Shown here piece after piece: positions 1 through 64,000 of a stretch of DNA of 64,000 nucleotides. Each line of letters begins with the position of its first letter. Position 1 is the stretch's first letter. The translations under genes were made by a program, and so were the position numbers. This DNA is from Ophiura sarsii (lineage: Eukaryota > Echinodermata > Ophiuroidea > Amphilepidida > Ophiuridae), in assembly GCA_035610835.1 (NCBI GenBank), contig CM069442.1, positions 30,271,798 through 30,335,797 on the forward strand. The letters are read 5' to 3'. Below the pieces are notes generated by a model that was given only the letters and a program-made list of their open reading frames with translations, made no database searches and was not told the DNA's origin.

Positions 1-594
1 TTTCAAAAATATTGTAACATTTTTGAGAGTTTCTCAAAATATTTAAAAAAATCATTTCAAAAACATATCAAAAATGTCAATACAAATGTTCAACAACAAA
101 AAATAATAATAAAAAAAAATCATAAAATGTGGTGTTTAAAAATAAATGGGTTGTTTGGGCCCGTAGAACAAGGTTTTGTTTTTTCGTTGCCTAAGAACCC
201 CCAATACTTCACCCTGACCTGTGAATGGTGGAAATCCTTTGAAGCAAAATGTACCGTCTTTGTTAAATGATTCTCCAAACTTAAAAATATTTGTAGACAA
301 AATAGCATATACACACTAGGAAAACTCTGTAAAAGTTTTAACTTCACAAATGTTTTTGTCCCAACCTATGACCAAATACAGATCTATCTATTTATTATGA
401 AAAAGGGGAACTATTGTCTAAGAATTTGTAACTTGTGCGACAATAATTCAAATGCACTCTCATTCACACGCTCTCTCTCACACATCAACAATTTGTAACA
501 AATAAGGAAACATCTCATTTAAGACACACTCGTGCATAGCTCCGATTGCTCCATATACTTTGATATTGATCAGCATAGTGAGACTTACAAGTTA

Positions 595-791
595 TACTGT
601 AAAAGAGGAAATGTTCGCGCTACATTTATTTTCCCGCTTTTAGTGTTTGAACCAGCTACCGCAAAAATAACAATACACAAATTCATTTCTTTTGCGTATA
701 GGTCTATGTGATGAAACTACAAATCACGAAACAGTTTAAAATCTGCAAAGCGCAAAAAATTAATCGTGCAACAATTACAACTTTTACAGTA
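595..791. mobile_element. MITE with TACTGTAAAAG ends, copy 1
   Basis: A 197-bp element beginning TACTGTAAAAG and ending CTTTTACAGTA, with internal TTCGCG-type and GCGAAAA-type words. It sits inside copy 1 of the 0.4-1.8 kb tandem duplication. The homologous places in copies 2 and 3 lack it, which gives an empty site. A TA target duplication is consistent with the comparison. Related copies are at about 5895-6080, 7704-8213, 21946-22157, 22731-22927 and 45838-46031. Confidence 0.85.
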
Positions 792-920
792 GTCTGTAAT
801 GGAGTGAGAGAAGGGAGGTACTGCCGTGCATATTAACTCTAATAGCGCTACAGGCTTAGGTCCCATCTTATGTCCGAATGCGAATTGATTATGAAAAAGG
901 GGACTAATGTTTAAGAAATT

Positions 921-1304
921 TCAACTTTTAAGTTGCAATTTGAACTTTTAAGTTGCATTTTGAACTTTTAAGTTGCATTTTGAACTTTAAGATGCAATTT
1001 GACCTTTTAAGTTGCAATTTGAACTTTAAAGTTGCATTTTGAACTTTTTAAGTTGCGCTTTCAACTTTTAAGTTGCGATTTCAACTTTCAAGTTGCGATT
1101 TCAACTTTTAAGTTGTGATTTCAACTTTTAAGTTGTGATGTCAACTTTTATGTTGCTATTTTTTAACTTTTAAGTTGCGATTTCAACTTTAAAGTTGAGA
1201 TTTCAACTTTTAAGTTGAAATTTCATCTTATAAGCTACAAATCAACTTTTAAATTGCAATTTCTACTTTTAAGTTGTAATTTCAACTTTTTAAGTTGCAA
1301 TTTC
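921..1304. repeat. 20-bp minisatellite, about 19 units, palindromic core
   Basis: Head-to-tail units of about 20 bp with consensus CAACTTTTAAGTTGCGATTT. The core CAACTT/AAGTTG is an inverted repeat, so each unit can pair with itself. Units drift from GCAATTTG on the left to GCGATTTC on the right, as expected from local expansion. Confidence 0.95.
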
Positions 1305-1995
1305 AAGTTAAAACTTTGTAGACAGACTTGTTAGACAGACTATCAATCAAATGCTAAAATTCACCCCTATCACACATCAATAATTTGAAACAAATAAGGA
1401 AATATCTCATTTAAGGCAAACTTGTGCATAGCTCTGATTGCCTCATATACTTAAGATTTTGATCAGTATTTACAGGTTAGAGTCCGGGGTGGAGATGGGG
1501 AGGGGAGGTACTGCTGTGCAAAACACCAACTGCACTATACAGGCTTAGGCCCCATCCTATGTCCAAATGCGGATTTATTATGAAAAAGGGAGCTAATGTT
1601 TAAGGAATTGCAACTTATAACTTGTTGGACGGACTATCATGCTAACGCTCATATTCACTCCCTATCAATATATCAACAATTTGTTACAAATTAAGACATA
1701 ATCGTGCATAGCTCCGATTGCTCCATGCTTTGATATTGATATGTATAATGAGATAAGTTAGTCTGTGGTGGAGTATGAAGTGAGAGATACTGTTCTGCAC
1801 AGTATAGTTCTAATAGTAATTCAAGCTCTATTATGTGGCATAGGTGGCGGAAGAGGGGGGTCGCAGAGAGTCCTGGCAACCCACCAAATTTCTCCCATAG
1901 AACATGTGTATTACATATGTTTGTGATCATCCATAAATTGTCCCCGATCTCCTCCAATTCTGATGCCTCCGCCTCCACTGATAGGGGGAGGTAGG

Positions 1996-2243
1996 TTAAC
2001 ACTTTTCACTTGGCTATTATTTTAACCATATACAAAACAGATTTGTCAGATATCTTTACCAACTTTCAAAGTCTATCTCAAGAATTACTGAACCAAAACC
2101 AGGCATGTTTATACTTATTGTAATGCAATTCTCATGATGGATCCAAATATGGTGATAAATTCAATAATGTTGACATTTTTTAAAACATTTTTTGAAACTT
2201 TGGAACTGTTGTCTGCAGACGACTGCCGTCTGGAAAGTGTTAA
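1996..2243. mobile_element. TTAA-type MITE (CACTTTCC ends), copy 1
   Basis: About 248 bp bounded by TTAA, with terminal repeats of consensus TTAACACTTTCCACGCGGC and its complement (imperfect here: CACTTTTCACTTGGC on the left). The interior carries GAACCAATACTAGGCATG-like and AATTCAATAATGTTGACA words shared by all copies. No coding capacity. TTAA at both ends suggests piggyBac-type mobilisation, which is inference. Confidence 0.9.
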
Positions 2244-3299
2244 TGGAGGACACACAGGAGTGGAGACCGCCCATCTCTCTTTCGAAGTTGTTGGGCCAGA
2301 CTATGACTAGACTAAAATACAACTTTTCAATATCAGTGTCACCTCCCACCCCCTGGGGCCTAGGTAGTGATTAAATTGTATGCAAATATCCTCGTTTAAC
2401 AAAAACAGGTTGTCATCTGACTGATTCAAATCATTCCAAGATATGGCATATCGGCTATGTTTGTTTACATGGATGATCAAATGTTTCCTAGCCGTGAAGT
2501 GATCTCCTGTCTCAAGGCCATGCTGTTTTTCTGCAGCGAGGGAAACCGGTGGGAAATAATATGGTCTTAAGCATATAGATCATATATCGAGTACCGCGTA
2601 AACATTAGTAACCTCGAATATAATGTGTATCACGTTCAATTGAGAAAACAAGCTCTCATAATGACTTGAATGTACAACATATTTACACAACACAGTAGTT
2701 ACTGGACATGTGAATGGTCGATCGTTTGCACAATTTTTTGACTAGACTGAACGATTTGTAATGGGGAAGCATTGTTAAAATTACCCTAGAGGGTAACTTA
2801 AGGGGCTGTGCACCTTCGGTATAGCCTCCGTAAAACTGCCGTAATTTTTTCATTATTCATTTAATCTATATAAAAGTATACATTTTTTTGCAGGAAAGGG
2901 TTCAATAAATCCAACCATGATCATGAAATTGACCAATTTGGAAAAACATTATAAAAAACACGTTTTTTTACCCATTTTAGGTTCTGCAAAGATAACTCAA
3001 AATATATTGTGTCAAATTTTGTCATTCTAGTTTTATTATATTCCTCATACAATTCCCTAGGAACCATTTTTTTTAAAATCTTTATTATTTTTAGAATTAT
3101 AGACCAAATAGTGCTAAAAAACGTTTTACCTCCAAAATCATGAAAATCACCATTTTTGGCACTTTTTGGTCGATATTTCAAAAAATATTAAGTATTTTCA
3201 AAAAAAGAAGAAACAAAAAGAATCAAAATATTTTACTTTGAGACCTCAGAATTTTCCTCAGGGTATGCCCCACATGTAATTCCTTCTGTTCCCACTTAC

Positions 3300-3456
3300 C
3301 TGTATATCTGTTAATAACTGGCCAAACTTTGGTGCTTTTATTGACCAGTTATTAAGTAACTTCACAGCATTGGCAAAATTACTGACATAGTCGGAGTAAA
3401 GCATAAGAAATGGAGCTAGCCTCTTGAGAATGTCTCCTATGCTTGGATTCTCTTCC
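3300..3456 (-). CDS. FGD: FGD-like Cdc42 GEF, DH-domain exon 3 in window (3'-most)
   Basis: Internal exon of a FYVE/RhoGEF/PH protein that would activate Rho-family GTPases (Cdc42 in the known family) at the actin cortex. On the minus strand a pyrimidine tract and CAG precede the exon, and CAG|GTAAGT follows it. The first base completes the Trp codon begun in the 7455-7603 exon. The next 52 codons read EENPSIGDILKRLAPF, then MLYSDYVSNFANAV and WSIKAPKFGQLLTDIQ. This matches the middle of the FGD DH domain, where family members have [22 protein letters not shown] and end the segment with IQ. One position that is usually Lys in PFLKMY is Met here. The exon ends in phase 0. The next expected exon (family motif LTLQHHMLEPVQRIPRY) was not found in bases 1-3299, so the gene runs off the left edge. 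Family assignment rests on remembered family patterns, not a search. Confidence 0.95.
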
Positions 3457-3502
3457 CTGGAAGAGAAAGGAAATCATAGAGTTCATTTATTAAAGTGGTT
3501 TC

Positions 3503-3862
3503 ATGGTGGTTAACATCAACTGGAGACAGCATGTGACAAATGAGGACCTGTACAGGGATATGCCCAAAGTCTTAGATAAGATCAGAAAACATAGAGCAAG
3601 ATTTTCCGGACACTGTTTCAGAGGTCCAAATGAGCCTGTCTTCGTACTCACACACTGGATTTCAAAATATAGAGCAAGAAAGGGTGGTAGAGCAGCCCTA
3701 ACTTATATTGACCTACTAAAGTGTAACAGAATTGAAGGTAGAAGAAATCAAGATTTGGAGAAACATTGTGGTTCAGAAAAATCACCAGACTTAAGTCAAT
3801 TAAGTCAATGGCCGTTATGGGGTGAGGGGTTGGTTGGTAATATACTGATGTTGTCGGAATAA
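3503..3862 (+). pseudogene. RTE-like non-LTR retrotransposon, 3' end of the RT polyprotein (fragment)
   Basis: A 119-codon open stretch reads WRQHVTNEDLYRDMP, then KHRARFSGHCFRGPNEPV and KGGRAALTYIDLL. This is the C-terminal tail typical of RTE/craniofacial-development-protein-2-like retroelements (TNE-LY and GRP-LTYID motifs). The catalytic RT region and endonuclease are absent, so it is a truncated remnant lying antisense in an FGD-gene intron. Confidence 0.75.
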
Positions 3863-4200
3863 GGCATAATATATGGAGGTTATAGCCTCTTGTGAATGTC
3901 TGAGTCTTCTGGGACATCTGTGTTCATACAAAATGTCAAAACACATTTTAAGATTTCACAACATGATGTTGTCGATGTATGTCTGGAAAAGGGTGCATTT
4001 TAGGAAAGGTTTGAGGATAGAATTGATGGATGCTACACACAGCTACTTCGAAGAGTACTTAACTCTTTCCAGGTGTCAATTGTATTTGTGAGTGGAATAA
4101 AAGGGAGAAAAGACAGAGTAAGTAATATTTAGCTTGTTTTGTTTTGTTTTGTCAACATACGCATTAAGTGTGTGTAGTAAAATACATTCGCCATTCATGA

Positions 4201-4298
4201 CAGGGCTAGTACATTTTTTTACTCATATATTTAATTCAATGACTTTCCATGACATTAACAACAAGTAATCAATGACTTTTCAATGACTTTTCCAGCCC
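4201..4298. repeat. Short sequence with CAGGGCT...AGCCCT ends
   Basis: About 98 bp beginning CAGGGCTAG and ending CCAGCCCT, with TGACTTTCCATGAC-type words repeated inside and again at 4400-4455. The ends resemble hAT-type termini but I see no 8-bp target duplication, so the call is weak. Confidence 0.35.
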
Positions 4299-4914
4299 TC
4301 TGATACTCCCTTGTGAATTTTTAATGGCATTGAGCCAAGTTTCGATCAGTTTCTCTATCTACATTTGTATATTTTGCTTTGAAATCTTGCAAATTCGATG
4401 AATTTCCATGACTTTTAAAGGTGAAGACCCTTTTTTCCATGACTTTCAAGGCCTGGGATATAGACAATGTCACCTCACACGTCACAGTAGCCAAGCAAAC
4501 AAAAGCTTGCCTGCCAACGTTTGCCCGAATTACCTGCAAATCAAAACCTTGCCTGCCAGTGTGTGCACGCACATTCAAAGAGGTCGTGTCTATGATAAAC
4601 CATACACTAAACCAAACCAGTCATCTACAGTAATTAACAGCATGCAGTCAATACAACAGTCAATGCATGTTCCCACAATGCATGGAATGGAACAGGGCAC
4701 TTAACATTGTTGATCAACAAGAGATGATAGGTAAGAGATTAGATTTCTTTTTGCACAAATAAAAAGTGAATGAGATACTCACAATTTTAGTTACGTTTCA
4801 CTGCTAAACTAGCAGACACTATGACACTATGGCAGCAATGACAAACCTTGGTATTAATTTCTGATTTCTATGTCAAAAATACTGCAAGTCACGACTTGCG
4901 AATCCCCCTGGCTG

Positions 4915-5745
4915 GCAGATTCACCTAAATGGGGTCAAAGGTCACATATGGGTCATTAGAGGTCAATCTGGGTATACCCTATGAGTCATCTCAAATCCCC
5001 TTACCCATTGTCACCAAGTTTAGTTGAGATTGAAGTTTGACTTGTCATATGAGAGAGAGAGAGGGCCCTAACGTTTTGACAAAAGGGGTGTAAGGTCATG
5101 TAGGGGTCATTACAGGTAAATCCGGGTACACCCCATGTATTATCTCAAGTCCCCTTAATACCCAAAGATTTTTGTCTCCCAAAGATAGTTTGGTTGAGAT
5201 TGAAGTTTGACTTTTCATATGAGAGCCCTAAAGAGCAATACGTGCAGTTAAAAGCGTTGACAAATTGGGGTTAAAGGTCATGTAGGGGTCATTAGATGTC
5301 AATCAGTGTACACCTCATAAACATCTTAAGTCCCCTTACCTAAAGATTATTGCCACCAAGCTCGGACAAGATTGAAGTCTGACTTTATATGAGAGACCTA
5401 AAAAGGTAATAAGTGCAGTTTAAAATGTTGACAAGATTTATATCAAAGGTCATGTAGGGGTCATTAGATGTCAATCAGTGTACACCTCTTAAACATCTGA
5501 AGTCCCCTTACCTAAAGATTATTGCCACCAAACTCGGACAAGATTGAAGTCTGACTTTATATGAGAGACCTAAAAAAGTAATAAGTGCAGTTTAAAATGT
5601 TGACACGATTTATATCAAAGGTCATGTAGGGGTCGTTAGAGGTCAATCTGTGTACACCCCATGAGCACCTCAAGCCCCCCCCCCCCCCCAGCCCCCCTCC
5701 CCCTAACTAATGAATATTGTAACCAAGTTTGGCTGAGATTGAAAG
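4915..5745. repeat. Tandem array of about 180-bp units (4-5 copies)
   Basis: Units repeat the series GGTCATGTAGGGGTCATTAG, GTCAATC-GTGTACACC, AAGTCCCCTTACC, GATTGAAGTCTGACTT and CATATGAGAG. Copies 3 and 4 (about 5277-5635) are nearly identical. The last copy is invaded by poly-C. A single diverged copy in the opposite orientation lies at 27121-27270. Confidence 0.9.
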
Positions 5746-5749
5746 TTTA

Positions 5750-5780
<31 letters not shown>
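5675..5780 (+). repeat. Poly-C runs (15 and 30 bases)
   Basis: C runs at 5675-5689 and 5751-5780 at the end of the 180-bp tandem array. Long uninterrupted C is a mutational hotspot and error-prone in sequencing, so the lengths are uncertain. Confidence 0.9.
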
Positions 5781-5784
<4 letters not shown>

Positions 5785-5894
5785 GCTTTTCAAAAACCCA
5801 AATGACAGATGGCCGATATCGCGTGCTAGAAATCATGTTTAATGATTACAAATTTTGACCAAAACCATACCGGAACAACATAATGATGATAAAT

Positions 5895-6080
5895 TTTTGA
5901 GCAGATAATTTTTTGCGCTTTACAGATTTTCAACTGTTTTACATGTTTTTTTAATTAGCTATTTGTAGTTTCATCACATAGACGTATACGTAAACAATTA
6001 AATTTGCGTGCTTTTATTTTTGCGGCAGCTGGTTCAAGCGCGAAAATAAATGTAGCACGAAGATTTCCAATCTTACAGTA
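5895..6080. mobile_element. MITE of the CTGTAAAAG family, inverted copy
   Basis: Reads as the reverse complement of the 595-791 element: TGTAGTTTCATCACATAGAC, then TTTTTGCGGCAGCTGGTTC, then AATAAATGTAGCACGAA and the TCTTACAGTA end. The left terminus is eroded. Confidence 0.8.
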
Positions 6081-6893
6081 TAGGTACTTCTTTGTCCGTC
6101 AATTAGGATTAGTTTCCTGACATGGATAAGTTCATAAAATTTAAGAATATTTCATGTAATATATCATTTAATTTAAGAACTTTAAATATGTTAGGATTAC
6201 AGCCAAATCTTGTCAGAATTATGTCAACATTTCTTGGCAAACTATTTTTCTTGATACATTAATAATCATGTTTGATGAAAAACTATTCTGACATGTTCTA
6301 ATGTCACAAGTATGTTTATGATAATAATATAGGTATGTGACCCGGTATGTGAAAAGGAATGAAAAAGTTGACGTGAATAATTAAGAGCACAAATTTAATT
6401 ACTTAAACTGTCATACGGGTTTCAAAACTATTACTCATGTATACAAAAAGTCAAGGCCAGCATCTAAAACTAATTTATCCACATTAAACAGGCCAAATAA
6501 CAAACATATCATAAAAATTAGGCAAAAAACAAAACAAGTTTGTCTCAGAAAGCTGCGCGCTTAACTTTTTTTAGCCTTACCTCTCGCCTCGCTTCATTTT
6601 TGGGACCCTTTGCTTCATTTCTAATCGTTTTTGTTTGCAACTTTCTGCTTATAATTTTTTATTGGACAGCGTGATTGACTTCCTTGGTCAAGATTCTGAG
6701 TTTCCCCGAGTTCTTTCAATTTGTTATATACTTATTTCTTCTCTCTTATAATAAAGGTTTTTTGAATTTATCTTGAATTTATCTTGATCGTTGTACAAAT
6801 TAGCCAATGAATCAATGTGATAGTTCATGAATATATATGAGGCATAATAAGGTCTTCTATAACATGGTCCATCTCAAAGAATACTAAACTCTA

Positions 6894-7156
6894 GGGTCCG
6901 TATGCACAAAAGAGTTAGACCGGGTCCAAAGTTAGACCTGGTCTAAGTAGATTTTAGTTTTTGTGAAAGCACACCTTTAATTACATTTCCTTCTCAAATA
7001 AGCTAACACATTGTAAAGATTCGGATGCAAAGTTCAAAAAGAGCACAAAATATCTTATGAAAATGCAGAGGAAAACAGATTTTGAGGCATGAATAAATTT
7101 CACTTAAACCAGGTCTAACTTTAGACCCGGTCTAACTCTTTTGTGCATACGGACCC
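6894..7156. mobile_element. 263-bp MITE with about 48-bp inverted ends
   Basis: The left end GGGTCCGTATGCACAAAAGA and the following GTTAGACCGGGTCCAAAGTT reappear inverted at the right end (TCTTTTGTGCATACGGACCC) with few mismatches. No coding capacity. The family is not recognised. Confidence 0.9.
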
Positions 7157-7454
7157 ATGAAGTTGCACCTGCATCAAAATCCAAAATCTGATGCGAATCG
7201 TTAATGTGACATTCCACGCTCAATCAAAAATGCTACGCACGCTTTCAAGCATGAAACTGCGTTGCATGTGGCACCGCATAAAATGAGACGCATCCGACGC
7301 ATGTATGTGCATTGAAACGTTAAAACGAGATGCAATTACGCTGTCCACTTTGACGGCGAAATCAATTAAACAAAAAATGCCAAACACCACGACCAGATCG
7401 AACAGTGACCCTGGTAAAACTCTGTTAGTGCTCTGTCTGTGGTCATCTACTTAC

Positions 7455-7603
7455 CATTCTTTCAACCTCTTTTCAAGATCGGGAAGTAAAAAGTTTTGAT
7501 GAAAGGCGTAGATTGATCTGAGATTGGAGAATATATCCCTGGTGACCTCGGGACTAAACCAGTGCGCCCTCTCATTTTCCCGCTCTATCCTTGCTAGAAA
7601 AAC
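7455..7603 (-). CDS. FGD: FGD-like Cdc42 GEF, DH-domain exon 2 in window
   Basis: Internal exon, 149 bp, flanked on the minus strand by ACCACAG before and G|GTAAGTAG after. It opens in phase 0 and reads VFLARIEREN, then EVTRDIFSNLRSIYAFHQNF and LLPDLEKRLKEW. The final Trp codon is split two bases to one across the intron. IFSN-SIYAFH-FLLP-LEKRMKEW is the DH-domain text typical of FGD1-FGD4, lying between the first conserved DH helix and the IGDIL segment. The downstream intron is about 4.0 kb and the upstream one about 1.6 kb. Phase and content join cleanly to both neighbouring exons, which makes this triplet of exons the strongest gene evidence in the window. Base composition is visibly richer in G and C than the surrounding intron. 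Confidence 0.95.
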
Positions 7604-7703
7604 CTGTGGTATTGAACAATAATAGTAGCAAACAATTACAAATTGTATGGTTCATAAATGAGGTTGTCAATATTGAATTAATAAATTTAAAGTTCATTAT
7701 GCA

Positions 7704-8213
7704 CACTGTAAAAGTGTACATTTTCGAGCATGTACATTTTCGCACTTTGCACATTTTTAACAATTTTGCTTGTTTTTATTTTTGCGTTTTGAGCTTCCTT
7801 ACATAGACCTTGCTGATTTAGCGCAAAAATAAATGTAACACTTAAAGGTAGATGTTCCGATTTTCAACTTGAAGTTTTCTATTCTATATTAAAGGTCATC
7901 CTTAAAAAAGTCGTGTTCCAAAGTTTGAGTTGCATAGCTCTAATGGTTCTTATTTTAGATGCACAAGATGCTGTGAACTGTACCCATTGAGTAGTACACA
8001 AACTATATCGGTGGTTACCACCATTCGTGGTAATTCAAAGTTATTTCATCAATTTCTCCGTAATTATACCGATTTAGGCCGTCAAATTTCAGTATGATGA
8101 TGAGAAAAATAAGAGCTTTCATATGATATGAAAATCTCCGTATGTTTGAAATAATTCTGTGTTACGAAAATGTGATCGGGTCATCTACCTTTAACATTTC
8201 CACTTTTACAATA
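7704..8213. mobile_element. CTGTAAAAG-family MITE split by a nested MITE
   Basis: The left part (7704-7845) carries CACTGTAAAAGTGTACATT and AAAAATAAATGTAACAC. The right part (8191-8213) carries CATTTCCACTTTTACAATA. Removing 7846-8190 plus one TTAA restores the order seen in the intact relative at 45838-46031. Confidence 0.85.
7846..8190. mobile_element. 345-bp MITE with AGGTAGATG ends and TTAA target duplication
   Basis: Bounded by TTAA at 7842-7845 and 8191-8194. Ends are AGGTAGATG and CATCTACCT. It lies inside another MITE, so it is the younger insertion. Subterminal pairing is weak beyond the first 9 bp. Confidence 0.85.
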
Positions 8214-8439
8214 ATAAGATCAATTTGAAATATTAGCAAATAAAGTCCTCAAAAATACAGAAGATAAGAAGAAAATAGGTGATACTTATCATATCTTCAA
8301 AAAACTTTAAAATATAATAATTATGGTCAACATTCGGAGGCATTTTAATTTGATCCATGTTGTTGTGTTGATTTCAATGTAAAAACTTTGAAATAGCATT
8401 AGGGTTAGGGTTAGGGTTAAAGAAGGAAAAGGTGACCTT

Positions 8440-8757
8440 TAACAAGGATTATAGCTCAAAGAATCATACTCATAGCAAATGATAGATTCTTTAAGAAAAT
8501 GTATGAAGTAATTGGGTGATTCAGTATTGTTAGTAAATTTGTCTTATATAAGCCTAACCATTTGGCTATTTTTACAAAGATGACACATGACTAATAATGG
8601 CCCAAGCAACTCTTAGTGCGGATTCTCTGAAATTGGCTATTTTGATACCCTTAGCATGGGCCCACGCTGTGGTCGAAAAAAGCACCCTTATTCCACATTT
8701 TCGTACACGCGGATGATTACAATACAATATTATACATGACTGCCCCCCCCCGGGCAT
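8440..8757. repeat. Repeat family with C-rich ends, copy 1
   Basis: Shares AGATGACACATGACTAATAA, GATTCTCTGAAATTGGCTAT and GATGATTACAATACAATAT-like words with 23880-24371 (inverted) and with the element at 59147-59824. It ends in ACTGCCCCCCCCCGGGC. Confidence 0.75.
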
Positions 8758-9172
8758 GTGAACTCATGATCCCATTGCTAGTTTATACCTGCTTTGTGGT
8801 GGTTGGTCACATTATGTGATGTGATCAAGTAAAAAGGAGTCACATGTGGGCAGTTTTCAATTTTGATATTTGTCCATCATTTGAAAGCAAGTGGAAAATG
8901 CTACTACATGGTCTAAACCCCACTAAAATTGAACTTCTAATTTTTAAGTTTACAAACAATTCACTAACTAAGAAAACAAAGTAAAACATAAGAACATGTC
9001 ACTTCTTTTTACCCAATAACTTAAAATCAATATTCCCGACAGACATTCGACTCTTTCCACTTGATCGCATCACATATACCCCTCAGAGTCAGATTCAAAA
9101 CCTTGTGACTCTCACTGATAAAATTCATGCATTTCTGTCGTGTCAGACCCATCTCCTAACCTTAATTCTTAC

Positions 9173-9286
9173 CTGATCTAGAAGATTCAACCTGTCTACA
9201 TATGTCCTCTCCGAAGTTAACACCTCATAGGCAACCTTGTGACTTTCGTTGATAAAATTCTCTGGTTTTGGAGCTTGCTGTTCACG
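9173..9286 (-). CDS. FGD: FGD-like Cdc42 GEF, DH-domain exon 1 in window
   Basis: Internal exon of exactly 38 codons, phase 0 at both ends. The minus strand shows an acceptor with TTGATTTTCAG and a donor CAG|GTAAGA. It reads REQQAPKPENFINESH, then KVAYEVLTSERTYVDRLN and LLDQ. The second half is the start of a DH domain: the first conserved helix, in which FGD proteins have LLHTEKAYVSRLHLLDQ. The break directly after LLDQ, followed by VF in the next exon, matches how the family sequence continues. The first 16 residues are a linker with a PKPE stretch. Phase 0 also fits direct joining to the 30571-31262 exon, though a small exon inside the 21.3-kb intron could have been missed. Confidence 0.94.
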
Positions 9287-9513
9287 CTGAAAATCAAGAT
9301 GTCAAACGAAAATATTATAGTACATTCATATTTTGTAGTGCTTTAAATATCAGAAGCATAACAAAATGGAGGGTAATTGAAATTGTTTTGGGTTGAGAAT
9401 GGTATTCAGATGGCACCCATCTACCTGATGAGTGATGAGAAGCCCTCCTCCCCCTCCCCCTCCCCATCAACCCTGTCCTGCTTCCTATATCTACACTCAC
9501 AGGCTTACCAACC

Positions 9514-9778
9514 TTAACACTTTCCATGAGGCCATTAGTTTACCATACAAAACAATTTGTTTAGACACTTTTGCAATTTTCAAAGTCTATCTCTAGGATT
9601 GCTGAACCAATACAAGGCATGTTTGAACCAATACAAGGCATGTTTGTACTTATTTCAATGCATTTCTCATGTTGATTCCATAAAAGGTAATGAAATTCAA
9701 TAATTTCGACATATTTGAAACATTTTGTGACATTTTGGAATGTTGTCTGCAGAATGCCTGTCGCGTGGAAAGTGTTAA
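9514..9778. mobile_element. TTAA-type MITE (CACTTTCC ends), copy 2
   Basis: Bounded by TTAA; the right end is GTCGCGTGGAAAGTGTTAA. It is longer than its relatives because GAACCAATACAAGGCATGTT occurs twice in direct succession near 9604-9643. Confidence 0.9.
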
Positions 9779-9917
9779 CAGAGTTGGCGGAAGCCTTCCA
9801 CATTGAAGTAAGTTCTCCTCATAAGACCCTATAGATAAGGAATCTTGGTTACAATGCCATATGATGTGAAAAATCAACAATATGACAACACAATAATAAG
9901 TACAATACAAAGTTACT

Positions 9918-10042
9918 ATGAGTTTTTTCGTGCAAATTTGGTTGAAAATTAAAGGTAACAATGAAGCATAGTGGGAGTCACAAAAGTAAAGGCAGCAAAT
10001 GAAATTTTTAAAATTTAGCAGCAAATTGTTAAGATTTTTGAC
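9918..10042 (+). repeat. Dispersed direct repeat, copy A
   Basis: Shares TTTTTTCGTGCAAATTTGG, GAGTCACAAAAGTAAAGGCA and TTTAGCAGCAAATTGTTAAG with 10686-10785. Copy B lacks about 25 bp in the middle. Confidence 0.85.
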
Positions 10043-10323
10043 CATATTTCTCAGCAAAATTAATAGAATTCAACCCTTTGAACCCGACAGGCCAGTTTAC
10101 CGGCCACCAGGAGAACGTAAAATAACCCAACAAAATGTGTGTGAAGCACTCAAATACTTTCCGTTTTTGAACTAATAAAGTACCGAAAAACTGTAAAAAT
10201 ATTCCTAAATTTGTGTGACAAATTTAGTGTATATTGAAGCTTAAATTGATGAAACTGTGAACTTATAAGCGCAAAACATGGCAGTTTTAACACTTCCATT
10301 GTCGTGATCTTTTAGGGAGGCGT

Positions 10324-10347
10324 CCCCCCCCCCCCCCCCCCCCCCCC
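10324..10347 (+). repeat. Poly-C run (24 bases)
   Basis: Uninterrupted C run preceded by AGGCGT and followed by ACACC. Confidence 0.9.
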
Positions 10348-10479
10348 ACACCTAAAAATGTATGGGTGGGGGACGTGACCTCCTCCCCTGGCTACAGCTG
10401 TATTTTTCTAAATGTTGGCTGACAAAATGGCCCAAAATAGAAGAATTCCCAAGACAACATGAACAACTTGTAATAAGGG

Positions 10480-10565
10480 ACATAATTATTATTATAAGGA
10501 TTTATATAGTGCATTTCCAAAAGACCAATGCGCTGTACAATGTATACATTAGATAAAAATATGTT
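10480..10565 (-). repeat. SINE/L2-type 3' tail fragment
   Basis: Read on the minus strand it gives GTACAGCGCATTGG, then CACTATATAAATCC and an ATAAT-rich end. This is the tail pattern shared by the L2-type elements and the SINE elsewhere in the window. The body is missing. Confidence 0.5.
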
Positions 10566-10685
10566 GAACAAAAACCAGCAGTTATATACGTACATAATAT
10601 AAATATATAGTAACTGATAAAATACACAAAAGCAGAAATATCACACAGCCCGACCCCACACACACCCCCACACCATGGGAACAGG

Positions 10686-10785
10686 TGAGTTTTTTTCGTG
10701 CAAATTTGGTTGAAAATTGGAGTCACAAAAGTAAAGGCAGCAAATGAAATTTTAAAAATTTAGCAGCAAATTGTTAAGATTTTGG
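10686..10785 (+). repeat. Dispersed direct repeat, copy B
   Basis: About 100 bp matching 9918-10042 (see copy A). It ends immediately at the truncated 3' boundary of the retrotransposon fragment 10774-11272. Confidence 0.8.
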
Positions 10786-11272
10786 TTTCGCGCTAGTTCG
10801 CCTGCCAACATGGTAAATAAGACGCGCCGCGCGATTTTGCAGTCTTTGTAAACGCTTAGTCTCGGTCGCAGACAAACCGCCAAGCAATGAGTTGCCATAG
10901 TCCAACCGGGAAAGAATCAAAGATCTCACTGCATGTGCACAAGTAGATTTATCCATAAAACGATGGATTCTCCACAAGTTTCTCAAATGAAAATTAATGC
11001 TTCTACATAATGTGCTGACATGATCTTTCATGGAGAGGCTACTGTCAAATATGATGCCAAGGTTTTTAACATTCTTTGAGTGGGCAATCACCCGAGCCAC
11101 CGATATTCAGGTGGAGATCGAGTTGAGATACAGCATTTGCAAGCCTAGGTGGAGAGATCACAAAAAGCTCTGTTTTAGAACCATTTAGCTTTAATTTGAA
11201 TGCACGCATCTATGATCGTATCTCAGCAATGCAATTGGTCATGTTAAGCTTAGCAGCAGCTGTATGATTTTG
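10774..11272 (-). pseudogene. CR1/L2-type non-LTR retrotransposon, RT C-terminal part (broken)
   Basis: Minus-strand text reads AAAKLNMTNCIAEIRS, a stop, then MRAFKLKLNGSKTELFVISP and SQLDLHLNIGG. A frameshift follows near 11100, then VKNLGIIFDSSLSMKDHV, LRNLWRIHRFMDKST and LILSRLDYGNSLLGGLS. LKLN-SKTE, LGV-D and LDYGNSLL are the usual motifs of the RT thumb/C-terminal region in CR1/L2 elements. One in-frame stop and one frameshift make it a dead fragment. Confidence 0.9.
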
Positions 11273-11738
11273 ATGACGAAACGGGAGACAAAGTGAAGTT
11301 TTTAAAACTGCACACTACTGTTCACTTTCAGCATAGAAATTTAGCAACCTTGGTGTCATCATCACTGGAAATGTGTTAATTGAACCTGTACCCTTATCAG
11401 CAGGTAATTCCGGGAAGAAAATGTAAAGTCTTCAAGTCTTCAGCAATCTCATATCCCCAGGACAGGGGAAGAGCCTTCACCAAGAGTGTGGAATACAAAT
11501 CATATCAACACTTATGAAAATAAAATTAAAACATCCTCAAATCCAATCTTATTTGATTACCCTTTGAAGACTTACCCCTATGCACCCCTTGTTGGTTGTC
11601 ATGACGCCCTAATCAGTTTCTTAATCAATTATTTCCCAGTTTTCTTAATGGGCTCTAAACACATACAATTTGCCTCAAAACAAGTGTACTTAATCTTACT
11701 TTTCTCAATTATTCGTTTTTCAAAACCCCTATTTTACC

Positions 11739-12210
11739 TACCGTATCCCTATTAAGCGCCCAGGGCGGTTAACTAAGTCATTTTAGGTGGGCGCTTATTT
11801 GTATACTGATTTACAAAGTTGTTGACCGTCAAGGTTGCAAAATTCATCAACCTTTACGTCCCAAGACTGCAAAATTCGATGTTTTGTAATTCAAGATGAC
11901 GGCCTCCACGAATGACAATAAACACGAAACATGCGTATTTCGGATGGTTTCTGTTGCTGTTTGAAGGCATAGCACATGGTTTAAGTTCACTTTTGGATCA
12001 CAAACAATATGTCAAGTATGTCTGAAGTTAAAATAACCACAATTTCCTCTTTATTTTCAAGCAATTTGTAGTCCGAGACTTAGTGTGATATGAGTAACTT
12101 TTAAGTAAGCTTATTTTTTGGGTGTGCGGTTAATTAGTTTATATTTTTAAAGTCACCTGAGGGGGTGGGCGCTTATAAGGTCCTGGGCGCTTAATAGGGA
12201 TAATACGGTA
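11739..12210. mobile_element. 472-bp MITE with TACCGTATCCCTATTAAGCG ends
   Basis: The left end TACCGTATCCCTATTAAGCG plus CCCAGG is mirrored at the right by CCTGGGCGCTTAATAGGGAT plus AATACGGTA. A TA target is plausible. No coding capacity. Confidence 0.9.
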
Positions 12211-12589
12211 CATTAATTCTTTCCCAAGCTTCAACCTGTAGACAGGATATCCGGGGTTGGGGTCCACATATACATTTCTACCGATTTTTTGAAAACAAAA
12301 GATGTATTTTTGGAGCATATTCACCAAGTAGGTTTTTAAGATTATGTGTAGCAGCAAAGTGTACATCTTTGGGGATTTGGAGTGGTGTGGTAGGGGGGGG
12401 GGGGGGGAGGGGGGAGTATCCCCTCCTACCCAACTCATCACTAGACATGCTAACATCTTTTGAGAGAAAAAATAGTCAAACTTCTACAAGGGTCCTTTTT
12501 CACCGCACAACAGAGATGAGGTCTTACGAGAAAAAAAGGTGATCTTCTGAAGATATCTCACTTTGTACTTTGTGGGTACTGTTAATTGA

Positions 12590-12675
12590 AAATGTTTGAG
12601 GAAATACCCTCAAACCCATATGTTAACCCCCTTAAAAAATTGATACACGTTACACCTCTTTAAGAGTGTAACCCC

Positions 12676-12720
<45 letters not shown>

Positions 12721-13150
12721 ACTAGGACATAAGTCTCACACCTTTCATCTGACACCATCCTGTAACACGCTCACTGTTAGGGAAAATACCCTCAAACCCA
12801 TATTTTAACCCCTAGAAAAATTAAACCTGGTACACCTCTACAAGAGTGTCACCCCCTGCCCCCCAGACCAGGGCATAAGTCTCACACCTTTCATCTGACA
12901 CCATCCTGTAACACGCTCACTGTTAGGGGAAATACCCTCAAACCCATATTTTAACCCCTAGAAAAATTAAACCTGGTACACCTCTACAAGAGTGTTACCC
13001 CCTGCCCCCCGGATCACTGTCAAGGAAAATACCCTCAAAGACATATTTTTACCCTTAGAAAAGTGATACCTGTTACAGACCTACAAAAGTGCCACCCCAC
13101 CCACTGGCCAGGGCAACTTTTGTCTGACACCATCCTGTAACAGGCTTACT
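12590..13150. repeat. Tandem array of about 148-bp units (4 copies)
   Basis: Units repeat GGAAAATACCCTCAAACCCA, GTACACCTCTACAAGAGTGT, CACCCCCTGCCCCCC and CATCTGACACCATCCTGTAA. Copy 1 has the same CCCCCTGCCCC block expanded to a 40-base C run (12679-12718). Copy 3 is shortened and copy 4 is the most diverged. Confidence 0.95.
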
Positions 13151-13327
13151 GTCAAACACTTATCAATTAACACCTGGTTCGAAAAAGCAATAATGTCATA
13201 TAAATACGCAGTAGTCATTTCCTAATAGGTAAGTTTCGAAGCAAATGTTGCGTTAAGATTTAATACAATCATAGAGTCACAATCTTTGAGGTAGCAATTT
13301 TTGTCTTATGTTAACGTCAATGTTTCA

Positions 13328-13560
13328 TTAACAATTTCTATGCGGCGATTGGTCGAATACCATAATGTAAAATAGATCTTTTCAGAAAATATTCCCAACT
13401 TTAAAAAAAACCCTCAAAATTACTGAGACACTACTAAGCTTGTTTGTACTTCTGTTAATGTATGTCTCGTGCACGACAATTCCAAATATCGCAATGAAAT
13501 TTAATTATTTTGAAATTTTTGAAACATTTTGTGAACTTTTGCAAACGGTCGTCTGCACAT
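13328..13560. mobile_element. TTAA-type MITE (CACTTTCC family), old diverged copy
   Basis: Starts TTAACAATTTCTATGCGGCG and keeps AATTACTGA, TGTTTGTACTT, TTTTGAAACATTTTGTGAA and CGTCTGCA in the family order. The right terminus is lost. Confidence 0.7.
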
Positions 13561-13665
13561 TTTACGATTACCTACCTAATTATCTGAGGAAAAGTGTTTC
13601 AGAATGAGAATAAAGATATTATTTCTAGCCTCAGTTGTGTCATATCACATGGGCAGCAGCATTAT

Positions 13666-14026
13666 AAGGCACAAAAAAAGAGTTGTGTTGCCCTCAGCGA
13701 CCGACCCTAAAATCGTAAAAACTAGGGTCGCATTTTTTTTTTGTGTGTGTGTGATTAAAAGTGTCTAAATGTTACTATTTCTTGCTGGAAATGAATAAAT
13801 AAGCCTAAATAAATGTTTGTTAAGACTATCGTCACACTAGAAACATTAGTTAAATTGACATATATGGGCATATACCAATTTTGTCTTGACATAAACCATA
13901 TATTTTTCTGCCAAAAAAAAAAATTGAAAAAAAAAAGAAGAAAAAAAAATTCCGACCGACCGACCGACCCAAATTAAAATTTTTGGCACTTGAGGGCAAC
14001 ACAACATTTTATTTTTTGGGGCCTAA
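13666..14026. mobile_element. MITE with GTTGTGTTGCCCTCA ends, copy 1
   Basis: GTTGTGTTGCCCTCA on the left and TGAGGGCAACACAAC on the right, followed by partly matching outer sequence. GACCGACCGACC-type repeats lie near both ends. A second copy is at 25022-25436. Confidence 0.9.
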
Positions 14027-14056
14027 GAAGAACGATGAGTTGTTCCATGCCAAATA

Positions 14057-14249
14057 CTTTAAAACTACTTAATTTTGTGAATTTCGCGAGGACCTTAAAT
14101 CTGCGAAATTAAATCCCCACAAAATAAATTTGGCAAACTTGGTAGATCATGACAACATTTTGAAATCATGAAATCAAATCCACGCAAAAATGTTTTCTTT
14201 CGTTAATTCGCGAAATAAAGTGCCTGTAAATTTTAAGTGTTTAACAGTA
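14057..14249. repeat. Element with CGCGAAAT words and TTTAACAGTA end
   Basis: Carries AATTTCGCGAGGACC, GCGAAATTAAATCCCC and CGCGAAATAAAGTG and ends GTGTTTAACAGTA. A relative is at 34942-35173. The left end is unclear. Confidence 0.55.
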
Positions 14250-14623
14250 GTGCTGTGGTGTGATGTGCCACGAAAGTTTAATTAATTATGCATGTGTCTA
14301 TGTTACATAGTGTGTTACAGGCTGTGTACATATCACTCCATGGCAACTGATCAGCCTTTCAGTGCAATCACCCTGCGTTATATCGTAACATCTCACGAGG
14401 GCAAAAACTAATGAAATTGCAGTAAGTTTCTCATCAAGTGTTCAAGGATGTATTATAATGCATGTGCACAGATGGTTCTGTCGACAGGGTCACTAAAATG
14501 TGCAGGAAATCTTTAGATTCACCATTTTATGAGTTAATTATAGGTCACTACATATTCAACCATAATGTGCCAGGGCATCACGGTCTTCACTCTTAAAAAC
14601 AAGTTCTTCTTCAGGAAACATGG

Positions 14624-14895
14624 CTAAACATCAGTGGGGACAGCGAAGTTTTCAAGTCGCAGCACCAAAACTATGGAATAGCTTGCCTGAATATGTCAAA
14701 CTGTCAAACTCTGTACATATTTTTAAGAAAAACTTGAAGAAGTATTTGTTCTCTGAAGCATTTGCTTGATATGACTCTTCTCATCTTTGTTCTCATGCGT
14801 GTTTATGTTATTTTGGTTGTTATGCAGAAAAGCGCCATGAGCGTCGCTTGCGGTGGATACCGGCGCTTTATAAATCACCATTATCATTATTATTA
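14624..14895 (+). pseudogene. CR1/L2-type retrotransposon 3' end, copy 1
   Basis: Reads WGQRSFQVAAPKLWNSLP, then SVHIFKKNLKKYLFSEAF and a stop. This is followed by AAAGCGCCATGAGCGTC, GGCGCTTTATAAATCACC and an ATTATT tail. LWNSLP-FK-LK-YLF is the common C-terminus of CR1/L2 ORF2. 5'-truncated. An inverted relative lies 1 kb downstream. Confidence 0.88.
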
Positions 14896-15929
14896 ATACA
14901 TGCAAATGTGTTGTTTCAAGAAAAATTATACAAATCAATGCAAGCGCACTGATGTTGGTCTGTAAATAATGGCACAGGGGTGATATTGTGAGCATATCAA
15001 CATTGCGCAAGTGAAACTTTTTCTTATTTTGAAAAAGTTCTAAAACATTTTGACTTTGTAAAACGCTATGTTTTGCGCAAGGTGCTTCATAATTGTTTAT
15101 ATTGTACTGATATCAACCAAAACGTCAACACTTACAAAGAATATATACCTAGCGTTAAAGGCGCGAAGGTAAAGATCAAGATGTATGTTAATCCAATTCT
15201 GTGAATCATGTTACGATGAAATATTTGTTTACACAGCGGAAATACGTCACAGCGGATAAATCAGGATTAAAACAGATTCCCAACGGAATCAAGATTGAGA
15301 ATTTCAAGGTCGTACATGGGATATTTAGGAAAAATAAAAATGGTTAAAGCTGTGATAAATTTGAAGGATGTTTCAAGGTTAAAATGTTTTCATACGCACA
15401 ACCACGCCTGGGCAACAACAAAGTTGACTCGCCAACATCTGGGTCTGTGGGTCAATTTTTTCGTGTTCAAACTGGCCAAGGCGAAGGTCGCTTGACCCTA
15501 AGACTGTCATATTCCGGACTGTCCATCAAATGACACACTGAAAAGAGTATTGAATTATTCAATGGGTAACCAACCAATTAAATGCTTTGAGTCACTTGTT
15601 AGCAAGCTATCCTTAGAATAGATCCCAGTGAATGAAAAAGCAACTCTACATGTAGTTATAAAACATCTTATTAGAGCTATTTTTTTTCTTCCGGCGCTTA
15701 AGACAAATATTACGCTCTAAAGGGATCAAAATCCAAAAAGGGTACTTTCTTTGGTCAAAATCATGTCAAAATCAATAAAAGTGTGATGCACTCAGAATCC
15801 AGGCTCTGTATATTCTTTTATATTATCAATACCCTTATCAAACCTGACATTCAAAGGGAAATTATATTATATATGCACTCATTTTTAACACTTTTGGTGC
15901 AATAGGCCAACACGCAAATCCTTGTTTAA

Positions 15930-16330
15930 TAATAATAATAGTAATTTATAAAGCGCCAGTATCCGCTGCAAGCGACACTCATGGCACTTCTCTACATAAC
16001 AACCAAAATAACATAAAAAGACATACTAAAATGTATAAGAACAATGAGGAGGAGAGTCACATCAAGCAAATGCTTTGGAGTACAAATATTTCTTCAGGTT
16101 TATCTTTAAAATATGTACAGAGTTTGACAGTTTCACATATTCTGGCAAGCTATTCAATAGTTTTGGTGCTGCGATCAGAAAATTTCACTGTCCCCACTAA
16201 TGTTTTGCAAATCTTTCTTGAAGAAGCCCTTGTTTTAAAGAGCGTAGCCCACGATAACCTGGGAAATATGGTTGCACAAGTTCTGTTATATAAGAGGGGG
16301 CCTTTATATCATGCAAGATCTTGAAAATAA
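15930..16330 (-). pseudogene. CR1/L2-type retrotransposon 3' end, copy 2 (inverted)
   Basis: The minus-strand reading starts with sequence equivalent to the LWNSLP and KKNLKKYLF region, then GAAGTGCCATGAGTGTC and a GCGCTTTATAAAT-TACTATT tail. It matches the 14624-14895 copy in the opposite orientation and extends slightly further 5'. Confidence 0.85.
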
Positions 16331-16545
16331 TAAGGCATATCTTGTATTTTAGCTTAGGATGTCTTTTGGGCCTCCGAAGAAATATGTGTTTTAGGGAGGT
16401 CTGAAAAACCTTTGGTCATGCATGCTAAAACAGGAGAAAGAATTAGTATTGTCTTTATTCCCATTCAGTAGTGGTTGTATGTTTTGGTGGTGTTTTGTTT
16501 TTCAAGAACAAAGCTAAAGATACAATCAAAACACCACAAAAGCAC

Positions 16546-16640
16546 TATACAGGGTAAGTCCAAAAAACTGTACCCAAATTAGACTAAATACCGTACTAAC
16601 AATATTTCTTTCCAAAATATGAAGGCAACCAACCAATGCT
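16546..16640. repeat. Single end of a TACAGGGT-type element
   Basis: TACAGGGTAAGTCCAAAAAA resembles the start at 55078 (ACAGGGTGAGTCCAAAAAAA). No mirrored partner was found nearby. Confidence 0.4.
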
Positions 16641-17324
16641 TGAATCAATAGCTGCACTTAATTACTATTATCAGAAAAGGAATTGCAATATTTCATAGCG
16701 TAAGTGTTATCTTGTTATGACTGTTACGGTAATGTTACTGCATTTTTTTAAACCACCTACATGATATTTGAATAAGTGGATACATGCATGAGACACAATA
16801 GCTAATTAATAAGATACAACAAACTTGCTCAGATATTATTTTCATACATTGAATGCAAATAATGACAAATGTCATTATTTTGTAAGTTCATTAGAGCAAA
16901 GTAAAAATCAGGCCTTTGTGATGATTGGATTAGATTAGAGTGTGCGCCGTTTGTTATTCAATAGTGAAATTCAAAAGAGCTTTATTAGAGCAATATCACA
17001 AATCTTGTTCGGTTTTTAATATGTTCACTTTGATCTAAATGGGCATAAAATATGTTTTCCTCAACCAATTTTAACCATCTAAAATTCTTTTGAAAGCTAA
17101 TGATGACACAGCCTTTCTGCCAAAATAAATAATCTGAGAAATTTGTACACAGACTTTTAAAAATAAAATCCCAAAGTTGAGTATATGTTTATTTTACTCA
17201 CCCAGGACTTGAAGAAGCTGAAACAAAACTTGTGTTTTGCCTAATTTGCAACTTGATTGTAATGTCAACAGCAACAAAGTCATCTATCTGTTAAGTTTCA
17301 GTTGAGGTTTGGTTGCACGTTGCC

Positions 17325-17645
17325 CGGGGGTGGGAGGGGGGTGTACTCAGATATTTTTTGGTAGGGATGTGCCGCCAGCAAAATGAATATTTACCCAAAC
17401 ATTTACCAATTTTTTCGGGGGGAAATGGACCCATATGTTTACTGGAGACCCATAATTTTCCTACATTTGACAGATTTTGCTCAAATGTCTGTGAAAAACA
17501 GCAAAATGAAGGATTTTGGACCCATAAATTTACCAAAAATGGCTTTGAAAAGGTGTCATTCATTTACCAGAGGGTGAAAAAGGGACCCTTTTGGCGGCAC
17601 ATCCCCATAACCCCATATCCATTAAGTACCCCCACCCCCGGGTCA
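17325..17645. repeat. Repeat with CCCGGGGGTGGG ends, copy 1
   Basis: Starts GCCCGGGGGTGGGAGGGGGG and ends AGTACCCCCACCCCCGGGTC, so the G-rich and C-rich termini mirror each other. The interior has GATGTGCCGCC, GGGGGGAAATGGACCCATAT and AAAATGGCTTTGAAAAGG. The same order occurs inverted at 42750-43042. The open frame inside (113 codons) is a by-product, not a gene. Confidence 0.8.
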
Positions 17646-17822
17646 CGTTGCTGATGTTATTAAAGGCAAACTTAGTCATTTGGTATAGAGAAGCGCCCTC
17701 ATGTTCAAACAAAATTGAGGTTTCGTGCTTTTTAAAATGCTTTCCTATTTAATCACTCAAAGCCAGGGAAGGTTGCAGGCCAGACATTGAGTTGTTTTGC
17801 TATAAGTGACTAAGTGACTTTG

Positions 17823-18070
17823 TTAACACTTTCCATTCGGCAGGCTGCAGACGACATTCCAAAATGTCACAAAATGTTTCAAAAATGTCAACATTATTGA
17901 ATTTCATTACCATATTTGGAATCACCATGAGAAATGCATTGAAATAAGTACAAACATGCCTAGTATGGGTTCGGTAATCCTTGAGATAGACATTAAAAAT
18001 TGGAAAAAAGGTTTCTGAATAATCTGTTTTGTATATATGGTAAAACTAATAGCCGCATGGAATATATTAA
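17823..18070. mobile_element. TTAA-type MITE (CACTTTCC ends), copy 4, inverted
   Basis: Bounded by TTAACACTTTCCATTCGGC and GCCGCATGGAATATATTAA. The interior is the reverse complement of the 1996-2243 copy. Confidence 0.9.
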
Positions 18071-18144
18071 TACAAATCTAGCTAGGCTTTTATTATTGCA
18101 CAATACATGCAGTCTTTCAAATCGTTTCTAGACCATTTTAGGTT

Positions 18145-18260
18145 TAAAAAAAGAAAGAAAAAAAAAAGAAAAGAAAAAAACCCCGACCGAACGACCGACC
18201 TTGACAGCTGGTCCGTCGGCCCGTAAAACAGGGTTATTGTTTTTTGTCGCCAAACCAATA
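18145..18260. repeat. CGACCGACC-rich remnant
   Basis: An A/G-rich stretch, then CCCCGACCGAACGACCGACC and GGCCCGTAAAACAGGGTTAT. Related text is at 145-190 and 59440-59515, including CGTAAAACAGT and TTTTTTCGTCGCC. It is a fragment of a dispersed family. Confidence 0.5.
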
Positions 18261-18419
18261 AACTACTGTTAAACCAGAAATTTAAATTGCATTTAAATTT
18301 CGCTAATTTCGCGAGGAGCACTATCATGTCTTTGAACATGATTTCATACCGATACCGACATTTCATAATATATTTCATAATGCAATGCTATGGATGAAAT
18401 TCATCATCATCATCATCAC

Positions 18420-18780
18420 TGTTACATGACTACAGAAGCTCCATGACGCCAAGGCCCCTAAAACCTAGGAGTTTTTTGTGACAGGTAACAGACCCGGGAT
18501 GATCCCCTACTCTTTACGATAAGGTCTGCAACTATTTTAATGTGTTCAGGGTGAGCTGACATTCACTGTATAGACCTTCATGTTATACACAGCGAATGGG
18601 GTAGAGGAGAAAATCTACAATTAAATCGATCATCAGCTAACCACGGAAAGAAGATCTGATAAACTAACCTAACTGAAATAAGACTTGATTGTAGAATTTC
18701 CGACCTAGATAGGAACTTTTTCTGGATGAACAAAGAATCCTGGTTTCAAGGCGACTTGAACCCTCGATCCTGTGATTGAA
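18420..18780. repeat. Dispersed repeat, copy 1 (partner at 38957-39290)
   Basis: Shares GACCCGGGATGATCC, CTCTTTACGATAAGGTCTGC, GTTCAGGGTGAG, TGACATTCACTGTATA, TCTACAATTAAATC and GTAGAATTTCCGACCTA with the later copy. The family is unknown. Confidence 0.8.
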
Positions 18781-19501
18781 AGAATATTCCCGACCGACAT
18801 AAAATGCACGAACAACTATGCCTGCATGCGCGTGACGATTTCATGATTGACATTTTTGATAGCGTACCGTACACACTTCTAGGTTTACGCACGTTTGAAT
18901 CTACGCACACATTATTGAAATTATGTCCATAGCATTATGAGTCTGACTATAGTACTCACAATGCCTATAACACACACATACTCAATTATGTCAATCAGAC
19001 ACATAAATCTATATTTAACTATAATACAAAGTGCACTGACTCCCATTGGCAAAAATACAAAATATGGAAAAGAAAGATGATCTGTTCCGCCAAGTGCAAA
19101 ATTTGGTGGTGTTGTCACTATTAGTCAAAGGATCAACTTATATAAAAGGTGTCAACATATTTACAATATTGGCCATTTTATGATGCATTTGATTATTGAG
19201 ATAAAACAAGCTTAATTGAGTATTGGTACTATAACATTGATACTTGGCTTCATAGCCTTCCATGAACAAATCCAGATTGGTTAATTCCCCTATTGTGACC
19301 AATACCAAACTTAGTGAGCAGAGCATTAGTTCCTTATGGGTGGGGTCCAGGGGTGTCTGCCTTAGAGCCCCTGATAGGAATCCTGGAAGCGGCTTGGATT
19401 TGAGCAAATTTGGTAGAGGCATATACTCGACCTTATTATTTATTAACTTTCATGCTTTCAGCATGGCATGACCAAAGATTGTCCACACACTCCCATAGTC
19501 C

Positions 19502-19535
19502 CCTGGAAAAGATCGCATAATATGCCTTTAAATGT
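19502..19535. repeat. Remnant of the AGGTATATTATG TTAA-type MITE
   Basis: GGAAAAGATCGCATAATATG then CCTTTAA matches the right end of the 29535-29888 element. Only one end survives. Confidence 0.6.
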
Positions 19536-19834
19536 GTATTGCCTATGCCAAAATTCGCCAAAAATATGTCTTTACATGTTTTTCTCCTCAGTTTAACCCC
19601 TAAACAAAAAGGTTCCATTTCAGACCACTTAACGTGTTACGCTTGTAACGCATCCCATATAAAAATTTAAAAAACTGTACACGTTTTTGTGGTCATGCAT
19701 GCTTTCAGTGTAATAGCGACTGACCCCCTTCGGCTAAAGCCAGACAAACTTGTGGTCACATGAACGGAAAAAACAATATTTCTTTCAAAGCGATTAGGCC
19801 AGACATATCCTCCTCTTTATATCTAATGTTGTAA

Positions 19835-20135
19835 AGTGATCGCTACACTTCCTCCATACGCTGCTTACACGGTACAGATGGAAGCATTGAAAGCGAGGCT
19901 CTCCCCTCACCACGCACTATCACACACTATCACGCCACACTGTGTCGCAGTTTCACGCAGGTTTGTGCATTGTGTGAGGCGGTTGGGCGCACGCTCATTC
20001 TAAAATGGAGATTGCATGCAAGTAGCGTAAAGCGAGTCTGTACCTTCCCAGCATTGAAGAATGCTGGTATCCATTTGAATACACCTGGGTAGAGTAAAGT
20101 AACTTTCATACACGAGATGAGTTTCTGGGAGTGCG
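19835..20135. other. G+C-richer segment of unknown nature
   Basis: CpG-containing stretch with no supported open frame longer than about 42 codons and no recognised repeat. It includes GCGTGAAACTGCGACACAG on the minus strand and an AGCATTGAAGAATGCT hairpin near 20050. It could be an old repeat, a conserved element or a promoter; the sequence does not decide. Confidence 0.3.
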
Positions 20136-21059
20136 AGTGTCGGGTTATTTATTACTGTTAAGGTGTTATTTCACGACAGCCCTTTTATGATCCTTCCTTA
20201 TGATCGATTTTAATCCGAGGCACACATAGCTTCAACAGAAAATACCGGCTTAGCCATCCCTTTTATTTGAAAGTCACTGGTTAGTCGCACCGCTGGCATT
20301 TTCACAACGTCTTGTCGGTTCACTTTATTTCATGCCTGTCTGCCCCCATATAAAGTACCTATCTACGCTAAGTGTGTATTGTGCTCCATCCGCACAACAC
20401 ATTACATATTTGCAATCATGACTGAATAGACCTATAGTTCAGTAGTTCTTCTAATACGTGTTCTTCTGATATCAGTCATAAATATAATTATTAACAGAAA
20501 AATGTAAGATATTAGTGATACACTTACCAGGTATTTAACCATGACTATATCCTGGATGGTCAGCCCAAGGTAAAATAACATTATGGGAAATGAAACTCAT
20601 ACAAGCTTTAAACAGAAACCAATAATGACACTAAACTAATAAGATGATTATTTACGGTATGTAGAATATGATTGGCATTCTATATTTTGTCAATTAAGGC
20701 GACTTGAAATTAATATATCAAGCTCAACTGAAGAAAAATAACCATTTCAAATAAGCTATCACAAATTAGTCTAGTCACAAATTTATCGCTGAAAGCAATA
20801 AGGACATATGACATAAAGAAGGACTGGGTTTTTATTTTTTGGTTTTCCCGGACATAGCTTCAAAAGGCTCCCTAATTTTGGGAAATCGCGGACATTTATG
20901 ATATGAAAACTCCCCCTTTTCTGTGATTTTGGGAATGATCATGCGTACCCAAAGTCAATGTCGACTGAAACCACGCGGATCTGACGCACCATATGCACCT
21001 CTGACATTGGCCACAATTTTGAAGGTGACCATAGGTCGTACGTAATATACTGGGGCCAT

Positions 21060-21330
21060 TCTGCTATTGCTGGCCATCCTGTGGAACAATTTATCACCAT
21101 CTATTCGTATTGATTTTAAAAATATGTCACTCAGTCAATTCAAATCCTATATTTCCACTGTATCATAATTGAATAATATCACAATTTGTATTATATTTAA
21201 ACACTGTAACATTTGTTATTTGTATTTGTGTATTTATGTATCAAAATGAGGGCCTGCTTGGAAAGCAGTACAAGTCACTGAAGCATATTACATTTAATAA
21301 AGAAAGCATAAATAATATAAAAAAATATTG
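21060..21330 (+). pseudogene. Non-LTR retrotransposon 3' end with polyA-like tail
   Basis: Reads LWNNLSPSIRIDFKNMSLSQ then FKSYISTVS and a stop. This is the usual ORF2 C-terminus (LWN-LP-IR-S-FKS-L). It is followed by GGGCCTGCTTGGAAAGC and an AATAAAGAAAGCATAAAT tail. Unlike the other L2-type ends here it lacks the ATT repeat. Confidence 0.8.
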
Positions 21331-21536
21331 TCAGTTTTATTCATCAAACTCCCAGGGAATATCATGCCTGATTGTATATATATCTAGTTCCTATGGGTGA
21401 GATATCCTGTCACATATTTGCTCGTCAAAATATCATATTGTAAAATGTATTATTTCCTTGAAGAATAACATGCGTGCTCCAACATAACAGCATGACATAC
21501 AGGTACATGATAGACTGAGTACTTCCTGTCTTCCCT

Positions 21537-21778
21537 TATACAGGGTGTCCCAGAATGATTTAAACCATGTTTGAAAAAAAATAAATATATATATATATAT
21601 ATATAAAAAAACCATTATGTCCACATCTAATACATGCAATAGAATCCGTTCTGATATGGTACGACATTACGGAAAATCAGTGAAAACATGTTTTTCACTT
21701 TCAGCATGTTTTCATTTGATGACACTCACACCAAACTTCAAAATGCCACTTAAAAGATATGGTTCAAATCACTCAAGC
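21537..21778. mobile_element. Short element with TACAGGGTGTCCCAGAATGA start
   Basis: TACAGGGTGTCCCAGAATGA and TTTAAACCATG at the left. The right side has a weak mirror (ATGGTTCAAATCACTCAAGC). A TA microsatellite lies inside. Probably a degraded member of the CAGGGTG-ended group. Confidence 0.5.
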
Positions 21779-21945
21779 TGAACAATTCCCTCAAACAATT
21801 CAAACATTGTTTAATAAAACATCACAAGCAGTTGATATAGATGGTGTGACCGGTGACGTAGTGCCCGGCGGTTTGCGTATAACACTACTGATGTGAACAA
21901 CGGTCACCTCATCTATAGGGGAGGTGAAAAGAGGACACAGCAAAT

Positions 21946-22157
21946 TACTGTAAAAGCTGAAATTTTCGCGGAGGTTTTATTTTCCCGCCTTTCGCGTAAA
22001 ATATTTTTCCGCAAAAATTATAACACGCGAAAATATTGTTTTCAACATTCATACAGTGCATCCGGAAGGTCGCCCACGAAAAAAACAATTCGCGAAATGT
22101 CTGTGATATCAAAATGCGCGAAAATATCTTTACGTGAAAATATTGGCTTTTACAGTA
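21946..22157. mobile_element. MITE with TACTGTAAAAGC ends (copy 4 of family)
   Basis: TACTGTAAAAGCTGAAATTT on the left mirrors AATATTGGCTTTTACAGTA on the right. The interior is full of TTCGCG/CGCGAAA words. A near-identical copy lies 0.6 kb downstream at 22731-22927. Confidence 0.92.
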
Positions 22158-22277
22158 CCTGGATATCATTTAAATTGTGCGTTGTGCCAAGCATGGTTAA
22201 TGATTTTATTAATTTCAAAAAAGGCAATTTCGGTTAAACGTGAAATCTTCCATTTTTACAGGGGTTGGGGGTTTATC

Positions 22278-22665
22278 ACGTATATATAATAATAATAATA
22301 ATAATAAAAATAAAGTATTTATATACTGTAGAGGTCACAACCTGTGTCCCTGGGCGCTTTACAGGCAAAACTGCATTAAAAATAAAACTATCAATACTAC
22401 TACTACCTGACATTTATACGCGCCAAAACCAATAATATTGCACTAAGGCGCATGAAAACACAAACAATGGATGAGAATAAATACATAAAAAGTCAAAGTA
22501 ACAGCAGAAAAGTCAATGCAAACATAATAAATAAAGTTATTGATTGTAAGCAATATAGACTCGAAGAGATGTTGCTTAAGCAGTTTCTTGAAAATGTCAA
22601 TAGAAGCAGATTTAACATGATTTGGTAATGCAATAACTATCAATACACCTCATAAATACAAGCCT
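22278..22665 (-). pseudogene. CR1/L2-type retrotransposon 3' end (minus strand)
   Basis: Minus-strand text reads LPNHVKSASIDIFKKLLK then QHLFESI, matching the LP-FK-LLK-HLF tail of CR1/L2 ORF2. It is followed by GTAAAGCGCCCAGGGAC and a TATATAAATACTTT-ATTATT tail. 5'-truncated. Confidence 0.75.
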
Positions 22666-22730
22666 TAAAAACTACACAAAATCAAGCAAACTACTGTGAA
22701 TACCAAAATGTAAAATATTAAAGAACAATA

Positions 22731-22927
22731 TACTGTAAAAGCTGACATTTTCGCGGTGGTTTTATTTTCGCGCTTTTCCGCGAAAATTATAACATGCGAA
22801 AATATTGTTTTTAACGTTCATACAGTACATCCAGAAGGTCGCCCGCGAAAAAAAACATTTTGCAAAATGTCTATGATATCAAAATGCGCAAAAATATCTA
22901 TACACGAAAATATTGGCTCTTACAGTA
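22731..22927. mobile_element. MITE with TACTGTAAAAGC ends (copy 5 of family)
   Basis: TACTGTAAAAGCTGACATTT ... TATTGGCTCTTACAGTA. Close to the 21946-22157 copy in length and sequence and in the same orientation. Confidence 0.92.
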
Positions 22928-23094
22928 GTAGCAGGACAAATATACAATTATAAAATGTCAGAAAAGTATATAAGGTATACTTCTATCTGCCACACTAATG
23001 GATCGCTTTTTTGTAAAAACCTAGCATGGGTATGATTTGTGCTGGATATGGGTTCAGAAATCAAGAAGAAAAAACCCAGTCAAATCAGCCATTT

Positions 23095-23309
23095 TTAACC
23101 CCCTGGGCACTACCTATCTATCTAACAGCGCTTCTGATTGGTTAATTACAAGATATACTCATTTGAATAACCAATTACGATACAGCTTTTAAACTATTTC
23201 ACCCCAATCTTTATCTGGGATACAATTATTTTAACAATGTCTCTGATTGGTGCAATAAATGATGTATCCATCTTTCTGACCAATCGGCCGGTAGTTCTCA
23301 TGGGGTTAA
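23095..23309. mobile_element. TTAA-type MITE with CCCCCTGGGCACTACC end, copy 1
   Basis: TTAACCCCCTGGGCACTACC on the left; GGTAGTTCTCATGGGGTTAA on the right. The interior has several GATTGGT/ACCAATC words. An inverted second copy is at 29889-30104. Confidence 0.9.
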
Positions 23310-23754
23310 GGTACAAAACCTCTAAAAGTGAGTCAGGATTTCAAACTTCAAGCAGCTCACTCCCGTAAAAAAATAGTACCGCCTGGGTATTTGCTTCCCA
23401 TTGTGTGGCAAAACAATCCTTTGATGAATTGAACAAACCAACAAATTATTGCGTGCTAATCTTAATTGCAACATTATAAGGATCCATTTCTTGGTAAAGT
23501 ACATGCTTCTTAAATCAAGTGACTTCATTGATATTATTAAAGGTCAACCAAAATGGTGATTCATGTATATTTTAATCAATGGAGGATATTGTAAACATAA
23601 ATAAAATGAATTACCCTTTGATATTGCCCAGGAAAGAAAATGAAGAGTTTCTAAGCTTGTATAATTTGTATCATACTGACGATGGCAGGTTACAACCCTG
23701 TAGGCCTATACGTCACAGGTGTTACTCAGAATCACACACAGAACCTCAACAGGG

Positions 23755-23880
23755 CCAGTCGGTCAGGTAACTCACAAAAATATCTGCCCAACAGAAATTC
23801 CACCAGCCAGTATAACTCACTTACACTGTGAGTTTGAACAATTTTTACCAGCCAGTCATTCGGGTATGTTTGCATCTTCA
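23755..23880 (-). repeat. CTGGCTGGT repeat family, copy 1 (inverted)
   Basis: Reverse complement of the family text: TTACACTGGCTGGTGGAATT, CTGTTGGGCAG and TTTTTGTGAGTTACCTG. Forward copies are at 50769-50985, 60884-61090 and, partially, 63466-63560. Confidence 0.8.
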
Positions 23881-24371
23881 CCCCGGGAGGGCCAGTCAGG
23901 TATAATGTTGTCGGAACAAAAACATGGAATATGGGTGGGTTTTTTTCGACCACAACGCGGGCCAGCGCAGACCCTAGGGGTACTAGGGGTTTCAAAATCG
24001 CCAATTTCAGAGAATAAGAGCATCTTTTTCAACCTGAATCCGCGATAATGGTTGCTTGGGCATTAGTCATGTGTCATCAATATGATAGCCCCAAAAGAGG
24101 TTGGCCCGTAGGGATAAATTTTCAAACAAAACTGAATCACACACTTACTTCATACGTTGTCAGTCTAAACTCCGTCTTGAGGGCCTATCCTTTGTATGAG
24201 TCTTCGAGTTGTGATCCTTGTTAAAGGTCACTTTTTCCTTCTTTGAGAATCCGTGTTAAGGGTAGTTTTTTTAGAGTGGAATCACACGTATGATTACAAC
24301 TTTTATACATGAGTGCCCCCCCCCCCCCCCCCCCCATTACAACTTTTATACATGAGTGCCCCCCTCCCCCG
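23881..24371. repeat. Repeat family with C-rich ends, copy 2 (inverted)
   Basis: Left end CCCCGGGAGGGCCAGTCA; right end ATGAGTGCCCCCCTCCCCCG. The last 40 bp (ATTACAACTTTTATACATGA plus C run) are present twice, so the 20-base C run at 24316-24335 is a duplicated terminus. Core words match 8440-8757 in reverse. Confidence 0.75.
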
Positions 24372-25021
24372 GATCTTCACCAGCCCGACGCAAAGTTACC
24401 CGCTAGGGCGGGTGGTGTTATTTCCAGACCTGAACCTCTATAGGTCGATAGCATATAAAGCATTCACTGAAAACTTTATTTGTTCAGACCTAGCGACCGA
24501 GTCCTAGATGGATACCGAGTTGGGAGCTACATGCAATTTTTAAAAAGTTGCGGTAGGTGATTGTAAGTTGCGGTAGGTGATTGAAAGTCCCTGTATCATT
24601 GACGTCATGGTTATTGGCGCTAAAATGTGTGCAACTGCATTGTAAAACTATAACTTCATTGATACCGGGACGTTCAGTCACCGCAATAACTATGATGTTT
24701 TGTTATATCTACGTTATTTGGGCTCAATAAATATTTTTTCTAACGTATATTACACAATGTTGTGCTTGCTAGACACCTCCTTTAAAACTATTTGTCAAAT
24801 CCGTTATGGCAACCTACTGTTGTCATAGTTATCTTACAACAAACAAAACTGTCGGCAACCTTGACTTGTCAAACTAAATAGCTAATTGTTATTCCCTCGC
24901 TTTATGATAGGAATGAATCATAATGATGATAATTATGTGTATATAAACCTTTAGGGACAGATATGATAGCATTCCCGGTCTGGGGGAGGGGGGGGGGGGG
25001 AATCAACTATTACATTGTAAG

Positions 25022-25436
25022 GTCAACAAAAAAAGAAAGTTGTGTTGCCCTCAGCGACCGACCCTAAAATCGTAAAAACTAGGGCCTTTTTTCTCTTTCT
25101 TTTTTAGATTTAAATTTCATTAAAAGTGTCTAACTGTACTATTTCTTGCTTGAAATGAATAAGTAAGCTTAAATAAATGTTTTTTAGACTATTATCACAC
25201 TAGAAACATTAGTTAAATTGACATATGGGCCTATATCAATTTTGTCTTGACATAAACCATAGATTTTTCATCCAAAAAAAGAAGAAAAAAGAAATTAAAA
25301 CCAAAATTTTGAAGAAAAAAGAAGAAAAAAAGTGGAAAAAAAAGTGGGAAAAAAATGGATTTCCGACCGACCGACCGACCCAATTTTAAATTTTTGGCAC
25401 TTGAGGGCAACACAACTTATTTCATTTTTTTGCCTA
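25022..25436. mobile_element. MITE with GTTGTGTTGCCCTCA ends, copy 2
   Basis: Same ends and the same internal order as 13666-14026 (AAAATCGTAAAAACTAGGG, TGTCTTGACATAAACCAT, GACCGACCGACC). The internal A/G-rich stretch is longer. Confidence 0.92.
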
Positions 25437-25816
25437 AGCGTTCAGTGCATGACCCAAAAAATGCGTAATAATGCGGAAAAAAAAGAAAACCCTGTTGTAC
25501 ATGCCCAACCAACCTATTTTTTTAGAAATCGGTGAAAGAAATAATCACGTGCAAATGAATACCGTCCCAAAAATACTTCTTTGCTTTTCAAAATAAGGCA
25601 AAATGTTTACAGATTTGTTTGTATTTTAATTGCACAAGCTATATAAAAATATAACTTTATATTTCACAAGCTATATAAAAATATATTGCACGAGACTAAG
25701 ACAAGATTTATATGAGTGCAAAATATTCTTGTATTACACGTAAATAATATATTCAATATTATTATTACTATTTTTAAAAGACTGTTTTGATGAATCCTAA
25801 ATAAATTATCCTGAAC

Positions 25817-26856
25817 TACGAGGGTCATTCAATAAGTTCTACCTCCTACCTCATAACTTCACTGTTATATAAGCCAGTCGTATGAAATATTCCACAATTG
25901 TAGCTTTGAATCTCAGCTACAGATTTATAGTAAATTGGTTTGAGTACTAGTTTTATTTTTCTTGAGATGCAGTAAAAACCAAACATCCATTTAGTGCAAC
26001 GGAAACGGATAAAAACAGCATTATATCTCCTAAGTGCTATTTATTTGGCTAATTCTAAGAGACAAAACGTAGCTATCGGTCAATTCAAACCGTTCTAAAT
26101 TACAAATATATCTTGACCAGACTATAACAATAAAGGTGACTGATTTCGTGGGGGAAAATTCCCTCTAATTAGCCAGAACCAGACCAGGACAGCCATTAAT
26201 TGCAACCCTACCCTAGAGAACCACTGCAAAAAGTAATATTTGCTTTTCATAAGAAATAAGAGATCTTCAATACACAGGACTAAATGGATATATTTCAAGT
26301 CTGTCGAAGAGAAAATTGTCTACCATTGACTACCTGATTAATTATTCTAAAGGTTGCATATAAGGTAAACTCATAAAGTGACTATGATATTAAGATTTAA
26401 CACTCGAGGCATCACTGTGGCTTGACTTGTTACAACGAAAATGTGACTGAAAAGTAGTATTCCGGTATGCTAAAGACGTAGCAATACATTCGAGTTGATA
26501 TTATACTATTTGCAAGACAATCTGATTTATACATGAAAATACAGTATTATATTCAGAAATCATCCGTTGTTTTCTATTTTCAGTTTTTAAATCGGGTTGT
26601 TATATCTAATCATACAATACGGAAAGAAAACGAAAAAACATGTATTTATCTTTAGGCTAATTGTCCATGTCCGTTGTCCAAAATCTATCTCTGGCTTTGA
26701 TCGTATCATAACAAAAGTGAAACAGATATCATATATAATTTACTATAGATGTGTAGCTATGATTCAGAGCTATAATCCTGACAAATTTCATGAGGCTGAC
26801 ATTAATAATAGCGATGTTATGAGTGAGGAGGTAGAACTTATTAAATGACCCTCGTA
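25817..26856. mobile_element. Mariner-like non-autonomous element, about 1.04 kb
   Basis: Left end TACGAGGGTCATTCAATAAG then TTCTACCTCCTACC; right end GGAGGTAGAACTTATTAAAT then GACCCTCGTA. GAGGGTCATTCAATAAGT-type ends flanked by TA are typical of Tc1/mariner elements. I see no transposase frame inside, so it would depend on an enzyme supplied elsewhere. Confidence 0.85.
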
Positions 26857-27120
26857 TAATCATTAATTTCAGCGAGATTGAACCCTTCTGCCCCGCACAA
26901 TATTTCAAAATATTGTTCGCATTTGACTACTATTGGTATGCAATATTCAATACCAGACCTTCAAACTTCCCGTATAGCATTGCAATTTGCACCTTAAAAA
27001 TCATCAACAGCGATACAACTTTCAAATGCTGGTGCAAAATTGCAATACACGGTTTTGCAGCCCTAAATCTAGTTGCTATCACGATTCACCTAAAACTGCA
27101 CATTGACTTGAAGGAATTGC

Positions 27121-27270
27121 CCCATGACCTCAAAATGTAGGGGTGTACACCGATTGACCTCTAATGACCCCTACATGACCTTTGACCCCATTTTGCCAAT
27201 ACCTTTTTGGTTAGGTTCGGCCTGATCAGTGCTCTCATATGAAAAGCCAGATTTCAATCTCATTCATTTC
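27121..27270 (-). repeat. Dispersed single copy of the 180-bp array unit
   Basis: Contains TCTAATGACCCCTACATGAC, TTTGACCCC, GTGTACACCGATTGACC and CTCTCATATGAAAAG, the reverse complement of the 4915-5745 array unit. This shows the array unit also exists as a dispersed repeat. Confidence 0.8.
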
Positions 27271-27904
27271 AGCACTGTTCAATGCGCAGTTTTATTGTAC
27301 TGTTTTGGTGCCCCATATATATAATATAAGTATGATTAATTTGTGACCAAGATCTTACAGAACCCAATGGGGAATCTGGTTTTAGTCACGCAGATAAAAC
27401 AGGACTAATCACTCAACAAAACAAATACTACAACTTCAAGCAAATATATACTAGTACCCAGATTGTTTTAACCCATGTGAGTGAACCCCTCAAAATGACA
27501 AATTGTTATCAACCATCATCAAAGCAGACCCTAAATGGCAACAATAATGGCTAAATCACGATGAGTCAAATATTGTTTTCTTCCTGAAAATAAATGTATG
27601 TTTTCCTTGAATTGTATCATTGACACATTTTAATTCGACATATTTGTATCATGTGGCTGCGAGAAGTGTTACCAAATTGATGTGCCCAACAACAACAAAA
27701 AAGCTTTACATTAGGTAATTTTTGCTGAATTTTAAAGAAAAAGTTAGGGATATAATCACACAAATTGGGCTAAATCATTAGTGCGGCAATGGTTTGCAAC
27801 ATGTGGTTCAGGGAGCTCCTAGGGTAAGGGTTGCCTGTTTATGTTTTGAGAAATGAAAGGAAAAGTTGTTGTTTTTAGACCTAATCCCACCCACCAATGG
27901 TTTG

Positions 27905-28110
27905 CAAAGAAAAGATAGCTGGGTTAGTGCATGGCTGGGCTGGTGGGTGGGTTGGTCTGTGGGTGGGTTGGTCGGTGGGTGGGTTGGTCGGTGGGTAGAT
28001 AGGTGGTAGTAGATGGTTGGGTGATAAGTTGGTAGATAGGTAAGTCGTTGGTTGGGTGGTTGGGTGAGTGATTTGTTTGTTGGGTGGGTTTGGTGGGTAG
28101 ATGGTTAAAT
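27905..28110 (+). repeat. GGTGGGTTGGTC minisatellite
   Basis: Irregular 4-bp-based repeats (GGTG, GGTT, GGTC, GTAGATAG). G-triplets recur along the plus strand, so quadruplex formation is possible. The complement reads as NPPTNQPT-type peptide, which is an artefact of the repeat. Confidence 0.9.
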
Positions 28111-28560
28111 ACATTTAATCTAATGATTCTAGATCAACAATTGATTACTAACACTCCCCTAGAGAAACACGCACAGGTACAATGCAGTCAAGTGTGTAGA
28201 AGTTTTGCGTTCACTGTGTTTATGCCTGTTGGCACTTATGTAGGTGAATGGATGGGTGGGTTGGTGGATGGTTAGGTATTGGTGGGCGGGTGGATTGGTG
28301 GGCTGGTTGGTTGGGTGGGTGGTGGGTAGATAGGTAAATATATACATTTAATCTAAATGATTCTAGATCAACAATTGATTACTAACACTCACCTAGGGAA
28401 ACACGCACAGGTACAATGCAGTCAAGTGTGTACAGGTTTTTCGTTGACTGTTTTATGCCTGTTGGTACTTATGTAGGTGAATGGATGGGTGGGTTGGTGG
28501 ATGGTTAGGTATCGGTGGGTGGATGGATGGGCTGGTTGGTTTATGGGTAGGTCACTGCAT
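28105..28560 (+). repeat. About 235-bp unit duplicated in tandem
   Basis: TTTAATCTAA-TGATTCTAGA, ACAATTGATTACTAACACTC, GAAACACGCACAGGTACAAT and ACTTATGTAGGTGAATGGAT occur in both halves (from about 28105 and about 28341), each ending in a GGTGGGTTGGTGGATGG stretch. Confidence 0.92.
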
Positions 28561-28677
28561 GGGGTGTTTCTACTTTTAACACATAACTCAGTAAGATCAA
28601 AGTCTAGATTTGGTACCAAGGAATAGCTTGAAGCATATTTGTGGTATCTGTGTTAAAGGAGACTGTGATACAGGTAT

Positions 28678-29310
28678 AGTGTGTTTCTATTGAGTAGCCA
28701 CATTTCCCGCTGAAATTGGTCACCGGGTAGTAGCAGAGAATAGCAGGGATCACAGAGCGTTTCTATTGGTGACTGGTTTCCGAGGGAAGACACAAAGTTG
28801 AGTGTCATATTATTATGTGTGTGCCTTGTCAGTTGAAGACTGTATGCTCGGGTCATCCGAAAGGCATTGTCGGTTGACCTCGTTTGACAAAATCACGCCG
28901 AGCATGTTGATCGTTACCCTTGATGACAATGTTGACATTTTATACGCAGAACCAGTCCTCAAGTCATACAAATGAGTGGTCCTAATGCTTCAAAAAGATA
29001 CACAAGAATACACAGACATCCCCAGCTTCTTCAGAGGCATGCAAATGTGTACAAGAAAGCAAGTCGGAGACGGCAAATGATGGTGCTTGCGATGGTATTG
29101 ATGTAGTATATGCTTACTTTCGGTTTCTCTACTGGTTTACACTAGCGTTATCTGGATAATGTTGCCAGTATTATCCTTTCTCGCGCAGGATAAATTCCAG
29201 AGAAAAGCCTCCCTGCTATTATCCAGAGAATAGCGGAAAATGTCAGTTTCTATTCTATTTAGCAAAGTTAATATCTTATTCTGAATAATTGGTCCCAATA
29301 GAAACACACT
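28678..29310. mobile_element. 633-bp element with AGTGTGTTTCTATTG ends
   Basis: AGTGTGTTTCTATTGAG on the left and CAATAGAAACACACT on the right, with TA adjacent on both sides. The same TTTCTATTG word also occurs inside (about 28768 and 29250), hinting at internal subrepeats. Confidence 0.8.
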
Positions 29311-29534
29311 AGTAGACCCTGTATAGGGTTGAGGATTGAGAGTAGAGGGTTGGGGTGGGTGGGTCGGTAGTAAGTAGGTAGATAGGTACATAGATGGTAA
29401 ATATTATAGACAACAAGGCGGAATAACAACATAGAGATGCTTTGAAATAACAATTACTTTCTAAACTTCTATGAATTCAATTTGTTGCATCATGGGTAAA
29501 GTTGCAACGCATCGAAAGCTTAGAAAACAATTAA

Positions 29535-29888
29535 AGGTATATTATGTGATCTTTTCCAGGGGACGCTTTTAATCCTCGAAAAGAAATTGGAAGCAGATTT
29601 TCTTGCAGATTTACATTTCTGATCATAAATCATGAATATAGTCTGAGTTATAGAGCGATATAATTCCTAATTACTTGAATTTGAAAAAAGAAAGTGAAAA
29701 CAGAGTGAAAATAAACTGATCGCTAGCGAACAATCTATTTCAACCCCTAAAAACCATGATTTTAGTAAGTAATTAGGAATCGTATCTCTTTGTAACTCAG
29801 GATATATTCATGATTTATGAACAGAAATGTAAATCTGCAAGAAAATCTACTTTCTCAAAATAATCATGGAAAAGATCACATAATATGC
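29535..29888. mobile_element. TTAA-type MITE with AGGTATATTATG ends
   Basis: TTAA at 29531-29534, then AGGTATATTATGTGATCTTT. Right side GGAAAAGATCACATAATATG then CCT, followed by TCAA. The arms continue to pair inward (AATCATGAATAT / ATATTCATGATT, GAAATGTAAATCTGCAAGAA). Confidence 0.9.
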
Positions 29889-30104
29889 CTTCAACCCCCT
29901 GAGAACTACCGGCCGATTGGTCAGAAAGATGGATACATCATGTATTGCACCAATCAGAGACATTGTTAAAATAATTGTATCCCTGATAAAGATCGGGGTA
30001 AAAAGTTTAAAAGCTGTATCGTAATTAGTTATTTAAATGAGTATATCTTGTAATTAACCAATCAGAAGTGCTGTTAGATAGACAGGTAGTGCCCAGGGGG
30101 TTAA
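29889..30104. mobile_element. TTAA-type MITE with CCCCCTG end, copy 2 (inverted)
   Basis: Begins at the T(C)AA that also closes the preceding element and ends CAGGTAGTGCCCAGGGGGTTAA. It is the reverse complement of 23095-23309 over its full length with about 90% agreement by eye. Confidence 0.9.
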
Positions 30105-30570
30105 GAAAAGGAGATCCAAACTCATAACTCACCAAACTTTTGCGATGTGTATCCCACTGAAATTTATAGAGTAATTAAGATAAAACAAAATTATATATAC
30201 ATGCAAAATATTTTAAAAATCACTTGACAATTGGTGATATTTTGTCTGGAGTTTCACAATCTTTTCACACAAAAAAAGTCAAGATCTGGCCTCTAGTTAA
30301 TAAGCAGTGAATCTCCTCATTCGGTAGTTCAAAAACAAAAATTGGTATGTTACCTAACTTGAGGTAAGAAGGTAGGAATTTGGACCTTTGAATTTGGACA
30401 CAATATCAAACAAAAGGACTATTGAGGGTTCATTCCGAACAAATTTTTCAGACATGTATTCAAAACTTTCCAGAAATGTGTGATGATATTTTTTGAGAAG
30501 AAAACTGAGTAAACTCCAGCAAAGAAATCCTCCAATTGTCAAGCGTTTCAGAACATAAGAAATCATTTAC

Positions 30571-31262
30571 CTGTGATTCAGAACTTAAATCCCACTCGTC
30601 GTCATCCCAGCTCTCGGAATCTGACACCGTACTTCCAAAATCTGAGTCTTCCGACTTTGTCGAACCACCGTATCTAACCCTGTTCTTAGGGACCTCCAGC
30701 ATCTGTATGCCAGGTGCTATCCCCGAATCGCCACTCCTGTCCGCCGAAGTCTGGCTCGTCTTTTTTCTCCTATTTAATCCCTTTTTATCCTTCTCCGAAT
30801 GCAACGGCGGACTGATAGCGTATGGATTAGGATCATCCGATACTTTGTGTTGGGGATGCGTTTTAGTCCTACTATGTTTTTTCTTCGGTACATTTGTGTT
30901 AGGAGGCGGGGGAACCAGACTCTTCCCTTGCCCTTTAAACTTGCTAAAAAATCCTTCCGACTGGACAATCGGTGTGGTACCAGGCGTAGGCGTCTGCCCA
31001 AAAAATTTCTTCAAGTCTTTAAATTGTGGTTCATCGTGATAAACTTCATCGTATATGTGCATTGGATGATTCTCATCGTCATGTGATTGTAATTTGGCAA
31101 GTGGTGGGAAATTATTGTTGCCATGGTTTTTACTACCATCTGTTGCTAAGTTGGGTGTTGCCGGTTTGTATGCAACTGGTTTGCTCACCTGGCTTTTACT
31201 CTGGTGTGGTTGTGGCTTCTTTGGAATTATAGGTTTAGCTGCAATCGGGGGCTTATTGGCAG
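30571..31262 (-). CDS. FGD: Proline-rich/acidic N-terminal exon, probably of the FGD-like gene
   Basis: Large internal exon: acceptor GTTTGTTTTTCAG on the minus strand, donor CACAG|GTAAAT. Two bases complete a split codon, then 230 codons stay open and end in phase 0. Residues about 3-16 are an SH3-ligand-like KPPIAAKPIIPKKP. About 70-77 is YDEVYHDE, a possible tyrosine-phosphorylation site. About 117-120 is a PPPP run. About 160-167 is basic (KKGLNRRK). About 203-224 is Ser/Asp-rich and ends in SESWDDDEWD. No folded domain is recognised and the segment looks disordered. Proline-rich SH3-binding N-termini are known in FGD proteins (FGD1 binds cortactin), so the role as an adaptor region ahead of the DH domain is inferred from strand, order and phase. 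Alternatives are an unrelated adaptor gene on the same strand, for example an SNX9-like or CD2AP-like linker. An ATG-less reading is expected because this is an internal exon. Confidence 0.82.
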
Positions 31263-31419
31263 CTGAAAAACAAACAAGAAGGGGGGAAGGTTAATTGTAA
31301 TTGTATGAAATATAAGAGTAAAGCATGATGATACATCTCAAAGATACGATTCGCCCAATTCATACATACTTACATTTTCTAGCAGCATGTAGACTGATAT
31401 TGGGTTCGATCATGATTTT

Positions 31420-31531
31420 TGGATTAATTTAGATACCTTTTACGAACCATTGTTGTTGAGTTCCGTAACTTTTGAGGTCATCGCTACCCCTTCATTCAGC
31501 GTAGTGTTTACTTCCCTCCACTTGTCACATG
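31420..31531. repeat. Left inverted arm around the Penelope fragment
   Basis: About 112 bp from GGATTAATTTAGATACCTTT to CCACTTGTCACATG, mirrored at 31823-31940 with roughly 85% agreement by eye. Confidence 0.9.
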
Positions 31532-31940
31532 CCCGCGTTTTGGGTGATCACATGAAACCAGGTCATCGTAGATGGCGGGTAGGTTGTAGCCGGTGTCTCG
31601 GTTGAGGGTCGGTTTCTGTGTCCTTATTTCGATGGCCTCTCTGATCTTACGTTTCCAAAACTGATCCTCTCTGGCGATCACATGGATGTCATCAAGCTTA
31701 ATTTTGTGTTTAGAGTCTTTTGAGTGTTCTGCCACAGCTGTGAGAGGAATGGTTTTGAGGTTTCGTGTGTTCTTCGAACCTGGTGGCAAGGTCTCTTCTA
31801 GTTTCACTCAAATGGTCGCTCATGTGACAAGTAGAGGGAAGTAAACACTTCGCTAAATGAATGAGGTCGCAATGACCTCGAAAGCTACGGAGCCTATACA
31901 ACCATGGTTCGATAAAGGTATCTAAATTAATCCTATACAT
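31508..31940 (-). pseudogene. Penelope-like element, GIY-YIG endonuclease 3' part (frameshifted)
   Basis: The minus strand reads LSETRRDLATRFEEHTKP in one frame (up to about 31800). In the next frame it reads IPLTAVAEHSKDSKHKIKLD, EDQFWKRKIREAIEIR and PTLNRDTGYNLPAIYDDL. RFEEH, AEH and RKI-EAI-IR-PTLNRD-G-LP-IYD are the closing motifs of GIY-YIG modules in Penelope-like retroelements. The frame change and the lack of an RT domain show a dead 3' fragment. Flanking inverted arms fit the variable terminal repeats of this class. Confidence 0.85.
31823..31940. repeat. Right inverted arm around the Penelope fragment
   Basis: CATGTGACAAGTAGAGGGAA through AAGGTATCTAAATTAATCC, the mirror of 31420-31531. 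The part nearest the centre overlaps the start of the coding remnant. Confidence 0.9.
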
Positions 31941-32607
31941 TTTCTATTTTTGACTTCTTTCCAGTTCCCTGTCATACATACATACATACACCCGAGCACC
32001 CCTACATGTATTCGCCCTCAAACGAGGACCATGAAGTGGTACTATCCAAACGAGGACACCCCAACCTGGATACACATCGACACACCAAGGAAAAATGGCG
32101 ATTATTTTTTTGTCTGTTTTGGTATCACACCACCAACCACGCACAACCACACAGTGATACTATCTAACCGAGGTGTGTGAGGGGTATGTCATAAAAGGAC
32201 CTCATTTAGATAGCGTTTTTATACTATTTGGAATATTTTGAACATATCAGGAACCGAGGACTGTCCGCAGTTCCAAGGTGTGTCCAGTGTTTGATGGTGT
32301 GAATTCATACGGGTGTCCGCAATTAGATTAGATAGTGAACACGTACACATACACCCACCTACACCCCCACCCACATACTGCAAGTACTTGTGATGCACCA
32401 TTCCTTGGAGGCTCAAAGCGCGATTTGAATTGATTTGACGCTTAATCATAGATTTCTAACACATACAATTCAAATGTCAAGTTTAAACTCAAGTATATCA
32501 ACACGCAATCCCTGGAGTTGGTTTTAGTTGGAAAACCAACCCCGATTCAATCCTGTTTTTCTTATTTATTCCAATTGATTTACCATCAATACATACATTG
32601 ATATATC

Positions 32608-32837
32608 TTAATACTTTCTATGCGGCTATTAGTTTTACTATAATCAAAACAGATTTTTCAGACACAGCTTTCAAAGTCCCATCTCAAGGATTACCGAACC
32701 AATACTAGGCATTTTTGTACTTATTTCAATGCATTTCTCATGGTGATTCCAAATATGGTAATGAAAATTCAATAATTTTGACATTTGTGAAAATTTGGAA
32801 TGCCGTCTGCAGACGCCTGCCGCGTGGAAAGTGTTAA
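32608..32837. mobile_element. TTAA-type MITE (CACTTTCC family), copy 5
   Basis: TTAATACTTTCTATGCGGC on the left, CTGCCGCGTGGAAAGTGTTAA on the right (first 20 bases CTGCCGCGTGGAAAGTGTTA). Lies 22 bp from the next element. Confidence 0.9.
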
Positions 32838-32859
32838 AATCAAACTGAAATTAGACGTA

Positions 32860-33368
32860 TACAGGGTGTATCAGAATGAACTATACTATGTTTCTAAAAT
32901 ACATAAAAAATACAAAATGATTATTGTTTTAAATTTAAACACCTGCAATATTATAAAGGTGAACACGTTTCCTACATTATATGTTAATTTCATTGAGATA
33001 TCTCTTTTTGTTCTCGTGTAGCAAGAATTAGTCAAAAATCGATGAAAAACATGTTTTCAATTTGTTAGCTCAAAGAATTCAGACCTTGAAAAGCCATTGG
33101 CAAATCTGATTAACGCAAGGTTTCTTCTAATATGCGTATTTTATGTCAACTACTTTTATTTTTTAAATTGATCATTTCGACCAAAATTGAAATCTACCAT
33201 CTTTACCAGAAAGTCTGTATTTTCCGTACGATTTTCAAAATCTAAAATTCTTATGAAAGCTGGGAGTTTGCACAAGATATATGTGAAAACGGTTTGAACA
33301 ATATAGATTGAATTCATACCGTAATAAATCATATTGCCTCGGTATAGTTCAATCTGATACACCCTGTA
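32860..33368. mobile_element. 509-bp MITE with TACAGGGTGTATCAGAATGA ends
   Basis: TACAGGGTGTATCAGAATGA then ACTATAC is mirrored by GTATAGTTCAATCTGATACA then CCCTGTA. The outer TA is compatible with a mariner-type target. No coding capacity. Confidence 0.92.
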
Positions 33369-33370
33369 TA

Positions 33371-34076
33371 TCGTCAGCCTGCTTCGATAATTGCCCAACT
33401 CATTTTTTCTAGTTTTTAGAAAACAACAAAAATATGAAAAGTGAGTTAGGCAAATATCGAAGCAGGCTGATGATATGTTGAATAGCACCATGAATAATGC
33501 AGGTGAATTCCAACAGGAGCAGTAACTGTTGGATAGAATTAGGTTGGGGATATACCTTTAAGTGAAATGTGGCTTGTTATAGGCCTAATACGAATTACTA
33601 TGACCCATTTTAAACATTTACATAATTATTACAATCTGCCTAACTCACAATGCTGACTTAGGCAGAATTGAAATTGTGCATTTATCAACACTTTTGATTG
33701 GTCAATGACTTAGGTATTATTACAGCATGTGCAGAATGTGATGAAGTCATGATTTATGCAAAAAGCTCAATTTCGCTGAAAAAATGAGTTAGGCAATTGA
33801 GGACCCTAGATCTAAAAGGGGGTTAAGTCACAATCTTGTGAAATTGTAGTACTAGTTAGTATCAATTTTCTGCTACAAGGAGGATCTCTGCACCCTCTGT
33901 TCAAATGTTACAGTAAAGTCATGTGGCAAAGCTGTGTAATAGTCCATGGGAGGTACAACCCGAGTGGGTCAAGTCCACACATGGACACAATGAAACCCAG
34001 TTTTTGCTATTTTTCTCAATGTGACTTAACCCCCTTTTAGATCTAGGGTCCTCAATTATCGAAGCAGGCTGACAAT
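33371..34076. mobile_element. Foldback element with TCAGCCTGCTTCGATAATTG ends
   Basis: TCAGCCTGCTTCGATAATTG then CCCAACTCATTTTTTC at the left. The mirror occurs twice: at about 33440-33476 and, split by an insertion, at about 33780-33797 plus 34054-34076. The left 106 bp (33371-33476) alone make a compact hairpin. Confidence 0.85.
33798..34055. mobile_element. MITE with perfect GAGGACCCTAGATCTAAAAG ends, nested
   Basis: GAGGACCCTAGATCTAAAAG then GGGGTTAAGTCAC is mirrored by GTGACTTAACCCC then CTTTTAGATCTAGGGTCCTC, 33 bp without a mismatch that I can see. It is flanked by AATT on both sides and interrupts the right end of the foldback element. Confidence 0.92.
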
Positions 34077-34284
34077 ATGCAGTGTTACCACATTAACAAA
34101 TCCATGGCCACCATTGCCTGGTATTTCCTGTGTCTATTTTGGCAAGATAACATTTTACTGATATCTGACAGACTATAGAACAAGCCAATGCAATTATAAC
34201 ATTTTTTTGACAATTTATGTGATACTTCTGAAGATACGATGGCAAAATGGCACAGGTTTTACTCCAATTATTTTCTATCTATAC

Positions 34285-34918
34285 ATATGAAGAGGTATTT
34301 TGCAAAAGGGCTATGGTGCATTTTTTCAAAAAATGAGTTTGATATAGAAATGTATAGGGAAAAATCATATGTTTCAAGGGAACAAAGTCATTTTTTTCAA
34401 AAAGACCTACATCTCATTGTAAACAGCCATTGAAATTGTTGTTTTGTTGCAAAAGGGCCTGTATCCAGAATTATATCGGGATAATCCATCTGTTTGTACA
34501 TAAAGAAAAAATACCACACACAAAAAATCATTTATTTTAATCATTGAAAATAAATAAGTTTGATATTGAAATGTATAGGTCACAATCATATGTTTCAAGG
34601 AAATAAAGTCATTTTTTTCAAAAATACCTACATCTCATTGTAAACAGCCATTGAAGTTGTTGTTTTGTTGCAAAAGGCGAGTTTTGTTGCAAAAGGGCCT
34701 ACATCCAAATTTTCAAAAAATGTAAACATGATTTTAAAAAAAATTAAAACTAGCACATTTAACATTTATATCAATTTCAATTAGTATGTAGTGTACCTCT
34801 TTCATAATCCATTCAGTTTTTCAATTGCTCAACTTGAATATTTAGCAACAGTTTTTTGACTTTTTCTCAATAAGAGCCAAAGTGGATGTAGGCCCTTTTG
34901 CAAAATACCTCTTCATAT
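34285..34918. mobile_element. 634-bp element with ATATGAAGAGGTATTTTGCA ends
   Basis: ATATGAAGAGGTATTTTGCA then AAAGGGC is mirrored by GCCCTTT then TGCAAAATACCTCTTCATAT. Inside, a roughly 227-bp block (CATATGTTTCAAGG, ACATCTCATTGTAAACAGCC, GTTGTTTTGTTGCAAAAGG) is repeated in tandem. Confidence 0.92.
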
Positions 34919-34941
34919 ATTGCTCTTTATTTTGCGCTGTA

Positions 34942-35173
34942 TACTGTACAATTTTGCGATGGATTTATTGCGTGAATTTTGCGATGGATTTATTGCATGA
35001 ATTTTGCGAGGGATGTGGACTCGCTAAACTAAATACCTGCAAAACTGACAACTTTTGTATTGAAAGTAACAGTAACATTTCCAGGTTCGCGAAATTAAAT
35101 TCCCGCTAAAATAGCAGTAATTTTAAATTAATAAATAAATAAAGTATCTGCGAAATAAAAGTGTTTAACAGTA
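34942..35173. repeat. Element with CGCGAAAT words and TTTAACAGTA end, copy 2
   Basis: Starts TACTGTACAATTTTGCG and ends GTGTTTAACAGTA. GAATTTTGCGATGGATTTAT is repeated near the start. Related to 14057-14249. Confidence 0.6.
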
Positions 35174-35429
35174 CCTCAACATATGCCTTTGCTGACAGGA
35201 TGTGTCATGTTATAAGATCTATCAAATACAGAATGAGCATCGTATGTCTGTGTTTGAAACACCTTTGACATTAAGTACAATGTTATGTTAAGTCGACCAA
35301 ATGTGACCATTCGCATCAAAAAAGGACATTATTTATTGCAAACACAGTATCAAGATAGAGGTCAATAAAGTTGGTGTAATATGAAGAAAATATTAGAAAA
35401 ATATATATCTTATCATTACTGAACTTCTA

Positions 35430-35816
35430 AACTTGTATAAACCGTCTCGATCTGGCTTGCGTTCCACATCAAAAAATCTTCTGGTTATAGAAAAGTTGTA
35501 TAGGTCATGGGGGACAGAGCTTTTACCATTGCTGCAACTAGGCTCTGGAATTCACTTCATGATCATATCCGTGCTTGTTCGTTGCTCTCATCATACAAAA
35601 CTGCCCTCAAAACTCATCTGATGTATACTGCTTATAATTAGGATAATTTTGTGATTTATTGCATTGTATAGTTGTTGCTTTTTATGCATTTTTTGTATTA
35701 TTGTTCTCTGCTCTGGTTTCATTGTTGCTTTAGCTTAATTGCTCAATGCGCCATGAGTGCTTTGGCAGATTTGCGCGTGTTATAAATGTTCAGTATTATT
35801 ATTATTATTATTATCT
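35430..35816 (+). pseudogene. CR1/L2-type retrotransposon 3' end
   Basis: Plus-strand text in alternating frames reads SRSGLRSTSKNLL, then AFTIAATRLWNSLHDHIRAC and YKTALKTHLMYTAYN. This is followed by GCGCCATGAGTGCTTTGGC, TATAAATGTTCAG and an ATTATT tail. LWNSL-FKT-LKTHL is the family C-terminus. 5'-truncated and frameshifted. Confidence 0.85.
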
Positions 35817-36941
35817 TGTGTTTTCAAAGTTCAATCTCCTTCAACAATGCATTATTTTATAGCTTAGAATATTTGATGTGCTCAAGCCTAAATGAGTCGC
35901 ATGTCGACAGTTTTCCATTTTGATATTTGTCCATCATTTTAAAGCAGGTGGAAAATGCTACAGTATAGTCCAAATCCAACTAAAATTGAATTTCTATGTT
36001 TTAAGTTACATACAATTTACCAACTGAGAAAACAAAGTAAAACAAGACATTTGTCACTTCTTTTTACCTATATTTATAACTCAAAATCAATAATCCCGAA
36101 ATCCGACTCATTTCGCTTTTTCATGCTGTTTCAATTGGTATAAATAGCTCAGATTGGAGTCGTGCCACCAACATGTCCATTGTAACGTGATGGTTCACAA
36201 AGGATATCTGAGTAACAGTAATACAAAAGCCTGATATGTCACCAGGTCTTGACAATCAGTTTCTACAGCCAGTTCCCAAAAGGTTTATACTTGGGCTGCA
36301 AAGAATTTTTTCAAACAACCCCACCACCACCACCACCACCACATTCACCCACTGCACTCTTAACACAACAGGGGAAAAAGTATGCACGCAACCTAAAAAT
36401 TGAGGTCAAATTTTGACCACAAAATGGCCAAAATTTGACTCAATTTTTAAAGCGTGTACTCACACTGAAACCTGTGCATACTTTCATTCTGAACATGCTC
36501 AAAGTGCATTTATTTTAGATCTATTTAAACCACTAACTGAACAGGCTGTAAGAGGCTGTTCTCGCGCTGGTAACAAGAATTCCAATTAATTGGAGTCAAC
36601 CTTTTCAGATTTTAAACCGCCTGCCCCTTCCATCTCCCTTGCTTTTCAGGTGGACACAGCCCAGGGAACCTTAGATCTCAGTTGTACGAACTTTACGTTA
36701 AATTTGCATTTATCTCAGCAGCTCTGACCAGGCTGCAACAGATCAACTGTCTGCTAACAGTTCTCTTGGGTAGGTTACCGAGAAGTTCAATTAACTTTGC
36801 CTGTTAGGGATGCTAACATTAGAAATGACAGGAAACCGTATTGTAAACGTGAACATTATATATAGCCTATACGATATATCACTCAGCTACACACACAATG
36901 TGAAAATACAAAATGGTATGGGGAACGTAAAATTAGATGTG

Positions 36942-37188
36942 TTAACACTTTCCATGCGGCTATTAAATTTACCATTATTATACAAAACTGATTTTTCAAA
37001 AACCTTTCCTAACTTTTAAAGTCTATCTCAAGAATTACTGAACCAATACTAGGCATGTTTGTACTTATTTTAATGCATTTTTCATAGTGATTCATGGTGA
37101 TGACATTCAACAATTTTAACATTTTTGAAACAATTTTTGAAATTTTGGAACTGTCGTCTACAGACGCCTGCCGTGTGGGAAGCGTTAA
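36942..37188. mobile_element. TTAA-type MITE (CACTTTCC ends), copy 6
   Basis: TTAACACTTTCCATGCGGC on the left; GCCTGCCGTGTGGGAAGCGT then TAA on the right. Interior GAATTACTGAACCAATACTA is intact. Confidence 0.92.
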
Positions 37189-37705
37189 CACAATCAATCA
37201 ACTTGTTTATAATACTATTTGTCAATCTGCCTCATATCATAGTGCAAGTTAACATTTGGAAAAGACAGGAAACTGTATTGTAAATGTGAACCTATACGAT
37301 ATATCACAACACGCACAATATGAATGTGCAGAATGGTATGGAAATGTAAAATTAGTTCTAACACTCAATAACCCCTTTTACAGTAGCGTGTGCAGCATTT
37401 CCCTGGTGGGGGAGGCTCTCCTTTCCCCCAAATGACTACACACCATTTTGGCCAATTATCTGTTCATGAAAACATGCACGCTTTGCATGGAAAATTGTTT
37501 CTAATATTTACATGAATCTTACCTTAATTAAGGAACATTTTGGTTATATGAGCTTGTAAAATGATATTTCTAGACATATGCATGCATAGCGCGCAAAATT
37601 GACTATTTTTATATACATTTGGTTTCGATTCCACGATTAAGTCAAATCTCTTAACATTCCCCCGAATGGGCGCAATTCCCCTGAATGATAGTCAGGTGGG
37701 TTGCT

Positions 37706-37731
37706 CCCCCCCCCCCCCCCCCCCCCCCCCC
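37706..37731 (+). repeat. Poly-C run (26 bases)
   Basis: Uninterrupted C run preceded by GGTGGGTTGCT. Confidence 0.9.
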
Positions 37732-38068
37732 GCCTCCCTTTGAACACATCACTGCCCCTTACCAACTATCTGTGTCAATCTACTTGGTAGGGCAAGCTAA
37801 CATTAGAAAAAACAGAAAACATTTTTACAAATGTGAACATTGGCCTATAGGCTATAATGTTTTATCAGTCACTGAGCTACATGTACACACACTGTGAAAA
37901 TGCTAAATGGTAGGACAAAGCAAAATTGGAAATTCAAACGCTCTGTGAACTTACGCTCGAGCTTGTGATATGGGATGTGTGAGAATAAAAACAAATTAAG
38001 TCATATATCTGATGTATATAAGTTATATTTATAAATTAACACATATATGAATACATTTATTTATTGTA

Positions 38069-38270
38069 TGGTACAAGGTGAGTAAAAAAGCTGCAAAAGT
38101 GGAAAGAAGCCATCTTGTTTTCAAAACTGAGTTGAAGTTTGAAACTGTTAAAACGTTTCAAGAATGATATATTTCTTACTCGTTTTGTGTGAAAAAATGA
38201 AGTCAATCGCAATTTCCGGTTGTCTTTGGTGAACCTTATTGCTGCACAACCCAGTTTACGTGTTTGTTCC
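38069..38270. mobile_element. Half of a TACAGGGTGA-type element (partner family at 44.9-45.5 kb)
   Basis: TACAAGGTGAGTAAAAAAGC, then GTGGAAAGAAGCCAT, AAACGTTTCAAGAATGATAT, TGTGTGAAAAAATGAAGTC and GTTTGTCTTTGGTGAACC-like text. It matches the arms flanking the assembly gap. Only one arm is present; it is cut at the truncated MITE tail 38272-38342. Confidence 0.8.
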
Positions 38271-38271
38271 C

Positions 38272-38342
38272 AAATTTTGGAAGGTTTCTGAGAAATCTGT
38301 TTTGTATAATGGTAACACTAATAGCTGTGTGGAAAGTGTTAA
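38272..38342. mobile_element. TTAA-type MITE (CACTTTCC family), truncated end
   Basis: TTCTGAGAAATCTGTTTTGT, GGTAACACTAATAGC and GTGTGGAAAGTGTTAA, the last 70 bp of the family only. Confidence 0.8.
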
Positions 38343-38540
38343 AAAGGCATAATATGAAAATGCACCTGGGTTACAGAGAAAATGCTGTTAGAGAGCGGGA
38401 CCAGAACAAGTCAGCCATTTTGGATCATCAATAAACAATTTATTTAATACATTTGAAGAAAGCTGTAAGATTATTGATAAATAGTGCGGACAGATCATGA
38501 GGTTGATCAAGGCAGGGTGTATGAATTACTGTATCTTTAT

Positions 38541-38923
38541 GCAGTGATGGAAATACCCACATGACTTTCCACCCAGGGTTGTCTAGGAACTACACACTTT
38601 GTGGACTTGGAATATTTCTAACCATAGACGATGGTTAACGTCTATGTGCTAATCCAACTTTTACAAAAGAAATAAATCAGTTGAAAAAGTGGTCCTAGTG
38701 GGAATCAAACCATGGACCTCTGCATTGTAAAGCATGTGAGTCAACCACTAGACTTGTGAGGGATGAACTGGCCAAGACATGATTTTAATCGCTCTTATTA
38801 TTACGGAATAAAGCTATACAACTGTTACGATCAGTACATACAATATTTATATTAATAGAGCTGCGACATACATGATCGTCAACTCCCGGTGGAAAGTCAT
38901 GTGGGCATTTCCACTGCTGCGTA
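38541..38923. mobile_element. 383-bp MITE carrying a tRNA-like segment
   Basis: GCAGTGATGGAAATACCCAC then ATGACTTTCCACCC is mirrored by GGTGGAAAGTCAT then GTGGGCATTTCCACTGCTGC. The interior, on the minus strand (about 38690-38757), reads GTCTAGTGGTTGACTCACAT and GGTCCATGGTTTGATTCCC, resembling A and B boxes of a tRNA-derived promoter. Confidence 0.8.
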
Positions 38924-38956
38924 TCTATATCTATAGAATACTTGGCAGAACAATTA

Positions 38957-39290
38957 ATTGTTATCGGGCCAAGGTCCCAGAAACCTAGGGACACAAGTTT
39001 GTGTACAGGTAGGAGACCCGGGATGATCCTCTTCTCTTTACGATGAGGTCTGCAACTAATGTAACGTGTTCAGGGTGAGGCGTCTGAATACACGGGACCA
39101 ACAGCTTTATGTGACTCTCTAACCACAGCGCACTGACATTCACTGTATACACCTGCACATTGTACACAGTGTATCGGGTACAGGAGAAATTCTACAATTA
39201 AATCTGATTATCAGCTCAACCACAGAAGGAGAATCTGATAAAACTAACCATTACTGAATTAAGATGTGATGTAGAATTTCTGACCTACAA
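38957..39290. repeat. Dispersed repeat, copy 2 (partner at 18420-18780)
   Basis: Same block order as the earlier copy, with an extra roughly 55 bp (about 39080-39125) absent from it. Confidence 0.8.
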
Positions 39291-39352
39291 TCCTGGAAAA
39301 AAGGTCTTGGGACGCTTTTCTGTGATATAACAGTAAACGGTCACCCCCACTC

Positions 39353-40632
39353 AGGGTCTTAGCTAGGAATTAAAATGTGCCCGTCCAAAAAAGAAAAACA
39401 AAATATTTGTAATGACTGACGTGCGAAGCACCAAGGTGCGAAGCACCGCGTTCCGCGCTAGCGCGGACAGGGGGGAGTCTGAGGGGGGATGTGCCCCCCT
39501 CAGCGTTCGAAAAAAATTCAATTTTCGAACCCATTTGGTGTGATTTGGGGGGCACTTTTGACCGATATTTTATTGAAAATGTTTGTTGTTAAATGTTAAA
39601 TAAATATCACTTTTTAAAAAGTAATAAGCTTACTTTATGAGTCCATTTTCTTCTCTGCATGAAAATATATTAATTTTGAAAGTTATCCCTGGTAGAGGTT
39701 TCATTATTTGCATTATATTCCAATTAATGTCTGCCGTTTTTGACATTTTTTCCCGGGCATTTTTTTATACCGAAGAAATTATTTCTTTCGTGTACGCGCG
39801 GCCATCTTATATACATCCCCGAGTCGATCTTGAATATTTCCGTATGGAACATTGATAACGAAATTGTAGAGGGCGGCATAGTCTTAGTCTACCAACCGCC
39901 GGCGGCAGTATTTTGCATTGCTTCATGGAAAAGATCTGCGTCATCGAAAAGAATTGGAATAACCACGTGCGGTTGGTGGTACCCATTTTACAGCACGACG
40001 TAACATAAGAAAAATAACATACGGGAACCAAATTCTGTTTACATGATGATTGAAAGGTATTCCCCGAGCCAAGTTCGCATTTGGTACGATAGATCGAAGT
40101 ATTTTAAATGACATTTCAAGATTTTCTTGCACTATTTATGGTCGATTTTTATGCACAAATTCGAAATGTAGTTACAATTCCGCTAAAGCTCGGGATACTT
40201 TGAGAAAACCGAGGGAATACCACCAGAACGACAAGTGTTTTTCCCCAGCATGGTAAAGGTTAATAATAATACATGAATATCCATCTCTTCATCAGCCAAG
40301 GTCTGAACGCATCATAAAACAGTATCATAATATTTGATCGGGATGTTCAATGCTTGTAGAATTGATATAAGTCGGATTCTGGACCGTTTAATATAATGAC
40401 TACCATTCATTTTGTACTAGATTTTATAGTCCTACCGCGCCATATTATTTATTTAAAGTGCTCGCTTATCATGACCCTTGGAAGTTTATAATTAATTAAT
40501 GATTTATTTATTTTTGTCCAAAACACTGCCCGTCAATAAGACGGGTTGGGGATATTTCCACCCGTCCACTTTAGAAACTGCCCGTCCAAAAGACGGGTGG
40601 ACGGGTGGCTGGCTAAGACCTTGCCCCCACTG
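39353..40632. repeat. About 1.28-kb element with weak GGTCTTAGCTAGG ends
   Basis: AGGGTCTTAGCTAGG and GTGCCCGTCC near the left, GCCCGTCCAAAAGACGGG and GGCTGGCTAAGACCTT near the right. Left subterminal GCGAAGCACC occurs twice and GGGGGGATGTGCCCCCCTCA is self-complementary. The interior is unrecognised. Confidence 0.55.
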
Positions 40633-40824
40633 TAATGTTGAGGGATGCCAATGGTTTCAGCAGCTTGCTAGAATGTCCCAACATTGATTGATGGTGGGGA
40701 AGGAAAAATCTCATTTGAAGGTGTTCAGATAAGCACAGAAGACAATACGCATTAATCAATAGCTTGGAAATATATATACATGCATTATTCAAGAAGTGCA
40801 CTCAGCGTTCCAAGGATATACTTC

Positions 40825-40920
40825 CAAGATTGTAGATAGGAACTTTTTTGGTTAAGCAATGAATCCCGACCGACGGTACAGCGCCTAACTGCTCGGCCAC
40901 CTCTACCTCTAGAAAGAGAA
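40825..40920 (-). repeat. tRNA-like fragment (Ser/Leu-type A box)
   Basis: The minus strand reads GAGGTGGCCGAGCAGTTAGG then CGCTG and GGTCGGGATTCATTGC. GTGGCCGAG-NGGTTA is the usual 5' half of class II tRNAs (Ser/Leu). I could not close an acceptor stem, so it is probably a SINE head or pseudogene. Confidence 0.5.
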
Positions 40921-41359
40921 GAAAGCGCAACTCGACAAAGCAGGATAACAACACATACAGGTTTAGCCATATCTATATACAAGCTATTCCTCAATAGAAT
41001 GGAACGGAACGGATCAGAACACCTGGCGGTCGTTGGTATAAAAAGCCAATGATGATACTGATGTCAAATAGTCTGATGAAGTGCTCAGTTGAGCATGAAA
41101 CTGTCACAAGTGAGTATAATAATTGTATGCCTATTATTTCTATGTATAATAATTGTAGTTATTATACATCAATCAACTTGGATTTGTCAAGATGGAATAC
41201 AATTTTTCTACAATTACCATTGCACAATCCTGACGAACCCGCCCCAAGTTATAGTTTCAGTTAGCAGATTGCAACACCTAATCAAGGGGAAAATGCAGTG
41301 TAGTTACACAATTCAAAATGGCAGTTAATTTGAATCCCTGCACCACCTGTTAAAGCACG

Positions 41360-42388
41360 TACAGGGTGTCTAAAAAAAACCCGTGCACGTGTTTACCCAA
41401 CTTATTGACCATGAACTTCTAAAATCTGGTGTAACAATTGTACACATATTGATAGACTGAACGCTCAGCTTTCATATGCCGTTTATTTCATCTGATTTGG
41501 TTTTGTCAATCTTGTGATATGACCAATTAACTAAAGCTACACAAAATCGACTTTGTGCCACTTTACAGAGTGCAATGAATTGAATATACTCCGGAAAGGA
41601 GGGGTGGGGTGGGTACCCCTAAAAAATCCAATCCGAAATGCAGAGTATGCTTATTTGGGTACCATGGTATATATAGCTAGAGGTTCCCTCTATCCATACA
41701 TACCTATCAAGTACAAACATACTACGTATAACGTCACAATGACCCCGTCACCAAACATGGCCTCAAATTCCCGCCGTATTCGCTGGACAGTGAAATATAG
41801 CCCAAAATAGAAATCTTCGCTAAAAAAGTTCCAAATATCGGAATTTCACCCGTTTTTTGCTTATAAGTGAGGGAAATGGTGTTTTTAACAAAGGCCTATG
41901 CTATAATATTCAGGACCACAATTAAAATATTTTTAAAAATGGCGATTTAAAAAATTGTAAGTTGGCAACCACACCCTCCCCTACTATGGGACTTTGACGG
42001 CTTACCCTACCCCCGGCTATGGAAACACCCTCAATTTGTTTTCGTAAACATGAGCGCGGGGGATGTAAAAGCGTTCACCTATGCGCCCTAGGTCACTGTT
42101 CTTTGCGTTTTAGCGCAATCGGCGACCACCCTCCCTTATGATGACGAGGGTTTTAATGCTTATGTCTTAGGCATTCTTCTGTAAAAGTGGCACAAAGTCG
42201 ATTTTAGGTAACTTTAGATAATTGATCATATCTCAGGATTGACAAAACCAAATTAGATGAAATAAATGGCATACTAAAGCTAAGCATTTAGTCTATCAAG
42301 ATGTATACAATTGTTTCACCAAATTCTAGAAGTTCATGGTCAATAAGTTGGGTAAACATGTGCACGTTTCTTTTTGAGACACCCTGTA
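41360..42388. mobile_element. 1.03-kb element with about 200-bp inverted ends (TACAGGGTGTC)
   Basis: TACAGGGTGTCTAAAAAAAA, ACTTATTGACCATGAACTTC, TCTGATTTGGTTTTGTCAAT and TCGACTTTGTGCCACTTTAC at the left all recur inverted at 42183-42388. No transposase seen. TA at both boundaries. Confidence 0.93.
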
Positions 42389-42749
42389 TTACAATAATCT
42401 GTTTAATTCTTTGTAATCAATGGTCCTTGTCAGAAAGATCATTGTCCAGTTTTCCCAATAACAAATAGACATCATCACATTACATCAGCTTTTGACTCGA
42501 TGCCCATTCTTCGTTCGGAACTTATTTCAAGTCATACAACCTCGGAATTTACTCTTTACACCCGTCTGCAATTTGTGAGGATCAGAGCCTTCAACTGGAA
42601 TAAGATTCCATGCAAGTGTGGCATCATCTGACAATGTCTCACTGCATTACCAGTCATATTGTTACATAATGTTATGGAATAGTCCCATTCAATGCAGTAT
42701 TAGTTTGAAGCTTTTCTCGCAAAAGACGGACCTTGCAAAGGACAAATAC

Positions 42750-43042
42750 ATGGGGGGGGGGGGGTTAGGGGGTACTTAGTGGATATGAGGTTACGGGATG
42801 TGCCGCCAAATAGGGTCCCATATTTCAATCTCTGATAGCTGGATGACCCCTTTTCAAAGCCATTTTTGGTAATATATGGGTCTGAAATCCTTAATTTTGC
42901 TGTTTTTCGCCGAAATTTTAGCAAAATCTGTCAAATATATAGGAACATTATGAGTATCTGGTAAACATATGGGTCCATTTCCCCCAAAAAATTGGTAACT
43001 GTTTTGGTCATAATCATCAGGGGTGGGGGGGGGGGATACTGT
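42750..43042. repeat. Repeat with G-rich ends, copy 2 (inverted)
   Basis: Starts with a 13-base G run, then GGGGGTACTTAGTGGATATG, GGATGTGCCGCC, CAAAGCCATTTTTGGTAA, GGGTCCATTTCCCCC. It is the reverse of the 17325-17645 order. Ends in GGGGTGGGGGGGGGGG. Confidence 0.8.
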
Positions 43043-44795
43043 CATTCAGGTATCCGTGCTCGAGTAAATTTGGCAAAAAATGGATGTCTTCAACGATTAA
43101 CTTATTTTCTTTCTTCTTTAGCAAAAAATCACACACAACAGTACTTTTTTTCCTCTTCATTTGGATAGCTGCCAAAAATTCTAAAAAGGGTCCCCAGTCA
43201 GCGAGTGAAATAAAATGTGGCATATTTTATATGATCTTTTATTGTTTTCATTTGCAGTTGCATGAATTTTTGCCCAAAAAAGTAGGAATTTGTGAAAGCG
43301 ACTCCAGTGAAAGAATATGTCAATCGGCGTTAGAAATAAAGAAAAATAAACTAGTTATCCAGCCGGATAACCCAGCAGGAGGTTTTTGGTTATCCGCCAC
43401 AATTTTTAGTTATTCACATTTTGCAGTAAAGGCTGCCATTGCAAATCACTGTTCTGCTGGTCTCATTACTGCATTTTTAAACCCCATACATGTACGGGCT
43501 AATTATTCAATCCAGCGGACAAGGGGATGTTTTGGGAGGTTCATAAACAACAATGAGACTAAATTGTATTACTATTTATTTTGTTTACCTGCATGAAAAC
43601 AAACAGTTAAAACTTTTCTTTTGGATTCAAAATATTGGTCATTCATCGATTAATCAGCAAGGAAAAAACTGGTTATAATGCAGTATATTTGGATATTTCG
43701 GTGCACAGATTATCACTATTTTGAAAGTTATAAAGCCAATGCAACAATGTCTTCATGTTTTGACTTAAATCTCAGTTCCCCCCTCCTCTCCAAAAAGGAC
43801 TTATATCCCGAACAAATGCAGTCATTTCACTAGAACAAAAGCCCTAAATGACTGTTCAATAATGACTGATGAAAGACATATATTAGTGACCTTCCCGTCA
43901 TTATGTAATTGTAAAGTTCAAAGTAATAAGCACACATAGCAATCAATAGTGCAAATACTTCACGATAGCGGCATGGTAGGATAATATTTTCCTAGCTGAC
44001 AATAATAACATGAAATATCCACTGAATTTGGAAAATAAGACCTGCAAAACGAAGAGATACAAGATGATTTCTAAGCAGGGGCGTATTGTTTTGTTTAACC
44101 CAAACAAGGAGAAACAAGTGGTCAGACAGGCGGGTCGATTACCAATTTTTCTTTTCTTTTTTTTTTGTTTGTTGTTGTTATAGACACTTTGGAGTTCTAT
44201 TCTAAAGCTTACCCAACTCTTTTAGGGTAGAAAAAAGATTACCATTTTCTTTTCAATTTCTCTTTAATGTTCTTTTATGTTTGTTTTTTAGCGCCATACC
44301 AAAAAAATTGTGATAAGTCTAAAAATCTCAGTGAAATTGTATGTGTTGAATGCAAGGTTGACAGGCTTGCAGCCCGTTAGTACAAACTGTCACGCGGTCA
44401 AGACCATGTTTTGACGTCCTGTTTTTGTTAGAATCTTAAATTTGCATCTCCTTGGTGTTTACAAGAGAGAATATGGGTATAAATAAAAGTCTAGGGGCAG
44501 TCCGTTTATCTATTTGGCAACTTCAGATTAAAAAAACATTACATTTTTTTCACCATTAAAAATATCTTAAAAAAAGAAGAGAAAAAATTTAGGGCAGTTT
44601 TTTAAGATTTAATGTCGGCGTCGGTGTCGGTCGTTTGGGGGCAAACACCTTTTTGTGTGTGGCCTAACTAGAGGGGCACCTTTGGTAGTAACTCTCACTG
44701 CATTTTGGCCTATAACGTCTAAATGGAACATATCTTGATATCAAAATATGTTGATGGTCAAAATAAAAGCTGATCAGAACATCCACCTTTAAACT

Positions 44796-44895
44796 NNNNN
44801 NNNNNNNNNNNNNNNNNNNNNNNNNNNNNNNNNNNNNNNNNNNNNNNNNNNNNNNNNNNNNNNNNNNNNNNNNNNNNNNNNNNNNNNNNNNNNNN
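44796..44895. other. Assembly gap (100 N)
   Basis: Exactly 100 N, a conventional placeholder length. It falls inside or beside the left arm of an inverted-repeat element, so true length and content are unknown. Confidence 0.99.
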
Positions 44896-45527
44896 TAAAA
44901 CACCATTTTCAAACCCAAACTGATTTTTTAAAAAATTTTAAACGTTGCAAGAATGATGTATTTAATCCTAACTTTGTGTGAAAAAAAATGAAGTCGATCG
45001 CATTTTCCGTTTGTCTTTGGTGAACCTTTTGATCAGTGCACCCATTTTAAACGTTTGTCCACGAGATACCCAAAATATGCATCAGATCGCAAAATGTGTC
45101 TCTCATTCAAATTTGGAAACTTGAGTTCATTTGTGATGTTATTGGAATTTGATGCATCCTTTCTTGTTTACATGTGAGTTAGCATAATCAATTATAATCG
45201 TACCCATGCAATGAAAGCGTATAATGTTCTAAATTTTAATAAAAAACTGAAATTTTCCATTTTTTTTGTTGACGGTATATTTAAATATGAAAATGCAATG
45301 TGTGCCATTTCAAATGAAAATCACTGTGCACGTGGACAAACAGGTCAATTTGGTTGTGCAGCAAAGAGGGTCACCACATACAAACGAAAAATGTGATCGA
45401 CTTCATTTTTTCACACAAAGTTAGGATTAAATACAGCATTCTTGCAACATTTAAAAAGTTTTAAAATTCATTTTGGTTTTGAAAACGAAATGGCCTCTTT
45501 CCACTATTGCAGTCTATCACCCTGTAG
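44896..45527. mobile_element. Inverted-repeat element next to the gap (CACCCTGTA end)
   Basis: The left arm 44905-45066 (TGCAAGAATGATGTATTTAA, AAAAATGAAGTCGATCGCAT) is mirrored by 45329-45480. The right terminus is ATCACCCTGTA. The left terminus should lie in or beyond the N run. The single arm at 38069-38270 is a relative. Confidence 0.85.
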
Positions 45528-45539
45528 AGTATACAGGTA

Positions 45540-45773
45540 TGTGCCGCCCAAAATGGGATGGGTTTTTTGCAAAAATTCCCAAGACAAGGGGTACAATTTG
45601 TGCTTGAAGACCCATACGGGTTCCAAATCACAAAAAAATACCTAAACATGGATCCCAAATTGCGAAAAAAACCTAAACACAGGTTCCAAATCACGAGAAA
45701 ATCCCCAGTCAAATCAGCATTGGGGGGGGGGGGGGGGAGAAACACCTAATTCGAGTACCCCCCCCCCCCCCCC
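45540..45773. repeat. GTGCCGCCC repeat ending in facing G16 and C16 runs
   Basis: GGTATGTGCCGCCCAAAATG, CCAAATCACAAAAAAATACC and AATCCCCAGTCAAATC lead into 16 G (45722-45737), a 20-bp spacer and 16 C (45758-45773). It is loosely related to the 17.3-kb and 42.7-kb family. Confidence 0.7.
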
Positions 45774-45837
45774 TCGTCCCAGGGTATAAAACCTGTGACC
45801 AGCAAAATTCTGGTGATAACAAGAACACAGTTCCAAT

Positions 45838-46031
45838 TGCTGTAAAGTGTAAATCTTGCGCTTCGCACATTTTAAACAATTTTTAATATTTTTATTTTCA
45901 CGATTTTGAGCTTCCTAACATAGACCTACATACAAAATGAATACATTCATGCCTTTTATTTAAGCGCTTGCTGATTTTAACGTGAAAAGCACGAAAATAA
46001 ATGTAGCTAAAAAATTTCCACTTTTACAGTA
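45838..46031. mobile_element. CTGTAAAAG-family MITE, copy 6
   Basis: TGCTGTAAAGTGTAAATCTT at the left; AATAAATGTAGCTAAAAAAT then TTCCACTTTTACAGTA at the right. This uninterrupted copy is the reference for the split element at 7704-8213. Confidence 0.85.
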
Positions 46032-46699
46032 ATTTGAATACACGCAGGTCCAGCAATATCTTTAGTAGGGAATACAATAAAATGCCTCATAAGGCTTGTC
46101 AGTAGTCCCCGAACTAAGTTTTAAAATAAATTTTTAAGCTTATTAGCTAAGCACTAGTTAGAACACATCCTAATCAATTTAATTCATAGTGAACTTTGAT
46201 TACAGATAATGAAAATGCCTGGTACCAACCCCAAAACCTTTCGGGTACACATGCGTGTGTAAAGGAATTGAAAGTATCCCTTTTTTTGCATTAAATGTTT
46301 TAATGTACAAATGACAAAAAATGGGCCCTTTTTGAATTTTTTAAATGTACAAATAACAAAATGTGACCCCGTTTTACAGGAAATCACAACTATTTATGGC
46401 TTAAATTACCCTTTTTTCAAGACATTACCACCCGTTTCATACACTACGCAAAGCATGTTTCAGCAGTCAGTAGTGAGTGGTGCATTCATTTATCCTTCTA
46501 ATCCATTGCCATTAATCTAGAGGTAGGAACGAAACAAGATTGTGGTTTTATATATGTTATATATAGGGTAGGAAAAAAATGAGATTGCATTTTTTTCCCG
46601 CCCCATGTTATTATGTTATACATGGGTATAGGATGGAAAAAACGAGAATGCGTTTTGTTTTGCTTCAGCTGAACTTGTCATGCTTCAGCTGAACTTTGG

Positions 46700-46950
46700 A
46701 ATCAACTTCCGCTTCACATCAAGGATTGCAAAACTCTTAGCCATTTTAAATCGTCTCTAAAGACACACTTATTCACAATTGCTTTTGATGATTGATTTTC
46801 CCTGTTTACAATGTTTTTGCATGTTCATCCACATATTGCATTTTTCTTATATTATTGTAATGTTATTTAAGTGTTGTTATGTTATCTGTTAAGCGCTTAG
46901 AGACTTCGGTGGGAGGCGCTTTAGAAGCACCGTTTTATTATTATTATTCT
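46700..46950 (+). pseudogene. CR1/L2-type retrotransposon 3' end
   Basis: Reads LWNQLPLHIKDCKTLSHF then KSSLKTHLFTIAFDD and a stop. Then GTTAAGCGCTTAGAGAC, GGCGCTTTAGAAGCACC and an ATTATTATT tail. 5'-truncated. Confidence 0.85.
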
Positions 46951-48415
46951 GCCCCTATTAATATCTTTTCATGGCGTGTAATTCACACACATGAAACCCC
47001 AACAGTAAATAGGACCATATAAATACACTGGACATGTTTTCTGCCCCATGCAGACTTGGGAAGACTACCCGTATCAACATTTTGCGAATTTTGGGAAAAA
47101 ACAATTGGTGAAATGAATTGTGGAAGACACTCTTTTTGTGTCATGGTGAAAATGGAACCAGACACACATCAAATTAACAAATGGAGAGGGCTCTGTAATT
47201 GAAGGTAATTTGAAAGGGGCACCAACTTTCTCCCAGGTAATTATGTACTTTAAATGAAGTGAAAACAGCCAGAAATTGAGGGCTACTACTACTATAGGTG
47301 GGGCTACTAGGTAAGGAAACTAGGTAAGGGCCCCGAAGGCAATTGCCTTCGATGTCTTCGATTCATTTGAGCCCAAGTCCCTAAATTTATAGATCAACAA
47401 GTTCATGTTCAACAGGCCTATCATACAATTAAAATTTGCTAGCGTAGTACACATTAGAATAAAACCGTTGTCAGGTGAATAGCTCATGATAACTTAGTTA
47501 CAATTAGCCACCACGTCGATCACAGCACAGATGTATGGACCAGGCTTGAACCAGTGACCATGAGTTACTAATGTGCACTACATCAACAAATAGCCATACA
47601 CACCTCTGAGTGATCGTCGAAACTTGACCATTCTATCAATCACGGATACCTATCCAAAAGCTAATACCTCATACACCAGTCAGCGTCTCATCATTGGATG
47701 ATAGTCAAGATGATGGTTTCCCCAGTTATAAGAGTTATTGAAACGCTTCCAGAACATCACAAAATGAGGGAGGTCAAAGTATCTAAATGGTATGCATCAT
47801 CGGCAGATAATCACAACAAACTGACGTTGGTGCAACCATGGTGCAACACACTGGCCCTATACATGTAGTGTATTTTATTCATCACCAGACTGATAATGAT
47901 GACTGTCATTTCGTTTATCCAGGGGGAAGGCACGTCTTTTGAAAGGTGGTACCACGCTTTGTGTATTGTATAGATATTCAAAACAGACCATACGCAAGTA
48001 CGACATTTCCATGATCCACATCCTTAACACGTAATTCAACAGATCTTTCCACTTGGTAGTAAATACCCTAAACAATTATTTCAACGTTTGTGCTAAAAAC
48101 ATGCCTTAATTATTCTTGATTTTATTTTTTACCCTTTCATCAAAAACTTGATAAGAATAAGTAGATCGCCCCCGTGCTATTAGTCTGTTAGAATACTGAT
48201 TAATAAAGCAGTATCATACTAGCCTGGTTTTGACCATTGCAGTGAGAGTTTTGACATCCTAGCCGGATATATTATTAGGTAAGCTTGATGTCCTTGGTTG
48301 ATTAGACAATGTTTTAAGGTTAGAAGATAGATCTGTGATTTAACCACACTTCATTCATCTATCTACATACGTAAAGTGATGTCAGTGCTAATTTAAATGT
48401 TTACACCTAATTATT

Positions 48416-48818
48416 GGGAGAGCGTGTTGGCGCAGCGGTAGATACCCTCACTTTGCACCAATGAATCCCGGGTTTGAAATCTGTGCTCGGTCGGGCTTTA
48501 TGTGCATTTGGTTTATCACGATCCATACACGCTCTCGCAGGTTTTCTCCGGGATCTCCGGTTTCCTCCTGCTTTCAAAATCTGTGATTAGTTGTTTCGGT
48601 TATCAAAAACTTCCTTGACCCAATGGTATTTGGGGAGCTGCATTGAAAAATGGTGGATGTTGTTCATGTGTGTTTATATGTCGCAACTTGGCGCTGATTT
48701 AGCTGCTGCCTGGACGTTGCATTGTTTAGTATGATTCACCAGCAGCGAAATTACAGCGCTTTGAACCTTTGGAAAAGGCGCTATATAAATACTGATTATT
48801 ATTATTATTATTATTATC
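48416..48818 (+). mobile_element. tRNA-derived SINE with L2-type tail
   Basis: GGGAGAGCGTGTTGGCGCAG then CGGTAG (A box at about 48428-48438), GAATCCCGGGTTTGAAATCT (B box at about 48470-48480). A central GGTTTTCTCCGGGATCTCCG then GTTTCCTCC block resembles a core seen in marine invertebrate SINEs. The end is GGCGCTATATAAATACTG followed by ATT repeats, like the L2-type ends in this window. Head, body and tail are all present, so it looks full length. Confidence 0.88.
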
Positions 48819-49038
48819 AAAGTTGCAATTCACTTGTAACGTTGGTACACCCGGTGTATGATATTCATACACTCTTAGTATCAGAAAGCAGAAAGAAAAA
48901 ATGTCATGATTTGATTTGGAGCAGACGCAAGTTCCCATAAAGTATGTGTGTACCACTCCCCCATCCAAGGCTCAAGATAACAGTTTTTATACCGGGAGCT
49001 ACTTTTTTTCAAAAGTAGCGCCCGGATCATGGGATTCA

Positions 49039-49334
49039 TTAACCCTAACCGCACTGAATCTCACTGAATCTCACTGCCAGAAACAAAATCTCCAGGCACG
49101 TGCTGCTGCATTGCCGCGATGACGTCACCTAACGCAGGCATATGTAGCCACGGAGTATGTGGCCGCATAGCCGCTAGGGAGTTAGCTCAGTTGGTAGAGG
49201 GACAGACTTGGGTGCGAATGGTCCCGCGATCGAATCCCGGGGGTGCTGGGTGATTTTTCGGGTAAAAAAAATAGCACTTTTTCCCCCCTCCCCCCGATAC
49301 GCACAAAAAAACTAGCTTTACTGGTTAGGGTTAA
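49039..49334. mobile_element. tRNA-like unit with TTAACCCTAACC ends, copy 1
   Basis: Bounded by TTAACCCTAACC and GGTTAGGGTTAA. Contains GGGAGTTAGCTCAGTTGGTA at 49177 (perfect A box TAGCTCAGTTGG at 49183-49194) and GATCGAATCCC at 49228-49238 (perfect B box). The cloverleaf does not close in the anticodon or acceptor arms, so a functional tRNA is unlikely. Confidence 0.85.
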
Positions 49335-49358
49335 TAAATGTCAATTTTTGATGTGCAA

Positions 49359-49651
49359 TAACCCTAACCGCACTGAATCTCACTAAATCTCACTGCCAGA
49401 AACTATCTCCAGGCACGTGCTGCTGCATTGCCGCGATGACGTCACCTACCGCAGGCATATGTGGCCATGGAGTTTGTGGCCGCATAGCCGCTAGGGAGTT
49501 AGCTCAGTTGGTAGAGGGACAGACTTGGGTGCGAATGGTCCCGCGATCGAATCCCAGGGGGTGCTGGGTGATTTTTCGGTTAAAAAAAATAGCACTTTTT
49601 CCCCCCTCCCCCCGATACGCACAAAAAACTAGCTTTACTGGTTAGGGTTAA
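49359..49651. mobile_element. tRNA-like unit with TAACCCTAACC ends, copy 2
   Basis: Near-identical tandem copy of the preceding unit, about 24 bp away, with A box at 49500-49511 and B box at 49545-49555. CGGGGGTG in copy 1 is CAGGGGGTG here. Confidence 0.85.
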
Positions 49652-50768
49652 GAACCGGGAGCTACTTTCAGTCTCCTGGGAGCTAACTTTTTTACTAAAT
49701 CCAGCGTGGCAGCATTGTCAACTCGAAATTTGATGTCTTGGGCAAGCTTCCCGATAGTCAACGGGCGCTGGTTTGGACAAAATATCAGCGCTCGATTATT
49801 TATTTTTCAGCATTACCGGGGCGCTATGGCAGAAGGACCTAGGGTAAAAATCACCCAGCGCCCACTTATCTTGAGCCTTGCCCCCATCCCCCTCCCACTC
49901 CCCCTCCACCATTTTGGCTGTTCCCGATTCAATCAACCATATATCCACCAAACAAGGGAGTCAAACAGTTCCCATTTGCAGGCTTAATAATGACATTATT
50001 TTTGTGTTGCGGCTTTTTCATAAATTGAACAGACACAATTTGGAAAAACGCAACGACACCACCGTTTTTGGGTGCTGAGTTCAAAACGCATGGCCCTAAA
50101 CTGCTTTAAATTACTCAAAAGTGAAGAATCTTTTTTTTAAAAGATGATTGTCATATAGCCTAAACTATTACTCAACAAACCAATCTTCTCCTCTTAAAAA
50201 ACCATTGTAAACAAATAAAACAAATGTATTTGTCTGATATATATTGAAACTAAAAATTGCTATCTTTTTACTTTCAACCGTCATAATTCCAATGATTTCC
50301 CTTGCCAAATAAACCGACAGTGCCAATCTCAACTAATACGCCTGAAATCTGGCTACTGAATTTTAGATATATGTAGGTAACATTGTGTGATTTAGTTGAG
50401 TGATGGACATGCTCAAATAATTTATACCATTATATTCATTTTTTTTGTTCAAAATTGCTTTTACTCCATATTTAGAAACCGTAAAGAACAATTGCCTATA
50501 AATATTGGGTTTTCAAAACAAAACACGAAAGTCATGCAGTTATATAGGGCACTGTTCTAGATTGAAACGCCCACATGAAAATAGGGATATAATTCAGGGG
50601 TGGGCCACTCAACTTTATTTGGGAAAATTTGCAAATCCTGGTCTTAAAATGGGGCTCTGATTAAGAAAGAGAGGGTCTTTAAGAAATTTTACTTTCTTCA
50701 AATTGTAGGGTCTAAAGAAGAATGTCCACCGTTTAAAATTTCGAAAGGTCCTTGTGCATTAAATCCTG

Positions 50769-50985
50769 GCCAGGCCTGGAAATAACACCTGCCTGCCTGC
50801 CCATAGCGGGTAACTTTTGCGTTGGGCGGGTGAAGATACAAAAGTACCCGACCGACTGGAGGGTAAACATTTTCTAACTCAGTGTAAGTGTGTTACACTG
50901 GCTGGTGGAATTTCTGTTGGGCAGGTTTTTTGTGTGTTTGAGTTACCTGCCCGACTGGCTGGTTGAAAAAGTTTGACAGAAGTGC
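50769..50985 (+). repeat. CTGGCTGGT repeat family, copy 2
   Basis: CCAGGCCTGGAAATAACACC, GCCCATAGCGGGTAACTTTT, GTGTTACACTGGCTGGTGGA and GCCCGACTGGCTGGTTGAAA. Reads as one of four copies. The ends look hAT-like but no target duplication was found. Confidence 0.8.
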
Positions 50986-51161
50986 GCACATGGTGATATG
51001 CCCACCTGTATTAGGTTGGGGGGAAAAGTATCCGATTTTACGCAATATCCCATTAACTATTTAACAACTGAATAATTGGTTCCATCCCTTCAGCCCCCTT
51101 TGAGAATTCATTATTATGACTGAAAGTTTACGAGCTGTAAGCCATTGTAAGTCACCTGGTA

Positions 51162-51408
51162 TTAACACTTTCCACGCGGCAGGCGGCTGCAGACGACATT
51201 TCAAAATGTCACAAATTGTTTCAAAAATTTCACAATTATTGAATTTCATTACCATATTTGGAATAACCATGAGAAATGCATTGAAACCAGTACAAACATG
51301 CCTAGGATTGGTTCAGAAATCTTTGAAATAGACTTTGAAAATTGGGAAAGCTTTCTGAAAAATCAGTTTTGGATATGGTAAAACTAATAGCCGCGTGGAA
51401 AGTGTTAA
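51162..51408. mobile_element. TTAA-type MITE (CACTTTCC ends), copy 8, inverted
   Basis: TTAACACTTTCCACGCGGCA ... GCCGCGTGGAAAGTGTTAA. The right terminus is followed directly by CACTTTCAACGCGTCTATTA, the beginning of another copy in the opposite orientation, which is otherwise missing. Confidence 0.93.
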
Positions 51409-52069
51409 CACTTTCAACGCGTCTATTAGCTCTTTTTAGGTCAACATATATTTCGAGAACATAATATTTTGCTTGTTTTAATTTTCATGGGACTGTTCCG
51501 GAACCCAAAAATTAATGTAGCACGGAACTGTACACTTTTTTTATGGTCTGTGGGTAAGAAGTACATTAATGGTAGGAAGGAAAGCTATAGTTATAACCGG
51601 TTCTTTCCAGCTGGTGGGTCTAGTGTTTGTCAATAAGATGTCACCTGGAAAGGGACAGGGGAAATTGGAACATTAAGGAGGGGTCACATTCGTAAAGGAA
51701 CATTTGCAAATTAGGGAGGGGTCATAGTGACATAGGGTATAGCAGAAAATTAGGGAGGATTCATAGTCCAAGGGGAATATCTGAAAATTAGGGACAGGTC
51801 ATAGTGGCGCAGCATGGTGGGTGAGTTACCCTCCTAGTGACAAAGCTTGTGAAGTTTAGAAAATATGAGGGAAATCTGTCAAGTTTGGGTATATTTTTGA
51901 AATCTTGTGGGGGATGTAGAGAACAAAGCAGTGTGAAGCTTAGACACATGGGTGAAATTTGGTGGAAACTTTTTGAAATGTAATTGTTTTGAACTGGGTG
52001 ATTTTGGCATTGTTCAATTATTGACTGCAGAGTAACATACAGGAATTTTCATAACAGTTAAATCCAGGA

Positions 52070-52400
52070 GGGGGCACACACATATTTTTGGTAGGGGGTA
52101 TGCGCCCAGGGTATCAAAAAGGGGGCTTCAGAACTGAACTGAGAGAATTTTATGACAAAAAATAGGGTCTTAAGAACTAATTTTCTCAAAAAGGTAGGTC
52201 TTAAGAACTGGTTTGTTTTCAAATTTGATTAGTAAGTAAAACAATTGGGGCTTTGGAATGAAAATGTTTGCGATTTTTGAATTTTCAATAAAATGGGGGG
52301 TCTTAAGAGCTGATGCAGGCTCAAAAGGGGGGATCTTAAGAGCTAGCAGAAAAGGGTGAAAAAGGGGGTCTTCAGGGCGACCACACCTATACCCCTTTCC
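52070..52400. repeat. GGGTCTTAAGAAC repeat stretch
   Basis: AGGGTCTTAAGAACTAATTT-type phrases recur every 40-60 bp (52170, 52200, 52300, 52330). G-rich left and C-rich right sides recall the 17.3-kb family. Interpretation is uncertain. Confidence 0.5.
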
Positions 52401-53026
52401 AATGTCAATTTAAACACAAAATATTCCAAATGTTGCTTGCCACAATGATCTCTTTTGAAAATCGATACAATCAATGACTGGACCATGTTCGGCAAAAGGT
52501 AGTGTGAAAGGTTATTTGGTGAAGGCCTATCCTGATTCTAATTTCTACTAAAAAGTAGGTATTCATCCATTGTTTGTGCAGTTAACAAAGCAATAATTGT
52601 GTGGTACAAAGCAATTATTCAGCTTCAGTGATATAACACTATTCTTCATTTTGGTGACTGTTCTGAACATAATTATTGTGGTGGGTCTATCATTTGTTGT
52701 GCTGAAATTGAAAAAAACGGTTTCTACTGATTTTCAATAATGTCATGCCACACTGGAACAAATAAAGGTTTTTTGAGGCAATTAGCCAAATAAGGAGGAA
52801 ACATTTCATGAGATAAAATGAGATCCACTGTTGATTTTATATTTTTAGCAATTTTTTGAATATAGTATATCATTCTGAACACCAAAACTTTGTTTAGCTC
52901 ATAAAAACTTTTACATTTTGATAGTTTTGCTTATAATTCCTTATATTAGACTGCTCATAGCTCCCCTAATAATTATAAATAGTGTTGTCATTACTTATCA
53001 TTAAAATGAACCCTAACACCCTAGGG

Positions 53027-53385
53027 CAGGCCTTCTCAAATGGTGGCGCGCGCGCCACTTGTGGCGCATTGCATCAGTCCGAGTGGCGCGCGGAATGACG
53101 AATGGAGAAGAAGAAAAAATTAAAATATTTAAAAAAAGAAAAAAGAAAGAAAAAAGAAAAAGAAATATATCCCCAACTTCAACCAGATCGAAAGAAGCAT
53201 GAAGAGCCACTTCAGCCACTAACTGCAGTGGGATAAGTCATGTTATTAGTAGTAGGCCTATTGATTATCACTACATTTTCTACCATTTTTTGTACATTTT
53301 ACCATCAACATCTCTGTATTTCTTGTACCATATTGCATGCAAATATAGCTCTCCTTAGCCGCTTAAAAGGGGTAAACCCATGAGC

Positions 53386-53430
<45 letters not shown>

Positions 53431-53567
53431 CACCAGGAACCATAAGGCGAGTCCCTGGACCCCACCCGTTTTTCGCTCCGCTCGCTACGCTCGCAGGGAT
53501 ATTGGCGCTTCTAGATCACTAACATCTCAAAAGTGGTGCTTTATAAAATGTAATTGAGAAGGCCCTG
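53027..53567. mobile_element. hAT-like non-autonomous element, 541 bp, 8-bp target duplication
   Basis: CAGGCCTTCTCAAATGG on the left, TTGAGAAGGCCCTG on the right, with CCCTAGGG at 53019-53026 and again at 53568-53575. An 8-bp target duplication with CAGGG-type ends is the hAT signature. The interior holds an A/G-rich stretch and a 43-base C run (53387-53429); no transposase. Confidence 0.93.
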
Positions 53568-55418
53568 CCCTAGGGTAAGGTCCGAAGTTTACCGCTTTGT
53601 AACTGTCTAATTCCACGTTTTTCCGCTTTGTAAATTTTGCATTTTTCTGTGATGTAATTTTCCCCAAGAAAGCTTAAAATTTACGATCTATAAAACCAAA
53701 ATAAACACACTTTACAGAAAAACACATCATTTTAGATTTTTAGGCTTACGAATTATGAACTATGAATTATGGTATGGAGTTCAGCGCGGAGTTTTATATT
53801 TAAATATTGTTTGTTTTGTTTTATTATGTATAGTTTTTTAATATTTATATTGTTTATTCAAGACTATTTATAAATTGTGTGTTTTGGACATTTTTTGTGC
53901 ATTTTTTATCTTCTTTTCATCAAAATGTCATTTTCCGCGTTCAACCTAGGGATTGTTTTAAGTATAAAACTGTTAGAAAAATGGGCAACATATTGAGGTC
54001 TTACCAGGGCCAGGTATTGAGCCTGGGTTGCCAAAGTAAAAAACAATAGCCAAAGATACTCGACCAAGTCGGTTGCACTTCCAAAATGGAACTTTTCAAT
54101 CACTTTAGCCTTTCACGATTATGCAAAGAGCAAAACCATAACCCTAACCCTGCTAAATCTAACAGAAGCGCCGTGCCGGTGGACCCCAGTCCCCAGTCAT
54201 TGCGCTATCATGCAAAGGTACATATAGGCTCCGAAAATTTAAGTTTGGGAGCGTGACCCCCCTTCCCATAGTATGGTGCACGATCACCTGGACTCTGGTA
54301 TTAACAAGAAATAATTGGTTATGCCTCCCCTGATCACTGGTCGGTCCCCCCGCCCCCCCCCCTCCCCCCCACCATGCCCCTCAAATTGAAGACCCTAGTT
54401 ATGCCACTGGTAAGCTGCATCACTTTATCAGAGACGATACGGTTACATACGTATGTTTATGATCAGCTTTAATAAACTTCAACAAATTCAATGTTATGAA
54501 AGTGTAAGTGCCAACTTTCATTGACTGTTCATAGATAGACGCTTGAGCACCCCTCATTAAGGATATATGCGTCACATGTATCAATAAAAATAGCACCATG
54601 AACTTCCTGCTATTGTGTTGAGGTAGTACACAGAGCCAAGAGCAGAATCATAGTTGGAAATAGAACAAATTATTTGCTCATAAAACGCTTCCTTAATTAT
54701 CATATAGGTGCATAAATCACCAACACTTTTTATATGAAATTGAGAAGAATCCCCTGCTTTCCGCTATTTTCAGATTATAGCACATCTATGTTTCTTTATC
54801 GATAAATACTAAAAGCCATGAACATTTTTGCATATGAAATTACCAATTTTAGCCCCAAAAAATGAAAGCAAAAATGCAAAAACAAAACGAATTCTGTATC
54901 ATTTGCAATGTTGAATTGATTCTTAGAAATGTACAAACTCACCTCATTCTTTGCAAATGTCATACTTTGCCTAAATGTCATATTTGTATGGGCAACAATT
55001 ACAATTCACAAAATGAAAATCTATTAAACTTGAAGGATAATGGAAGGAAATGGTTTTGTATTAGTTAGTATCATATTACAGGGTGAGTCCAAAAAAACTA
55101 CTCAAAATGAAATAAATATTTTAAATATTTCTGACCATAATATCAAGAAAAGCAATGCCAATTATAGTAATGGCAGTATTTTTTTTGCTATTATCAACAA
55201 AAAAGAAATTACAGGATTTCATGGTTTCCTTCCTTTACTGTGTTTTTGAAACCAAAAATTAAAAAAATTCCTAAATGTTTTCAATCACCAATTTACCATA
55301 TGTCTCTTCATTTTTCCAATGATACCACATTTGTAGAAATTACTTGTTTCAGTGCTCAACAACTTGCTTGAGAATATGGTGTTAGGTATGTATCTGAATG
55401 TGCCAACATTATCACTAC

Positions 55419-57044
55419 AGGGTGCGTGCAGGCAACTCTCTTTCAAATTCAAGGACTTTTCAAGGACTTTTCAAGGACCAATAGTTCATATTTCAAGTAC
55501 CCTAAGCAAGCCTTTTGTTAAGTCAAGATGGACCAGGAGCCAAATATCTGGAAAAAGCGGCTCCTGGTCCTCAAAATTTGGAGAGGACCAGGAGCCGCTT
55601 TCCAAGACCAGGAGCCAAGCCTTGAAATAAGCGGAAAATGACCAGGAGCAATTGTTTTTTGAAAACTTCCCCTGGTTCACGGGAATTTTTAAAAAGTGAA
55701 CAATTACAACTAAAATGCACTTTTACATTGTGGATATTAACTGAGTTATAGGCATTTAAACATTTCCTTTAACATAGGCTTTCAATTGAAAAAAGAAACT
55801 TTAAATCCAAATATATCCCTTACCCCAAAGTTTTGAACCACGAAATTGATACGCCCTGAAGGGATAGTTGATTAGACATTTCTAGGTTTTTTAAAAATCC
55901 CCCCCCCCCCCCCCCCCCCCCCACACACCAGAAATATCCCATACCCTAACGTTTGTAAACCGTAAAGGTGATATGACCTGATAGTTAAGTTGATTAGAAA
56001 CAGTTTCAGTTTTTGGAAGAACCCCCTCCCCCTCCCATCTCTTCCCCTCCATATGCATAACCAATGCACCATCCCCTCCCTCTCCTAGGCTACCTCTATT
56101 CCCCCCACCCCCTATCGGTATTCCCTCACTACCCTATCTTCAAGAAAACCAAGTTATGTCCCAATTAGTATTTTTTTATATCACTGTAGTGTATAATCAG
56201 GGATTAGTAATAACATCTCTCTGGTATAATATATTAAAATACCTTCTTTAAATTTACTAAATTTAACCACTCCCCTGGTCCTTCCTACCTATCCCCTCCC
56301 TCCCACTATCAACATCTCCTCCCTCCCCTTATCCCATTCCCCTCCCTCCTCTATCCAGACTTTCTCCTATTCTCCTCCCTACCACCGTCCCCCACCCTTC
56401 CTCCCCATCACTCTCCCCTATCTCCCCTATTAATCATGCCTGATATGCATTATTTATTCACAGATACTCATTTGCATATGAAAGAAATATTTTGGTTGAC
56501 CTGTTCATGACCTAGGGAAAGGGACATTTTCAGCCAGCACGCACGTGCTCATTAACACGTTACATGCTATATGCTTACTTCACAACTTATTGGCTGGGCT
56601 TGGTTTAACCAGTGGTTTAACACTATTTATCAACAATTTATCTTAAAAAGAGTATTTAATCCACAATAAATAACTGATAACTTTCAATGAATAAATAAAG
56701 ATGAAAGAGTAATAGTATGGAAAATAAAATGAGTAAAAACGTAACTTGAAAACTTGGAAGAATTTATTTGAGGTGCTCAGCATTCGAAGGGTTTACTATT
56801 AAATATTAGTTATATGGCACTGCGACTGCGACTGCGGCAAGGTAATGTTGGAAAAATGAATGGTAAAATCGGAATATATATGGGCTAGGTATGGCTTCGG
56901 CACATTTGGTTTTTTCAAGGACTTTCACCAGACTTTCAGGACTTTTCATAAAATCCAAGGACTTTCAAGGCCTTGAAAAAGGAATTTCATTTTCAAGGAC
57001 TTTCAAGGACTTTTTTGGCTTTTCAAGGATCTGCACGCACCCTG
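55419..57044. mobile_element. 1.6-kb element with ACAGGGTGCGTGCAGG ends
   Basis: ACAGGGTGCGTGCAGG at the left and CTGCACGCACCCTGT at the right, each with TTTTCAAGGACTTTTCAAGG phrases just inside. The interior holds a GAGGACCAGGAGCCGCTTT palindrome (55552-55603), a 24-base C run (55899-55922) and CTCCCC-rich text. No transposase frame. Confidence 0.85.
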
Positions 57045-58049
57045 TCACTATTTTATGCTCAAAAGTCAACCGAGCATCAGTCATCAATTCAATTGAATAA
57101 GTAGAATTTCAAGATTGAATAGAGGACCAAGTTTGATGGCAAATGGCACAAATGTGATATCTTTGGAAAGATGAACACATCTATGTGCAACACAGATGGA
57201 TAGACAATATAATCATGTCATTGGATATCAGAAATATAGCCAGTTGAAAAAAACTTTTTCAAGGGGTTTAGATTACCTAAAATGAAGTACATGGCAACTA
57301 GTCCAGATAGTCTACATGTACTTCATTAATCCCTTTTTCCTTTTCCTCGTCACTCTATGAACAACAATCTCTGGAAGGGCTCACCACTCTCCCATCAGAC
57401 ATCCACTGATCGCCCCTGTTTTGGGGCGGTTCCTGGATAGGAAAGGGTTTTTGCCCGGAGAAGTGAGCTGAAATGGGCCCTCTTTAGGTAAAAAGGGTGT
57501 TGTTCGATAGAGTGATGTGAAAAAGGGTGTACGAAGTTGACTAATTTCAGATATGCATTGAATGGATGGTGTGCAAATGATTACAAAATGAATGGGGCAA
57601 TGACGGATAATAGTAATTGAAATAAGATTAAGGACATTTCCGAGCACATAGCAGGCATGTTGTTGTCCACATTCCTGAGCTATGCGTGCATGTTTGAACA
57701 AGAGACAACTCCCTTTCAAATGGGTCCATTGGGGGAAAATAGGCAAAACAAGATGTAACAGAGGTGTCACATCCATAATACATATGCAATATGCAATGTC
57801 ATGAATGTGTGATGCCATCTGGCTATTATAGGCAGTAGTGGCATAAGCATGATACATTCAGAGTTGTATAACAGTGAATGAAGTGGGTGAGGCTACTATA
57901 TATGTATTGGTGCCAATCAGCATATATGTACTTGTTATGAACGTGAAAGGCACGGTATTAATAGCGGAATGTATATGGAATCAAGCCAACAAATCAGTGC
58001 AACAATTTTATCATACTGTACAAAAAGACATGAAGTTGAAGTGTTAGGG

Positions 58050-58132
58050 CCTTTTCACGGGTCACTCCCATTTCTGAGGTTTTGAACTCCCACGGGTCAC
58101 TTCCATTTCTGAGGTACGGGTCACTCCCATGC
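58050..58132 (+). repeat. CGGGTCACTCCCATTTCTGA minisatellite
   Basis: Three imperfect copies of CACGGGTCACTCCCATTTCT then GAGG, directly before the 58135-58641 MITE. Confidence 0.8.
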
Positions 58133-58134
58133 CC

Positions 58135-58641
58135 TATAGACCATTTCAAATTGAGATCGGAAATCTTCGGAAAAACAGGTCACATGGAGTAGGTGCGTTG
58201 CGCGTTCTTCGCAACAGTTGATCGCATTCACAGCATTGCCCTAGTTGATTGTCCGCCTATGTTTACCTACACGCGTGCTCACATGAGAAGTAAAACGTGG
58301 AACGAGACTATTTTGGTTTTTTATCAACAAAGGCGCTGACGGACAAATTCCAAATGTATCGAGCAGACGGTAAAAAGTGAAAATATTACCCCAAATCTCT
58401 TTCATCTCACTCGTTTTTGTAACTGAAATGCCGCAACATCAACTTTGTGAGGGATACAATCTATCACCAACACCAGCGCAATCTACCACACGGGCAGACG
58501 GGTGAAAAACACGTTGTTTTTCTCCGGCACATGGCCATGACCTGTCAGGAGCTGACAGGTCATGGAACGAGTGTCAAACACTCGGCTAATCGGAAACATT
58601 CGGAACCGATCGTATATTTTCGGATTTGAAATGGTCTATTA
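58135..58641. mobile_element. 507-bp MITE with TAGACCATTTCAAAT ends
   Basis: TATAGACCATTTCAAATTG at the left and ATTTGAAATGGTCTATTA at the right. Further inside, GATCGGAAATCTTCGG pairs loosely with CCGATCGTATATTTTCGG. It contains a perfect hairpin, CATGACCTGTCAG / CTGACAGGTCATG, at 58545-58573. Confidence 0.85.
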
Positions 58642-59146
58642 AGATTTTAACATTATTATGTTCTATATACTGCCTTCTGTCACTTTTGTATTACAGAGCT
58701 AAGACCCTGAAGCCATAAAGTATCAATTAGTTTGTCATGCTATTAGTCTGCTGCCGTAAAACACTGCCTTAGGGCATGACCACTGGCCTGCCTAATCTTG
58801 GAATCGGTGAATTTATGAACGGCCAATAGCTAAACGGCCGGTGTAAAAGTGATTAGGCAGTGGAACCCAATGAGAAACCCTTTTGTTTATTTCTGTGACC
58901 CAAAAGGGAATACATAAGATCTGGTGGTCCGATAATATTTAAAACAAAATTCTACTCACGTGAGATATTACTATTCCCCCATACACAGTATGCTAACGCC
59001 TTGTAAAATGTTAATAATATGTGATATTTAGAGCATGAATTACAGTTTTCTGAGGGTTTCTGTTATTTTATTTTGATTTCTATATCTTGTGCCAACCTCA
59101 TATTAGCCTACAATGATTTCTGAATGATAGGATACAGTATGTCTCA

Positions 59147-59824
59147 GGGGGGGGGGGGGGGAGCTCTCAGGCAGACAGATTGTAAGCATCCGTATGAATG
59201 CATTCCCAGAAACCACCCTTAGCAAGGATTGACAAGGAAATGAAAAGGTGACCCTTAAGAAAGAAAATTCTCAATCATGTAAAATCAGCCGGTTATTTGG
59301 CCGAAAATCTGTCGAAATTTTTTTTCACCAATTTAAAACAAAATTTGCCAAAAATCTGCTGACATTTTTGATCACACATTTTTAACAAAGTCCCTGATTT
59401 TTGCAGATTTTGGTGGCATTAAAGGTTTAAAAAAACAATAACAACAACAAAAATTGAACCTACTTGACAGATCCGTCCGCCCGTAAAACAGTGTGTGTGT
59501 TTTTTCGTCGCCTCCACAAGGATTTTACTTAGCAAATCAATCCCTCAACAAGAATACTTTTGAAACGATTCAAAATACACCTCTTTTCAGCAAGGATTGG
59601 CATGACATGTGCCCCTGGATAAGGAGATGTTTGTCCAAACGGCCTTTAAAGGAATACAAATATTTATCCCACTTATTCTCTGAAATTGGGTGATTTTGAT
59701 ACCCTTAACACGGGCCCACGCTGGCCTGTGTTGTCCTAAAACACCACCATTATTCCACTTTTTCATTCACACGAATGCTTACAATTTTGCATCTGAGAGC
59801 TCCTTCCCCCCCCCCCCCCCCCCC
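59147..59824. mobile_element. 678-bp element with poly-G start and poly-C end
   Basis: 15 G, then GAGCTCTCAGGCAGACAGAT and TGTAAGCATCCGTATGAAT at the left. At the right ATTCACACGAATGCTTACAA, CATCTGAGAGCTCCTT, then 19 C. The homopolymers are therefore part of the inverted termini. The core is shared with 8440-8757 and 23881-24371. Confidence 0.85.
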
Positions 59825-59982
59825 TCCCCGGTCTGCCTCACAATCCTTCCACCTCCTCTCTAATAGTGCACCTCAGGCTATCCGGTTACAATATAAAAAA
59901 ATGCAGGTTTGTTATATAATATTGGTTGTAGGTGGCCCATATGAATTTATCTTCACAGGTTTTTCTAATTACGGATATAAAT

Positions 59983-60058
59983 CGTTGCTGTTCTGACATA
60001 CCGGCACATCTCTTTACTTATTTCTGTTGTGATGTGCCGGTATGTCAGAACAGCGACG
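59983..60058. repeat. Long perfect hairpin (23-bp arms, 20-base loop)
   Basis: CTGTTCTGACATACCGGCAC then ATC at 59988-60010 pairs with GATGTGCCGGTATGTCAGAA then CAG at 60031-60053. Pairing continues a few bases beyond with one mismatch. Confidence 0.92.
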
Positions 60059-60424
60059 AAATTAAGCACGATCTCAATTGATAATGTAACACTTCTTGGC
60101 GGTGGATCAACAGGTTGAGGTGTTTTTAATTGGATTTATAGTTTAGTCCGTTCGAAATTGGCAAGAAATATGCCATTTTAATATCTCCGCACACGAAAGC
60201 AATCCTGGAGTATTTTAGTAATACGCACACGTCGCACATAGGATACGCATACAATACAGTGCTCTTGTTGTATTTATACGCGCCAACAATCTTCGGTATT
60301 AATTAGCTGTTGTAAGGAGGCATGCCAGTTTGGAGCTAATCAAACTATAGTAAATGAACTAAACTAAATAAAGGTTTTAACAGGATAAAATTTCAAATGT
60401 AATCATTTAAATAAACTATATTGT

Positions 60425-60640
60425 TCAGTTAGTTCCATCCAAATTGGCAAACCAACTTACAGCAGCGAATTAGAAGAGCATAGGCCCGCAAAAGCTCACT
60501 TGACGCAACTTGGTGCACTGCGAGTTGTATGCCTATACCAAAATAGCGCGCATACGCTAAGATTACTTTTGCATGCAGAGACATAAAAGCGCATACCCAG
60601 GGAGCGCATATTTCTCGCAAATTTGGAACTGATTAAACGA
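60425..60640. repeat. Element with CAGTTAGTTCCATCCAAATT ends
   Basis: TTCAGTTAGTTCCATCCAAA and TTGGC at the left loosely mirror GCAAATTTGGAACTGATTAA at the right. Related half-sites occur near 60140 and 60330. The interior is GCGCATA-rich. Confidence 0.5.
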
Positions 60641-60883
60641 TAATAGTTGTCAGTTCATTGAATGGAGTTACATCATTCTCTTTTTTACAGGTAGATAGGG
60701 AACCATTTGGACACTTTTTTGCGTAGGAGTTTGCTTAGTACTAGAATTATAAATACATTATGACAATAAAAAGTTACGACCAGGTGGAACCAACTGTTTG
60801 TCCAAGTCTGAGACGAGATTTTTCTCTCACACAATGGACCACAGTGCCAAATATAGGTTTCCTATTGCATTCCTATAATATAC

Positions 60884-61090
60884 AGGCCCGGAAATAGCAC
60901 CCACTCACCCACCCGCCACAGCCCATAGCGGGTAATCTTTGCATCGGGCGGGTGAAGACACCAAAGTACCCATCCGGCTGGGGGGTAAACATTTTCAAAC
61001 TCACAGTGTAAGTGAGTTACACTGGCTGGTGGAATTTCTGTCAGGCAGGTTTTTTGTGAGTTATCTGCCAACTGTCTGGTTGATAAAAAT
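60884..61090 (+). repeat. CTGGCTGGT repeat family, copy 3
   Basis: CAGGCCCGGAAATAGCACCC, CCCATAGCGGGTAATCTTTG, GAGTTACACTGGCTGGTGGA, same order as 50769-50985. Confidence 0.8.
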
Positions 61091-61231
61091 CTGAAGTTCC
61101 ATCTCACCTATCTAGGTGGTGTAGTAACATATAACAAATCTAACTAGGCCCACAAGGAACATGATCAGTTGCTCATCAGCCAATTGATTACTCTATTAAT
61201 TAGCATAAAAGACTCTCGACTTAGTCATACC

Positions 61232-61392
61232 CAGGGCTCAAATTTAATCGGGGCCATTGGCGTCCCCTTTGAGGTTTTGCCTTGGTGCCCCAGACCTTTG
61301 TTAACTTTCAAGGTATTCTTGACCATTTGTTGGCCTTAGTGCACCATCATAAATTTGAAATTGGGTGCCCTAAAAATATAATTTGAGCGCTG
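61232..61392. mobile_element. 161-bp hAT-like MITE with 8-bp target duplication
   Basis: CAGGGCTCAAATTTAAT ... AATTTGAGCGCTG, flanked by GTCATACC at 61224-61231 and again at 61393-61400. Terminal word and 8-bp duplication both fit the hAT superfamily. Confidence 0.92.
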
Positions 61393-61447
61393 GTCATACC
61401 TATATAAATTGTTGCATTCAAAGTTATACAATGGTGCAATGGGTTAT

Positions 61448-61540
61448 ACAGGGTGATTAAAAACAGGTTTACTCAACTTTAGGATTTTATTTCTAAAGAT
61501 CTATGCAAACATTTCTTGGATTATTTATTTTGACAGAGAG
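61448..61540. repeat. Single TACAGGGTGATT end
   Basis: TACAGGGTGATTAAAAACAG start of a CAGGGTG-type element. A possible partner (GGGACACCCTGTA) lies at 62698-62710, beyond the candidate exon, so pairing is doubtful. Confidence 0.4.
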
Positions 61541-62212
61541 GCTATATATATATCTCATTAGCTTTCAAAAGAATTTCGATTGGTTACATAAATTAACTGT
61601 GTTTCAAGGAAAGCCTAAAGAAAAAAGGGATCTTGCCAGGAATGCTTTCTTCAGAGACTTGTGGAGTATGTTTGTAATAGATGCTTTCAGAGATAGACCT
61701 TAATTAAAAGCGGGGCTCTCCAGCTGTTTGTGGAAACATCGATATCGTGTAGGCAAAGAATGCCTCGCTTTCGTTATACGATATGGTAATGTTTACATTA
61801 TTCTCGTCTGTTTTGTAACGCAATATCCATGTTTACCCCATCAATGACAGGAGGGTGATAAATATAAGATCCATAGATTGAGGATGTGTTCATTACAGAT
61901 TTATAAAGAGAATGAATGCAAAGGTGTATGTGCAACAATTGACTATATTATTGCAGAAGCGTGCAGATAATTGATGATATTTTCTAACTATATTGCAGAA
62001 AGAGAATTAGTCAACCCTCAGACCGGCACCATAAATGTGTTGATATCAATACATTTTCACCCAGGATAAATTGCAGAGTTGCTGCGTTAAACGTGGATAT
62101 TACAACCTATTAGCAGCGCTGATGGGGATGTACATGGCACTACATTGGTGGCATAATTAGATGAGCATGATTCAGGAGCAGCAGAGAATGCATAGCAATT
62201 AGAGCAGGGCTT

Positions 62213-62263
62213 CTCAACTGGCGACACACGCTCCATTAAACAATGTTGAGAACCCCTGATTTA
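62213..62263. repeat. Tiny CAGGGCTTCTCAAC ... GTTGAGAACCCCTG sequence
   Basis: Two hAT-type termini of the GGGTTCTCAAC kind face each other only about 50 bp apart, as in an extreme internal deletion derivative. I did not find an 8-bp duplication. Confidence 0.5.
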
Positions 62264-62438
62264 GAGTTCATTTGGAGCAAGGCTCTCAAAATCTAAACAT
62301 CATTATTTTAACTACAGTATTCCCCCACCGACCACAAAGCATGCAAGCAAGACCAAAACATAAAGGTGCAAAAAAATAATAAAACACAGAACAAAAAAAT
62401 AAATAACGTGAAAACCAACTCAAACAACATCAGCTTAC

Positions 62439-62639
62439 AAGTAAGTCCACAACTCTGCATACGCGTTGCCCTCGCTTTCTGAAACAGGCCCGTCACTTGC
62501 TGTATTTTCAACATCTGCGTAAGGTCGCCGACAGACCTTGATCGCCTACGACTTTGAAAAAGTTCGTTTCTGAGGAGTTTATTCTCCCTGACGGGAACAA
62601 TATGAAGGCTGTACGGAGACTCATACTCAGTGTAATCCT
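62439..62639 (-). CDS. Candidate upstream exon of the FGD-like gene
   Basis: A 201-bp candidate exon. The minus strand has a long pyrimidine-rich acceptor (TTTCTTTGTATCCTTT, then ACATGCACAG) and a donor CTT|GTAAGC. The open frame reads DYTEYESPYSLHIVPV, RENKLLRNELFQSRRRS, RSVGDLTQMLKIQQVTG and LFQKARATRMQS. Codon choice is rich in G and C, unlike the flanks. It starts two bases into a codon and ends one base into one, and that last phase fits the 31262 acceptor of the next exon (joined codon TCT, Ser). No domain is recognised. The RRRSRSVGDL stretch looks like a basophilic-kinase or 14-3-3 type site, which is inference. An acceptor two bases further in (62637) is also possible. The open frame continues past the donor into a hydrophobic stretch that I take to be intron. 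It could instead belong to another minus-strand gene. Confidence 0.6.
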
Positions 62640-62788
62640 CTGTGCATGTAAAGGATACAAAGAAATAAGGCACATGATAAGTATCGTTTGATTTTTTGGG
62701 ACACCCTGTATTTTTTTTCTTATTCATTCTTCTATTTTTGTGTGTTAGGGAATGGGTTGTTAGGAGGGCAATTGCTTAATACAACATT

Positions 62789-64000
62789 TACAGGGTGTCT
62801 CAAAAAAAAATTACAATGCACCCGTAGGTGATCGTAATTTCCTAAATAAGCGTCGGAATAGAACAATTTTAACAACAAAATAAAGTCAAATTAGTTGGCT
62901 ACAGAGAAATGAGCGATTACGTAACAGTAGTCAAAGAACATTTCAATCCAAGAGTATGTATTATACCTATTTTCAATCGCGTGGGCGTTATTACTCATTC
63001 TCTTTTTAGCCAGCACTGTTAAATCTTTGATAAATGCATTTCTTCATATCATGAGAGTACTGAGTAATAAACAATCCAATCATGACATTCATTACAAGCA
63101 CAAATCAAAAACAATAACATTCATTGTAAGGAGAGAGATTATGATCGACTTATAAAGAATAATATAGTCTCTTGAGAAAGTGAATAAGATGGTTGAATTG
63201 GAGTTTAGGCTACTTGGGTCTTGAATTGGAGTTTAGGCTACTTGGGTCTTATCTGGAGGTTTAATAAATACAAGAACAGGTGTATAGCCCAAACAATAGC
63301 AATCTTAATTGATCAACTTATTGTTTTCAAATGTTATTCATTAAAATGGATTAGGTGATTGGTCATATTTAAATTATAAAGAAATGGTGTTATCGAATTA
63401 AAATTACCGTGTCCTAAATAATTGTGTTAAATGAAGTATTTCGACACAAAGCATGATGGTCTGGCCTGGAAATAGCACCCGCCCGTCTGCTCATAGCGGG
63501 TAACTTTTAAGTCGGGTGGGTGAAGATACAAAAGTACCCTCCCAACTGGCAGAGATAAATTTGGTGTTAAATGGTGTCAAAAACTAGCATATTATTTAGA
63601 ATTTTAAAAAAAGAGAACAAGAAAAAGGTAATGAATATTATCTTTGAGAGAAGTATTGACTCACTTCTTGTCCGTAAACTTGGATGGTAGTGTTAGGGTT
63701 AGGATTAACTTAGATGGAAGTGTTCTTTGACTACATTCACATAATCCCTCATTTGTCCATGATTACTGAACCAAATCAAATAAAGTTTTCTTTAATTATA
63801 GCCAACAAATTGTGAGATAGGCTTTTACGACGGGTATTCATAATATAAGTAAAAAGTTTTTAACGGGTTCGCCGTCGGACAAGTCAAAAGTTGTCCGACG
63901 GCGAACCCGTTAAAACTTTTTACTTATATTATAGCCAACAATTTGACTTTATTTTTTCGTTTTAATTGTTTTATTCTGACACTTATTTAGGAAGTTACGA
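62789..64000. mobile_element. Element with TACAGGGTGTCTC end and over 150-bp inverted arms, cut by the window edge
   Basis: The left arm TACAGGGTGTCTCAAAAAAA, TCGTAATTTCCTAAATAAGC, AATAAAGTCAAATTAGTTGG, GTAGTCAAAGAACATTTC is mirrored from about 63720 to the window end. The last visible bases (GGAAGTTACGA) correspond to 62832, so about 43 bp of the right arm lie outside. The right arm is interrupted by a hairpin insertion. Contains one partial CTGGCTGGT-family copy (63466-63560). Confidence 0.9.
63809..63931. mobile_element. Hairpin insertion with 41-bp arms and 14-bp flanking duplication
   Basis: 63841-63882 (TAATATAAGTAAAAAGTTTT, then TAACGGGTTCGCCGTCGGAC, AA) pairs with 63891-63931, with one bulged T and an 8-base loop GTCAAAAG. 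ATTATAGCCAACAA occurs at 63795-63808 and 63928-63941, as a target duplication would. Confidence 0.9.

Follow-up and report, generated by a model that had tools for sequence, protein, structure and literature searches.

Raw genomic sequence may hold genes whose exons are short and far apart, and the locus considered here raises the question of whether five such exons belong to a single gene and, if so, to which family. The window, that is the whole stretch of 64,000 bases of Ophiura sarsii DNA that was analysed, corresponds to C2:30271798-30335797 in an assembly of 1,573,662,873 bases. The original prediction described one RhoGEF gene of the FGD family, read on the minus strand and spanning nearly the whole window through giant, repeat-filled introns.

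Exon structure inside the window

The five minus-strand exons are borne out at the predicted bases and with the predicted phases (1, 1, 0, 0, 2, 0), all of them being bordered by AG acceptors and GT donors. Exon A (62439..62639, 201 bp, phase 1-1) encodes an N-terminal conserved stretch, VPVRENKLL...SRSVGDL...GLFQKA. It is followed by an intron of 31,176 bp (31263..62438, as given by the splice borders and lengths) and by exon B (30571..31262, 692 bp, AG/GT), the proline-rich and acidic/serine-rich linker on the 5' side of the DH domain. After the 21,284 bp of intron B/C (9287..30570), the DH domain starts in exon C (9173..9286, 114 bp), which ends after LLDQ, and continues beyond intron C/D (7604..9172, 1,569 bp) in exon D (7455..7603, 149 bp), whose end splits the Trp codon of KEW. 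Intron D/E (3457..7454, 3,998 bp) leads to exon E (3300..3456, 157 bp), again part of the DH domain and ending after DIQ. The left end of the window (1..3299) is the first part of intron E/F, 3,469 bp long as a whole; exon F lies on the minus strand just outside, at C2:30271627-30271540 (-170 to -257 in the window numbering). Once joined, exons A to E form a frame of 437 residues that is open throughout, and the coding bases amount to 1,313 of the 64,000 (2.1%).

The FGD-type DH text predicted in these exons was confirmed in two ways. The Pfam RhoGEF family matches the joined translation with 92 bits (residues 315-436), and exons B to E are recovered in order on the minus strand by a tblastn query with the Amphiura filiformis protein P0003 (E from 4e-9 to 1e-21). 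The matches reach 84% for exon C (E 1.5e-13), which is also covered by the Pfam RhoGEF match, 79% for exon D (E 1e-21) and 81% for exon E (E 9e-21). Also by tblastn, exon B matches P0002 at 71% over the exon and P0004-P0006 at 46-57%. P0003 starts within exon B and thus provides no test of exon A, to which we return below.

The gene beyond the window

The gene leaves the window at its left end. A RhoGEF family search locates the next DH exon to the left of base 1, at C2:30271532-30271633, and tblastn with P0003 over 204 kb (80 kb on the left, the window and 60 kb on the right) recovers the remaining exons in order and on the same strand. The last DH exons, the PH, FYVE and second PH (PH2) exons and the terminal stop exon extend from C2:30271627 down to 30222798 on the minus strand and are phase-compatible, the borders of exons F to Q having been read by eye from the sequence. 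The terminal exon R (C2:30222905-30222798, minus strand), found by means of the Amphiura C-terminus, reads ENDGPVF...YTVNAT and then a stop. The DH, PH and FYVE exons anticipated to the left of base 1 are thus present, with PH2 and a stop exon behind them, and it is not another DH family devoid of PH and FYVE exons that was encountered there. The resulting model comprises at least 18 exons and at least 887 residues without internal stop; counted from exon A as far as the stop codon, it covers no fewer than 111,639 bases. The idea of one gene running across nearly the whole window was therefore right about the gene and fell short on its extent, the actual span being larger.

The gene probably leaves the window at its right end too, since its start codon was not found. 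The urchin N-terminal text, searched in the window from 30001 onward and in the 60 kb upstream, matched exon A and gave no convincing match for a start codon or upstream exons. The other matches in this region are weak and mostly His-rich; 5' of exon A, the best one on the gene strand lies at 69453-69379 (E 0.007).

Two details concern the downstream half. The Amphiura protein has about 8 more residues between exons N and O; a micro-exon that could encode them was sought and rejected, even the best of 20 candidates being a weak match. At L011:5328-5806 (C2:30247125-30247603), a 122-base unit is repeated in tandem, with about 4 copies, the real exon start being counted as one of them; the array occupies part of the intron preceding PH exon I and the beginning of this exon. 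Each unit contains a splice acceptor and the opening portion of the exon. No donors are visible by eye in these copies, which might possibly act as decoy acceptors.

Exon A

Exon A was the weakest exon of the model. It could belong to another minus-strand gene or be a chance frame, the FGD gene then starting at or near exon B: a 31 kb gap separates A from B, the P0003 record starts inside exon B and has no exon A, and the window holds five other frames that reach 150 residues or more from stop to stop. Its codon score, 0.109 per codon, falls inside the range of exons B-Q (-0.07 to 0.30, the scored exon and exon A both being kept out of training) but is reached by 4.5% of 1,711 sampled stop-free windows chosen to exclude overlaps with minus-strand exons, so that codon usage alone is no proof of exon A. 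Such a foreign or chance origin is nevertheless very unlikely, in the light of the N-termini of related proteins. A profile was built from six non-ophiuroid echinoderm FGD rows (sea star, urchin and sea cucumber), with the window sequence excluded. Of the 5,204 ORFs that the 204 kb contain at 25 residues or longer, it matches only exon A significantly (E 1.5e-8, the next one at 2.9). Moreover, the urchin proteins P0056 and P0057 contain the exon A text (VIPLRQNKLL..SRSMPNL..GLFQKA; blastp E 4e-9 in a search of these 2 sequences) and run, 19-22 residues after it, into NKPP, the starting text of exon B. The profile result thus supports exon A as part of the FGD gene.

When nine further echinoderm rows are aligned with the window protein, sea stars, urchins and sea cucumbers show the exon A stretch. 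In this alignment Amphiura begins later, one S. purpuratus isoform row is devoid of the stretch, and the crinoid row shows no clear alignment at exon A; blastp finds a weak match for it at another N-terminal position (residues 36-75, E 0.001). Exon A finds two urchins, two sea stars and the crinoid by blastp at E 0.01 or better, and not the sea cucumbers. Of the 13 echinoderm rows among the best 120 of 2,131 protein matches (see below), 8 score at least 81 bits with the profile, 6 of these having served to build it, and scores are 9.5 to 10.1 bits in P0063, P0064 and P0065; P0003 and P0067 are absent among the matches listed, where vertebrate rows score about 1 bit. Used as a protein query, the initial 350 residues of the model matched only P0003, P0056 and P0057 among 1,802 candidates. 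Compared by blastp with 8 vertebrate FGD rows at their N-termini, exons A-B reach a best E of 0.63, and no match to the N-terminal F-actin-binding (FAB) region of frabin was obtained, a comparison to be read with the missing 5' end in mind and with rows that may not all hold this region.

At the place where P0057 has the exon A stretch, the S. purpuratus proteins P0063 and P0065 read EFQGLGLRD-SRRNKPP. A 201-base exon of phase 1-1, taken together with these two sequences without the stretch, suggests that exon A may be a cassette. On this basis, we tentatively consider a further and rather doubtful idea, whereby exon A would be a skippable echinoderm FGD module (VPxRxNKLL...SRSxxxL...GLFQKA), without counterpart in the compared vertebrate FGDs, and its alternative splicing would switch the partner of the GEF or its actin targeting.

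Copy number and integrity

A search of the genome with P0003 gave 21 matches among the best candidates scored: 13 of them correspond to exons of the gene, and the remaining 8, at 38-56%, to FYVE stretches at other places. Identity to P0003 stays at or below 93% in these candidates and falls within 60-79% for the majority of exons, and on these values Amphiura filiformis was rejected as the source of the window. No second copy of the gene appears in the assembly with this query, again among the best candidates scored. That the locus itself might be a decayed or non-expressed copy could be argued from the tandem partial copies of exon I, with their acceptors, in the intron before that exon, and from the fact that the junctions are predicted from genomic sequence. 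This is highly improbable: the 18 exons are stop-free with AG/GT borders throughout, the FYVE motifs are kept, and the P0003 query finds no better copy elsewhere in the genome.

Two FGD-like FYVE copies, probably FGD5/6-like, are located about 136 kb apart at C5:40835975-40836136 and C5:40699582-40699743 (L044 and L046). Over 2 kb their DNA is 93% alike, and the second one has a TGA inside the match.

Domain architecture and family identity

In the whole model, the RhoGEF (DH) domain is complete (PF00621, 164.4 bits, profile positions 1-180 of 180) and ends at residue 497. A PH domain directly follows (PF00169, residues 529-622; PF22697, 525-618), and then a FYVE zinc finger (PF01363, 66.2 bits, residues 660-722) with its motifs intact: WIKD for WxxD, RRHHCRACG and RVC. 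PF00169 scores 64 bits over two stretches of the model; the second PH domain, after FYVE, is attributed to exons O-Q, which match the end of P0003 at 72-91% (tblastn). Among solved structures, the closest to the DH-PH2 part are FGD5 DH-PH-FYVE (3mpx, 161 bits), FARP1 (4h6y, 116 bits) and FGD6 DH (9jb3, 111 bits), FGD5 and FGD6 having been compared only as such PDB matches.

The search of protein databases proposed with the original prediction gives, as its named top matches, Amphiura and then fish FGD4a; the very first match is P0002, an unnamed 240-residue piece corresponding to exon B, and three other unnamed pieces come between Amphiura and the fish protein. In a further search, the best 120 of 2,131 protein matches start with Amphiura, followed by other echinoderm rows, one marsupial FGD4 being found among them, and then by mostly vertebrate FGD4. 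The DH core text also aligns with two urchin proteins. The idea that the gene belongs to a different DH family (FARP, ECT2, ARHGEF, PREX) and merely resembles FGD has practically no chance of being right, for although the DH part does match ECT2, FARP and PREX structures in the PDB, a FYVE and then a second PH domain lie downstream, and the best 120 of the 2,131 protein matches carry RhoGEF, PH and FYVE domains.

A 21-row tree groups the window gene with Amphiura (100/100) inside an echinoderm set (100/100), which is itself apart from vertebrate FGD4 and fish FGD1/FGD3. This tree leaves out FGD2, FGD5 and FGD6 rows and has mixed fish FGD1 and FGD3 labels; the program warned of long branches meeting at the echinoderm/vertebrate split, the crinoid row being long. 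The gene almost certainly encodes an FGD-family DH-PH-FYVE-PH protein and is likely to be the single-copy echinoderm orthologue of vertebrate FGD1-4, nearest to FGD4/frabin. Owing to the long-branch warning, the mixed labels and the missing FGD2, FGD5 and FGD6 rows, orthology to the FGD1-4 branch, as judged from sequence, is only likely. The gene is assigned here to the FGD family, not to frabin in the narrow sense. It is an ordinary member of a well-known family, newly added; no paper on an echinoderm FGD4/frabin was found in the open-licence literature.

Comparison with known FGD proteins

The nearest named protein is the FGD4-like P0003 of Amphiura filiformis, with 81% identity from DH to PH2 over a 561-column alignment. 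It shares the DH-PH-FYVE-PH order and the C-terminal YTVNAT end, but its record (isoform X3) starts inside exon B. The sea urchin FGD2/FGD4-like proteins of Lytechinus (P0056) and Strongylocentrotus (P0057) have the same domains, with 53-55% identity over DH to PH2, as well as the exon A stretch and then NKPP. They differ by a long acidic and His-rich N-terminus of their own, which was not found within 60 kb upstream here; S. purpuratus P0063 and P0065, unlike the window gene, are without the exon A stretch. Vertebrate FGD4 (frabin) shares the DH-PH-FYVE-PH architecture at 42-47% identity (five rows), whereas the N-termini compared have no detectable match to exons A-B.

Proposed function

Passages of an earlier article describe activity of the frabin and FGD1 DH-PH fragments on Cdc42, PI3P binding by FYVE domains, and FYVE and PH domains thought to tie the protein to membranes (PMC3865658). 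According to the same passages, each FGD has an N-terminal region of its own, and actin is reached either directly (frabin) or via partners (the FGD1 proline-rich region); the frabin and FGD1 FYVE domains are said there to be without WxxD (PMC3865658). At this position, the window protein has WIKD and the fish FGD4a row WIRD, so that the difference from these passages is given no weight here.

By analogy with the family, the window gene product is predicted to be a membrane-held Cdc42 activator. Its DH-PH unit would act on a Rho-type GTPase, Cdc42 being the most likely one, and open it for loading with GTP; the FYVE and PH domains would anchor the protein to phosphoinositide membranes. Exons A-B encode an N-terminal region that has no Pfam domain and precedes DH, PH, FYVE and PH. 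This region may direct the protein to its partners or to actin, and exon A is possibly an optional piece of it.

Introns, repeats and neighbouring sequences

The introns had been called repeat-filled. The measured share of repeats is at least 21,226 of the 64,000 bases of the window (at least 33%), a lower bound because the comparison was made with a small sample (the 140 kb flank, 28 further loci totalling 89,115 bases, and the window itself); exons A-E have no repeat match. The long introns would reflect ordinary repeat accumulation in a large genome. A dispersed repeat of about 250 bases occurs at 2012-2243, 9514-9779, 13328-13557, 17822-18070, 32608-32837, 36942-37189 and 51162-51408 of the window, the copy at 17822 having 22 further matches, 73-90% alike, in the 204 kb. 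Intron E/F contains a tandem array of about 19 copies of a 20-base unit (917-1306).

Runs of C or G of at least 15 bases number 39 in the 204 kb (26 C and 13 G on the plus strand), compared with one A run and no T run, and fewer than 0.001 are expected under a first-order model. Ten C and three G runs lie in the window, for example at 5751-5780, 10324-10347, 12679-12718, 24316-24335, 37706-37731, 53387-53429, 55899-55922 and 59806-59824. This excess may conceivably be an assembly effect.

As regards other genes in the introns, the 10 longest of the 140 window ORFs of at least 70 residues, A/B ORFs aside, gave no Pfam match over the curated cut-off and two weak ones below it; the window has no RNA family at the gathering score and no tRNA. 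Downstream of the gene, L016 (C2:30191798-30201797) holds large minus-strand ORFs of 804, 703 and 334 residues, with C2H2 zinc fingers above the Pfam cut-off in the 804- and 334-residue ORFs and below it in the 703-residue one.

Significance

A gene with only 2.1% of coding bases in 64 kb could be read from raw sequence through splice phase and family text alone. The consequence is small outside annotation. The FGD family gains a probable ophiuroid gene, together with an N-terminal exon common to sea stars, urchins and sea cucumbers.
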